Made by a program: the position numbers and the translations under genes
The notes under the pieces: generated by a model
What the model saw: only the letters and a program-made list of their open reading frames with translations
Told to the model about the DNA's origin: nothing
Databases searched by the model: none
In this document: piece by piece, positions 1 to 43,573 of the stretch
Layout of the letters: the number at the start of each line of letters is the position of its first letter
Numbering within the stretch: position 1 is the first letter of the stretch
Assembly (NCBI GenBank): GCA_017441265.1
Contig: JAFRYE010000009.1
Coordinates: 1 to 43,573, forward strand
Origin: Lachnospiraceae bacterium
GTDB taxonomy: Bacteria > Bacillota > Clostridia > Lachnospirales > Lachnospiraceae
DNA: 43,573 nt
Direction of reading: 5' to 3'

Positions 1-2112
1 AACCAGGCCGGTGATGGAAGCCACGGCTGCCTGCCAGGTACCCCAGCCGAGCGGAGCGAAGATCCAGGCGATGCCGCTGCCGATCTTCGCCAGGATGGAC
101 ATGTCAAGCTCGTCCTCCGCCAGCATCCGGAAGCCGTCCGGCGTGAAGCCGAAGTACGAGGTGAACCATACCAGGATCGTCGACAACAGGATGATCGTGC
201 CGGCCTTCTTGATGAAGGACCAGCCGCGCTCCCACATGGAGCGGAGCACGTTCTTCAGGGTGGGCATACGGTATGCCGGAAGCTCCATAACAAACGGCGC
301 CGGGTTGCCCGCGAAGATCTTCGTCTTCTTCAGGATGATACCGGAGACGATGATGGAAGCCATGCCGATGAAGTATGCCGATGTCGAAATCCACGCGCTG
401 CCGCCGAAGATCGCGCCGGCGATCATGCCGATGAACGGAACCTTCGCGCTGCACGGGATAAATGTCGTTGTCATGATGGTCATACGGCGGTCGCGCTCAT
501 TTTCAATGGTACGCGACGCCATGATTCCCGGCACGCCGCAGCCGACACCGATCAGCATCGGGATGAAGGATTTGCCGGAGAGACCAAATTTGCGGAAAAT
601 GCGGTCCAGAACGAACGCGATTCTCGCCATATAGCCGCACGCCTCGAGGGCTGCGAGCAGGAAGAACAGTACAAGCATCTGCGGAACGAAACCGAGCACC
701 GCGCCGATACCTGCGATGATACCGTCAAGGATCAGTCCCTTGAGCCAGTCGGCACAGCCGATATTGTCAAGAAGCGACTCCACCAACGAAGGGATGCCGG
801 GCACCCACACGCCGTAGTTTGAGGGATCAACGCCGCCCTCGTATTTTTCATAGAGTCCGATCGCCTCGTTCACGTCGTCAACGGACGCCGTCTCATCGGT
901 CTCCTCGAGAGTTTCCTCATCGACGAGCGTGTAGGGGATCTCCGTTGCGGTGAGCTGTCCCACAAGACCCTTGAGCGCCGCTGCGGCCGCTTTGGAATCG
1001 TAGTCTTCCGCCTCGGAGTCCATTGCGGCTTCCACCGCTTCGGTGTCTATGCCGTCCTCCTGTGCCTTCGCGATCAGGCCTTCGAGGATCGCATCGGTGT
1101 CGCCGTACTCTTCCTCGGCGTCCTCCGTGTCGCCGGAACCGATTCCCAAAAGGTGCCATCCGTCTCCGAAGAGTCCGTCGTTCGCCCAGTCGGTTGCCGG
1201 AGCACCCACGCCGACCATGGCGATCCAATAGATTAAGAACATAACAAGTGCAAAGATCGGAAGTCCGAGCCAACGGTTGGTTACAATCTTATCGATCTTG
1301 TCGGAAGTCGTCAGTTTTCCGACGTGAGACTTCTTGCTGCAGCCTTTGATCACGTCCGCGATATACACGTACCGGTCGTTCGTGATGATACTCTCGGCAT
1401 CGTCGTCAAGCTCCGCCTCGGCTGCCTGAATATCCTTCTCGATATGCTCGAGAGTAGCCTTCGGAATGTTGAGGCTCTCCAGGATCTTCTCGTCACGCTC
1501 GAAGATCTTGACTGCGTAGAAGCGCTGCTGCTCCTCGGGCATGTTGTGCACGACCGCCTCCTCGATGTGAGCAAGCGCATGCTCAACCGGTCCGGAAAAT
1601 GAATGCTGCGGCACGGCAGCCTTCCGCTCCGCCGCCTTCACTGCCGCGTCGGCAGCCGCCGAGATTCCGATTTCCTTGAGCGCGGAGATCTCGACCACGT
1701 CGCAGCCGAGGTTGGAAGCCAGTTTCTTCGTGTCGATCACGTCGCCGGCCTTGCTCACGACGTCCATCATGTTGATCGCGCACACGACCGGGATTCCGAT
1801 CTCGAGAAGCTGCGTCGTCAGATACAGGTTTCTCTCAAGGTTCGTGCCGTCAATGATGTTGAGGATGGCGTCGGGGCGCTCGTTCAGGAGGTAGTTTCTC
1901 GCAACGACCTCCTCCAGCGTATACGGAGAAAGGGAATAAATGCCGGGAAGGTCGATGACCGTGACGTCATTGTGCTTCTTCAGCTTGCCCTCTTTCTTCT
2001 CCACCGTGACGCCCGGCCAGTTTCCGACGAACTGGTTTGCGCCGGTCAGCGCGTTGAAAAGCGTTGTCTTTCCACTGTTGGGGTTGCCCGCCAGTGCAAT
2101 CTTGATTCCCAT
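1..2112 (-). CDS. feoB: Ferrous iron transporter FeoB (C-terminus beyond window)
   Basis: FeoB is a membrane protein that imports Fe(II), with a cytoplasmic G domain at its N-terminus. The 704 visible residues begin MGIKIALAGNPNSGKTT (G1), followed by DLPGIYSLSP (G3) and NMMD (G4). The helical GDI region and the membrane Gate regions follow, with the conserved GVGCGVPGIMASRT stretch and a later FIPCSAKVPF. The start is supported by an AAGGAAAGGACAA ribosome site just upstream. Roughly residues 320-430, after the first membrane segment, form a long acidic insertion rich in D/E that E. coli FeoB lacks. The gene is last of three in feoA-feoA-feoB. The reading frame is still open at base 1, so the last helices are not seen. 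Confidence 0.97.
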   Translation of the reverse strand, partial: MGIKIALAGNPNSGKTTLFNALTGANQFVGNWPGVTVEKKEGKLKKHNDVTVIDLPGIYSLSPYTLEEVVARNYLLNERPDAILNIIDGTNLERNLYLTTQLLEIGIPVVCAINMMDVVSKAGDVIDTKKLASNLGCDVVEISALKEIGISAAADAAVKAAERKAAVPQHSFSGPVEHALAHIEEAVVHNMPEEQQRFYAVKIFERDEKILESLNIPKATLEHIEKDIQAAEAELDDDAESIITNDRYVYIADVIKGCSKKSHVGKLTTSDKIDKIVTNRWLGLPIFALVMFLIYWIAMVGVGAPATDWANDGLFGDGWHLLGIGSGDTEDAEEEYGDTDAILEGLIAKAQEDGIDTEAVEAAMDSEAEDYDSKAAAAALKGLVGQLTATEIPYTLVDEETLEETDETASVDDVNEAIGLYEKYEGGVDPSNYGVWVPGIPSLVESLLDNIGCADWLKGLILDGIIAGIGAVLGFVPQMLVLFFLLAALEACGYMARIAFVLDRIFRKFGLSGKSFIPMLIGVGCGVPGIMASRTIENERDRRMTIMTTTFIPCSAKVPFIGMIAGAIFGGSAWISTSAYFIGMASIIVSGIILKKTKIFAGNPAPFVMELPAYRMPTLKNVLRSMWERGWSFIKKAGTIILLSTILVWFTSYFGFTPDGFRMLAEDELDMSILAKIGSGIAWIFAPLGWGTWQAAVASITGLV

Positions 2113-2152
2113 GTTGTTGTCCTTTCCTTAGTTGCCCTGAGGTAACCCCGGG

Positions 2153-2383
2153 TCACAAAAAATACTCAACCAAAATCATCTCTGCATCTTCCTTACGCAG
2201 ACTCAGTTCATACCCGCGCACCGTCACCTCGATCGGATCTCCGAGAGGGGCAACTTTACGCACATAGACCGTAACACCGCGGGTGATTCCCATGTCCATG
2301 ATCCGGCGGCGGACCGCTCCCTGGCCGTTGAGGCGGATCACAGTCGCGGTTTCCCCGATTCCCACTTCGCGCAATGTCTTCAT
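2153..2383 (-). CDS. feoA: FeoA-domain protein (proximal to feoB)
   Basis: This is a 76-residue SH3-like FeoA protein, expected to act in the cytosol with FeoB in Fe(II) uptake. The family pattern is clear: MKTLREVGIGETATVIRL, then RRRIMDMGITRGVTVYV, then PLGDPIEVTVRGYELSLRKEDAEMI. A ribosome site (AAGGAAGT) precedes the ATG. It lies 40 bases upstream of feoB and is certainly co-transcribed. The related upstream gene (2451-2663) also encodes a FeoA domain, so the operon has two. Confidence 0.95.
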   Translation of the reverse strand: MKTLREVGIGETATVIRLNGQGAVRRRIMDMGITRGVTVYVRKVAPLGDPIEVTVRGYELSLRKEDAEMILVEYFL

Positions 2384-2450
2384 GGCAGTTACTTCCTTTC
2401 CTTATTTTTCAAAAGCGCTCCTCGCGCCCTCAGTTTCATCGTTCGCGGCA

Positions 2451-2663
2451 CTACACAAAGATATGGCGCGCCGCCTCATCGCTGATCGCGATCCGCGAGT
2501 CCTTCACATTGACGATCACATTGCCGCACGTCTCGGCAACGATCTGTATCGTCGCGCCGGCGACAAATCCCAATGTTTCCAAATGCTGCCGTACATCCGG
2601 CTTTCCGGTGACTCTCCTTACCGTAAGCAAAACATTCCGATCCGCTACACTCAAAGGAATCAT
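2451..2663 (-). CDS. Second FeoA-domain protein
   Basis: This is a 70-residue protein with the FeoA fold pattern: MIPLSVADRNVLLTVRRV, then RQHLETLGFVAGATIQIV, then GNVIVNVKDSRIAISDEAARHI. It is more divergent than the neighbouring FeoA and lacks the usual PLGDP segment. The start follows GGGAGG at a good distance. It is the first gene of the feo operon, directly behind the promoter at 2715-2743. Double feoA genes are known in Clostridia; whether the two copies have separate roles cannot be told from sequence. Confidence 0.9.
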   Translation of the reverse strand: MIPLSVADRNVLLTVRRVTGKPDVRQHLETLGFVAGATIQIVAETCGNVIVNVKDSRIAISDEAARHIFV

Positions 2664-2688
2664 ACACTCACCTCCCGGTCCTTACTTT

Positions 2689-2743
2689 GGTTAACTTGCG
2701 GTAACCCCGTCGACATTATAGTTAGCACGAGACAACTTGTCAA
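2689..2743 (-). promoter_or_regulatory. feo promoter with overlapping operator-like palindrome
   Basis: On the minus strand there is a perfect sigma-A promoter: TTGACA (2738-2743), 17 bases, TATAAT (2715-2720). Just downstream, at the expected transcription start, lies the imperfect palindrome GGTTAACTTGCGGTAACC (2689-2706, plus strand), resembling GGTTA-n-TAACC sites of DtxR/IdeR-type iron repressors. The decamer GGTAACCCCG inside it (2700-2709) recurs before feoB at 2141-2150. Inference: iron-dependent repression by the divergent regulator. Confidence 0.75.
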
Positions 2744-2783
2744 GTCCGTTTTCGCAAGTTTTCGGAAAGAAGTATTCATTTTC

Positions 2784-2826
2784 CGAACAATGTTCGCTTG
2801 ACGCATTCCGTTTCGTAGCGTATAAT
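2784..2826 (+). promoter_or_regulatory. Promoter of the DtxR-type regulator, with adjacent palindrome
   Basis: TTGACG (2798-2803), 17 bases, TATAAT (2821-2826) forms a strong sigma-A promoter on the plus strand. Immediately before the -35 lies the palindrome CGAACA-A-TGTTCG (2784-2796). It resembles half-sites of a LexA box, but the spacing is one base too short for that, so an autoregulatory or other repressor site is equally possible. Confidence 0.7.
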
Positions 2827-2893
2827 TTCTTTATACGCCGCGCAACGGTTTTCCGCCGTTATCAGACCGGCTAAACCACCCAGGAGGTGCGTC

Positions 2894-3259
2894 ATGATTT
2901 ACGAATCCGGTGAAATGTATCTCGAAACGATACTTATTCTTTCGCAGTCGCAAAATGAAGTTCACGCCGTCGACATCGCCGGTGCGATGAACATCTCGAA
3001 AGCTTCCGTCAGCCGCGCGTTGGGCCGCCTGAAGAGCGAGGGCTGCCTCATCATCGACGCCGCCGGCCGGATCGCGTTCACGGAGCGCGGCCGCAACATC
3101 GCGGAGAAGATTTACGAGCGCCACGAAATCCTTTCGAAGATGCTGGAATCCCTCGGCGTTCCCGCGGAGATCGCCGCTGCCGATGCCTGCAAGATCGAGC
3201 ACGATATCAGCGACGAGACCTTCGAGCTGATCAAGGAGCATTATCTGAAGAACAAGTGA
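2894..3259 (+). CDS. DtxR/MntR-family metal-dependent transcriptional regulator
   Basis: This 121-residue protein begins MIYESGEMYLETILIL, the typical first helix of DtxR/MntR regulators. A winged helix-turn-helix follows (VDIAGAMNISKASVSRALGRLKSEG), then a C-terminal dimerisation part with candidate metal ligands (YERHEIL, CKIEHDISDETFE). It lacks the SH3-like third domain, so it is of the short MntR-like type. A CAGGAGG ribosome site precedes the ATG. It is divergent from feoA-feoA-feoB, which suggests Fe(II)- (or Mn(II)-) dependent control of that operon. Specificity for iron is inferred from location. Confidence 0.9.
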   Translation: MIYESGEMYLETILILSQSQNEVHAVDIAGAMNISKASVSRALGRLKSEGCLIIDAAGRIAFTERGRNIAEKIYERHEILSKMLESLGVPAEIAAADACKIEHDISDETFELIKEHYLKNK

Positions 3260-3287
3260 TCGCGCGAGCGTTTGACTTTGCACAAAA

Positions 3288-3333
3288 CAGCCCCTGCGGC
3301 ACGGGATTTCCCGGCGCAAGGGCTGCTTTTTTA
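3288..3333 (+). terminator. Rho-independent terminator of the DtxR-type regulator
   Basis: An imperfect GC-rich hairpin (CAGCCC...GGGCTG outer stem, CGGG/CCCG inner stem) is followed by CTTTTTTA, about 30 bases after the stop codon. Confidence 0.8.
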
Positions 3334-3371
3334 TTCTCTTGATCTTGACAACGCTTCTTCGGAAAATGCGG

Positions 3372-5123
3372 TTATTTTCCCGCGTACTCCGGAATCCTGC
3401 TCAGATCAAATATCTTTCCGACGATCATGTACGCCTCCGTATTGTCCTCGGGAACCGCTTCATAGAACACGTCGAGGAAGTCCTTCGCGGTAGCGTTTTT
3501 GAACGCATTGCGCCGAACATACTCGCGCAAAATGCCGTACCAGGTTTCTGTGCCGACGCTGTCCTCCAGAAGCTTGAACGCTCTGCGTCCGGTTTCGTAG
3601 ATACTGGCAATGTATTGATATTCTTTCGCGTACTCGTAGCAGGAGCGATTTAACGGGAGATGTCCGGCATCGATCCAGCTGTCCAGCAATGTTTCTCTCA
3701 GGATTTCGGCCGAATACTGATCCATCGGGAGTACCAGCCCGTTATCAAATCCTACATAGTCCTCATACACTCGTTCCGTGTACGACGTTAAGGATTCGTC
3801 CATCCAGGGTTCAAGTCCCGAGTTGCTGCCCACGATTCCCATGAACCACTGGTGACCGATCTCATGGGCAACGCAGATTTCCATCCCCTCGTAGCTGAGT
3901 TTTGGATCTTCCTCAGGACCGCGCTCGATCGGCTCACAGTATTCGCTTGTGATTATGATCAGGTTCGGATACTCCATACCGCCGGCCGCGATCGGAGCGT
4001 AGATGATGTCCAGCTCCTCGTAAGGATAGCGTCCGAACGCCTGGCCGAAAGCCTCCAAAGAGTCCTTTGCGCACTGCAGCGTCACTTTCACGCACTCATC
4101 CATCTTGTCCGCCGGAGGGTTTTTCCCGTTGTAATACACATTGATGCGAACCCCGTCGTACGTCCCGTCCGCCGCGGCAAAGCAATCCGAAGCACAGAAC
4201 ACGAAGCTTCGAACGCACGGCGCCTTCAATGTGTACGTCGTGGTTCCGTTGACCGTCTGCTTCGAACTCTCCGTTCCGGACGATGCCACAAGGAACCCTT
4301 CGGGAACCGTGATGCGGACATCGAAATCGGCGATCTCCGAGTAGAAGCACTCGCCGGAAATGACAAATTTCTCGTGGGACCACGCACCGTTCACATACTC
4401 CGCAAGAACCGGATAAAAGCTGGTCACATTGTAGATCCCGTCGTAATAGCCGTAGCGGTCCGCAAGATTCGGGATCTTCGCCGTAAAATCATACGTCAGC
4501 GTCATTTTTTCATTGGGCGCCAGCGGTTTGGAAAGCGCAAGCCAGAGCACGGATACGTCGGTGTCCCGCTCAAACGTGAGCGCGGAACCGTCTCTGCCGT
4601 CAAGGATCCCCGTGATCTCCGTCATCGCAGCGTCAGCCTTGACTTCCTTCGGATCGTAGCCGACCGTCTTTCCGTCAGTGAACAGGCTCGAGTAATCTCG
4701 CATGCACAGTTTATCCCAGACATCCGTCGAATCATTCCAAAACGTGAACACGACATGACCGACTACGGTATTTTTGTCCGTATCCAGTTTCAGATCCATG
4801 TCGTAGTGATACCGCTCTCCCGTCGGAATATCAATCGCGCACCCTTTTTCCGGTGCCTGAAAGCCCGTAGGTGTCGGTGTCGCGGGAACCTCCGTCGGCG
4901 TGGGCGTTGCCGGGATCTCCGTCGGCGTGGGCGTCTCCGTCGGTGTGGGTGTTGCCGGAATCCCGGTCGGTGTCACCGGGGGCTCCTGCTCCGGCGTTGT
5001 CACGGCGGGCATCCCCGTCGGTTTTTCTTTCGAAGTGTTATTGTCCGTCTTTCCGCAGGCCGTCAGGAGCACGAGCACCAAAAGCATCACGGCAAGACGG
5101 ATCTGCTTGTTCATTTTCCTCAT
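3372..5123 (-). CDS. M1-family metallopeptidase lipoprotein
   Basis: This is a surface-anchored zinc aminopeptidase-like protein of 583 residues. The chosen start gives a signal peptide MRKMNKQIRLAVMLLV with lipobox LLTAC (Cys 23) and has an AAGGGGAA ribosome site; an upstream start at 5168 would spoil both. A Thr/Pro-rich linker (repeats of TPTPTE, about residues 35-85) leads to the M1 domain. That domain has GGMEYPN, the exopeptidase GxMEN-like motif, and the zinc site HEIGHQW near residue 420, with the third ligand in the following MDESLTSY segment. It probably trims peptides outside the cell. A good -35 TTGACA (minus strand, 5201-5206) lies upstream with a weaker -10. Confidence 0.88.
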   Translation of the reverse strand: MRKMNKQIRLAVMLLVLVLLTACGKTDNNTSKEKPTGMPAVTTPEQEPPVTPTGIPATPTPTETPTPTEIPATPTPTEVPATPTPTGFQAPEKGCAIDIPTGERYHYDMDLKLDTDKNTVVGHVVFTFWNDSTDVWDKLCMRDYSSLFTDGKTVGYDPKEVKADAAMTEITGILDGRDGSALTFERDTDVSVLWLALSKPLAPNEKMTLTYDFTAKIPNLADRYGYYDGIYNVTSFYPVLAEYVNGAWSHEKFVISGECFYSEIADFDVRITVPEGFLVASSGTESSKQTVNGTTTYTLKAPCVRSFVFCASDCFAAADGTYDGVRINVYYNGKNPPADKMDECVKVTLQCAKDSLEAFGQAFGRYPYEELDIIYAPIAAGGMEYPNLIIITSEYCEPIERGPEEDPKLSYEGMEICVAHEIGHQWFMGIVGSNSGLEPWMDESLTSYTERVYEDYVGFDNGLVLPMDQYSAEILRETLLDSWIDAGHLPLNRSCYEYAKEYQYIASIYETGRRAFKLLEDSVGTETWYGILREYVRRNAFKNATAKDFLDVFYEAVPEDNTEAYMIVGKIFDLSRIPEYAGK

Positions 5124-5177
5124 AGTTAAAATTCCCCTTTGTTTTCCTTCCCCCCCGACGCGCGCCATCGGTAGGAT

Positions 5178-5206
5178 ATCTCATTATTACTCACAGATAT
5201 TGTCAA
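5178..5206 (-). promoter_or_regulatory. Candidate promoter of the M1 peptidase gene
   Basis: Minus strand TTGACA (5201-5206) with TGAGAT at 17 bases (5178-5183). The -35 is perfect but the -10 is poor. Confidence 0.4.
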
Positions 5207-5338
5207 ATCTTGTTAAGTCTATGAAAAAACCATGAAGTCGGCCCTCCCGTTATCCGCCCGGATTTCGTATATACTGTCACTTTTCCTTTGTTTTCCGCAT
5301 CTTCGCAAGTCTCTGCCCGCTTTCTCGGCGACTCGCCG

Positions 5339-5368
5339 TTGACAAATCATCCCCGCCCGTAGTTTACT
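5339..5368 (+). promoter_or_regulatory. Candidate promoter of the MATE gene
   Basis: TTGACA (5339-5344), 18 bases, TTTACT (5363-5368), giving a short leader before the AAGGGG ribosome site and the ATG at 5392. An alternative -10 (TATACT, near 5270) lies further upstream without a clear -35. Confidence 0.45.
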
Positions 5369-5391
5369 GAAAAAAAGGGGATTGAAATCGC

Positions 5392-6762
5392 ATGAAAAAC
5401 GACAGGAAAGAAATTCGATTTTTCGAGCAGGAGCCGGTTCCCGTCGCCATCGCGCATCTGGCGCTCCCGACGATCGTCGGGCAGATCATCGTTGTGCTCT
5501 ACAACATGGCTGACACCTTCTTTATCGGTCTCACCGGAAACGATGCCGCATTGGCCGCGGTCACCGTTTGCCTGCCCGCATTCATGTTTCTTTCTGCAAT
5601 CGCCAACCTATTCGGAGTGGGCGGTGCCGGTGAGGCAGCCCGCAATCTCGGCGGCGGAAACAGAAAGTGCGCAGGGGAAGCCTGCGCCTTTTCCTTCTGG
5701 GGATGTGCCGCTCTGACGTTTTTATACACTTCCCTTGCGGTACTTCTGCGACATCCGTTCATCGACATCGTAGGCGGCGGAGACAGTGAAGTGCACCGCC
5801 TTGCCGTTTCCTATCTTCTGATCACCGTAGGTCTGGGCGGCCTCGGAACCTCCATGAACATGGTGATGGCTCACCTGTTCCGAAGCGAGGGCCGAAGCAT
5901 GGACGCCGGCATCGGCATCGTCTTCGGAAGTCTCTTAAACATCGTGCTCGACCCCGTTTTCATGTTTGTAATCCTGCCCCCCGGCCGCGAGATCATCGGC
6001 GCCGCGATCGCCACGGCGCTCTCCAACTGGATGGCCTTTCTGCTGATGCTTTTCCTTCAATACCGGCGGCATCGCACCTCGGTGCTCTCCTTCAAACTCC
6101 CCGTATCCCCCGACCGGGAAATGACCCGCCGCATCATAAGCACCGGCCTTCCGGCCTGTATCATGACCTTGTTTGAAAACATCTCCTACGCCTGTCTCGA
6201 CCGTCTGATGATGGCCAACGGGACTGCCGCGCAGGCCGGTCTTGGCGTCGCCAAGAAGATCAACATGCTCGCCCACGCCTCCGTCCGCGGCCTGACGCAG
6301 GGCATTCTTCCTCTGATCGCATACAACCATACCGCAGGCAACAAAACCCGCATGAAGCATGTCATCCGCGACACCGTACTGATCTCGATCGCCGTGAGCG
6401 CCGGCTGCATGACCGCCTGCCTGATCGCCGCAAGGCCGCTGATCGGTCTTTTCATCCATCCCGGGACATCCCACTCGATGGGCGTCCACTTCCTTCGGAT
6501 CCTCTGTATCGGAGCGCCGTTTTCGGCCGTTGCCTACACCTTTATCTCCTTCTTCCAGGCTGTCGGGCTCTGGCGCAATGCCTTCCGGATCGCCGTGCTC
6601 CGCAAAGGCTTCCTGGATATCCCTCTGATGTTCCTCTTCTGTCTTGTCAACCCGCTCTTCGGCATCGTCGCCGCCACGCCGACCGCCGATCTCATCTGCT
6701 GCGTGACGGCGCTGATCCTCTTTCGGATGTACTACCGAAAGCACCTGCGGGACGCGGTGTAG
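5392..6762 (+). CDS. MATE-family multidrug/organic cation efflux transporter
   Basis: This is a 456-residue integral membrane antiporter. It begins EIRFFEQEPVPVAIAHLALPTIVGQIIVVLYNMADTFFIG (given here only in part as the first-helix region), with the MATE-typical PTI.GQ...YN..DTFFIG pattern. About twelve hydrophobic segments follow, with a duplicated half near residues 235-280 (STGLPACIMTLFENISYA...GLGVAKKIN). The start has AAAGGGG 10 bases upstream. The gene is alone between oppositely oriented genes and ends with TAG. The substrate cannot be predicted. Confidence 0.92.
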   Translation: MKNDRKEIRFFEQEPVPVAIAHLALPTIVGQIIVVLYNMADTFFIGLTGNDAALAAVTVCLPAFMFLSAIANLFGVGGAGEAARNLGGGNRKCAGEACAFSFWGCAALTFLYTSLAVLLRHPFIDIVGGGDSEVHRLAVSYLLITVGLGGLGTSMNMVMAHLFRSEGRSMDAGIGIVFGSLLNIVLDPVFMFVILPPGREIIGAAIATALSNWMAFLLMLFLQYRRHRTSVLSFKLPVSPDREMTRRIISTGLPACIMTLFENISYACLDRLMMANGTAAQAGLGVAKKINMLAHASVRGLTQGILPLIAYNHTAGNKTRMKHVIRDTVLISIAVSAGCMTACLIAARPLIGLFIHPGTSHSMGVHFLRILCIGAPFSAVAYTFISFFQAVGLWRNAFRIAVLRKGFLDIPLMFLFCLVNPLFGIVAATPTADLICCVTALILFRMYYRKHLRDAV

Positions 6763-7146
6763 CAGGACACGGCATAGCCGGCCGCAGAATGGCGGGCCGG
6801 CCGGTAACCAAGTCCGTCTTACCTTGTTTTCGGGCTTCCGAAAAACAATTTTGAGTCATTTACAAGGTTTTTCATCAAAAAAGAGGATTTCACTTGAAAA
6901 ATATACCTGTCTGTAAGTTTCGAAGCCATGCCCGTTTTTGTTTTTTTCATGGGACTTTTCAGATTTAGCGAAAACACTTGAAAACTCGTCGGATCCACAA
7001 CCAACGAGACGGATACAATTTTTGAACTTTTCATGGGAAATCGCAAGAATTCAGTTTTCCCTTGTAATTTCCGGAAAAACCGGCTTTTATGACAGGTAAG
7101 AAACACGAATTCTTACGAAATACCGCGAATAGCATCGTAATCAGCA
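6763..7146. repeat. AT-rich non-coding island with degenerate ~83-bp repeat
   Basis: About 380 bases between the MATE and ftsH stop codons are much poorer in GC than the rest of the window and hold no convincing gene. Two degenerate units can be aligned. CACTTGAAAA occurs at 6892 and 6975, and TTTTCATGGGA at 6944 and 7028, each pair 83-84 bases apart. A weaker third unit may precede them (TTTTTCATCA near 6869). A minus-strand frame (6819-7106) opens with GTG and no ribosome site and is not accepted as a gene. Confidence 0.45.
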
Positions 7147-7177
7147 CAAAAGCGCCTCCGGGTTCCCCGGAGGCGCT
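7147..7177 (-). terminator. Terminator of the hup-ftsH cluster
   Basis: A perfect 12-bp stem (AGCGCCTCCGGG / CCCGGAGGCGCT, 7151-7177, loop TTC) is followed on the minus strand by a short T run. It ends transcription about 15 bases after the ftsH stop. Confidence 0.85.
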
Positions 7178-7190
7178 TCCTGCTTATTGA

Positions 7191-9077
7191 TTACTCGTTG
7201 TCCGCATCCGGCGCGTCGTCCAGAACGATGTCCGTCACGGCCGGAGTCTCCTCCGGTACGATCCCGAACAACGCCTCGAACTCCTCGCGGGTGATGCGTT
7301 CCTTCGCAAGCAAAAGCTCTGCACTGCGGTCGAGGATTTCGCGGTTCTCACCGATCAGGCGCTTCGCCTCGGCGTAGCACTCCTCGATGATGCGGCGAAC
7401 TTCCTCGTCAATACTGTTGGCAACAGCCTCGCTGTAGCTCTTCGTATGGCCGTAGTCGCGGCCGATGAAGACCTCGTCCTCGTCGCCGGCGTAGTTGACC
7501 GGGCCGAGGCTGTCGGAAAAGCCGTACTTCGTGACCATCGCACGAGCCATCGCCGTCGCCTGCTTGATATCCTGGCTGGCTCCGGTCGTGATGTCCTCGA
7601 AAACCATCTCCTCTGCGACACGTCCGCCGAGGGAGACGATGATCTGCTGGATCATCTCGCCGCGGGTGCGGAACATCTCGTCCTCACCGGGAAGCGGCAT
7701 CGTATAGCCCGCAGCGCCGTTGCCGGTCGGAATGATGGAAACGGTATAGACCGGGCCGACATCCGGCAGAACGTGGAACAGGATCGCGTGTCCGGACTCA
7801 TGGAAGGCCGTGATGCGCTTCTCCTTGTCGGAAATGATGCGGCTCTTCTTCTCCGTTCCGATGCCGACACGGATCAAAGCCTTCTTCACGTCCGCATCGG
7901 TGATAAACGCGCGTTCTTCCTTGGCTGCCGTGATGGCCGCCTCGTTCATGAGGTTCTCCAGATCGGCTCCGGAAAATCCTGCCGTCGAACGGGCAATGTG
8001 CTCTAAGTTCACGTCCTCGCCGAGAGGCTTGTTGCGAACATGGACTTTCAAAATCTCCAGGCGGCCGCGAACATCCGGGCGGCCCACCATAACCTTGCGG
8101 TCGAAACGTCCCGGACGAAGGATCGCGGGATCGAGAATATCCACACGGTTGGTCGCCGCGAGGACGATAATGCCTTCATTGACGCCGAAACCGTCCATCT
8201 CCACGAGGAGCTGGTTGAGCGTCTGCTCGCGCTCATCATGTCCGCCGCCGAGACCCGCGCCACGGCGTCTTGCCACAGCGTCGATCTCGTCGATAAATAC
8301 AATACAGGGCGCATTTTTCTTCGCTGTCGCGAACAGGTCTCGCACGCGGGAAGCGCCGACACCGACGAACATCTCCACGAAATCCGAGCCGGAGATTGAG
8401 AAGAACGGAACGCCTGCCTCACCGGCCACGGCCTTTGCAAGGAGCGTCTTACCGGTTCCGGGCGGTCCCTCCATCAGGATACCCTTCGGGATGCGCGCAC
8501 CAACGCGGATGAACTGCTTCGGGTTGGAGAGGAAACGGACCACTTCCTCGAGCTCTTCCTTCTCCTCCTGAAGACCGGCGACATCCTTGAATGTGGTCGG
8601 GTTTTCTTTGCCGTCGGTCATTTGCGCACGGCTCTTACCGAAGTTGAGCACCTGCGAATTGCTGCCGCCTCCGCCGAGAGAGTGGCCGAGCACGAAAAAT
8701 ACCAAGATCACCGCGATCAGGATGACGAGATACGGGAACACCGTCGTCCAGAACCAGCTCGGTTTGTCGACGTCGTTGACGATGACTTTTACGCCTGCAG
8801 CCTCCGTCTCTTTCACGATCTCGCTGACGTCCGTAACGTTGAAGGTGCGGCGAGTCTTGTCTGCCATAACCACAACAACGTTACCGTTCGGCGCCTCGAC
8901 AAAGGGCGTCACATAAACCGCTTCCACTTGTTTGGCGTTGATCCACTGAACGAAGTCCGCATGCGTATACTGCTCCGCATTGCGGTCCGCGTTGCTCGAA
9001 TAGATCAGCCCGATGATAAGAATTCCGAGGAGCAGGAAGTAAAACATCATGCCCCCGCGACGTGATTTTCCGTTCAT
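7191..9077 (-). CDS. ftsH: ATP-dependent zinc metalloprotease FtsH
   Basis: This is a membrane-anchored AAA+ protease of 628 residues that degrades misfolded and regulatory proteins. The first membrane segment is near residues 10-26 and the second near 111-132. Walker A is GPPGTGKT (204-211), Walker B is IVFIDEID, and the second region of homology is [20 protein letters not shown]. The zinc site is HESGH (426-430), with the distal Asp in [11 protein letters not shown]. The C-terminal tail is short and acidic. The start codon overlaps the hpt stop (TAATG), so translation is coupled. It is the last gene of the cluster and the longest stretch here without the GGAAAATG word. Confidence 0.98.
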
Positions 9078-9625
9078 TACGCCTCCGTATCGTCCTTCGT
9101 TATACTGAGTCTGCCGATGTACGGCAGAGCGCGGTACTTCTGAGCGTAGTCAAGCCCGAAGCCCACGACAAATTCATCCGGGATCTCAAACCCGGTATAA
9201 TCCACCTTCACGTCCGCAACGCGGCGCGTCGGCTTATCCAAAAGCGTGCACAGCCGCAACTTCTCCGGCTGGCGGCTGTTAAGCATCTCCAGCAAAAACT
9301 CGAGCGTCCGCCCCGAGTCCACGATATCCTCGACCACAAGCACGTTCTGTCCGCGGATGCTCTCGTCGAGATCCTTCACGATCCGCACGCGCCCCGAACT
9401 CTCCGTCTCGTCGCCGTAACTTGAAACCGACATGAAATCAAGCTTGATCGGCAGATCGATCCGCTTCGCAAGCTCCGTCGTGAAAAAGACACTGCCCTTC
9501 AGGATGCAGATCAGTTTCAGTTCCTCGCCGGCGAAATCCGCCGTGATCTGCTCTGCCATCTCCCGAACCCGCGCCAGCAGGCGCTCCTCCGGTATCATCA
9601 CACTGATCGATTCCCTAAGCACCAT
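9077..9625 (-). CDS. hpt: Hypoxanthine phosphoribosyltransferase
   Basis: This enzyme salvages hypoxanthine and guanine with PRPP to give IMP and GMP. The 182 residues contain LKGSVFFTTELAKRID, the PRPP loop VLVVEDIVDSGRTLEFLL, and DFMSVSSYG. GGAGG lies five bases before the ATG at 9625. The gene overlaps the end of tilS by 11 bases and abuts ftsH, the usual Bacillota order. Confidence 0.97.
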   Translation of the reverse strand: MVLRESISVMIPEERLLARVREMAEQITADFAGEELKLICILKGSVFFTTELAKRIDLPIKLDFMSVSSYGDETESSGRVRIVKDLDESIRGQNVLVVEDIVDSGRTLEFLLEMLNSRQPEKLRLCTLLDKPTRRVADVKVDYTGFEIPDEFVVGFGLDYAQKYRALPYIGRLSITKDDTEA

Positions 9626-11075
9626 ACGTACCTCCGTCTTCCTGCGCTTCGCTCTGTCCGTCTTCCGTAAAATGAATCTCCAACACCATGCGCGTGTTCT
9701 CGTCCATGCGGAACGTCTCGCTCCCGCGGACTCCCGGAACCCACACGACCGTGCCCTCGTCCCACGTCAGTACCAGCGGGATACCGTCCCGCTCCGCCTT
9801 CGGAACCTTGCGATTGACCAACAGATCCTGCACCGACTGCGTCCTGCCGTCGCTCGTGATGACGATCCGGTCACCCGGCCGACGGGTTCTTACAACGCAC
9901 GCCTTGCCTATTTTATCATAATCAAACCATTTCGTACATGAATTTTTCGGAAAAATCTCGCATTCTTCCCGTTTGCGCACGGAAAATGACAGCACTTTCT
10001 CCGGTTCGCCCGCAAATCGCAGCCTCACGCCGCGCTCCAGCTCCCTGCGAGCCACCTCGTGCCGGCCCGCAAACCGGTCGAGAGGCGTCTCTTTCACGGC
10101 GATCTCCCGATACTCCCGCACAAGCGTCACACCGTACGGAAGCGAGAGTTCCGCCGAGACCGCGCCCTCGCACAGCCGCTCCAAAGCCGCCGTATGCACA
10201 TAGGTGAGATCCTGCCTGCGCCCGCACACCTCCGCCAGATACCGAAGCGCTACCTCCGGCCGAAGCGCTTCCGGGAGTTCCGAAAAGCCCGCCGCATCCA
10301 GGCGACGGTCGTGGATCAGCCGCCCGCATGCCTCGTCCGCCAGGGAATCCATGTAGCGCCGTACCGCCTCCAGACGCTCGCCGGCGCCGGCGATATTTCT
10401 CTGTGCCCCGGGATTGCACTCCGCCAAAAGCGGCATCACGCGATTCCGAAGAAAATTGCGCGCGCCCTCCTCGCCGTAGTTTGTCTCGTCCACGCAGAAG
10501 TCCTGTCCTCTCGCCGCAAGCTCCGCCAGGATGTCCGCCTTCCGGACGGACAAAAGCGGGCGGATCAGCACAAGCTCGGGATCCGCAAACGGCATGCTCT
10601 CCGACGAAATCCCCGTCAGACCCCGAAGTCCGCTCCCGCGGATCAGATTCCAGAGCACCGTCTCCGCGCGGTCATCCGCATGGTGTGCCACCGCGACGCG
10701 GTTGGCTCCGAACCGGCCGGCAATCTCCTCGAAGATCCGATACCGCACCGTGCGGCCGGCCTCCTCGATGCCGGTTCCCGTCTCCGCTGCGATCGCGGGG
10801 ACGTCGCGGGCTTCGACAAACAGGGGAATGTCCCGTTTTCCGCAGAATTCCCTGCAAAATGCTTCGTCCCGCGCCGCGGCCTCGCCGCGGATACCGTGGT
10901 TCACGTGGACCGCCGCCAGCGGAATGCCGAGCTCCTGCGTGATCTCCCGCAGAAGCAAAAGAAGGCACAGGGAATCGCTGCCGCCGGAAAAGCCGACGAT
11001 CACGCTCATGCCTTGTGCCAAAGTTCCACGCCGAAGCATCTGCTCTTTCACTTTTTTGAGAGCACTTGTTTCCAT
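9615..11075 (-). CDS. tilS: tRNA(Ile)-lysidine synthetase TilS
   Basis: TilS modifies the wobble C of the CAU-anticodon tRNA(Ile) to lysidine, so that the tRNA reads AUA. The N-type ATP pyrophosphatase loop SGGSDS is at residues 30-34 (VIVGFSGGSDSLCLLLLL), followed by HVNHGIRG and VAHHADDRAETVLWNLIRGSG. The C-terminal TilS domain ends LLVNRKVPKAERDGIPLV. Length is 486 residues with the ATG at 11075, which has GGAGAGAGG upstream; a longer open frame reaching 11255 has no such support and an Arg-rich leader. It overlaps hpt. Confidence 0.96.
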   Translation of the reverse strand: METSALKKVKEQMLRRGTLAQGMSVIVGFSGGSDSLCLLLLLREITQELGIPLAAVHVNHGIRGEAAARDEAFCREFCGKRDIPLFVEARDVPAIAAETGTGIEEAGRTVRYRIFEEIAGRFGANRVAVAHHADDRAETVLWNLIRGSGLRGLTGISSESMPFADPELVLIRPLLSVRKADILAELAARGQDFCVDETNYGEEGARNFLRNRVMPLLAECNPGAQRNIAGAGERLEAVRRYMDSLADEACGRLIHDRRLDAAGFSELPEALRPEVALRYLAEVCGRRQDLTYVHTAALERLCEGAVSAELSLPYGVTLVREYREIAVKETPLDRFAGRHEVARRELERGVRLRFAGEPEKVLSFSVRKREECEIFPKNSCTKWFDYDKIGKACVVRTRRPGDRIVITSDGRTQSVQDLLVNRKVPKAERDGIPLVLTWDEGTVVWVPGVRGSETFRMDENTRMVLEIHFTEDGQSEAQEDGGTYGA

Positions 11076-11094
11076 ACCTCTCTCCGCTTCCGAC

Positions 11095-11439
11095 CTACGG
11101 CGCCGGGGTCGGCGTCGCCGTCGGCGTGATATCGCCCGGTCGGAAAATGATCTCGTCCCCGTAGACAAGTCCCAGCCGCTCCCGCGCGATCTCCTCCAGA
11201 TAGCCTCGCGTCTGGACATACGCTCGATACTCCTCGATCGTAGCCGTGCGCTCATGCTCTCTGGCGATCTCGAGGATCAGTTTCTGCTTCTCCGCGAGTC
11301 GCTGCTCGTACTTGTCCTGCGCCGAATGGCGCAACACGAGAAATACCGCCGAAAGCACCATCACGATCAGAAAGAAAATGACCGCCGTGACCGCGCGCTT
11401 TCCCAACCGGTAATTCTTCGGAACGATACCCTTCTTCAT
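11095..11439 (-). CDS. divIC: DivIC/FtsB-type septum formation initiator protein
   Basis: This is a small bitopic cell-division protein that stabilises the divisome together with FtsL. Of 114 residues, about 1-15 are cytosolic and basic and about 16-37 form the membrane helix (AVTAVIFFLIVMVLSAVFLVL). An extracytoplasmic coiled coil follows (KYEQRLAEKQKLILEIAREHERTA in two parts), then the family end region ARERLGLVYGDEIIFRPGD. The last ten residues are a TP-rich tail (TPTATPTPAP) not normally found in DivIC. The position between rqcP and tilS supports the assignment. Confidence 0.9.
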   Translation of the reverse strand: MKKGIVPKNYRLGKRAVTAVIFFLIVMVLSAVFLVLRHSAQDKYEQRLAEKQKLILEIAREHERTATIEEYRAYVQTRGYLEEIARERLGLVYGDEIIFRPGDITPTATPTPAP

Positions 11440-11474
11440 AGTCTCACTCTCTTGCCGAATCTTTCGCCGCCCGC

Positions 11475-11714
11475 CTACAGGTAGCGGAACAACTCCTTCG
11501 CCTCGTCCTTTCGGACCGTCTCGGTGACGGATGTCACCTCCACTTTGACCGTTCGGTTTCCGAATCCGATCTCGATGACGTCGCCGACCTTAACTTCCGC
11601 GGAAGCTCTTGCCACGCGGTCATTGAGCATGACACGGCCGGCGTCACACGCCTCGTTGGCCACGGTCCTGCGCTTGATCAGCCGGGAAACCTTCAGATAT
11701 TTGTCGAGTCTCAT
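11475..11714 (-). CDS. rqcP: S4-domain RNA-binding protein RqcP (YabO/Hsp15 family)
   Basis: This 79-residue protein is almost entirely an S4 RNA-binding domain: MRLDKYLKVSRLIKRRTVANEACDAGRVMLN (read in two parts), then KVGDVIEI. In Bacillus, RqcP works with RqcH in ribosome-associated quality control, adding Ala tails to stalled chains. The start is preceded by AGGA. The location between hup and divIC is typical, but the yabP and yabQ genes that follow in spore formers are absent. Confidence 0.93.
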   Translation of the reverse strand: MRLDKYLKVSRLIKRRTVANEACDAGRVMLNDRVARASAEVKVGDVIEIGFGNRTVKVEVTSVTETVRKDEAKELFRYL

Positions 11715-11737
11715 AGAATCCTGCCACTTATGAACAA

Positions 11738-11763
11738 TGGGCCGGTCAAAACCGACCGGCCCA
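11738..11763 (-). terminator. Stem-loop between hup and rqcP
   Basis: A perfect 10-bp stem TGGGCCGGTC / GACCGGCCCA with loop AAAACC. No long T run follows on the minus strand, so it may attenuate, process or protect the hup mRNA rather than fully terminate. Confidence 0.6.
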
Positions 11764-11802
11764 CAACGTCCGTATTATATCAAATCTACGCGCTTTCGGA
11801 AA

Positions 11803-12078
11803 TTACTTGTTAACAGCATCCTTAAGAGCGCTGCCGGCCTTGAACTTAGGCTGCTTGGAAGCCTTGATCGTGATCTCCTTCTTGGTAAGAGGGTTGCGAC
11901 CCTTACGAGCAGGTCTTGCATTAACCTCAAACGTACCGAAACCAACGAGAACAACCTTCTTGCCATCAGCAAGGGTATCCGTAACGGTTTCAACAAAAGC
12001 ATCTACCATCTTCTTAGCGTCTTCCTTCTTAACCCCGGCCTTGTCAGCGATAGCCGCAACCAATTCAGTCTTATTCAT
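11803..12078 (-). CDS. hup: HU-family DNA-binding protein
   Basis: This is a 91-residue histone-like nucleoid protein that binds and bends DNA as a dimer. It begins MNKTELVAAIADKAGVKKEDA and has GFGTFEV and the arm motif ARKGRNPLTKKEI, all typical of HU. It has a strong GGAGGAAG ribosome site and its own promoter (12164-12192). Codon choice is more uniform than in neighbouring genes, as expected of an abundant protein. Confidence 0.97.
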   Translation of the reverse strand: MNKTELVAAIADKAGVKKEDAKKMVDAFVETVTDTLADGKKVVLVGFGTFEVNARPARKGRNPLTKKEITIKASKQPKFKAGSALKDAVNK

Positions 12079-12163
12079 TGTGACTTCCTCCTGAAAATGT
12101 TATTGATTCCGCCAATCCGCCGGTCTCGCGACTGGCGCGGCGGCGAACTGCACTCACAGTTAA

Positions 12164-12192
12164 GTTATAAACGGAATAGCCTTCAAAGTCAA
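12164..12192 (-). promoter_or_regulatory. hup promoter
   Basis: Minus strand TTGACT (12187-12192), 17 bases, TATAAC (12164-12169), giving a leader of about 80 bases before the hup ATG. Confidence 0.75.
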
Positions 12193-12210
12193 GCGAAAAT
12201 GTAGCAAAAC

Positions 12211-12252
12211 CGCGGAAAATAAGGGAAAAATCAAGGTTTTTCGGCATTTTCC
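12211..12252. terminator. AT-rich nested hairpin after the 185-residue membrane protein gene
   Basis: GGAAAATA...CATTTTCC forms an outer stem (GGAAAAT/ATTTTCC) around an inner GAAAAA/TTTTTC stem. It lies downstream of the gene at 12280 and upstream of hup. One arm is an exact copy of the window-wide GGAAAATG word (12245-12252), the other a one-base variant. Confidence 0.4.
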
Positions 12253-12279
12253 GACAAATTCCGCGATGAAGTCTGAAAC

Positions 12280-12837
12280 TTACATATCGATCGAGGTCGG
12301 AGAGGCGTACCATTTGCCTTTAACGCGGTAGCACCAGAATTCATCGGAATCCTTGCCGCGGACAGTTTCGCCATCGACGGTGTACTCCCAGCGGAATTCG
12401 ATCGTCACCTTGGCAACCTTCTCGATCGCCTCCGTGTTCGCTTCCGGATAGTCCGCTAAAAGCAGCCGGACTCCTTCCGCATAGCCGTCGCTACCTGCGC
12501 CGAACTCCACCGCTTTCGCGGAGTCCACAAGATACCTGGACTTGGATTCCTCCAGCTCTGCGCGCATCTCGTCGAACATCGGCTTCACCGAATTCTGCAG
12601 AAATCCCTCGACATCCAGCACGAGCTCCGTTCGGCAATCCTCACAGTAGATCGTGGACTTCGTGAAGAGATCGTAGTTGCAGCCATACACCGCCTCAAAG
12701 GCCGACTTTGCCGCATTTTTCGGCGTGCGGTTGGTCTGTCCCAGCACGCGAGCCGCCACGGCGATGATAACGATCGCCGCGATCAAAACCGCGCCGATCA
12801 GGATCAACACTCTTTGTTTCTTCGAAAAATTCTTCAT
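12280..12837 (-). CDS. Membrane-anchored protein of unknown function (NTF2-like tail suspected)
   Basis: The 185 residues have a basic start (MKNFSKKQR), one membrane helix at about residues 10-30 (LILIGAVLIAAIVIIAVAA) and an outside domain. The outside domain has a CEDC pair and ends EFWCYRVKGKWYASPTSIDM. The pattern of a helix AAKSAFEAVYGCNYDLF followed later by a K-x-W-Y strand resembles NTF2-like/DUF4878-type extracytoplasmic domains; this is an impression, not a firm match. The next gene upstream has the same plan with a zinc ribbon. The function is not recognised. Confidence 0.75.
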   Translation of the reverse strand: MKNFSKKQRVLILIGAVLIAAIVIIAVAARVLGQTNRTPKNAAKSAFEAVYGCNYDLFTKSTIYCEDCRTELVLDVEGFLQNSVKPMFDEMRAELEESKSRYLVDSAKAVEFGAGSDGYAEGVRLLLADYPEANTEAIEKVAKVTIEFRWEYTVDGETVRGKDSDEFWCYRVKGKWYASPTSIDM

Positions 12838-12868
12838 GTATGTAACGCCCTCATCCGGCTTTCCGTCT

Positions 12869-12904
12869 GAAAAAATCCCCGGGCCGGTCCCGACCCGGGG
12901 AAAA
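12869..12904 (-). terminator. Terminator of the zinc-ribbon gene
   Basis: The stem CCCCGGG / CCCGGGG with a GC-rich loop is followed on the minus strand by ATTTTTTC. It separates the zinc-ribbon gene from the 185-residue gene downstream. Confidence 0.8.
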
Positions 12905-12927
12905 TCCTGTGTTCGATCAGTCTTTAA

Positions 12928-13635
12928 TCAGTCTTTATCCGAACCGGACTTGAACTGGTTCGCAACATCCTGGATCGACTTGCCGCTCATAGGGTCTTCA
13001 TTGTACAAGTACCAATTGCCGTCGATCTTAAGAACTACAAAATACAGATACTGCTTCTTATCCTTGTCGTTCTTGTCATATACCTTGACAGAAACAATAG
13101 CCATCTTCTTGAAGCTCTTGGTCGTAGCTTTCGCAGCCTCAAGCAAGTTCTTCATTCCCTTGAAAACAGCGTCATCATCATCGTAGGTCTCACTCTCGTC
13201 GATCTCCCACTTAATGTCGGCCTCTTTCTCCTCATCATCCTTGAGAAGTTTAAGAGCTTTCTGAGCTTTCTTGCTCTTGTACGTGAGATCATTGATATCT
13301 TCCTTGATATCATTGATGTCACCGTTGAGTTTCTTATTCTTCACTTCCTGAGCCTCGTCAAGCTCCTCCTGCAGTTTCATATACTTCTTAACAACGCTCT
13401 CCGGACCACCGGAAAGAAGCAGAATAAGTGCGATGATAACAACAACCGCAGCCGCAGCGCAACCGATGATCGTCAGCATCTTCTTATTCAATTTGCCGCC
13501 TGCAGCCTTAGCCTTTGCGACCGGCGAAACCGGAGCTGCCTGGGGAGCTGCCTGAGGTGCTGCCAACTGTGCACCGCAAACCGGGCATACAGCGGAACCG
13601 TCAGGAACCTGATTTCCACATTTTGTACAGAACAT
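12928..13635 (-). CDS. Zinc-ribbon membrane protein of unknown function
   Basis: This 235-residue protein starts MFCTKCGNQVPDGSAVCPVCGAQL, a four-Cys zinc ribbon (CxxC...CxxC). A PQAAPQAAP linker and one membrane helix (about residues 49-72, LTIIGCAAAAVVVIIALILLLSG) follow. The outside region is Lys/Asp-rich and largely helical (coiled coil about 80-120), ending VLKIDGNWYLYNEDP. The start has AAAGGAAG; an in-frame start at 13656 would put extra residues before the ribbon. Proteins with this plan are common in Clostridia and often sense or support the envelope; no specific role is known. Confidence 0.85.
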   Translation of the reverse strand: MFCTKCGNQVPDGSAVCPVCGAQLAAPQAAPQAAPVSPVAKAKAAGGKLNKKMLTIIGCAAAAVVVIIALILLLSGGPESVVKKYMKLQEELDEAQEVKNKKLNGDINDIKEDINDLTYKSKKAQKALKLLKDDEEKEADIKWEIDESETYDDDDAVFKGMKNLLEAAKATTKSFKKMAIVSVKVYDKNDKDKKQYLYFVVLKIDGNWYLYNEDPMSGKSIQDVANQFKSGSDKD

Positions 13636-13724
13636 AACGTTATCTTCCTTTCTCATTGTATTCGTTGGGTTTGATACCGTTTGCGCAAGATACCGCTATG
13701 TGCATCGTATACCCATACAAGTTT

Positions 13725-13753
13725 ACTATACCGCATTTTTCGAATGTTTGCAA
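13725..13753 (-). promoter_or_regulatory. Promoter of the zinc-ribbon gene
   Basis: Minus strand TTGCAA (13748-13753), 17 bases, TATAGT (13725-13730). It stands back to back with the ABC ATPase promoter at 13821. Confidence 0.65.
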
Positions 13754-13820
13754 CACAATTTTGTCACAATTCAGTGTTTTTGTCACACACTCTCAGCCCC
13801 CTTGAGATACGTTCCTCATC

Positions 13821-13849
13821 TTGACATTCCCACGGTAAATGGTTATGAT
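13821..13849 (+). promoter_or_regulatory. Promoter of the ABC ATPase-araD unit
   Basis: TTGACA (13821-13826), 17 bases, TATGAT (13844-13849). It fixes the ATPase start at 13892, because an upstream in-frame start would lie before the promoter. Confidence 0.8.
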
Positions 13850-13891
13850 GTCAATAGTTTGAAAATGCGTTGTTTTTCGGAGGTTTTCCTT

Positions 13892-14647
13892 ATGCCAAGC
13901 GACAGTTGCTGCGACCGTCTCTCCCCGATCGTTTCGTGCGTGAACGCCACGCTCGGATACGACAATCAGGTAGTTGTTACGGATTTGAATTTTGAGATTT
14001 TTCCGGGGGATTATGTGAGTATTGTGGGCGAGAACGGCTCCGGAAAATCAACCCTGATGAAGACGATGCTCGGTCTCATCCGCCCTCTCAGCGGCTCGAT
14101 CACCATCAACTGCGCCAAAGGCAGCGGTTGCATCGGTTATCTTCCGCAGATGAGCGAGATGCAGCGGGATTTTCCGGCGACGGTCCGCGAGGTCGTCATG
14201 ACCGGGTTTTTGAATCACAAGAGCTGGTGGCCCTTCTTCTCGAAAGCCGAGAAGGCGCAGGCCGAGGAAGTCCTTAAGAAGCTCCGCATCTCGGATCTCG
14301 CCGGCCGCAGCTACCGCGAGTTGTCCGGCGGCCAGCAACAGCGCGTGCTGTTGGCCCGAAGCCTTCTGGCTGCCCATGAGATCCTGATGCTCGACGAGCC
14401 CATCACCGGTCTCGACCCTTCTGCGGCGGCGGATCTCTACGAGACGCTCCGCTTCCTCAACAAAGAGGACGGGATGACCATCATCATGGTCACCCACGAC
14501 ATCAACAGCGCCGTCATCAATTCCTCAAAGATCCTTCATGTCAAGGAGCACGGGGCATTTTTCGGAACCACAGCACAATATATGGCCAGCGACGAATCGA
14601 ACGTCTTCTTCCCCGAAGACAGCGCAATCGCGCCGGAAAGGAAATAA
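13892..14647 (+). CDS. ABC transporter ATP-binding protein, zinc/manganese uptake type
   Basis: This 251-residue ATPase has Walker [10 protein letters not shown], the Q-loop YLPQ typical of ZnuC/MntB-type metal importers, signature [16 protein letters not shown], Walker B ILMLDEP, D-loop ITGLDP and switch His VTHD. The ATG has GGAGG eight bases upstream. No permease or solute-binding gene is adjacent; the next gene, four bases downstream, is araD. The partner permease must therefore be elsewhere, or the gene is a relic of a larger operon. Confidence 0.88.
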
Positions 14648-14651
14648 CACT

Positions 14652-15353
14652 ATGTTAGAGCAGTTGAAGAAAGAAGTTCTGGAGGCCAATCTCGAGCTTC
14701 CCAAATACGGTCTTGTCACCTTCACCTGGGGCAACGTCTCCGCATTTGACCCGCAGTCCCGCCTCGTCGTGATCAAGCCCTCGGGCGTATCCTACGAGGA
14801 GATGACCGCAGACGACATGGTTGTCCTCGACCTGAACGGAAACATCATGGAAGGCAAGAAGAAGCCCTCCTCGGACACCCCGACGCATCTGGCGCTGTAC
14901 CGCGCATGGCCCGACGTCCGCGGCATCGTTCACACCCACAGCCGCAACGCCACCACCTATGCGCAGGCAGGCCTTGACATCGTTGCCGGCGGCACCACCC
15001 ACGGCGACTATTTCTACGGCGACATTCCCTGCACCCGCTACATGACGCCTGCCGAGATCGGCGGTCAGTACGAGCTCGAGACCGGCAACGTGATCATCGA
15101 GACCTTCCGTGAGCGCGGCATCAAGCCTCTCGACATACCGGCTGTTTTAGTTCGCTCCCACGGTCCTTTCACCTGGGGCACCTCCGCAGCGGAAGCGGTT
15201 CACAACGCCGTAGTCCTCGAGGAGCTCGCCTACATGGCGATGCACAGCCAGGCTCTCACCGGCTCCGCTCCCAAGATGCAGCAGGAGCTTCTCGACAAGC
15301 ATTTCTTACGGAAACACGGCCCGAACGCCTACTACGGTCAGGGCGGCAACTAA
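14652..15353 (+). CDS. araD: L-ribulose-5-phosphate 4-epimerase
   Basis: This class II aldolase-family enzyme (233 residues) interconverts L-ribulose-5-phosphate and D-xylulose-5-phosphate in arabinose use. The family motifs are present: [12 protein letters not shown], the phosphate loop [10 protein letters not shown], zinc ligands in [11 protein letters not shown], and SHGPFTWG near the end. AAAGGAAA precedes the start. It is translated directly after the ABC ATPase with no other arabinose genes nearby, an unusual pairing. A related class II sugar-phosphate epimerase specificity cannot be excluded. Confidence 0.9.
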
Positions 15354-15362
15354 GGAGTTCCC

Positions 15363-16970
15363 TTGAAACTTCGGCGGAATCTGCAAATTATCCTGTGCGC
15401 CTTCACGGCGGTTCTTCTCTTGGGGACCGCCGTTTTCGGCATGTCCGCGTCTTCCATGGCTGCGCCTGCCGGCAGGATCCCCGTCTCCAACGACGGTGAC
15501 ACTCCGTCCGACATTCCCTCGAACGTCGCCGCCGCGGTTCTCGACGGCGGTCCGCAGATCGGCGCCGCCAACGCCATCGTCATGGAAGTCAATTCCGGCG
15601 CCGTCCTCTATTCGAAAAATGCAACCGCCTCCTGTTCGCCCATGAGCCTGACCAAGCTCGTCACCGGGCTTCTCGCGTTTGAGAACCTCTCCACCGCGGA
15701 CACGGTCTCATTTTCCTACAAAGCCATCAACGGCATCGGTTCCTCCGTCACCCGCGTGGGTATCGTGGAAAATGAGCGTATCTCCGTTCTGGATGCCCTC
15801 TACGCCATGCTGATCGCCTCCGCCGACGAAGTCTCCTATGCTCTCGGCGAGAAGATGAGCAACAACAAGATTAACAACTTCTACCAGATGATGAACGACC
15901 GGGTGAAAGCCCTCGGCGGCGTCAACTCCTCATTTTCCAGTGCCACGGGCACCGGCGGTTCCAAGCAGACTTCATGCGCTTACGACCTCGCTCTCGTAGC
16001 CTGCGAATTGTACCAATACCCGCTGTTCCGCCAGATCGCTTCCGCGAGCTGGTACGAAATTCCGGCCACAAACCTGAAGGAGAGCCGCGTTCTCGCGCAG
16101 ACGCACAAATTCATCCGCAAGAACGCAAAGAAATACGAATACGCCATCGCCGGCAAATCCGGCGGTCAGGCCGCCGACAAGACCTACTCCCTCTGCACCT
16201 ACGCCGAGCGCGAAGGTCTCCGCGTCGTCGCGATCGTCCTCGGGAGCGCCAACTCCGACAGCTCCTACGACGACACCATCTCGATCGTCAACTACGTTTT
16301 CGAAAACTACAAGGCCAACTCCATGCGTTCCATCGAAAGCTCGCTGAACGAGGACTACACCGGCCTTTTCGACTATTGCCCGATGTTTGACGACGGTCAG
16401 CGCGATCTCATCTACATCGACCGCAACTCCACCATCGTCCTTCCCCGCGGCGCGGATCCGTCCTCCCTGGTCAAGACCATCGAGTACAGCCTTCCTTCCG
16501 AGTACGTCCACGGTGAGAACATCATCGGCCACGTGATCTACCGTTACAACGGCCATCGCGTCGGCAATGCGAGCATCATTTATTACAACCAGGAATATCC
16601 TCTGTCTCAGGCGGAATTTGACGCCGTCTGGCCGTTCTTCCTGATCCCGCCCACCATGCTTCCTTCCCAGGGCGGAAGCGGAGTCGTCATCGACAACTCC
16701 TATCTCACGGTCAACATCACGCCGGCTCCGACGCCGGTTCCCGGAAAAGCGACTCCGACGCCCGCTCCTACGCCCGCGTCCTCCTCGCTCATCATCGAAA
16801 AAGAGCCTGAAGAGCCCACCGGTCTCTTCTCCTCCCTCTCCATTCGCACCCGCGCATGGCTTCTCGGCGGCGCGATCTTCTTCGCCACCTTCCTGCCTTG
16901 CGTCATCCTTATCTTCGTCGTTCTGCCGCGCCGCGCGCGCAAGAGAAACCGCGTCACAAAGCGGTTGTGA
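15363..16970 (+). CDS. D-alanyl-D-alanine carboxypeptidase-like protein (DacF type), variant active site
   Basis: This 535-residue peptidoglycan carboxypeptidase-like protein opens with a TTG start just after AAGGAG, 9 bases from the araD stop. A signal peptide (LQIILCAFTAVLLLGTAVFG) is followed by the S11 domain with SLTK (SxxK) in SPMSLTKLVTG. The second motif reads SAD (IASADEVSYAL) where SxN is usual, and the third KSG (AGKSGGQ) where KTG is usual. A PBP5-like C-terminal domain, a TP/AP-rich linker and a final membrane helix (WLLGGAIFFATFLPCVILIFVVL) with a basic tail anchor it. The motif changes could reduce or alter activity. Confidence 0.85.
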   Translation: MKLRRNLQIILCAFTAVLLLGTAVFGMSASSMAAPAGRIPVSNDGDTPSDIPSNVAAAVLDGGPQIGAANAIVMEVNSGAVLYSKNATASCSPMSLTKLVTGLLAFENLSTADTVSFSYKAINGIGSSVTRVGIVENERISVLDALYAMLIASADEVSYALGEKMSNNKINNFYQMMNDRVKALGGVNSSFSSATGTGGSKQTSCAYDLALVACELYQYPLFRQIASASWYEIPATNLKESRVLAQTHKFIRKNAKKYEYAIAGKSGGQAADKTYSLCTYAEREGLRVVAIVLGSANSDSSYDDTISIVNYVFENYKANSMRSIESSLNEDYTGLFDYCPMFDDGQRDLIYIDRNSTIVLPRGADPSSLVKTIEYSLPSEYVHGENIIGHVIYRYNGHRVGNASIIYYNQEYPLSQAEFDAVWPFFLIPPTMLPSQGGSGVVIDNSYLTVNITPAPTPVPGKATPTPAPTPASSSLIIEKEPEEPTGLFSSLSIRTRAWLLGGAIFFATFLPCVILIFVVLPRRARKRNRVTKRL

Positions 16971-17018
16971 TCAACAACACGCGCTGTTTCAAGTATTCTT
17001 GTATTGGGGGAAAATCAC

Positions 17019-18212
17019 ATGAAAAAACCTTTCGCCGCAGCCATTGTGCTGCTCCTGTCACTGGCTCTTTCTGCCTGCACTCCCGACAACTCCGGCGAGA
17101 AGCCGACGGAGACGCCGACGGCCACGGAAACGCCCGCGCCTACGGAAAATCCGACGGCCACGGCGGCACCCGCACCGACGGAAACGCCCACCCCGACCCT
17201 AAGCCCGACGCCGACGCTGACGCCAACACCGATCGGAACACCGACACCCACGCCTTTTACGGAGCCTCCGATTACCGAAGGCAGTCTCAAAAACACCGGC
17301 TGTCATCCGATCACCCTCAGCGGAAACCGGGACGACCACGTCATCACCGACCGTTACTGTTTCATCGAAGGCGAAAAATTCTTCCTCCTTCTGGACAAGG
17401 ATGTCGACCTTCCCGGTGACTTCGCGGACAACATCGCGCTCATTATGGACACTCTCGAATCCCTGACCGGTCTTCGTTTTGACGCTTCCCGGGAACTGGA
17501 GTCCAGCAACCTCGATCAGTTCGCCGGCGAAGATCCGTGGGACGCACTGCAATACGGCACGAAAGTTCCCATTTACATTTTGGTCGACCGGAACGATGAG
17601 CATTTCGGTACCGGGGCAAATGCCGGCCGCGCCACGATATACGATTTCCGTCTGTTCAGCGACGCCGTCTGGAATTCCGTTCCCTCTTACCGCGATAACC
17701 CGGAACGGCGAAACGACTTCGTGGAATACCTCGACATCGCGCACGAACTCACCCATGTCCTCACCCTGCGAAGCACGCAGATGACGGATATCATGACGGA
17801 GGGAAGCGCCGAATACTATTCGGAGAAAGCCCTGGGCGTCCTTTCGGACAAGGTGGAGGAGTTCCGGACAGTTCTGGCTGCCCCTCACATTGTCGGGTCA
17901 GTCGAGAAGAAGATAACCGCAGACACTGCGGAAGACATTTTCCTTACGGATTATACCGACATAAGTTTCGCCGACCGCGGCGAGCAGTACGTTGTGGGCC
18001 ATCTTCTCTGCCGATTCCTCAACGACACCTACGGTCCGTCGTTCCTGAGCGACTATATCAAAGTCCTCCGAGCCGCAGGATATAGAGTTGACGCGTACAT
18101 CCTTCCGATGTCCGAGAAGGATTACCGCCGCAAGACCGATGCCATGAAGGAAGTCTTCGGCGACGACGTCTTCGTCCGTTTCGGAAAATGGTTTTCGGAA
18201 GGCGCCCACTGA
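17019..18212 (+). CDS. Lipoprotein with HELTH zinc-peptidase motif, unknown family
   Basis: This is a 397-residue lipoprotein with signal peptide MKKPFAAAIVLLLSLALSAC and a Thr/Pro-rich linker of about 60 residues (TETPTATETP type). A globular domain carries HELTHVLTLR followed about 20 residues later by MTEGSAEYYSE. HExxH plus a downstream Glu in a helix is the gluzincin arrangement, so a secreted zinc endopeptidase is likely. I do not recognise the family. The ATG at 17019 has GGGGGA upstream; an in-frame TTG at 17004 is less likely. It follows the carboxypeptidase gene by 48 bases. Confidence 0.78.
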   Translation: MKKPFAAAIVLLLSLALSACTPDNSGEKPTETPTATETPAPTENPTATAAPAPTETPTPTLSPTPTLTPTPIGTPTPTPFTEPPITEGSLKNTGCHPITLSGNRDDHVITDRYCFIEGEKFFLLLDKDVDLPGDFADNIALIMDTLESLTGLRFDASRELESSNLDQFAGEDPWDALQYGTKVPIYILVDRNDEHFGTGANAGRATIYDFRLFSDAVWNSVPSYRDNPERRNDFVEYLDIAHELTHVLTLRSTQMTDIMTEGSAEYYSEKALGVLSDKVEEFRTVLAAPHIVGSVEKKITADTAEDIFLTDYTDISFADRGEQYVVGHLLCRFLNDTYGPSFLSDYIKVLRAAGYRVDAYILPMSEKDYRRKTDAMKEVFGDDVFVRFGKWFSEGAH

Positions 18213-18256
18213 TCAATCGGGGCATTTTCCGATGTGTTTGCGACGAAAGTAGATCC

Positions 18257-18627
18257 CATGTTACATCCTGCTCTCTAACGGCTCTCGATCACGGTTTTCG
18301 CGGCTTTCGCCGTTACCGGCGCAGTTGCCCTGCTCTTCTGCCTGCGATGTATCCCGATGAAAATTCGGGAGTTCCGGGATATCGGGAAGGACTCCCTCGA
18401 TCAGGGGCTCGGAGCTCTCGGCGATCCTCGTTAACGGCGTTCTGTTCTTTGCAGTCTCTCCGTTGGGCAATAATTTCGACAACGCTACCGATGCCCGCGT
18501 CGAAAGGGAAATGCTCCTATGCTTCGCGATATTCTTTATCTCCGCAATCTGCGCAGTCATCGCGCTGATCATCTCCTATCGTGGAAAACGATACGAATTA
18601 AAAAAGTATCGGCCTGTCATCCTGTGA
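18257..18627 (+). pseudogene. Remains of a small two-helix membrane protein gene
   Basis: Two plus-strand frames read like one broken protein. From 18288 one frame gives ITVFAAFAVTGAVALLFCLR, then KIREFRDIGKDSLDQGLGALG, and then hits a stop. One base over, from 18421, the next frame continues AILVNGVLFFAVSPLGNNFD and a membrane helix EMLLCFAIFFISAICAVIAL (18511 on), ending with TGA at 18625. A possible start ATG at 18257 is separated by a TAA. At least one frameshift and one nonsense change would be needed to restore it. The family is not recognised. Confidence 0.5.
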
Positions 18628-18643
18628 CAGGCCGCTGCTTTTT
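18602..18643. terminator. Bidirectional terminator
   Basis: A perfect 10-bp stem CGGCCTGTCA / TGACAGGCCG (loop TCCTG) has a T run on each strand: CTTTTT to the right, and ACTTTTTT on the minus strand. It serves both the broken gene on the left and the FAD dehydrogenase gene on the right, and contains the TGA of the broken gene. Confidence 0.88.
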
Positions 18644-18690
18644 ATGCCTTTATCATTGTCTTGTTCCGAACTTGCCGGATCCCGCCGATA

Positions 18691-20076
18691 TTACACCAGT
18701 TTCCGTCCCATGAGCACGCCCATGGAGGATGCCATCATAAGGCCTCTCGTCCAGCCGGACGAGTCGCCCAGGCAATAGAGACCGGCCACGTTGGTCGAGA
18801 GATCCGGCTCCATTTTGACTTTGTTGCTGTAGAACTTGAGTTCCGGCGAATAGAGAAGCGTCTCGTAGCTGGCGAAGCCGGGCACGACTTTGTCCACCGC
18901 CTGAATGAAGTTGATGATGTTGGTCATCGCACGGTACGGCATGGCGGCCGTGATGTCACCGGCCACGGCGTCAGGCAGCGTCGGACGGACGTTGGACTGT
19001 GCGAGTTCCTTCGCCCAGGTGCGCTTACCGGAAAGGATATCGCCGTAGCGCTGCACGAGGATCTGACCGTTGGCGAGCATGTTGGTGAGCTCGCCGACTT
19101 TCTGTGCATACTCGATCGGTTTGTTGAACGGCACCGAAAAATTGTGGGAGCACAGGATCGAGAGATTCGTGTTGTTGCTCTTGAGCTCCTTGTAGGAATG
19201 GCCGTTGACAACCGCGAGGTTGTTGTCGTAATTTTCCTGCGAGACGAAACCGCCGGGATTCTGACAGAAGGTCCGCACCTTGTTTTTGAACGGTGCGGGA
19301 TAGCCGACCAGCTTGGATTCGTAGAGAACGCTGTTCACTTCCTCCATGATCTCGTTGCGGACCTCGACGCGAACGCCGATGTCGACGGTGCCGGGTTTGT
19401 GCGCGATGTCATAGCGCGAGCATAGTTTTTCGAGCCACTCCGCGCCGCGACGCCCGGTTGCGACAACCACGCTGTCGGCCTCGTATTCGGTGCGTCCGCC
19501 GGGCAGGTTGATCACAACGCCCTTGCACACGCCCTCCGTGATGATGAGGTCCTCACAGCTGCAGCCGAAGATCATTTCCACACCGTGTTCCTGCAGAAAA
19601 TGCTCCAGTTTCTTATACAGTTCCTGCGCCTTCTCCGTTCCGAGATGGCGGATCGGACAATCCACGAGCTTCAGGCCGGCCTGGATTGCGCGGCGCCGGA
19701 TTTCCTTCACCTTCTCGGGTTCGCTGATGCCCTCCACGTGCGTATCCGCGCCGAATGCGAGGTACACGGAGTCCGTGTAATCGATGAGCGCCTGTGCGGC
19801 GTCCGCGCCGATCAGCTCGGGGAAGTCGCCGCCAACCTCATAGCTCAGGGATAATTTTCCGTCGGAAAATGCCCCCGCGCCCGAGAAGCCGGTGGTGATA
19901 TTACAGGGCTTGCACCCCACGCAATGCCCGATCTTTGCCTTCGGACAGCTTCGTTTTTCGATGGGCTGTCCCTTCTCGATCATCAATATTTTCTTCTTCG
20001 AACCGCGGGTGATCATCTCATACGCGGTGAAGATACCCGCCGGCCCTGCGCCGACGATCACAACATCATATTTCAT
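18691..20076 (-). CDS. FAD-dependent dehydrogenase (COG2509-like)
   Basis: This 461-residue cytosolic flavoprotein begins MKYDVVIVGAGPAGIFTAYEM, the dinucleotide-binding GxGxxG fold. It has an early Cys cluster (CPKAKIGHCVGCKPC), GFSGAGAFSDGKLSLS, ATGRRGAEWL, and a C-terminal FAD motif GLYCLGDSSGWTRGLMMASSMG. These fit the widespread uncharacterised FAD-dependent dehydrogenase group COG2509; the substrate is unknown. GAGGGG precedes the ATG. It is a single gene between the two-way terminator and a large palindrome. Confidence 0.87.
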   Translation of the reverse strand: MKYDVVIVGAGPAGIFTAYEMITRGSKKKILMIEKGQPIEKRSCPKAKIGHCVGCKPCNITTGFSGAGAFSDGKLSLSYEVGGDFPELIGADAAQALIDYTDSVYLAFGADTHVEGISEPEKVKEIRRRAIQAGLKLVDCPIRHLGTEKAQELYKKLEHFLQEHGVEMIFGCSCEDLIITEGVCKGVVINLPGGRTEYEADSVVVATGRRGAEWLEKLCSRYDIAHKPGTVDIGVRVEVRNEIMEEVNSVLYESKLVGYPAPFKNKVRTFCQNPGGFVSQENYDNNLAVVNGHSYKELKSNNTNLSILCSHNFSVPFNKPIEYAQKVGELTNMLANGQILVQRYGDILSGKRTWAKELAQSNVRPTLPDAVAGDITAAMPYRAMTNIINFIQAVDKVVPGFASYETLLYSPELKFYSNKVKMEPDLSTNVAGLYCLGDSSGWTRGLMMASSMGVLMGRKLV

Positions 20077-20098
20077 AGTAAACCCCTCATTCAGTCAC

Positions 20099-20336
20099 GG
20101 CGTGTGCGCCACTGACGGACGTCATGCAAGACGGTCGTCGGACGGCTCCAGGCGACTCGGCCTTCCCGGCGCTCTCATGGACGGACCGTTTCTGCGGAAC
20201 TCGCTGCGCTCAAACAGTCCTCGAAACGGTCCATTCGAGCTTGCGAAGGCTGAGTCGCCTTCGCGAAGAGCGCTGCTCTCCGCGAATATCGCATGTCCTC
20301 CGACCGTTCTTGCATGACGCCCTCAGCGCATACGCC
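20099..20336. repeat. 238-bp imperfect palindromic intergenic element
   Basis: The stretch between malQ and the FAD dehydrogenase gene folds on itself. Outer arms GGCGTGTGCGC...GTCATGCAAGACGGTCG (20099-20137) match the reverse complement of 20300-20336 with a few mismatches and one bulge. AGGCGACTCGGCCTTC (20150-20165) matches 20245-20260, and GGACCGTTTC (20183-20192) matches 20223-20232, leaving a 30-base loop. No coding frame fits. It looks like a mobile or dispersed palindromic unit or a structured RNA. Confidence 0.7.
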
Positions 20337-20401
20337 TGCCTGAAATCGTCGTGACAATAATTCCAATTCTTATTCTTTCGTCTTGGCCATAATACCGATG
20401 C

Positions 20402-21943
20402 TTACTTCGTTTCCGTTGTTTTTGTTGTCGAGGCACGTCCGAACATGTCGCAAACCCACGCGTAATAGCCGGTGTCGATCTTGCGAAGCTCGCCGGGCAG
20501 CAGTCTCCACTGCCAGTTGGACCCAAGCGTCGACGGATGGTTGATCCGAGCCGAGTTGTCCAGATGCAGAAGGTCCTGTATCTGGATGATCACGGTGTCT
20601 GCAACGCTCTCGTAGAGGCGCCGGATCATCTGGTCGTGCAGCTCCTCGCGCTTCAGGATGCCGAAATAGCCCATCATCCAGTTGATCTGCCACTCGGGGC
20701 AGCCGGCAAGGAAGCCGGCAAGCGTCTCGTTGTCGTGCGTACCGATGTAGGCTACGCAGTTCGGTGTCGTATAGTTGTGCGGCAGGTAGGGATTGGTCGA
20801 GTCCCCGCCGACACCGAATTCGATTACCTTCATGCCGGGATAACCGCATGCGGCGATCAGGTCCTTCACGGGCTTCGTGAGCACGCCGAGGTCCTCGGCG
20901 ATGATCTTCGCTCCCTTGGCGGCTTCATCGATGATATCGGTGAGCTTTCTGCCCGGGCCTTTGAGCCATTTTCCGCCCTTTGCGGTCTTGCACTTCGCCG
21001 GGATGGACCAGTAGTTGACAATACCGATAAAATGGTCGATGCGGATCACGTCGAATAGCTCCGCATTGGCCTTCATGCGCTCGCGCCACCACTTGAAATT
21101 CTTCGCCTCCATGACATCCCAGCGGTACAGCGGGTTGCCCCAGCGCTGTCCCTCGTCGGAAAATGCATCCGGCGGCACTCCGGCGATGTTCGTCGCATTG
21201 CGGTCGATATCGAGCTCAAAGAGCTCGCTGTGCGCCCAGGTGTCGGCGCTGTCCATCGCCACATACAGCGGGATGTCGCCGATGATCTCAACGCCGTTTT
21301 CCGCTGCGTAGGCGCGGATCGCGTGCCATTGTTCGAAAAATGTGAACTGCATGAACTCCTGGAATGCCACCTCGTCGGCCAGACGTTCCTCCGCCTCGGC
21401 AAGAGCCGCCTTCTTATGCAGTTTCAGGTCATGATCGCTCCACTCCTGCCAGGGCTTAAAGCCCTCACTCTCCTTGATTGCCATGAAGAGCGCATAGTCG
21501 CGAAGCCAGAAATCCGCCTTTTTCGCAAATGCGGCAAACTCCGGGGTCTCGCGGAAGTTGCTTCTCTCAAACGCCTTGCGGAGCACCGTGAAACGGCTTC
21601 CGAACTGCGCGCCGTAATCAACGTAGCGCGGCTCCGTTCCGAAGTATCCCTGCCGGATCTCATCGACTGTGAGGAGCCCCTGCTCCACCAGAAGGTCCAG
21701 ATCGATGAAATACGGATTTCCGGCGAAGGCCGAGTACGACTGGTACGGGCTGTCGCCGTAACCGGTAGGTCCCACCGGGAGCACCTGCCAATAGCGATGC
21801 TTCATCGTTCCTAAGAAGTCGACGAAGTCCTTTGCCGCCTTTCCGAGAGTTCCGATCCCGTAAGGGCTCGGCAGTGAAAATACCGGCATTAAAATGCCGG
21901 CACTTCTCACCTGTTGTTCAGTTTCTTTCGCTTTCTTACTCAT
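20402..21943 (-). CDS. malQ: 4-alpha-glucanotransferase (amylomaltase)
   Basis: This GH77 enzyme (513 residues) disproportionates maltodextrins and glycogen-type glucans in the cytosol. The family signatures are SAGILMPVFSLPSPYGIGTLG, PPDAFSDEGQRWGNP, the nucleophile region VIRIDHFIG, the acid/base region IIAEDLG and GTHDNET. The start ATG overlaps the end of the ABC ATPase gene by 8 bases, with GAGGAC in front. This ties it to that operon even though the functions look unrelated. Confidence 0.96.
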   Translation of the reverse strand: MSKKAKETEQQVRSAGILMPVFSLPSPYGIGTLGKAAKDFVDFLGTMKHRYWQVLPVGPTGYGDSPYQSYSAFAGNPYFIDLDLLVEQGLLTVDEIRQGYFGTEPRYVDYGAQFGSRFTVLRKAFERSNFRETPEFAAFAKKADFWLRDYALFMAIKESEGFKPWQEWSDHDLKLHKKAALAEAEERLADEVAFQEFMQFTFFEQWHAIRAYAAENGVEIIGDIPLYVAMDSADTWAHSELFELDIDRNATNIAGVPPDAFSDEGQRWGNPLYRWDVMEAKNFKWWRERMKANAELFDVIRIDHFIGIVNYWSIPAKCKTAKGGKWLKGPGRKLTDIIDEAAKGAKIIAEDLGVLTKPVKDLIAACGYPGMKVIEFGVGGDSTNPYLPHNYTTPNCVAYIGTHDNETLAGFLAGCPEWQINWMMGYFGILKREELHDQMIRRLYESVADTVIIQIQDLLHLDNSARINHPSTLGSNWQWRLLPGELRKIDTGYYAWVCDMFGRASTTKTTETK

Positions 21944-22862
21944 AATCGTCGTCCTCGCTCGTCGAACGGGATGCGGCTCTGCGCACGCTGCCGGCAGCTA
22001 TCTTGACGTCATCGTCCTCAGCTTCCTCGGCATCCTCCTCGTCCTCGTCGCTTTCCGCCTCATCCGCGTCGGCTTTGCGGCCGAACCAGCGTCTCGGCTT
22101 CTTCAGGACTTCTTCCTCCTCTTCATCGTCTTCATCCTCATCGGACTCGTCATCCTCTTCCTCTTCTTCGTCCTCTTCTTCCTCTTCCTCCTCCGGCTCC
22201 TCCTTGACTGCCGTTGAAGCAATCGGGATCAGACGCTGGCAGTGGTTCGCCACGCGGCGCGAATGTGTCAGGACGATAATGGTAAAACCGTTGCTGTTCA
22301 AGATCTCGACCAGATCCATGAAGCGGTCGACATCCGCCGACTGCAGGTTGGCCGTGGGCTCATCGAGGATCAAATACTTCGGGCGGAGCATTAATGCCCG
22401 GGCAAGACAAACCTTCTGCACGTCGATATCCTCGAGGTCAGCGGGATAGTATTTTCCTTTGCCTCGCAGACCCACCGCACGGAGAACCTCCTTGGCGCGG
22501 CGCATCTTCGCCTTGGCCATCTTGAAGGTGTGATCCATCGGAGCCATCAGATTTTCGTATACGGTCATGTCGCCGATCAGCAGCGAATCTTTCGTGACAA
22601 CGCCGACGCGCTTCGTGCGAAGGATCGACCGCTGGAACGGGTTCCAGTAATGAATCTTGTGTCCGTCCACGATGATGGAACCGCTGTCCGGTCGAAGCAG
22701 ACCGATCAGCATGCTCATCAACGTGCTCTTGCCGCTGCCCTTCTTTCCGACGACAGCAACAATCTCGCCTTCCGAAACCTTCATCGAAAAGCTGCGCACG
22801 ACGCGGCGGCGGTGTCCGCCGATGCCGAATGCTTTATTAAGTCGTTTTACTTCAAAAGCCAT
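21936..22862 (-). CDS. Divergent ABC ATPase with acidic C-terminal tail
   Basis: The first ~210 of 308 residues form an ABC ATPase of the FtsE/LolD/MacB class. Walker A is GKKGSGKST, Walker B is YLILDEP, and the switch His is in VLTHS. Two canonical elements are missing. The Q-loop reads VVTKDSLL (Lys for Gln), and the signature LSGGQ is replaced by LEDIDVQ. The last ~90 residues are a low-complexity tail of Glu/Asp runs broken by a basic patch (KKPRRWFGRK). The permease gene lies 35 bases upstream in the same direction, so they form one exporter or a mechanotransmission-type complex. Catalysis may be weak or regulated. Confidence 0.85.
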   Translation of the reverse strand: MAFEVKRLNKAFGIGGHRRRVVRSFSMKVSEGEIVAVVGKKGSGKSTLMSMLIGLLRPDSGSIIVDGHKIHYWNPFQRSILRTKRVGVVTKDSLLIGDMTVYENLMAPMDHTFKMAKAKMRRAKEVLRAVGLRGKGKYYPADLEDIDVQKVCLARALMLRPKYLILDEPTANLQSADVDRFMDLVEILNSNGFTIIVLTHSRRVANHCQRLIPIASTAVKEEPEEEEEEEDEEEEEDDESDEDEDDEEEEEVLKKPRRWFGRKADADEAESDEDEEDAEEAEDDDVKIAAGSVRRAASRSTSEDDDYE

Positions 22863-22897
22863 AAACCGTTTCCTCCCACGCTTGCCGCGCCGTCAAA

Positions 22898-24748
22898 TTA
22901 TCTGCGGAATCCCTTGGCAAAATCCCGAATGGCGATCAGCACCAGACTGACTGCGAACGGAATCACGACAATGCGAAGATTCTTCGAAAGAATCGGCGCG
23001 ATCGCGACCGTACCGAGTCCCAGCAGTTTGCATACCGCCCACGACAGCACGAAGGCCAGTCCGCAGGAAAATGCATACAGCACAGCGGCTTCAAAGACGA
23101 ACAGCAGCATGAGCTCAAACTTGGTATCGCCCGTCAGGATGAGCATCGTGTAGTAATCCGAGCCTTTGTACATCTTGTGAAGCAGATATGCCAAAAGCAA
23201 AATGATGCATACAATATATCCGATGGAATCGATCTTCACGAGTTTCTTCGGGATCTCGCGGATCTTATCGCGGTAGATCACGCTGTTCGGCTCGTCCGCC
23301 TCCTTGACCACATACGAGGATGTGCGCTCAAGCTTCGGATTGTCCTTCTTGTAGTTCTCCCAAGCCTCATCGATGATCGCTGCGATGCTTCTCTGCGCCT
23401 CATCGGCGGTGTACTTCGTCGTGAACGAGCAACTGTTCTTCTTGACCAGCATGCGGAAGAGAAGCATACGGTTGGCCGGCGTAAGCTCACCGCTCTCGCC
23501 CTCACCGTCCTTTGTGTCTTTTCCGTCCTTGCCGCTGTCGCTCGTGTTGGTCGAAGCAGGATCCTCTTTCTTCTCCACCTGGCGAAGGGAAATTACCAGA
23601 TAGTCGTCCAGATTATATTTCTGACCGTGCAGAGTGAGCGTCTCGCCCTCCGGAATAAATGCTATACAAACCAGATCAAACAGGTCTTTGCGATAGAGTG
23701 ATGTCGCTTTGGTGTTCTGTCCGCGTACCCATTCGCCCTCTTTCTCGTAGTTGGCGCCCGCCACCGTGATGAAGGAATTCTCTCTCGTGGGTTTGCGGTC
23801 CTTCAGGTTGCGGAGCCACTCCGGAGCAGTCTCGTCGAACTCGGCCAGATCCTCCTCGGAAATCCAGAGACATTTTGCGGCTTGGTACTTCGAACCGCCC
23901 TGCTCGATCGTCGCTTTTCTTGCTTCCTCATCCTTGTTGTCACCGTAGATCGAATTCCCCGGGATATAGACGGAGTCACTGTTCGTCACCCCGGGCTCCC
24001 CTTCGAAATCGCCGGCGTACATCTGGGCGATGTCAAGCAAAGGACACAGGAAATAATAATTCAGGTTGACAACCTTCCCGCCGATGGTGATCGTGGCGTT
24101 CGGATTCAGGAAACCGATGATCCTCGCCTTGACGGGGATCTTCTGGACGAGGATGTCGATCACGTCGTCCACTTTGTATTTGCCGTTGTTCATACCGGCG
24201 CCGAGCACGACGTCGATGGTGTCAAGATAATTGCTGTCGCTGCTCGCGAAGAGCCGGTCGGCTGCAGCGCCGAAGTCGCTGTCGCTGTTCAGCTTCAGAA
24301 GAACGTCCTCGGAAACCCAGGCCGACTGCACCTTGGCATACTCGCTCTTCTCGATCGAGACCTTCTTGTTCGCCTCAAACTTGTCCGTGCCGAAGCCGAT
24401 AACCGCCTCGTCCGGTCCGTTGTACTTTCTGACGTAAAGGTCATCGAGGAATGCTTCCTCGTAGGTCATCCAGGACACGTGACGAAGGGACTGGTTGATG
24501 GTCATCTCCGCCTGGATGTCGACCTCCTTCGCCGTCGAGATGCCCTCATAGCTGCCCTCGATGTGGAAGGTGTTCTCCTTCGTCGACTCGACACCGTAAT
24601 CGCTCGGGAATGACTTCTTCAGCGTATTCTCCAAACTCTCGCGAAACAAATATACTGCCGAAATCAGACCCATGATCACCATCAGGATGAACAGGATATG
24701 CTTCCGCAGCCCCATAGAATACTTGAGTTCTTTCCAAAATCTCAGCAT
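22898..24748 (-). CDS. MacB/FtsX-like ABC permease with large outside domain
   Basis: The 616 residues have one N-terminal membrane helix (about 16-34, HILFILMVIMGLISAVYLF) and a very large extracytoplasmic region (about 35-490). Three C-terminal helices follow (IGYIVCIILLLAYLLH; LMLLFVFEAAVLYAFSCGLAF; IVVIPFAVSLVLIAI). This is the 1+3 topology of MacB/FtsX proteins, though the outside region is much longer than in FtsX and not recognised. A Ser/Thr/Gly/Asp-rich low-complexity stretch (DPASTNTSDSGKDGKD) lies within it. The start at 24748 has GAGGT upstream; an open frame to 24811 is less supported. It is paired with the divergent ATPase. Confidence 0.82.
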   Translation of the reverse strand: MLRFWKELKYSMGLRKHILFILMVIMGLISAVYLFRESLENTLKKSFPSDYGVESTKENTFHIEGSYEGISTAKEVDIQAEMTINQSLRHVSWMTYEEAFLDDLYVRKYNGPDEAVIGFGTDKFEANKKVSIEKSEYAKVQSAWVSEDVLLKLNSDSDFGAAADRLFASSDSNYLDTIDVVLGAGMNNGKYKVDDVIDILVQKIPVKARIIGFLNPNATITIGGKVVNLNYYFLCPLLDIAQMYAGDFEGEPGVTNSDSVYIPGNSIYGDNKDEEARKATIEQGGSKYQAAKCLWISEEDLAEFDETAPEWLRNLKDRKPTRENSFITVAGANYEKEGEWVRGQNTKATSLYRKDLFDLVCIAFIPEGETLTLHGQKYNLDDYLVISLRQVEKKEDPASTNTSDSGKDGKDTKDGEGESGELTPANRMLLFRMLVKKNSCSFTTKYTADEAQRSIAAIIDEAWENYKKDNPKLERTSSYVVKEADEPNSVIYRDKIREIPKKLVKIDSIGYIVCIILLLAYLLHKMYKGSDYYTMLILTGDTKFELMLLFVFEAAVLYAFSCGLAFVLSWAVCKLLGLGTVAIAPILSKNLRIVVIPFAVSLVLIAIRDFAKGFRR

Positions 24749-24974
24749 AGCAACCTCACACCGCGCATTTATTCTTCCTAACGGCTCCCCCCGGAGCCGA
24801 CAATATACCACGCAAATGATAAATCAAATCCCTCAAAATATCAATGTTCCGAGGGTAATCGTAACATAAACTTAACAAATCAAAGCCGCCGCGAAGCCGT
24901 TTCCTCGGAAAATGCCCGATCCCCGCCCTCGCAGCGGCCGGAAAATCATATTTGACGCCCTTCGGCGACGGTTG

Positions 24975-26981
24975 TTACAGGATCTCCGCTCCTGCCGGCA
25001 TATCCTTCTCCGGCGTCATCAGCGAGAGATTTCCGTCTGCGTCCTCAGCGCACAGAAGCATGCCTTCGGACTCGATTCCCGCAAGCTTCGCCGGCTTTAA
25101 GTTGGCCAGCACCATGACGCGCTTTCCGACCATCTCGGCCGCGCTGTAGTGCTGCTTGATCCCCGATACGATCTGCAGGACTTTGCTGCCCACCTGCACC
25201 TTCGAGCACAGGAGTTTCTTGGACTTCGGAACTTCCTCGCACGCGAGGATCACACCCACGCGGAACTGCAGTTTCGCGAACTCGTCGTAGGAAACCTCGG
25301 GTTTTTGCTCCACATCAACGACAGCGACGGCATTTTCCGAAGCCGCGCTCGCTTCCGGCGCCGCACCGGCGGCAGCCTGCTCCGCCTCGTACTCGGCCTT
25401 CTGCTTTGCCTGGATCTCCGCGATCTTCGGAGCGATCTCCGCAAAATCAATGCGAGCGAACAGGATCTCGGGCTTGTCGGTCACGGTCGCGCCGCTCTCG
25501 TAGAGGCCGAAGCGGTCGAGCGTCTCGTATGCGCGGATCTCGGTGTTGAGCTGTGCGACGATCTTGGCCGCGGTCTCGGGAAGGAAGCTCTCCAGAAGGC
25601 TCGCGCCGATCACGATGGACTCCGTCAGGTTGTACAAAACCTCGGCAAGGCGGTCTTTCTTCGCCTCATCCTTGGCCAGCGCCCACGGCATCGTCTCGTC
25701 GATGTATTTGTTGCAGCGCTTGAACAGCGCGAAGATCTCAGTGATGGCATCGGCCACGCGCAGATCTTCCATCTTGGCGTTCACACGGTCGCGCGTGCCG
25801 GTCACAACGGCCTTCAGGTCGTCGTCCACCGCCTCTGTCGCGCCGGTTCTGCTCACGACACCGCCGAAGTACTTGTTGCTCATGGAGATCGTGCGGTTCA
25901 CGAGGTTGCCGAGAGTGTTCGCAAGGTCGGAATTCGTGCGCTCCGTCACAAGCTCCCACGTGATCACGCCGTCGTTGTCAAACGGCATCTCATGCAGCAC
26001 GAAATACCGAACGGCGTCCACGCCGAACAGCGAGATCAGATCGTCCGCATAGATCACGTTGCCCTTGGATTTGCTCATCTTGTCGCCGCCCTGCAGAAGC
26101 CATGGGTGTCCGAACACCTGCTTCGGGAGCGGCTCGCCGAGAGCCATCAGCCAGATCGGCCAGTAGATCGTATGGAACCGGATGATGTCCTTGCCGATCA
26201 GATGCAGGTTTGCCGGCCAGTACTTCACGTACTGCTCCGTGCTGTTGCCGTCCGCATCGTAACCGACGCCGGTGATATAGTTGGTGAGCGCATCCATCCA
26301 CACAAAGATGGTGTGCCTGTCGTCGAAATCCACCGGGATGCCCCATTTTACGGACGTTCTCGACACGCACAGATCCTGCAGACCGGGAAGAAGGAAGTTG
26401 TTCATCATCTCGTTCTTGCGGGATACCGGCTGAATGAACTCCGGATGGGAATTGATGTGCTCGATCAGGCGCGGAGCATACTTGCTTGCGCGCAGGAAAT
26501 ACGCCTCCTCGCTGGCGGGATGCACCTCGCGGCCGCAGTCGGGGCATTTTCCGTCCTTGAGCTGGGACTCGGTCCAGAAGGACTCGCACGGCGTACAGTA
26601 CATTCCGTGCTACTCGCTCTTGTAGAGGGCGCCCTGATCGTGCAGTCTGCGGAAGATCTTCTGCATCTGCTTCACATGGTAATCGTCCGTGGTGCGGATA
26701 AATTTGTCGTAGGTCACATTCAGATGATCGCAGATCGCCTTGATCTTGCCGGCGATATCATCCACGTATGCCTTGGGCTCGATGCCCTTTGCCGCCGCCT
26801 TCTCCTCGATCTTCTGACCGTGCTCGTCGGTTCCGGTCTGGAAGAAGACGTCGTAGCCCTGGCTTCTCTTGAAGCGGGCGATGCTGTCCGCAAGAACGAT
26901 CTCGTAGGTGTTGCCGATGTGCGGCACACCGGACGCGTACGCGATTGCGGTTGTGATGTAATACGGTGTCTTTTCTGCCAT
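24975..26981 (-). CDS. metG: Methionyl-tRNA synthetase, interrupted by in-frame TAG
   Basis: MetRS charges tRNA(Met). The full frame would code for 668 residues: HIGH-type PHIGN (20-24), a four-Cys zinc knuckle (CTPC, CPDC), KMSKSKGN, an anticodon-binding helical domain and a C-terminal tRNA-binding EMAP-like domain (KLQFRVGVIL). Codon 124 is TAG (26610-26612), in YKSE*HGMYCTPC, where homologues have Tyr, so one base (TAC or TAT to TAG) explains it. TAG is used as a normal stop by nearby genes. A downstream ATG at 26603 could allow reinitiation of the rest. It may be a sequencing error, a suppressed nonsense codon, a split enzyme or a pseudogene. GGAGG precedes the ATG. Confidence 0.88.
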
Positions 26982-27035
26982 GATAAATGTCCTCCTGTTT
27001 CGTGTCTGCGGTTCCGTCTCCCGGATTTGCCGGCG

Positions 27036-27328
27036 AAAAAAATACAGCTCCCGCCTTGTATAAAGACGAGAGCTGTTACGCTTCGTGGTACCACTTTATT
27101 TCGCATATTGCTATGCCTCAGCGACTGCGGAGCACCCGGAAAATGAGTGTCTCGACAGCCTCGCGCGCTAACGGGCGCACCCGGCGGAACCTAAGCGCCA
27201 TCGCGCCTCGCCCCCGCGGCTCCGGGACCATGTTCCCGATATCGTTCCCCGTGTCCGTTCTCAGCTTCCCGGATTCTCTGTAGCGGATTCGTATCGATAC
27301 TCTTCCCTTCATCGCCGACCTATGGAAT
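27036..27328 (-). promoter_or_regulatory. T-box riboswitch leader of metG, Met specifier
   Basis: The leader reads, 5' to 3', GATGAAGGGAAGAGTA (AGTA region of stem I), CAGAGAATCCGGG, then GGGAACATGGTCCC with a candidate AUG specifier (27229-27231). Next come the T-box sequence AAAGTGGTACCACGAAG (TGGTACCA at 27086-27093) and a terminator hairpin ACAGCTC.../...GGGAGCTGT with seven Ts (27037-27076). T-boxes read uncharged tRNA; an AUG specifier fits the following gene. Transcription should continue into metG when tRNA(Met) is uncharged. A copy of the GGAAAATG word (27138-27145) sits between stem I and the antiterminator. Confidence 0.88.
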
Positions 27329-27335
27329 TGTTCAT

Positions 27336-27365
27336 ACTATACACCCGGCCGGCGGCGTTTGTCAA
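27336..27365 (-). promoter_or_regulatory. Promoter of the T-box/metG transcript
   Basis: Minus strand TTGACA (27360-27365), 18 bases, TATAGT (27336-27341). The -35 lies in the loop of a small CCGGCG/CGCCG hairpin right after the stop codon of the upstream lipoprotein gene. Confidence 0.75.
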
Positions 27366-27381
27366 TCGCCGGTTGTGAGTG

Positions 27382-28944
27382 TCAATCTTCGTTCAGTCTT
27401 CTCTTTAAAGCACTGCTGAAATCGATCAGCTCGCGAAGGTTTTCGTCGGCCAGATCAACTTTCCAGTTGAGATAGCCGCTTGCATCGAGCGTTCCTGTGA
27501 GCCTTCCGTTTGCCTTCTTCATCACATCGGAATGAGCCCCCGTAAAATAGACAATGTCCTTCCACTCATTCCGGGCCTTCTCCTCCGTCGCGGCATTTCC
27601 GTTCGCATCAACGATGAACTGGATCTCTCCGTTGGCGATCACAACGGTAAACTTTGCGCCTACGGGAGCGTCGATTTCCGGATCCACTGCGATTTTTTCC
27701 GCAGCCGCGATACACTCATCCAGCATACTGACATCCGTGGACATCCGGCTCTTCTCAACATATGCCTTGTAGGCCGGGAATACCGCATCTGCAATCTGTG
27801 TGAGGCTTCTGGTATCGGACGGAGCTGCCACCGCGAACGTACCGGGCTCCAGACGGAATTGAAGATTGATGTTGCCGATCTTTGCCGCCGTATCCGCAGG
27901 CAGCAGAACACCGGTCTTCACGGTGTAACCGGTATCGTCCGCAACAACGCTGATCGTCGTCTCGGACGGATCCTTCGTCGATTTGGAAAATGATTCCGCC
28001 GCCTCTTCAAGGAGTTTCGAAACCTCGGTGACCGTGCGATCCGCCGTTTCTTCCGTCGCCCCGGCAAAGCCGAAAATGCTGAACGGAGAAAGTTTTGCCT
28101 GCGAAAGTTTCTCGCCGATGATCTTGTCGTAATCCTGCTTTTTCACCTCTTCGAACATTGCGGCAAACTGTTCGGGCTTTACTTCGTCCGCCGCGTATTT
28201 TTCGACGATCGCGGTCAGCTCATCCTCGTAGCTTTCGAACAGTCCGGCCATATACTTGTTCCAGTCGATCTTTCCGAGCTTGTCCGGAACGTCCGACATC
28301 TCGGTCATAATATTCTTAAGCTCGGCGTCCGAAAACTCCTTCAGTGACGTGAACATGCGGGCGTAATCTTCGTTGGTCTTCACGATAACCTTGTAATCGC
28401 CGTCCTCGCCTTGCGTCTGCAGCCCCTTGATCATCTTCTCAAAGAATCCGAAGAAATTGCTGTTATTCTCGCTCGGAATGATAATGTCCATAATACCTTC
28501 CGGCAACGGGATCTCATACCATCCGTCCAGTTTCGCGCCCTCGACTTTCGTCGACAGCAAACTGCCGTTTTCCGGGAACAACGCTGCCAGGTTGATGTAC
28601 GCCTTGTTGCCGGTGATCCGGAACAGTTCCGCCGAGATAATCTTATTCTCGACGCCCGCTCTCGCCGTCGCATAGTCAAGGCCTATGGACGTCTTCTTGC
28701 TGTCCCTGTCATACACGATGTCCAACGCAACGGAGATGGTCTCGTTTCCCGCGATGTTGCCCTCGATATGAAGCTTGCCGGCTTTTGTATTCCGCATCGC
28801 CTCCATCATCTCCGGGATCGTGCCCTTCACGATCGCGGGCTTCTCCGATTCCTTCTCTTTTTTCTTTTTATCTCCGCAACCGGCGAGCAGACTCGCGATC
28901 AGGCAGAGCATCAAAAGTATTGCCGTAACCTTTTTTGTTCTCAT
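27382..28944 (-). CDS. Lipoprotein of unknown function
   Basis: The 520 residues have signal peptide MRTKKVTAILLMLCLIASLLAGC with a clear lipobox (Cys 23) and a Lys-rich spacer (DKKKKEKESEK). A long mature part has alternating strand-rich and helical regions, with segments such as KLHIEGNIAGNETISVALD, DGWYEIPLP and later NINLQFRLEPG. The pattern of repeated amphipathic strands resembles LolA/LppX-type or DUF-type cell-surface lipoproteins, but I do not recognise the family. AAGGGGG precedes the ATG and the promoter at 28991-29019 is strong. Confidence 0.8.
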   Translation of the reverse strand: MRTKKVTAILLMLCLIASLLAGCGDKKKKEKESEKPAIVKGTIPEMMEAMRNTKAGKLHIEGNIAGNETISVALDIVYDRDSKKTSIGLDYATARAGVENKIISAELFRITGNKAYINLAALFPENGSLLSTKVEGAKLDGWYEIPLPEGIMDIIIPSENNSNFFGFFEKMIKGLQTQGEDGDYKVIVKTNEDYARMFTSLKEFSDAELKNIMTEMSDVPDKLGKIDWNKYMAGLFESYEDELTAIVEKYAADEVKPEQFAAMFEEVKKQDYDKIIGEKLSQAKLSPFSIFGFAGATEETADRTVTEVSKLLEEAAESFSKSTKDPSETTISVVADDTGYTVKTGVLLPADTAAKIGNINLQFRLEPGTFAVAAPSDTRSLTQIADAVFPAYKAYVEKSRMSTDVSMLDECIAAAEKIAVDPEIDAPVGAKFTVVIANGEIQFIVDANGNAATEEKARNEWKDIVYFTGAHSDVMKKANGRLTGTLDASGYLNWKVDLADENLRELIDFSSALKRRLNED

Positions 28945-28990
28945 GTTACAATCCCCCTTCCTCCCTTGCGGGATAAATCTAAGTTCTTAC

Positions 28991-29019
28991 AGTATAACAG
29001 AAAAAAACGAAAAAATCAA
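28991..29019 (-). promoter_or_regulatory. Promoter of the unknown lipoprotein gene
   Basis: Minus strand TTGATT (29014-29019), 17 bases, TATACT (28991-28996), with a T-rich spacer. Confidence 0.7.
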
Positions 29020-29050
29020 TTCCACCCCCCTGCGCGGAGTCCGGCCTCCC

Positions 29051-29079
29051 TTGAAAAGCGCGGCGCAGCGGTATATAAT
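29051..29079 (+). promoter_or_regulatory. Promoter of the bactofilin-like gene
   Basis: TTGAAA (29051-29056), 17 bases, TATAAT (29074-29079). The leader contains one copy of the GGAAAATG word (29093-29100, reversed). Confidence 0.75.
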
Positions 29080-29144
29080 AGGACGAAATCATCATTTTCC
29101 GAAATATCCGATGCTTCGAAAAACGACCGAAAGGAGTCGCGCCG

Positions 29145-29915
29145 ATGATCTACATTCCACCGTCCGGCCGCACGTACAACGGCAGTTACGTGCCGTCGCT
29201 CACCTGCGACGGCGTCATTACGCTCATCTGCAACGTCACCTGCGAGACGCTCATTCTGGACGGTGTCATCAGCTCCAATTACAACGCCCGCGTCGGCGCG
29301 CTGGACGCCACCGGAAAAGTCTGTTTCCGCGGAGGCATCGGCGCGCGCAATGCCGTCTGGCACGGCTACTCCGACCTTCAGGGCAACATGACGATCTCCT
29401 CCCTGCTGCAGATCAGCGGCAACTTTCGCTCCCGCAGCGAGATCATCGCCGGAAGCGTCGACCTCGAGGGCAACATCCGGATCGACGGGCGCCTCACGGC
29501 CTCCCAGATCACCGGTTGCGCACAGCTCGGCCTCGGCATCACCAACGCCAAAGTTTTCGTCGTCGATTTCCGCGAGCAGAGCCGCATCGCAAAGCTGACC
29601 GGCTCGAACATCATCATTCACCGCGCGCCCTTTAGCCTGATGACGCGGCTTTTCTTAAACCGCGTAGCGTCCCAAAGCACCTTCCTGGACATTCCCGGCG
29701 GTATCACCGGCGACTATATCGACATTGAGCACGTGCGGGCGGAAACCGTGACCGGCGCCGACGTCAACATCGGCCCGGGCTGCATCATCAACACCGTCCG
29801 CTACCGCGACCACATCTACATCGACGAGAACGCCTGGGTCGGCAAATACGAAGCCTTCGACGATCCCGACGACTCCGAAAGCTCCGGTTCCGACAGCAAT
29901 TCGGACGATCACTGA
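29145..29915 (+). CDS. Bactofilin-like polymer-forming beta-helix protein
   Basis: The 256 residues have many short strand-turn repeats rich in G, I and V (DLQGNMTISSLLQISGNF, GSVDLEGNIRIDGRLTASQI) and end with TVTGADVNIGPGCIINTVRY, then HIYIDENAWVGKYE. This spacing is typical of bactofilin-type polymer-forming proteins of Clostridia, which assemble into cytosolic or membrane-associated filaments. There is no signal peptide. An acidic Ser/Asp tail closes the protein. AAAGGAG precedes the start. It lies next to the flotillin gene; the assignment is from pattern only. Confidence 0.72.
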   Translation: MIYIPPSGRTYNGSYVPSLTCDGVITLICNVTCETLILDGVISSNYNARVGALDATGKVCFRGGIGARNAVWHGYSDLQGNMTISSLLQISGNFRSRSEIIAGSVDLEGNIRIDGRLTASQITGCAQLGLGITNAKVFVVDFREQSRIAKLTGSNIIIHRAPFSLMTRLFLNRVASQSTFLDIPGGITGDYIDIEHVRAETVTGADVNIGPGCIINTVRYRDHIYIDENAWVGKYEAFDDPDDSESSGSDSNSDDH

Positions 29916-29950
29916 ACGAATTTTCCGCGCCCCGTGCGCGCACACAACGG

Positions 29951-29997
29951 CCTCAGCCGCCTCGGAAACATCCACTGCGGTTGAGGTTTCTTTTTTA
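29951..29997 (+). terminator. Terminator of the bactofilin-like gene
   Basis: The 10-bp stem CCTCAGCCGC / GCGGTTGAGG (one G-U pair) is followed by TTTCTTTTTT. Confidence 0.85.
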
Positions 29998-30073
29998 CAT
30001 ATAGGAAAATGCGCGTATGCGGTAACATGAGACAAGCGATTCATTTTCAGATAAATACGGATCGGAAATTTGG

Positions 30074-30139
30074 TTTAACAAATGTTAAATAAGATTTAAC
30101 AATTTTCCCCTTCCTTTTTCCTCTGCAATGTTATATAAT
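30074..30139 (+). promoter_or_regulatory. Flotillin gene control region with TTTAACA array
   Basis: A perfect 16-bp palindrome TTTAACAAATGTTAAA (30074-30089) is followed by a third direct TTTAACA (30095-30101). A TATAAT at 30134-30139 has no good -35 at 17 bases. The array sits about 45 bases upstream of the -10, where an activator or repressor could act. Confidence 0.55.
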
Positions 30140-30199
30140 TGTGGAAACGCCGGACGAACGGGGTGTTTGGTCCGGCACACAACGAAAGGGGGATACTCC

Positions 30200-31768
30200 A
30201 TGTTATCATTTCTACTGTTTGACGATCTGACCTCGGTAGCAACCCTGGTGCTGATCGCAATCGCCATCGTCGCCGTACTTATCTTTATCGCCGGCTACGT
30301 TAAGGCTCCGCCGGATATGGCATACATCATTTCCGGTATGAAACACAAGTCCAAGGTAGTCATCGGACGCGCTTCCTTCCGCTTCCCGTTCTTCGAGCGT
30401 ATGGATAAGCTGAATCTCCGTTTGATCCCGATCGACGTTAAGACCAGCAACGCCGTTCCGACCGCAGACTACATCAACATCAACGTTGATGCAACTGTCA
30501 ATGTCAAGATCAGTAACGAGCCGGACAAGCTTCGCCTCGCTGCCGAGAACTTCCTGAACAAACCCACCGACTATGTCGCTGCCGTAGCGCGCGAAGTGCT
30601 CGAAGGTAACGTTCGTGAGATCGTCGGTAAGATGAAGCTCGAAGAGATGGTTTCCGATCGTCAGAAGTTCGCTAACCTCGTTAAGGAAAATGCGGAGCCC
30701 GACCTTGCGGCCATGGGTCTCGACATCATCTCCTTCAACGTTCAGAACTTCGTGGACGGCAATGAAGTCATTGAGAACCTCGGTATTGATAATATCGTAA
30801 AGATCAAGAAGGCTGCTGCGATCGCACGCGCCGAGTCCGAGAGAGACATCAAGGTTGCTCAGGCTGCTGCGGACAAAGAGTCCAACGATGCAGCGGTTCT
30901 GGCGCAGACCGAGATCGCAAAGAAGCAGAACGAACTCGCCATCAAGAAATCCGAGCTGCAGCTCGATGCCGACACCAAGAAGGCTATGGCCGACGCGGCA
31001 TACGAGATCCAGAAGGAAGAGCAGCGTAAGACGATCGAGATCACGACGGCCAATGCTAACATTGCCCGTCAGGAGCGCGAGATCGAATTGCAGGAGAAGG
31101 CCGTAGCCGTTAAGGAACGCGCCCTCGAAGCAGAGATCAAGAAACAGGCCGAGGCCGACAAGTATGCTGCACAGCAGAAGGCCGACGCCATCCTGTACCA
31201 GCGTCAGAAAGACGCAGAGGCTAAGCAGTTTGAGGCACAGCGTGAAGCTGAGGCTCGCAAGGCGCAGGCAGCTGCCGATCGTTTTGCAAAAGAGCAGGAA
31301 GCTGAAGGTATCCGCGCCGTAGGTGAGGCAGAGGCTAAGGCCATCGAGGCCAAGGGTCTTGCCGAGGCTCAGGCGATGGAGAAGAAGGCTGAGGCGTACG
31401 CGAAGTACAACAAGGCCGCAGTTGCCGAGATGATGATCCGGGTTCTTCCCGAGATCGCCGCTCAGGTTGCTGCTCCTCTTCAGCAGATTGACAAGATCAC
31501 GATCATCGGCGGCGGCGAAGGCGGCACGAACGGTGTTGATCAGGTGGCCGGCAACGTGCCCGTAGTAATGGCTAAGGTGTTTGAGTCCATGAAGCAGGCA
31601 ACCGGCATCGACCTCGCCAACATCATCAACGCCGAGTCCTACGACGCTAAGGTGAACCGCAACATCAACGTGACCGGACTTGAGAACGCAACGACCATCG
31701 TTACGGACGGCAAGACTGTCGCGGGCGCTGCGGAAGGCAACGAGCCGATTCTCCCGGCAACGGAGTAA
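30200..31768 (+). CDS. Flotillin-like protein (SPFH/band 7)
   Basis: Flotillins organise membrane microdomains. The 522 residues have one N-terminal membrane segment (about 12-34, VATLVLIAIAIVAVLIFIAGY) and an SPFH domain (about 35-200, with PPDMAYIISGMKHKSKVVIGR read in two parts). A long Ala/Glu/Lys-rich coiled coil follows (about 215-420) with GEAEAKAIEAKGLAEAQAM, then a Gly-rich C-terminal tail. The ATG at 30200 has AAAGGGGG; an upstream in-frame start at 30128 is unsupported. It matches FloT/YuaG-type proteins, but no NfeD-like partner gene is adjacent. Confidence 0.92.
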   Translation: MLSFLLFDDLTSVATLVLIAIAIVAVLIFIAGYVKAPPDMAYIISGMKHKSKVVIGRASFRFPFFERMDKLNLRLIPIDVKTSNAVPTADYININVDATVNVKISNEPDKLRLAAENFLNKPTDYVAAVAREVLEGNVREIVGKMKLEEMVSDRQKFANLVKENAEPDLAAMGLDIISFNVQNFVDGNEVIENLGIDNIVKIKKAAAIARAESERDIKVAQAAADKESNDAAVLAQTEIAKKQNELAIKKSELQLDADTKKAMADAAYEIQKEEQRKTIEITTANANIARQEREIELQEKAVAVKERALEAEIKKQAEADKYAAQQKADAILYQRQKDAEAKQFEAQREAEARKAQAAADRFAKEQEAEGIRAVGEAEAKAIEAKGLAEAQAMEKKAEAYAKYNKAAVAEMMIRVLPEIAAQVAAPLQQIDKITIIGGGEGGTNGVDQVAGNVPVVMAKVFESMKQATGIDLANIINAESYDAKVNRNINVTGLENATTIVTDGKTVAGAAEGNEPILPATE

Positions 31769-31805
31769 CCGGATCGCAGCCGGACGATTCCGGAAAAACC
31801 ACAGA

Positions 31806-31838
31806 GGGCTGTCGCACACTGCGGCAGCCTTCTTTTTG
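31806..31838 (+). terminator. Terminator of the flotillin gene
   Basis: The 10-bp stem GGCTGTCGCA / TGCGGCAGCC (loop CAC, one wobble) is followed by TTCTTTTT. Confidence 0.88.
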
Positions 31839-31962
31839 CGGTCGACGGCCGCCGGTGCGGTCATTTTCCGAAAAATAGTTTTTGGCTTGAAACGCAACCG
31901 TCCGATAGACTGAACCTATGGAAAGCGCGGTAAAAAAGGAATCCCTCCGCCGTCGAAAACTG

Positions 31963-31991
31963 TTGTAAAACCCTGCAGGTTATGGTATTTT
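31963..31991 (+). promoter_or_regulatory. Candidate promoter of the MetY gene
   Basis: TTGTAA (31963-31968), 17 bases, TATTTT (31986-31991). No S-box or T-box leader is visible before the gene; the leader carries one GGAAAATG copy at 32025-32032. Confidence 0.55.
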
Positions 31992-32054
31992 AGTAAATCA
32001 TGGGTAAAACCCGGAAACCGCCGCGGAAAATGCGGTCAAGGAGGTATTGAGACA

Positions 32055-33326
32055 ATGTCCGAAATTGAGACCAAATGTATTCACGAAGGCTGGAAGCCTT
32101 CGCAGGGAGAGCCCAGACAGCTCCCGATCTACCAAAGCACGACCTTTAAGTATGATACCAGCGACGCCATGGGCGCGCTGTTCGATCTGGAGGCTTCGGG
32201 ATACTTCTACACGAGACTTCAGAATCCCACCAACGACGCCGTTGCGGCGAAGATTACCGCGATGGAGGGCGGCTTTGCAGGCATGCTGACATCTTCCGGT
32301 CAGGCCGCAAACTTCTACGCCGTATTTAACATCTGCGAGTGCGGTGACAGCTTCCTCGCGTCGACGGCGATCTACGGCGGCACCTACAACCTCTTCGGCG
32401 TGACGATGAAGAAGATGGGCATCGAGTGCATTTTCTTTGATCAGGACAGCACCGACGAGGAGATCGAGGCACTGATCAAGCCCAACACCAAGTGCATTTT
32501 CGGCGAGACCATCACGAACCCTACCGTGACGATCTTCGATATCGAGCGCTTCGCAAAACTGGCTCACAAGCACGGTATGCCGCTCATCATCGACAACACC
32601 TTCGCAACGCCCGTCAACTGCCGCCCGATCGAGTGGGGCTGCGACATCGTGACGCACTCGACGACAAAGTACATGGACGGCCACGCGGTGTGCGTCGGCG
32701 GCGCTATCGTGGACAGCGGCAACTTTGACTGGGAAGCCAACGCTGAGCGTTTCCCGGGTCTCACGACGCCCGACGAGTCCTACCACGGTCTCACCTACAC
32801 GAAGAAATTCGGCAAGGGCGCTTACATCACCAAAGCTACAAGCCAGCTGATGCGCGACTTCGGTTCCATCCAGTCCCCGCAGAATGCATTTTACCTTAAC
32901 CTCGGCCTTGAGAGCCTGCCGCTTCGCATGGAGCGCCACTGCAGCAACGCTCTGGCAGTTGCGAAGTATCTCGCAGGCAACGACAAGGTTGCCTGGGTTC
33001 ACTACGCAGGTCTCGAGGGCGACAAGAATTACGAGCTCGCCAAGAAGTACTGCCCGAAGGGCACCTGCGGCGTTATCGCCTTCGGCATCAAGGGCGGCCG
33101 TCAGGCTTCCATCGATTTCATGGACAGCCTCAAGTTCATCACGATCGTAACCCACGTTGCGGATGCGAAGACCTGCCTTCTTCATCCGGCAAGCCATACG
33201 CACCGTCAGCTCACGGACGAGCAGCTCATTGAAGCCGGAGTTGCACCGGATCTCATCCGTCTCTCCGTCGGTCTCGAGAACATCGACGACATCCTCGCCG
33301 ACCTGAAGCAGGCATTCGGCGAATAA
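32055..33326 (+). CDS. metY: O-acetylhomoserine aminocarboxypropyltransferase/cysteine synthase family
   Basis: This PLP enzyme (423 residues) makes homocysteine from O-acetylhomoserine and sulfide, the direct sulfhydrylation route to methionine. It begins ETKCIHEGWKPSQGEPRQLPIYQSTTF (shown in part), with YTRLQNPTN, the PLP-phosphate loop TSSGQAA, and the Schiff-base Lys 205 in HSTTKYMDGH. The C-terminal TCLLHPASHTHRQL and LIRLSVGLENIDD are typical of the Cys/Met metabolism PLP family. Its size and sequence favour MetY over cystathionine gamma-synthase. CAAGGAGG lies before the start. It is monocistronic with its own terminator. Confidence 0.93.
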   Translation: MSEIETKCIHEGWKPSQGEPRQLPIYQSTTFKYDTSDAMGALFDLEASGYFYTRLQNPTNDAVAAKITAMEGGFAGMLTSSGQAANFYAVFNICECGDSFLASTAIYGGTYNLFGVTMKKMGIECIFFDQDSTDEEIEALIKPNTKCIFGETITNPTVTIFDIERFAKLAHKHGMPLIIDNTFATPVNCRPIEWGCDIVTHSTTKYMDGHAVCVGGAIVDSGNFDWEANAERFPGLTTPDESYHGLTYTKKFGKGAYITKATSQLMRDFGSIQSPQNAFYLNLGLESLPLRMERHCSNALAVAKYLAGNDKVAWVHYAGLEGDKNYELAKKYCPKGTCGVIAFGIKGGRQASIDFMDSLKFITIVTHVADAKTCLLHPASHTHRQLTDEQLIEAGVAPDLIRLSVGLENIDDILADLKQAFGE

Positions 33327-33370
33327 AACACATTCGGATACGACATCGGATCCGAAATCCCAAAAGATAC

Positions 33371-33408
33371 GAAAGCGCTCACCGATTTGATGCGGCGGGC
33401 GCTTTTTT
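33371..33408 (+). terminator. Terminator of the MetY gene
   Basis: The 9-bp stem AAAGCGCTC / GGGCGCTTT (one wobble, 16-base loop) runs into six Ts. Confidence 0.8.
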
Positions 33409-33432
33409 GTCGTAAATTACTTCTTTTTCCGA

Positions 33433-33485
33433 TTGACATCGAAAAATGCCTGTGCTATGATTTAGATGTTTAATTAGACATCTAA
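33433..33485 (+). promoter_or_regulatory. marR promoter and operator
   Basis: TTGACA (33433-33438), 17 bases, TATGAT (33456-33461). Directly after the -10 lies the inverted repeat TTAGATGT-8 bases-ACATCTAA (33462-33485), a classic place and form for a MarR autorepressor site. Confidence 0.8.
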
Positions 33486-33502
33486 TCGAGGAGGTGCCGC
33501 TA

Positions 33503-35028
<1,526 letters not shown>

Positions 35029-35060
35029 TAAGCAAATAACATTTTCATGATAATACTCCA

Positions 35061-35092
35061 AAGAGCCCGATGCACTGTCGCACCGGGCTCTT
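35061..35092. terminator. Bidirectional terminator between esterase and aro operon
   Basis: The 9-bp stem AAGAGCCCG / CGGGCTCTT is followed by TTCTTATCTTCTT on the plus strand. The minus side has only a short T run, so it is better for the esterase transcript. Confidence 0.7.
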
Positions 35093-35129
35093 CTTATCTT
35101 CTTCGTATTCTCTTTCTTCGGAAAATGAC

Positions 35130-36158
35130 CTACAGCTTGTCGGCAATCTCCAGGATGAGCTGTTCCGTCTTCTCCCATCCGAGGCACGGATCGGTGATCG
35201 ACTGACCGAAGACCTGTCCGCCGACGTCCTGACGGCCGTCCACTAAGTAGCTCTCGATCATCAAACCCTTCACCAGACGCTTGATGTCCGGGTTGAGGCG
35301 ACGGTTCTCAACAACCTCGTTGGCGATGCGGATCTGCTCGAGATAGCGCTTGCCGGAGTTGTTGTGGTTCGTGTCGATGATGACCGCCGGATTGACGAGG
35401 TTGGCCGCCGCGTACGCGTCGCTTAAGCGGAGCACGTCCTCGTAGTGGTAGTTGGAGACGCTCTTCCCCGCAAAATCAAGGTATCCGCGAAGGATCGCGT
35501 GGGTGTACGGATTGCCCTTGCTCTGCACTTCCCAGCCCCGGTAGATAAACGTATGCCCGCTCTGCGCGGCGTGGATCGCGTTGATCATGACGCCGATGTC
35601 GCCGCCGGTGGGATTCTTCATGCCGACGGGGATGTTGAGGCCGCTGGCCGTCAGACGATGCTGCTGATTTTCCACGGAACGCGCACCGACCGCAACATAG
35701 GCAAGCAGGTCGGAGAGGTAGCGGTGATTTTCCGGATAGAGCATCTCATCCGCGCAGGTGAAGCCGTAGTCGGCCAGCGCCGAGCGGTGCAGTTCACGGA
35801 TGGCGACGAGCCCCTTGTAGAGGTCGGGCTTCTCGCCGGGATCCGGCTGATGAAGCATTCCCTTGTAGCCGTCGCCGGTGGTCCTGGGCTTGTTCGTGTA
35901 GATTCGGGGAATGATGAGGATCTTGTCCTTCACGCGGTCCGCCACGCCGCGAAGCCGTGAGATGTACTCCAGGACCGGCTCTCTGTGATCCGCCGAGCAG
36001 GGCCCGATGATCAGCAGAAAGCGGTCGGACTCGCCGGTGAAGATGCGTCGGATCTCCTCATCGCGCTCGGCCTTCACGGCTGCCATCTCGTCGTTAACCG
36101 GCAGCTCGGCCTTCACGTCCTGCGGGATCGGTAATTTGCGGAAAAATGTCATGTTCAT
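35130..36158 (-). CDS. aroF: 3-deoxy-7-phosphoheptulonate synthase (class I, AroG/F type)
   Basis: This enzyme performs the first step of the shikimate pathway, joining PEP and erythrose-4-phosphate. The 342 residues show LLIIGPCSADHREPVLEY, PRIYTNKPRTTGDGYKGM, ARSVENQQHR, PVGMKNPTGGD and IIDTNHNNSGK, matching the E. coli AroF/G/H family. The N-terminal extension is shorter than in AroG. It is the last gene of the operon, 21 bases after tyrA. Feedback specificity (Phe or Tyr) cannot be read off; the symbol is by analogy. Confidence 0.94.
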   Translation of the reverse strand: MNMTFFRKLPIPQDVKAELPVNDEMAAVKAERDEEIRRIFTGESDRFLLIIGPCSADHREPVLEYISRLRGVADRVKDKILIIPRIYTNKPRTTGDGYKGMLHQPDPGEKPDLYKGLVAIRELHRSALADYGFTCADEMLYPENHRYLSDLLAYVAVGARSVENQQHRLTASGLNIPVGMKNPTGGDIGVMINAIHAAQSGHTFIYRGWEVQSKGNPYTHAILRGYLDFAGKSVSNYHYEDVLRLSDAYAAANLVNPAVIIDTNHNNSGKRYLEQIRIANEVVENRRLNPDIKRLVKGLMIESYLVDGRQDVGGQVFGQSITDPCLGWEKTEQLILEIADKL

Positions 36159-36179
36159 AACAGGTGTACTCCTTTATAC

Positions 36180-37046
36180 TCAAACGTCGGACCGTTTGTT
36201 GAATCTCTTGCGTCGCTCGGTCGAAAGCCGCATCATTTCGCGCATGCGGTCGCGGTTGCCGGTCTTGATGCAATCGTACAGCTCTTCGAAGCACGCGCGG
36301 TAATCGTCCATTTCCCGAAGGAGCGCGTCGCGGTTCGCGAGGAACAGCTCGCTCCACATCTCGTCATTGATGTTCGCGATGCGGGTGAGGTCCCGGAACG
36401 AGTCGCCGGTGTACCGCTCCAGATCGGGCTCGTCGCACGCGCACATCAAAGAGACGGCGATGCAGTGCGTCAGCTGCGACAGAAACGCGATCATCCGGTC
36501 ATGGCTCTCCACATCCAGCACGGAGATGTCCTTGCACCCGAGGGTCTCGCCCAGCGCCTTGCACATCGCGATCCCCCGCTCCGTGTTGGCCTCCGTCGGC
36601 ACCACGATGTAGTTCGCTCCGCGGAAAATGCGGTCGTCACTGTACTCGATACCGCTGGACTCGCGCCCCGCCATCGGGTGCGCCGCAATGAACTCCACCC
36701 CTGCGGGAAGCATCTCCTGAATCTGCCGGACCACACAGCCCTTCACGCCGGTCACATCCGTGATGATCGAGCCCGGGCGAAGCTTCGCGCCGTGCTCGCG
36801 GATCCAGTCTAAGAAAACATGGGGATACAGGGAAAATACGATCAGATCAGCATCGCGAAGAAGCTCTTCGTCGACGCTCGCGCTTCCCTTTTCGATCATC
36901 CCTCTCTCGACAGCGTAGTCGATGCTCGACTGCCGTCTCGTGATCGCCGTCACCCGGTAGCCCTGTCTCGTGAGCGCCGAAGCGTAACTGCCGCCCAAAA
37001 GGCCGAGACCGACGATACAAATTCTGGTGTTTTTATCCAAAAGCAT
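36180..37046 (-). CDS. tyrA: Prephenate dehydrogenase
   Basis: This enzyme oxidatively decarboxylates prephenate to 4-hydroxyphenylpyruvate for tyrosine. The 288 residues start with the NAD-binding fold ICIVGLGLLGGSYASAL, then VTGVKGCVV, FIAAHPMAGRESSGIEYSD (given in part) and LTHCIAVSL. There is no ACT or chorismate mutase domain, so it is the simple Bacillota form. GGAGGAG precedes the start. Confidence 0.95.
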   Translation of the reverse strand: MLLDKNTRICIVGLGLLGGSYASALTRQGYRVTAITRRQSSIDYAVERGMIEKGSASVDEELLRDADLIVFSLYPHVFLDWIREHGAKLRPGSIITDVTGVKGCVVRQIQEMLPAGVEFIAAHPMAGRESSGIEYSDDRIFRGANYIVVPTEANTERGIAMCKALGETLGCKDISVLDVESHDRMIAFLSQLTHCIAVSLMCACDEPDLERYTGDSFRDLTRIANINDEMWSELFLANRDALLREMDDYRACFEELYDCIKTGNRDRMREMMRLSTERRKRFNKRSDV

Positions 37047-37057
37047 ACAAGCTCCTC

Positions 37058-37528
37058 CTATAACAGCTCTTCCATTCCGATTTTCTGCGGCTTCATTCCC
37101 ATCGCCTCATAGAAGCGGATCGCGTTGGGATTGCAAGCCCACACGTTCAGCGTGATGCTTCCGCACTTCTGCTCTTTCGCGGCCTCTTTCACATACTCAT
37201 AAAGCGCCCGTCCGACGCCCTTGCCGCGAGCCGCCTCGTCGACGCAGATGTCATCGACGTAAAATGTGCGGCAGTCCTGCAGGATCTTATGTCCCTTAAG
37301 TTCCTTGATCTGGCAGAACGCATGTCCGAGCACCTGCCCGTCCTCGACGCACACATACACCGGGCTTTTGTCATCGGCCAAAATCTCCGCGAGCTCCTCC
37401 TCCGTGTACTTCGTCACCGGTCCCCGGAAAATGTCGGGGCGCCCGTTGTGATGGACCATATCCACCTGAACGAGAAGCTTCATGATCGTCGGAATGTCTG
37501 CATTTTCCGCTCTTCGAATCGTATACAT
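37058..37528 (-). CDS. GNAT-family N-acetyltransferase
   Basis: This 156-residue acetyl-CoA-dependent transferase begins MYTIRRAENADIPTIMKLL. It has YVCVEDGQVLGHAF, the CoA-binding stretch DEAARGKGVGRALYEYV, and LNVWACNPNAIRFYEAMGM. GGAGG five bases before the ATG at 37528 decides the start over longer in-frame options. It lies between aroA and tyrA with gaps of 20 and 11 bases, so it is part of the aromatic operon. Its substrate is unknown and its place there is unexplained. Confidence 0.92.
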   Translation of the reverse strand: MYTIRRAENADIPTIMKLLVQVDMVHHNGRPDIFRGPVTKYTEEELAEILADDKSPVYVCVEDGQVLGHAFCQIKELKGHKILQDCRTFYVDDICVDEAARGKGVGRALYEYVKEAAKEQKCGSITLNVWACNPNAIRFYEAMGMKPQKIGMEELL

Positions 37529-37548
37529 AATTGCCTCCATAATCACAG

Positions 37549-38775
37549 TCACATAACAGAGGAAACCGAAATACCCGCCTTCCCGATCACCGTAAAGAAA
37601 TCGGGATAGCTCTTCGCAACCGCCTCCGCGCCGTCGATCACACCGCCGGTCACCGTGCACAGCAGCGCCGTCGCCATCACGATGCGGTGATCATTGTGTC
37701 CCGAGATCGGCTCCGCAGGCGCATGCAGCGCATCACACTCCACGGTCACGTCGTTCGCGCCGACCGTCATTCTTGCCCCGAATTTCGCAAGTTCCTCGGC
37801 GCAGACCGCCGCGCGGTCGCTCTCCTTCAGCGCCAGCCGCGCCGTCCCCGTAAAATGAGCCCCGCCGTAGTACGCCGCCATCGCAAACATGCACGGCGCC
37901 AGATCCGGGCAGTCCGACAGGTCAAACTCGCGGCGCGTTCCGTCCGCAAGGCTGTGAAGCATCCCGCGGTACACGCGGTCGCCCTGCGCGGTATCCTCGG
38001 GAACGCCGAGAACTTCCAGGTTTCTTCGGCCGTCATCGACTGAGAGAAGGGCCAATGCCTCCAAAAACGCCGCGTTCGAGCAGTCTCCCTCCACCGCGTA
38101 CTCGCGGCTTGCAAACGCCGCGCCGGCAGGGATCTCAAACGTGTCCCCGACGCAGTCCACCGCGACGCCGAACTCTCGCATCACCCTCGCCGTGATATCC
38201 GTGTATGAGCGGCTCTCAAACGGCCCGGTCACACCGATCCGGCTCGCCCCGCCCGCAAGGGGAAGCGCCAGCATCAGTCCCGTGATGAACTGGCTGGAAA
38301 TATTGCCGGCCACCTCGAAATCGCCGGCCGAAAGCCCGCCGCGGACAGTGATTCGCTGCTCTTCGGCGTCAAACACGCCGCCGTTTTGCGTGCTGATCGT
38401 CTTGTATATGCCAAGCGGGCGCTCCATCAGTCTGGCGCTGCCCGTCAGATGAACCGTCTTCCCGGAAAGCATCGCCACCGGCAGCAAAAACCGGAGCGTG
38501 CTCCCGCTCTCGCGGCACGGAAGCACCGCGCCTTCGGGGATTCCCGCAAGGGTCAGGCCCCCGATGGCCACCGTGTCGTCCGCGATCCGTCGCACCTTCG
38601 CACCGAGTGCGGTCAGGCAGTCGCAGGTCGCCGAAATATCCTCCGACCACGCCAGGCCGGAGATCGTCGAGCTTTCGGACCACGCGCCGCAGATCAGCGC
38701 GCGGTGTGCCACACTCTTCGACGGCGGCGCCGTCACCCGGCCGGCCGCCCTCGACGGCGAAATCTTAACTCTCAT
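37549..38775 (-). CDS. aroA: 3-phosphoshikimate 1-carboxyvinyltransferase (EPSP synthase)
   Basis: This enzyme transfers enolpyruvate from PEP to shikimate-3-phosphate. The 408 residues show VTAPPSKSVAHRALICGAW, ESGSTLRFLLPV, the family domain break, and the C-terminal GHNDHRIVMATAL. It is somewhat shorter than the usual 425-430. The start overlaps the stop of the upstream fusion gene by four bases (ATGA). Confidence 0.96.
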   Translation of the reverse strand: MRVKISPSRAAGRVTAPPSKSVAHRALICGAWSESSTISGLAWSEDISATCDCLTALGAKVRRIADDTVAIGGLTLAGIPEGAVLPCRESGSTLRFLLPVAMLSGKTVHLTGSARLMERPLGIYKTISTQNGGVFDAEEQRITVRGGLSAGDFEVAGNISSQFITGLMLALPLAGGASRIGVTGPFESRSYTDITARVMREFGVAVDCVGDTFEIPAGAAFASREYAVEGDCSNAAFLEALALLSVDDGRRNLEVLGVPEDTAQGDRVYRGMLHSLADGTRREFDLSDCPDLAPCMFAMAAYYGGAHFTGTARLALKESDRAAVCAEELAKFGARMTVGANDVTVECDALHAPAEPISGHNDHRIVMATALLCTVTGGVIDGAEAVAKSYPDFFTVIGKAGISVSSVM

Positions 38776-40016
38776 ACCGAACTCCCCTCCTGCGCCGTGA
38801 TCTGCGCAGCCACCGCCTCCGGCGATCCGTCCGCCGCGATATGCACATCGCAGGTCGCTCGGTAGATCGGCTCTCTCTCCGCGAACCGCGCCTCAAGCGC
38901 CTTGCGGTCCGCCGACAGCGGTCTTCCGTCAAATGCCGTGATCTTCTCGATCGGCCGATCCAGCCAGAAAAGCCTGCCGTTGCTGCGGAGGGCGGCGACA
39001 TTTTCCGCACGGAGCACCGCTCCGCCGCCGGTCGCCAGCACGATTCCTCCCTGCGCCGAAACTCTCCGGATCACATCCGCCTCAATCTCGCGGAAGCCGG
39101 CCTCGCCTCTCTCCCGGAAAATGGTCGGAATGTCGGTCCCGCTCTCCCGGACGATCACATCGTCGGTGTCGACAAACTCCCGTCCGAGCTGCTTTGCCAG
39201 CATCCGCCCCACCGTGGTCTTGCCCGCGCCGGGCATCCCCGTCAGAACGATCGACTCCTTCTGCGCGAGCAGCTCGCGGTAGACGCGCTCCGTGTCCTCC
39301 TGCGGGACAGTGCCGCCCACGAACAGCTCCGCCGCTGCCGCCGCCTGCGCAACGAGCATGTACAACCCTCCCGTCGCGGGAATCCCCCGCTCTTTCGCCG
39401 CCAGCACAAGGCTTGTGCGAAGCGGGTTATAGATCGCGTCCACGACTCCGCAAAGCTTCGGAAAACGAGCGACGTCGATCGGGCTCACCCCACCGTTCGG
39501 GTACATCCCGACGGGAGTCGCGTTTATGATGATCTCCGCGTCCGAGTGGTTCCCGTACGCTTCTTCGTAAGTGATACAATTGTCTTGTTTTTTTCTGGAT
39601 ACGCGGAAAATGCTCCCCGCTCCCATCGCGGTTGCCACCGCGGTCGCCGTCTTCGACGTTCCGCCCGAGCCCAGAATGAGAACCTTTCGGCCCGCCGGGA
39701 CGATACCCTCGCGCCGCAGCAAAGCCTCCATTCCGGCGAAATCCGTGTTGTCTCCGAAGAGCTTCCCGCCACGGTTTACAACGGTGTTGACCGCGCCGAT
39801 CGCAGCCGCCCGCTCACTGATCCCGTCGAGATACGGGATCACGCTCTCCTTGTACGGGATCGTCACGTTGATGCCGCGAAACTCCCGTTTGCGCAGAAAC
39901 TCCGTCAGCTCCTCCGGCTTCAACTCCCGCAACTCATACTCATATCCACACAGACGGGTATGAATCTCCCGCGAGAAGCTGTGTCCTAATTTTTCGCCGA
40001 TCAAACCGAATTCCAT
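38772..40016 (-). CDS. aroE/aroK: Shikimate dehydrogenase-shikimate kinase fusion
   Basis: One 414-residue protein carries two consecutive shikimate-pathway activities. Residues about 1-250 are AroE: MEFGLIGEKLGHSFS, INVTIPYKESV, GAVNTVVNR, the NADP loop ILGSGGTSKTA, and INATPVGMYPNGG. Residues about 253-414 are AroK: VLTGMPGAGKTTVGRMLA (Walker A), DTDDVI, and ATGGGAVLR. The two parts join without a linker of note (RELLAQKESIVLTGM). GGAGGACAGA precedes the ATG. Fusion channels the path from dehydroshikimate to shikimate-3-phosphate; the reading frame is unbroken. Confidence 0.95.
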   Translation of the reverse strand: MEFGLIGEKLGHSFSREIHTRLCGYEYELRELKPEELTEFLRKREFRGINVTIPYKESVIPYLDGISERAAAIGAVNTVVNRGGKLFGDNTDFAGMEALLRREGIVPAGRKVLILGSGGTSKTATAVATAMGAGSIFRVSRKKQDNCITYEEAYGNHSDAEIIINATPVGMYPNGGVSPIDVARFPKLCGVVDAIYNPLRTSLVLAAKERGIPATGGLYMLVAQAAAAAELFVGGTVPQEDTERVYRELLAQKESIVLTGMPGAGKTTVGRMLAKQLGREFVDTDDVIVRESGTDIPTIFRERGEAGFREIEADVIRRVSAQGGIVLATGGGAVLRAENVAALRSNGRLFWLDRPIEKITAFDGRPLSADRKALEARFAEREPIYRATCDVHIAADGSPEAVAAQITAQEGSSV

Positions 40017-40040
40017 TCTGTCCTCCGAAAACCTCTGCCG

Positions 40041-41129
40041 TTAAACAAGTTTGCCGGCGCCCGCCAGCAGATCCGCGATCACGATTGCCGTCATCGCATC
40101 CACCACCGCGCGCACACGGTGCACGATGCAGGGGTCGTGGCGCCCCGCTGCCGCAAGGCGAATCTCCTCACCGTCCCGGAAATTCACGGTGTCCTGCTCC
40201 TTCCCGATCGTGGGCGTCGGTCGCACCGCGCATCGGAAAATGACCGGCATTCCGTTCGTAAGTCCTCCGTTGATGCCGCCGGCATTGTTCGATGTCGTCA
40301 CAACGCGGCCGCCGTCCATGCGGAACGGGTCGTTCGCATCGCTGCCGCGCATTTTCGCAAGGCCGAAGCCCGCACCGAACTCGATGCCCTTGATTCCCGG
40401 AACCGCGAACAACGCGTGAGCCAGCAGGCCTTCCACACTGTCAAAGAACGGTTCTCCGACGCCGGCCGGAAGCCCCGTCACCGCCGTCTCCAAAACACCT
40501 CCGACACTGTCCGCATCAGCCTTGGCCGCAAGGATCGCCTCCTGCATCGCCTCGCCGGCCGCCGCGTCCAGCGCCGCAAAATCCTTCTCATACAGCGACT
40601 CCAGATCCTTCACCAAAGCATCCCCGTCGCCGAACGAGCGGTCCGCAACTCCCGCGATCTCCGCGATGTGCGTACCGATGCGGATGCCCTTCGCCTGCAG
40701 CGCCGGAAGGACCAGCGCTCCCGCCGCAACAACCGCCGCCGTGATCCGGCCGCTGAAATGGCCGCCTCCCCGCGTGTCATTGGCTCCGCCGTAGCGGACA
40801 AACGCCGCGTAATCCGCGTGGGACGGTCTTGCGACCGACTCCATCGCCTTGTAATCCTTCGAGCGTGTATCCTCATTCGGAATCACGATACACACCGGTG
40901 TGCCCGTCGTGTGCCCCTCATAGACGCCGCTCTCGATCACGTAGCGGTCAGCCTCCCTGCGGGCCGTCGAGATCGCACCGCTCGGACGACGCATCGCCAG
41001 ACAGCGGTCGATGACGCTCTCCGAGACCGGAAGCCCCGCCGGCAGTCCGTCCACGACACACCCGATCGCCGGGCCGTGGCTCTCGCCGAAAATCGTAACC
41101 GAAATCGCATTTCCGAAAGAATTTTTCAT
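40041..41129 (-). CDS. aroC: Chorismate synthase
   Basis: This FMN-dependent enzyme makes chorismate from EPSP. The 362 residues show GNAISVTIFGESHGPAIG, RRPSGAISTARREAD, RPSHADYAAFVRYG, RGGGHFSGRITAA, and near the end KMRGSDANDPF and NAGGINGGLTNGMP. The ATG at 41129 has AAAGGAG at seven bases; an in-frame TTG two codons earlier is possible but less likely. Confidence 0.96.
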   Translation of the reverse strand: MKNSFGNAISVTIFGESHGPAIGCVVDGLPAGLPVSESVIDRCLAMRRPSGAISTARREADRYVIESGVYEGHTTGTPVCIVIPNEDTRSKDYKAMESVARPSHADYAAFVRYGGANDTRGGGHFSGRITAAVVAAGALVLPALQAKGIRIGTHIAEIAGVADRSFGDGDALVKDLESLYEKDFAALDAAAGEAMQEAILAAKADADSVGGVLETAVTGLPAGVGEPFFDSVEGLLAHALFAVPGIKGIEFGAGFGLAKMRGSDANDPFRMDGGRVVTTSNNAGGINGGLTNGMPVIFRCAVRPTPTIGKEQDTVNFRDGEEIRLAAAGRHDPCIVHRVRAVVDAMTAIVIADLLAGAGKLV

Positions 41130-41170
41130 CGCCAAACTCCTTTATCATCCGGGGCCTTCGCCCCATCCGC

Positions 41171-42211
41171 CTACTGTTTCACAACTCTGGCTATCCGTCC
41201 GCGCAGCGCGTCCGCATCCATCGGTTCAAAGGAAAATGACCCCACCTCATCGCAGAGCACCGCCGTCACCCGGCTGCCGTCCGCCTTCTTGTCGTGCGCG
41301 CACAGCGCCAGCACCGCATCCGGGTCGCAGAGCGCCTCGTGGGGCAGTTCCAGTTTGTCAAGCACCGGCAGCAACCGCTTTCCTACCGCCTCGGAACTCA
41401 TCGCGACCATGCCGATCGCCACGCACTCGCCGTGGAGAAGCGTCCCGCCGCAGGCAAGCTCGATTCCGTGCCCGATCGTGTGTCCGAAGTTGAGCACCCG
41501 GCGCAACCCGCTCTCGCGCTCATCCTCCTCGACCACCCGTTTCTTTATCAGTATCGCCCGCTCACCGATCGCATCCGCATGCGCGAGCGGGTCCTCATTT
41601 TCAAATAAGGAAAATAACTCTTCGTCGCAGGTCAGCGACATCTTCAGCGCCTCTGCGATCCCGTTGGCCAGCTGCCGCTTCGGAAGCGTCGCCAGCGTGT
41701 CGTGATCGATGACCACCAGCTTCGGCGGGTAAAATGCCCCGACAACGTTCTTCACTCCCGCAAAATCGATTGCCGTCTTTCCGCCGACCGAGGAGTCCAC
41801 CTGAGAGAGCATCGTCGTCGGAATGTTGACCCAGTCGATACCGCGCATATACAGCGCCGCTGCCAGACCGGTCATGTCGCCGACCACTCCGCCGCCCACC
41901 GCGATCAGACGGTCTTTTCTCGTCGCCCGAAGCTTCACCAGCGTCTCCAGGATCTTCGAAAGCGATGCCATCGTCTTGTTCTCTTCTCCCTGCGGCAGCG
42001 TCAGAATCTCCGCGCGTCCGCACTTGCGAACAGCCTTAGCGACGGTCTCCGCATACACCTCGGGAACACCGTCATCCGTCACGATCAGCGACAACCGCTC
42101 CGGGTTGCTCGTCTCCGACGTACCCGCCAGAAGTTCGCCGATCCGCGCGAGCGCTCCCCGCTCCAAAACGATGTCATACCCACCGTCGCGGGTCTTCACC
42201 GGAATAACCAT
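41171..42211 (-). CDS. aroB: 3-dehydroquinate synthase
   Basis: This NAD- and metal-dependent cyclase performs the second step of the shikimate pathway. The 346 residues show LPQGEENKTM, AVGGGVVGDMTGLAAALYMRG (in part), IPTTMLSQVDSSVGGKTAID (in part), FYPPKLVVID, and the metal ligands in LNFGHTIGHGIE and LLHGECVAIGM. GGAGAC precedes the start. It lies 35 bases upstream of aroC and 45 after pheA. Confidence 0.96.
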   Translation of the reverse strand: MVIPVKTRDGGYDIVLERGALARIGELLAGTSETSNPERLSLIVTDDGVPEVYAETVAKAVRKCGRAEILTLPQGEENKTMASLSKILETLVKLRATRKDRLIAVGGGVVGDMTGLAAALYMRGIDWVNIPTTMLSQVDSSVGGKTAIDFAGVKNVVGAFYPPKLVVIDHDTLATLPKRQLANGIAEALKMSLTCDEELFSLFENEDPLAHADAIGERAILIKKRVVEEDERESGLRRVLNFGHTIGHGIELACGGTLLHGECVAIGMVAMSSEAVGKRLLPVLDKLELPHEALCDPDAVLALCAHDKKADGSRVTAVLCDEVGSFSFEPMDADALRGRIARVVKQ

Positions 42212-42256
42212 ACTACTGTCTCCTTTGTCGTCCGTACGCCGCCTTCCGGCGTCGTA

Positions 42257-43345
42257 TCACACTCTGACTTCCCTCTCATAACTGCCGAGCACCTTCAGGT
42301 CGTTGCAGCACGACCGAAGAGCATCCAGCATTTTCCGACCCTGCTCGCTCGCGATATTTCCCTCGCTCTCCGCGTAGAAATAATACTCCCACGCGAGCTC
42401 CTTGCGGGGCCGGCTCTTCAGCGCCAGCAGGTTGAATCCGTACTCGCCGATCACGTTGATCGCGCGCCCCAGGGATCCGGCCGCGTTGTTTACGGAAAAT
42501 AACATCAAAAACCGTCCGTCATCCGTCCCCGGCTCTCTCCGCTCCCGCGTGAACACGGCAAATCTCGTGGAGTTGTTGCTGCTGTCGTTGATGTGGCTCT
42601 CAAGCACCTTCAGCCCGAACCGCTCCGCAGCCTCGGCGCTGCCGATCGCCACGAGGTCATGCCGTCCGGCTTCCGCGACCATCTTCGCCGCCACGGCCGT
42701 GTTGACCGCCTCCGTCGTCGCAAACCCGTGCTTCTCGAGATACTGCGCACACTGCCCGAGCGCCTGCTCGTGGCTCACGACCGTCCTGACCTCGTCCATC
42801 GTCGTCCCTTTGACGGCGAGCAGGTTGTGCACGATCTCAACCTCGTAGACGCCGCTCACATATAATTTTCCGAAGTACGCAAGGTCCAGGACCCTGCCCA
42901 CGTCGCCGTTTAAACTGTTCTCAATCGGGAGCACCGCGCAGTCGCATCGTCCTTCCTCAACCGCCCGGTACGCCGCCGCAAAATCCGCGTACGGCATCGC
43001 CGTCGCATCCGGGAAGATCTTCTGCGCGGCGATATTGGCAAATGCCCCTTCCACGCCGCTGTACGCCACGCGCAGCCCGTCCATCAGCCGGTGCTGGTAT
43101 CTCTTCGAGATCCCGATGGTCTCCTTCAAAAAGCTCACATAGAACGGGCGGAGCGTCTCATCCTCGATGAGTCCGGCCTCCTCGCGGAGCATCTCCTCCT
43201 CCCGCGACCGATCCGTGATCGGCAGCCCGTGCGCCCTCTTGTACGCCGCAACCGTGCGCACTGCCTCCATCCGCTTTGTGAACAGCTTTGCCATCTCGCG
43301 ATCGGCCTCGCTGATAACCGCCCGCGCCTGCTCCAACTCCGTCAT
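42257..43345 (-). CDS. pheA: Bifunctional chorismate mutase/prephenate dehydratase (P-protein)
   Basis: This 362-residue fusion takes chorismate to phenylpyruvate. Residues about 1-90 are an AroQ-type chorismate mutase (ARAVISEADREMAKLFTKRM; SREEEMLREE). About 95-270 are prephenate dehydratase (YSGVEGAFANIAAQKIFP; LPIENSLNGDV; SSNNSTRFAVFTR). The end is an ACT domain (LMLFSVNNAAGSLGRAINVI) that normally binds Phe for feedback control. The ATG at 43345 has GGGTGG; the open frame continues upstream only through a tandem repeat and is not taken as coding. First gene of the aromatic operon. Confidence 0.95.
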   Translation of the reverse strand: MTELEQARAVISEADREMAKLFTKRMEAVRTVAAYKRAHGLPITDRSREEEMLREEAGLIEDETLRPFYVSFLKETIGISKRYQHRLMDGLRVAYSGVEGAFANIAAQKIFPDATAMPYADFAAAYRAVEEGRCDCAVLPIENSLNGDVGRVLDLAYFGKLYVSGVYEVEIVHNLLAVKGTTMDEVRTVVSHEQALGQCAQYLEKHGFATTEAVNTAVAAKMVAEAGRHDLVAIGSAEAAERFGLKVLESHINDSSNNSTRFAVFTRERREPGTDDGRFLMLFSVNNAAGSLGRAINVIGEYGFNLLALKSRPRKELAWEYYFYAESEGNIASEQGRKMLDALRSCCNDLKVLGSYEREVRV

Positions 43346-43363
43346 AAAATCCACCCTTTCTTT

Positions 43364-43573
43364 CCATATCCGCCCCATTCGCAAAGTCGCTCCTTCGGTG
43401 CTCCTTTGCTCATGTGGAGGCGCGGCTCGTTCGAGCCGCACTCTTTCCCATATCCGCCCCATTCGCAAAGTCGCCCCTTCGGTGCTCCTTTGCTCATGTG
43501 GAGGCGCGGCTCGTTCGAGCCGCACTCTTTCCCATATCCGCCCCATTCGCAAAGTCGCCCCTTCGGTGCTCCT
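43364..43573. repeat. 84-bp tandem repeat upstream of pheA (runs off window)
   Basis: Units begin at 43364, 43448 and 43532, exactly 84 bases apart and almost identical (one C/T difference seen), with the third cut by the window edge. Each unit holds two hairpins: GCGGCTCG-TT-CGAGCCGC, and GCAAAG...CTTTGC around a GAAG loop (read on the minus strand). Because 84 is a multiple of three, one minus-strand frame stays open and repeats MGRIWERVRLERAAPPHEQR-type units of 28 residues. The repeat is in the 5' region of the aromatic operon. Confidence 0.9.

Follow-up and report, generated by a model that had tools for sequence, protein, structure and literature searches.

A short dispersed word as the core of a candidate DNA uptake sequence in a genus of Clostridia

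Why should one short word recur dozens of times along a single contig of a Lachnospiraceae bacterium? The window analysed here is the whole stretch of 43,573 nucleotides, in which an earlier note had reported 39 exact copies of GGAAAATG at 594..42336, 23 on the plus and 16 on the minus strand. Our recount was identical, and the GC content of 57.3% agrees with the roughly 58% given before. Roughly one copy had been expected by chance; 100 dinucleotide shuffles of the window yielded a mean of 2.03 and at most 6. The copies in the window are as follows.

594..601, plus strand, coding
1594..1601, plus strand, coding
2777..2784, minus strand, intergenic
3361..3368, plus strand, intergenic
5112..5119, minus strand, straddles called gene start
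9981..9988, plus strand, in TilS gene
11142..11149, plus strand, coding
12245..12252, minus strand, intergenic
15709..15716, minus strand, coding
15767..15774, plus strand, coding
15931..15938, minus strand, coding
17936..17943, minus strand, coding
18183..18190, plus strand, coding
18223..18230, minus strand, intergenic, inverted relative to copy at 18183
19864..19871, plus strand, coding
20967..20974, minus strand, in MalQ gene
21158..21165, plus strand, in MalQ gene
23066..23073, plus strand, coding
24907..24914, plus strand, intergenic
25331..25338, minus strand, in MetG gene
26545..26552, minus strand, in MetG gene
27138..27145, plus strand, intergenic
27985..27992, plus strand, coding
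29093..29100, minus strand, intergenic
30004..30011, plus strand, intergenic
30685..30692, plus strand, coding
31862..31869, minus strand, intergenic
32025..32032, plus strand, intergenic
34745..34752, minus strand, coding
35120..35127, plus strand, intergenic
36623..36630, plus strand, coding
37426..37433, plus strand, coding
37501..37508, minus strand, coding
38999..39006, minus strand, coding
39116..39123, plus strand, coding
39605..39612, plus strand, coding
40235..40242, plus strand, coding
41231..41238, plus strand, coding
42329..42336, minus strand, in prephenate dehydratase gene

The counts given before for the one-base variants GGAAAATC (10), GGAAAATA (6) and GGAAAATT (5) in the window agree with ours, and the three NGAAAATG variants sum to 13. 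The copies tend towards the extended form CGGAAAATG[A/C] without always showing it: C stands at –1 in 29 of the 39 copies, and A or C at +8 in 33.

The enrichment extends to the whole genome (2.585 Mb), which holds 1,684 copies (881 + 803) against 37 of the reversed word (21 + 16), a 45-fold difference and a density of one per 1.5 kb. The earlier observation is thus confirmed and is larger in extent than had been claimed. In a genome sample of 437,210 bp, 268 copies compare with 22.3, 33.6 and 67.1 expected under Markov models of order 2, 3 and 4, and no other 8-mer reaches the z-score of GGAAAATG at any of these orders. Synonymous shuffles within genes of this sample (n = 100) gave 22.6 ± 4.3 coding copies, the largest value being 37, as opposed to 189 observed. 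The genome-wide count therefore lies far above the Markov expectation, and codon and dipeptide usage do not explain the enrichment. In the same sample, the 268 perfect copies outnumber each of the 24 one-base variants (largest 103; all summed, 792), and mismatches in the AAAT core are little tolerated.

The preference for intergenic DNA noted earlier was borne out in the sample (1.40 copies per kb against 0.49 in coding sequence, 2.9-fold, with 189 of 268 copies coding), although the window densities given then, 2.4 and 0.7 per kb, exceed these values. Copies do occur in all three frames, as had been stated, but unevenly, codon offset 0 accounting for only 13 of the 189 coding copies. By type of gap, density measured 1.87 per kb in divergent, 1.32 in codirectional and 1.62 in convergent gaps. 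A regulatory site was rejected, as copies are not restricted to upstream regions and density is flat along genes. Word density rises with local GC (rho +0.37) despite the AT-rich word, whereas that of permuted words falls (rho –0.47); lower-GC DNA is therefore word-poor.

On the contig strands the copies are close to balance, as they are in most other members of the genus. Relative to the G-rich strand, 283 copies are co-oriented and 212 are not (57%, P = 0.0016), as compared with 68% for permuted words of the same composition, and this residual weak bias resembles the 34:23 of background copies in the two word-less genomes introduced below (G006 and G018). Replication polarity, which the earlier note had proposed to examine, is thus weak, and a replication-oriented signal is disfavoured, its polarity being below that predicted by composition.

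Comparison with relatives shows how copies come and go. The word was kept in 288 of 541 aligned cases, about twice the rate of 8-mers of the same composition (2,676 of 10,708), and it exceeded the control in all 30 ordered pairs of six clade-A genomes, pairs that are not independent. Retention thus lies above that of composition-matched 8-mers; conservation in aligned relatives was among the checks suggested before. When the own genome, from which the window derives, was set against 16 relatives, conservation was above control in 14; no advantage was seen in G003 (1/5) or G004 (0/5). Aligned copies stood opposite letters in 541 cases, a partial gap in 29 and a whole gap in 4, with 786 unaligned copies set aside. 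Word copies change and arise by point substitution, not by insertion or copying.

Strong enrichment is limited to one genus of Clostridia, represented by 22 genomes including two at word background (G006 and G018). As we read the table, the ratio of the word to its reversed control stays within about 7.7 in all 290 other class members, and many Clostridia show a few-fold excess of the word over its reverse. Among relatives within the genus, the word occurs in graded one-base dialects, GGAAAATG and GGCAAATG, the ratio of GGCAAATG to GGAAAATG ranging from 0.13 (G015) to 1.25 (G013). Flanking positions also differ: C occupies +8 in 83–84% of sites in G007 (12 and 19 sites), and A occupies +10 in 56% and 49% in clade B. 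C at –1 of GGAAAATG is found in 54–60% in word-bearing sets versus 30% in word-less ones, and the contrast is weak for GGCAAATG (54–71% versus 50% of 28 word-less sites).

Type IV pilus genes (PilB, PilT, PilC, PilM and several pilins), ComEA and ComEC are present in nearly all genomes of the genus, word-less ones included, which answers the earlier suggestion of looking for comE and pilin genes. ComEC was found in 20 of 22 genomes, an HHH_3 protein of ComEA size in 21 (the remaining genome has a short open frame), and N-methyl pilins in 17, among them all 13 genomes with a completeness of 90% or more and a contamination of 5% or less. A stand-alone PilT paralogue, PilT2, occurs in 19 of 22 genomes and is missing exactly in G006, G016 and G018; these form one clade, G006 and G018 being nested species with G016 as sister. 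The link to word loss counts as one event, in that clade, and the completeness of G016 is 80%. Over Markov order 2, eight PilT2-bearing genomes carry GGAAAATG at 4.5–6.4 times and GGCAAATG at 4.8–9.4 times expectation. The word is weak in G016 (2.1 and 3.3 times) and at expectation in G006 and G018 (1.2–1.3 and 0.8–1.1 times), where no substitute word of comparable strength was found (top z 6.3 and 8.7, versus 42 in the own genome).

Taken with the placement and conservation of the copies, these data lead us to propose that GGAAAATG, or C-GGAAAATG-[A/C] in its longer form, makes up the core of a candidate DNA uptake sequence that a competence type IV pilus would read and that would have evolved independently of the USS of Pasteurellaceae and the DUS of Neisseriaceae. 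We put the probability of this reading, in which uptake is inferred, at roughly 75%. The earlier note had left the choice between an uptake, a recombination and a segregation signal; we favour uptake over the other two because polarity is weak, AddB-like genes occur in word-less genomes, dialects exist and the word was lost in the lineage without PilT2. In the putative mechanism, a tip or minor pilin would bind word-bearing DNA, retraction, perhaps by PilT2, would pull it through the wall, and ComEA and ComEC would pass one strand inward. Word-bearing fragments from conspecifics would then recombine more frequently, and biased uptake would spread chance point mutations that make the word, which would therefore build up in long-resident DNA. 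Once the uptake route was lost, mutation would erode it.

Several observations weigh against uptake. G006 and G018 still carry ComEA, ComEC, PilB, PilT1 and pilins, so that their route lacks just some of its components. Close pairs are not in excess (8 gaps below 50 bp in the sample against 8.6 expected), and flank profiles show no AT-rich tracts of the USS type around the word. Further points on this side are the random spacing, the residual co-orientation with the G-rich strand, the absence of a conservation advantage in G003 and G004, the weak –1 contrast at GGCAAATG, the single-clade nature of the PilT2 link with G016 at 80% completeness, the negative scan of receptor residues described next, and the many words of G017 despite its apparently split comEC.

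The search for a receptor centred on a FimT-like pilin (L100:9546-10043), which is followed by a larger pilin in PilW-like position. In a 13-row alignment, the column just before its C-terminal TGK is K or R in all 10 word-bearing rows, and the three PilT2-less rows have T there. We do not count this as evidence because a wider scan of receptor residues (12 word-bearing rows, some perhaps of another pilin) did not recover the column, and that branch also shows K/R losses in PilB, PilD, PilM, PilX, MalQ and MetG. The UBA1781 homologue, modelled from five sequences (mean pLDDT 77.7), matched chains of FimU, the Xcp pseudopilus and EpsH with a best E of 0.01 and TM-scores of about 0.4–0.5, none at E < 0.001; the model suggests a family, not a function. 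Likewise, comEC lies in two frames in G016 and G017, but assembly error is possible and G017 is word-rich, and we therefore give the split no weight.

When comparing the word with known uptake sequences, the similarity to USS is extensive. USS are 9-bp words of Pasteurellaceae that occur about once per kb, without strong orientation bias and more densely in non-coding DNA; their perfect copies outnumber each one-base variant, they originate by point mutation, they form lineage-specific dialects, and they are weak in one genome whose competence genes are broken, as described in the portion of PMC1626085 available to us. The clostridial word shares the similar length, the density, the non-coding preference, the point-mutation origin and the dialects, and it is likewise weak in a genome that lacks PilT2 (G016). 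Its perfect copies outnumber each variant singly but not all variants together, and its orientation is near balance on the contigs but weakly biased relative to the G-rich strand. However, it is unrelated in sequence and has a Clostridia host; its core differs from the USS cores AAGTGCGGT and ACAAGCGGT, and it lacks their AT-rich flanks. USS and DUS are also somewhat regularly spaced, with some inverted pairs (available portion of PMC1626085), whereas spacing here is random in the sample (CV 0.95) rather than more regular than random. Pairing into terminators, a feature of Neisseria and Haemophilus, was rejected, close pairs not being in excess.

DUS dialects follow phylogeny within Neisseriaceae, and some members have no obvious word, according to the accessible text of PMC3630211. 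Dialects, word-less members and type IV pilus genes are likewise found here. Unlike the twelve-base DUS, the word measures about nine bases, shows no excess of close pairs and is unrelated in sequence, the CTG core of DUS being absent from the core word on both strands. DUS is read by the minor pilin ComP, and the pilin modelled here may belong with the FimU/GspH-type folds that it weakly matches. In the monoderm competence pilus, FimT/ComGD and PilW/ComGF bind DNA (PMC12040237, as available). The genus shares with that system a pilus ATPase, pilins, ComEA, ComEC and the order of a FimT-like and then a larger pilin in PilW position; it differs in having a PilT-bearing pilus operon together with a genomic word, the available part of PMC12040237 mentioning no uptake word.

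Among other explanations, a binding site of a genus-specific nucleoid-associated or chromosome-organising protein would suit a dispersed, nearly unoriented and conserved word with dialects at about one per 1.5 kb. Neither the scarcity in lower-GC DNA nor the loss in step with a pilus motor would follow from it, and the low mismatch tolerance of the AAAT core is unusual for such proteins; we consider it very unlikely. Chi sites are short, non-palindromic and dispersed, as is this high-copy word, and a Chi-like hotspot that boosts repair wherever it is sited, once AddAB or a related enzyme of the helicase-nuclease type meets it, would fit both the weak co-orientation and the AddB-like genes in 22 of 22 genomes, none of which scores above the curated cut-off. 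Chi sites are strongly polar with replication, however, and the polarity here is weaker than composition predicts. Moreover, the addAB association raised in the earlier note extends to G006 and G018, whose AddB-like matches are near full length and are the two top scores of the genus, yet neither genome has another word of comparable strength. With the intergenic preference and the scarcity in lower-GC DNA also unpredicted, a Chi-like role appears very unlikely.

Still more improbable is that the word serves methylation or restriction, or that mismatch repair is biased in its favour. Non-palindromic words can be methylation targets, but restriction normally depletes its own sites rather than enriching them, and context-dependent mutation bias alone would not make the word 2.9 times denser between genes and at the same time sparse in lower-GC bins. 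Dispersal as part of a mobile or repetitive element, for which high copy number might speak, was rejected given flanks of at most 0.07 bits per position outside about –6 to +9 and 541 copies opposite letters against 4 whole gaps. An origin in base composition alone, or in the usage of codons or dipeptides, hinted at by the few-fold excess over the reverse in many Clostridia, was rejected on the Markov and synonymous-shuffle results and on the near-expected counts in the close relatives G006 and G018.

The uptake reading would extend the known range of such words. In the text accessible to us, the accounts of 2006 (PMC1626085) and 2013 (PMC3630211) confine them to two Gram-negative families, Pasteurellaceae and Neisseriaceae, and a review from 2016 (PMC5031613) again lists this pair. 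We found no literature report of a DNA uptake sequence in Gram-positive bacteria, and the matches listed in a literature search for the word itself were all unrelated. We lean towards a bolder statement, namely that the word belongs to a third code of DNA self-recognition, independent in origin and with no Gram-positive precedent: a Clostridia competence pilus would read C-GGMAAATG, its specificity would drift from one sister species to the next at a single wobble base and in the flanks, and loss of PilT2, as a dedicated retraction motor, would let the code decay to background.

If uptake is indeed its function, a Clostridia genus, whose cells we take to lack an outer membrane, would have arrived at much the same genomic signature, and the trait would evolve repeatedly and work without that membrane. 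The finding bears on why uptake words exist, whether through receptor bias with drive or through a benefit from kin DNA. Across the 22 genomes the word runs from strong through shifted in dialect and fading to absent, a natural series in which the order of machinery loss and word loss is testable. These little-studied bacteria would then exchange genes through kin-biased transformation.

The earlier note had put 39 copies of GGAAAATG in the window, 23 on the plus and 16 on the minus strand, and an exact count agrees. At a GC content of 57.3% (43,573 bp), 100 dinucleotide shuffles of the window contained only 2.03 ± 1.43 copies. By our own gene calls, 27 copies lie within genes, 11 are intergenic and one lies across a gene start. 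The source genome (2,585,061 bp, 79 contigs) carries 881 + 803 = 1,684 copies and 21 + 16 of the same word read backwards, a ratio of 45. In a first sample of this genome (L099–L118 plus the window, 437,210 bp), 268 copies were observed against 22.3, 33.6 and 67.1 expected under Markov orders 2, 3 and 4, and GGAAAATG has the highest z-score of all 8-mers at each order. The over-representation also withstands codon usage, with 189 coding copies compared to 22.6 ± 4.3 (maximum 37) in 100 within-gene synonymous-codon shuffles covering the 367 called genes of the sample. The suggested intergenic preference is likewise borne out, at 1.40 copies per kb between genes and 0.49 within them. Gaps between copies are random (CV 0.95), and the sample has no excess of close pairs (8 gaps below 50 bp vs 8.6 expected).

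The enrichment of GGAAAATG is a real, strong and genus-specific signal. Across the 21 genus mates, counts range from 221 (G006) to 1,763 (G011). By our reading of the tables, the ratio to the reversed word reaches at most about 4.4 in 39 relatives outside the genus and about 7.7 (G158) in 290 further genomes drawn from across the class.

The information in 266 sites is concentrated in the eight core bases and the flanking positions –1 (C in 161) and +8 (A in 116, C in 95), plus a weak T-rich stretch from –6 to –2. One-base variants inside AAAT (word positions 4–7) show no excess over a Markov-2 model (216 vs 247), whereas those at positions 1–3 and 8 exceed expectation, for example CGAAAAATG (61 vs 7.5), CGTAAAATG (40 vs 2.9) and CGGAAAATA (42 vs 6.8). 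This combination of a strict AAAT core and tolerant edges resembles a protein footprint. AAATGTGA, perhaps an extension of the 3' side of GGAAAATG, is also enriched in samples of G001 (21 vs 2.9; L130, L171–L174) and G013 (14 vs 1.8; L139, L218–L220).

By MalQ identity, the genus falls into two clades, A and B. The one-base second form GGCAAATG has 273 copies in the source genome; the respective counts of GGCAAATG and GGAAAATG are 614 and 491 in G013, 622 and 672 in G007, and 438 and 449 in G004. The flanks shift as well: C occupies +8 in 83–84% of G007 sites (only 12 and 19 sites), and A occupies +10 in about half of clade B sites. C precedes GGAAAATG at –1 in 54–60% of sites in word-bearing sets vs 30% in word-less sets; for GGCAAATG the contrast is weak (54–71% vs 50% of 28 word-less sites). 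We read these shifts as graded dialects.

At matching loci of six clade A genomes, 288 of 541 aligned copies of GGAAAATG (53%) are kept intact, compared to 2,676 of 10,708 (25%) for 8-mers of the same composition, and the word lies above control in 30 of 30 ordered pairs, which are not independent. Between the source genome and 16 relatives, most with far fewer sites, the word is better conserved in 14; it is not above control in G003 (1 of 5 sites) or G004 (0 of 5). Sites mostly stand opposite letters (541) rather than partial (29) or whole gaps (4), with 786 unaligned, indicating that substitution is the main way in which copies change. Across 147 bins of 5 kb, density climbs with GC (rho +0.37, P = 5e-6) and that of permuted words declines (rho –0.47). 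The scarcity of an AT-rich word in AT-richer stretches suggests slow build-up in resident DNA and, by inference, absence from recent arrivals.

One gene of the window points to earlier exchange of genes within the genus:
Window 24975–26603: MetG gene, adjacent to a clade-A-type MalQ.
Its product is 84–86% identical to MetG of G001, G008 and G017 (clade B), 77–80% to clade A and 74–77% to the remaining clade B, whereas MalQ is 88–92% identical to clade A and 69–78% to clade B. MetG was thus likely acquired by recombination between the clades.

A Chi- or KOPS-like signal would be strand-polar. In 759,343 non-N bases of the source genome, 283 copies run along the G-rich strand and 212 against it (P = 0.0016), and five clade A mates sum to 104:86. 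However, permutations of the same letters run 68% along the G-rich strand (3,871:1,794), so that GGAAAATG shows weaker polarity than expected from its composition, which speaks against this reading. Background copies in word-less G006 and G018 stand at 34:23, and the two strands carry similar numbers in most members of the genus. AddB-like genes occur in all 22 genus genomes, none above the curated cut-off:
G000:C27:15776–19162: AddB-like gene of the source genome, family-model match.
Family-model scores are 465–559 bits in clade A, where one match covers most of the model, and 666–735 bits in clade B, including the word-less species.

The behaviour of GGAAAATG is nearest to that of known uptake words, and we propose a DNA uptake sequence. 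Passages of Redfield et al. 2006 (PMC1626085) describe a density near one per kb without orientation bias, a non-coding preference, a very strong consensus and copies that arise by mutation; dialects appear in passages of Frye et al. 2013 (PMC3630211). The source genome encodes candidate machinery:
Contig C30: type IV pilus locus with PilB, PilT (PilT1), PilC, two major-like pilins, PilD, PilM, a PilN-like protein and further pilins (T2SSE, N_methyl and PilM_2 matches; other names assigned by position).
C24:88649–89722: PilT2, a PilT paralogue sharing 49–50% identity with PilT1; the genes called beside it include no pilus gene.
The pilus locus (L100, C30:40001–53637) is word-poor, with one copy in 13.6 kb, and has a lower GC of 0.47–0.54 per 1-kb bin; its pilin genes diverge fast. 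PilT1 is found in 16 of 21 genus mates at 92–99% identity and as a partial match in a 17th; the other four are all less than 90% complete. ComEC occurs in 20 of 22 genus genomes (completeness is 79–82% in the two that lack it), and an HHH_3 protein of ComEA size in 21, G020 having a short open frame. G012 has 15 N-methyl pilin matches vs five in most mates, and an extra PilT-like gene (L232, C126; 72% to PilT1) directly upstream of PilT1.

PilT2 is present in 19 of 22 genomes; identity is 92–94% in clade A, 72–74% for most clade B members and 60% for G012. Exactly three genomes, G006, G016 and G018, lack it, so the absence of PilT2 coincides with a weak or missing word, but as a single event. 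These three retain ComEA, PilB, PilT1, five N-methyl pilins and comEC. GGAAAATG and GGCAAATG stand at 1.3 and 1.1 times expectation in G006, and 1.2 and 0.8 in G018; eight other genus genomes reach 4.5–9.4 times over both forms. In 240-kb samples, no word of similar strength emerged (top z 6.3 in G006 and 8.7 in G018 vs 42 in the source genome). Raw 8-mer counts of G006 are dominated by repeats resembling a CRISPR array (L138, L168–L170), which disappear once neighbouring copies are collapsed to one. G016 falls in between (2.1 and 3.3 times; 47-kb sample, genome 80% complete). A tree built from three proteins, MalQ and MetG among them, unrooted and leaving out G013, G020 and G021, places (G016,(G006,G018)) inside clade B with full local support. 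Because the tree is unrooted and MetG has been exchanged, loss of the word is no more than the likelier reading, ahead of late gain. comEC lies in two reading frames in G016 (L240) and G017 (L238), which may reflect a genuine break or a fault of assembly. G016 recalls H. ducreyi, whose genome, in passages of PMC1626085, combines weak uptake words with broken competence genes.

A minor pilin may read the word as its receptor. The pilus locus includes a pilin with a predicted FimU/GspH-like fold. Precedents are Legionella FimT, described in excerpts of PMC8897410 as binding DNA by its C-terminal tail, and pneumococcus, where PilW predominates according to part of PMC12040237. A residue scan for a word-reading pilin was negative.

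According to passages of PMC1626085 and PMC3630211, uptake words are restricted to Pasteurellaceae and Neisseriaceae, also the two families named in part of PMC5031613. In the excerpted study of the Firmicute Veillonella parvula (PMC5397411), no sequence of at least 10 bp reached at least 100 copies, a screen that left shorter words open. No report of an uptake word in a Gram-positive was found among the matches listed in the open-licence literature. GGAAAATG is most likely a DNA uptake sequence that arose independently.
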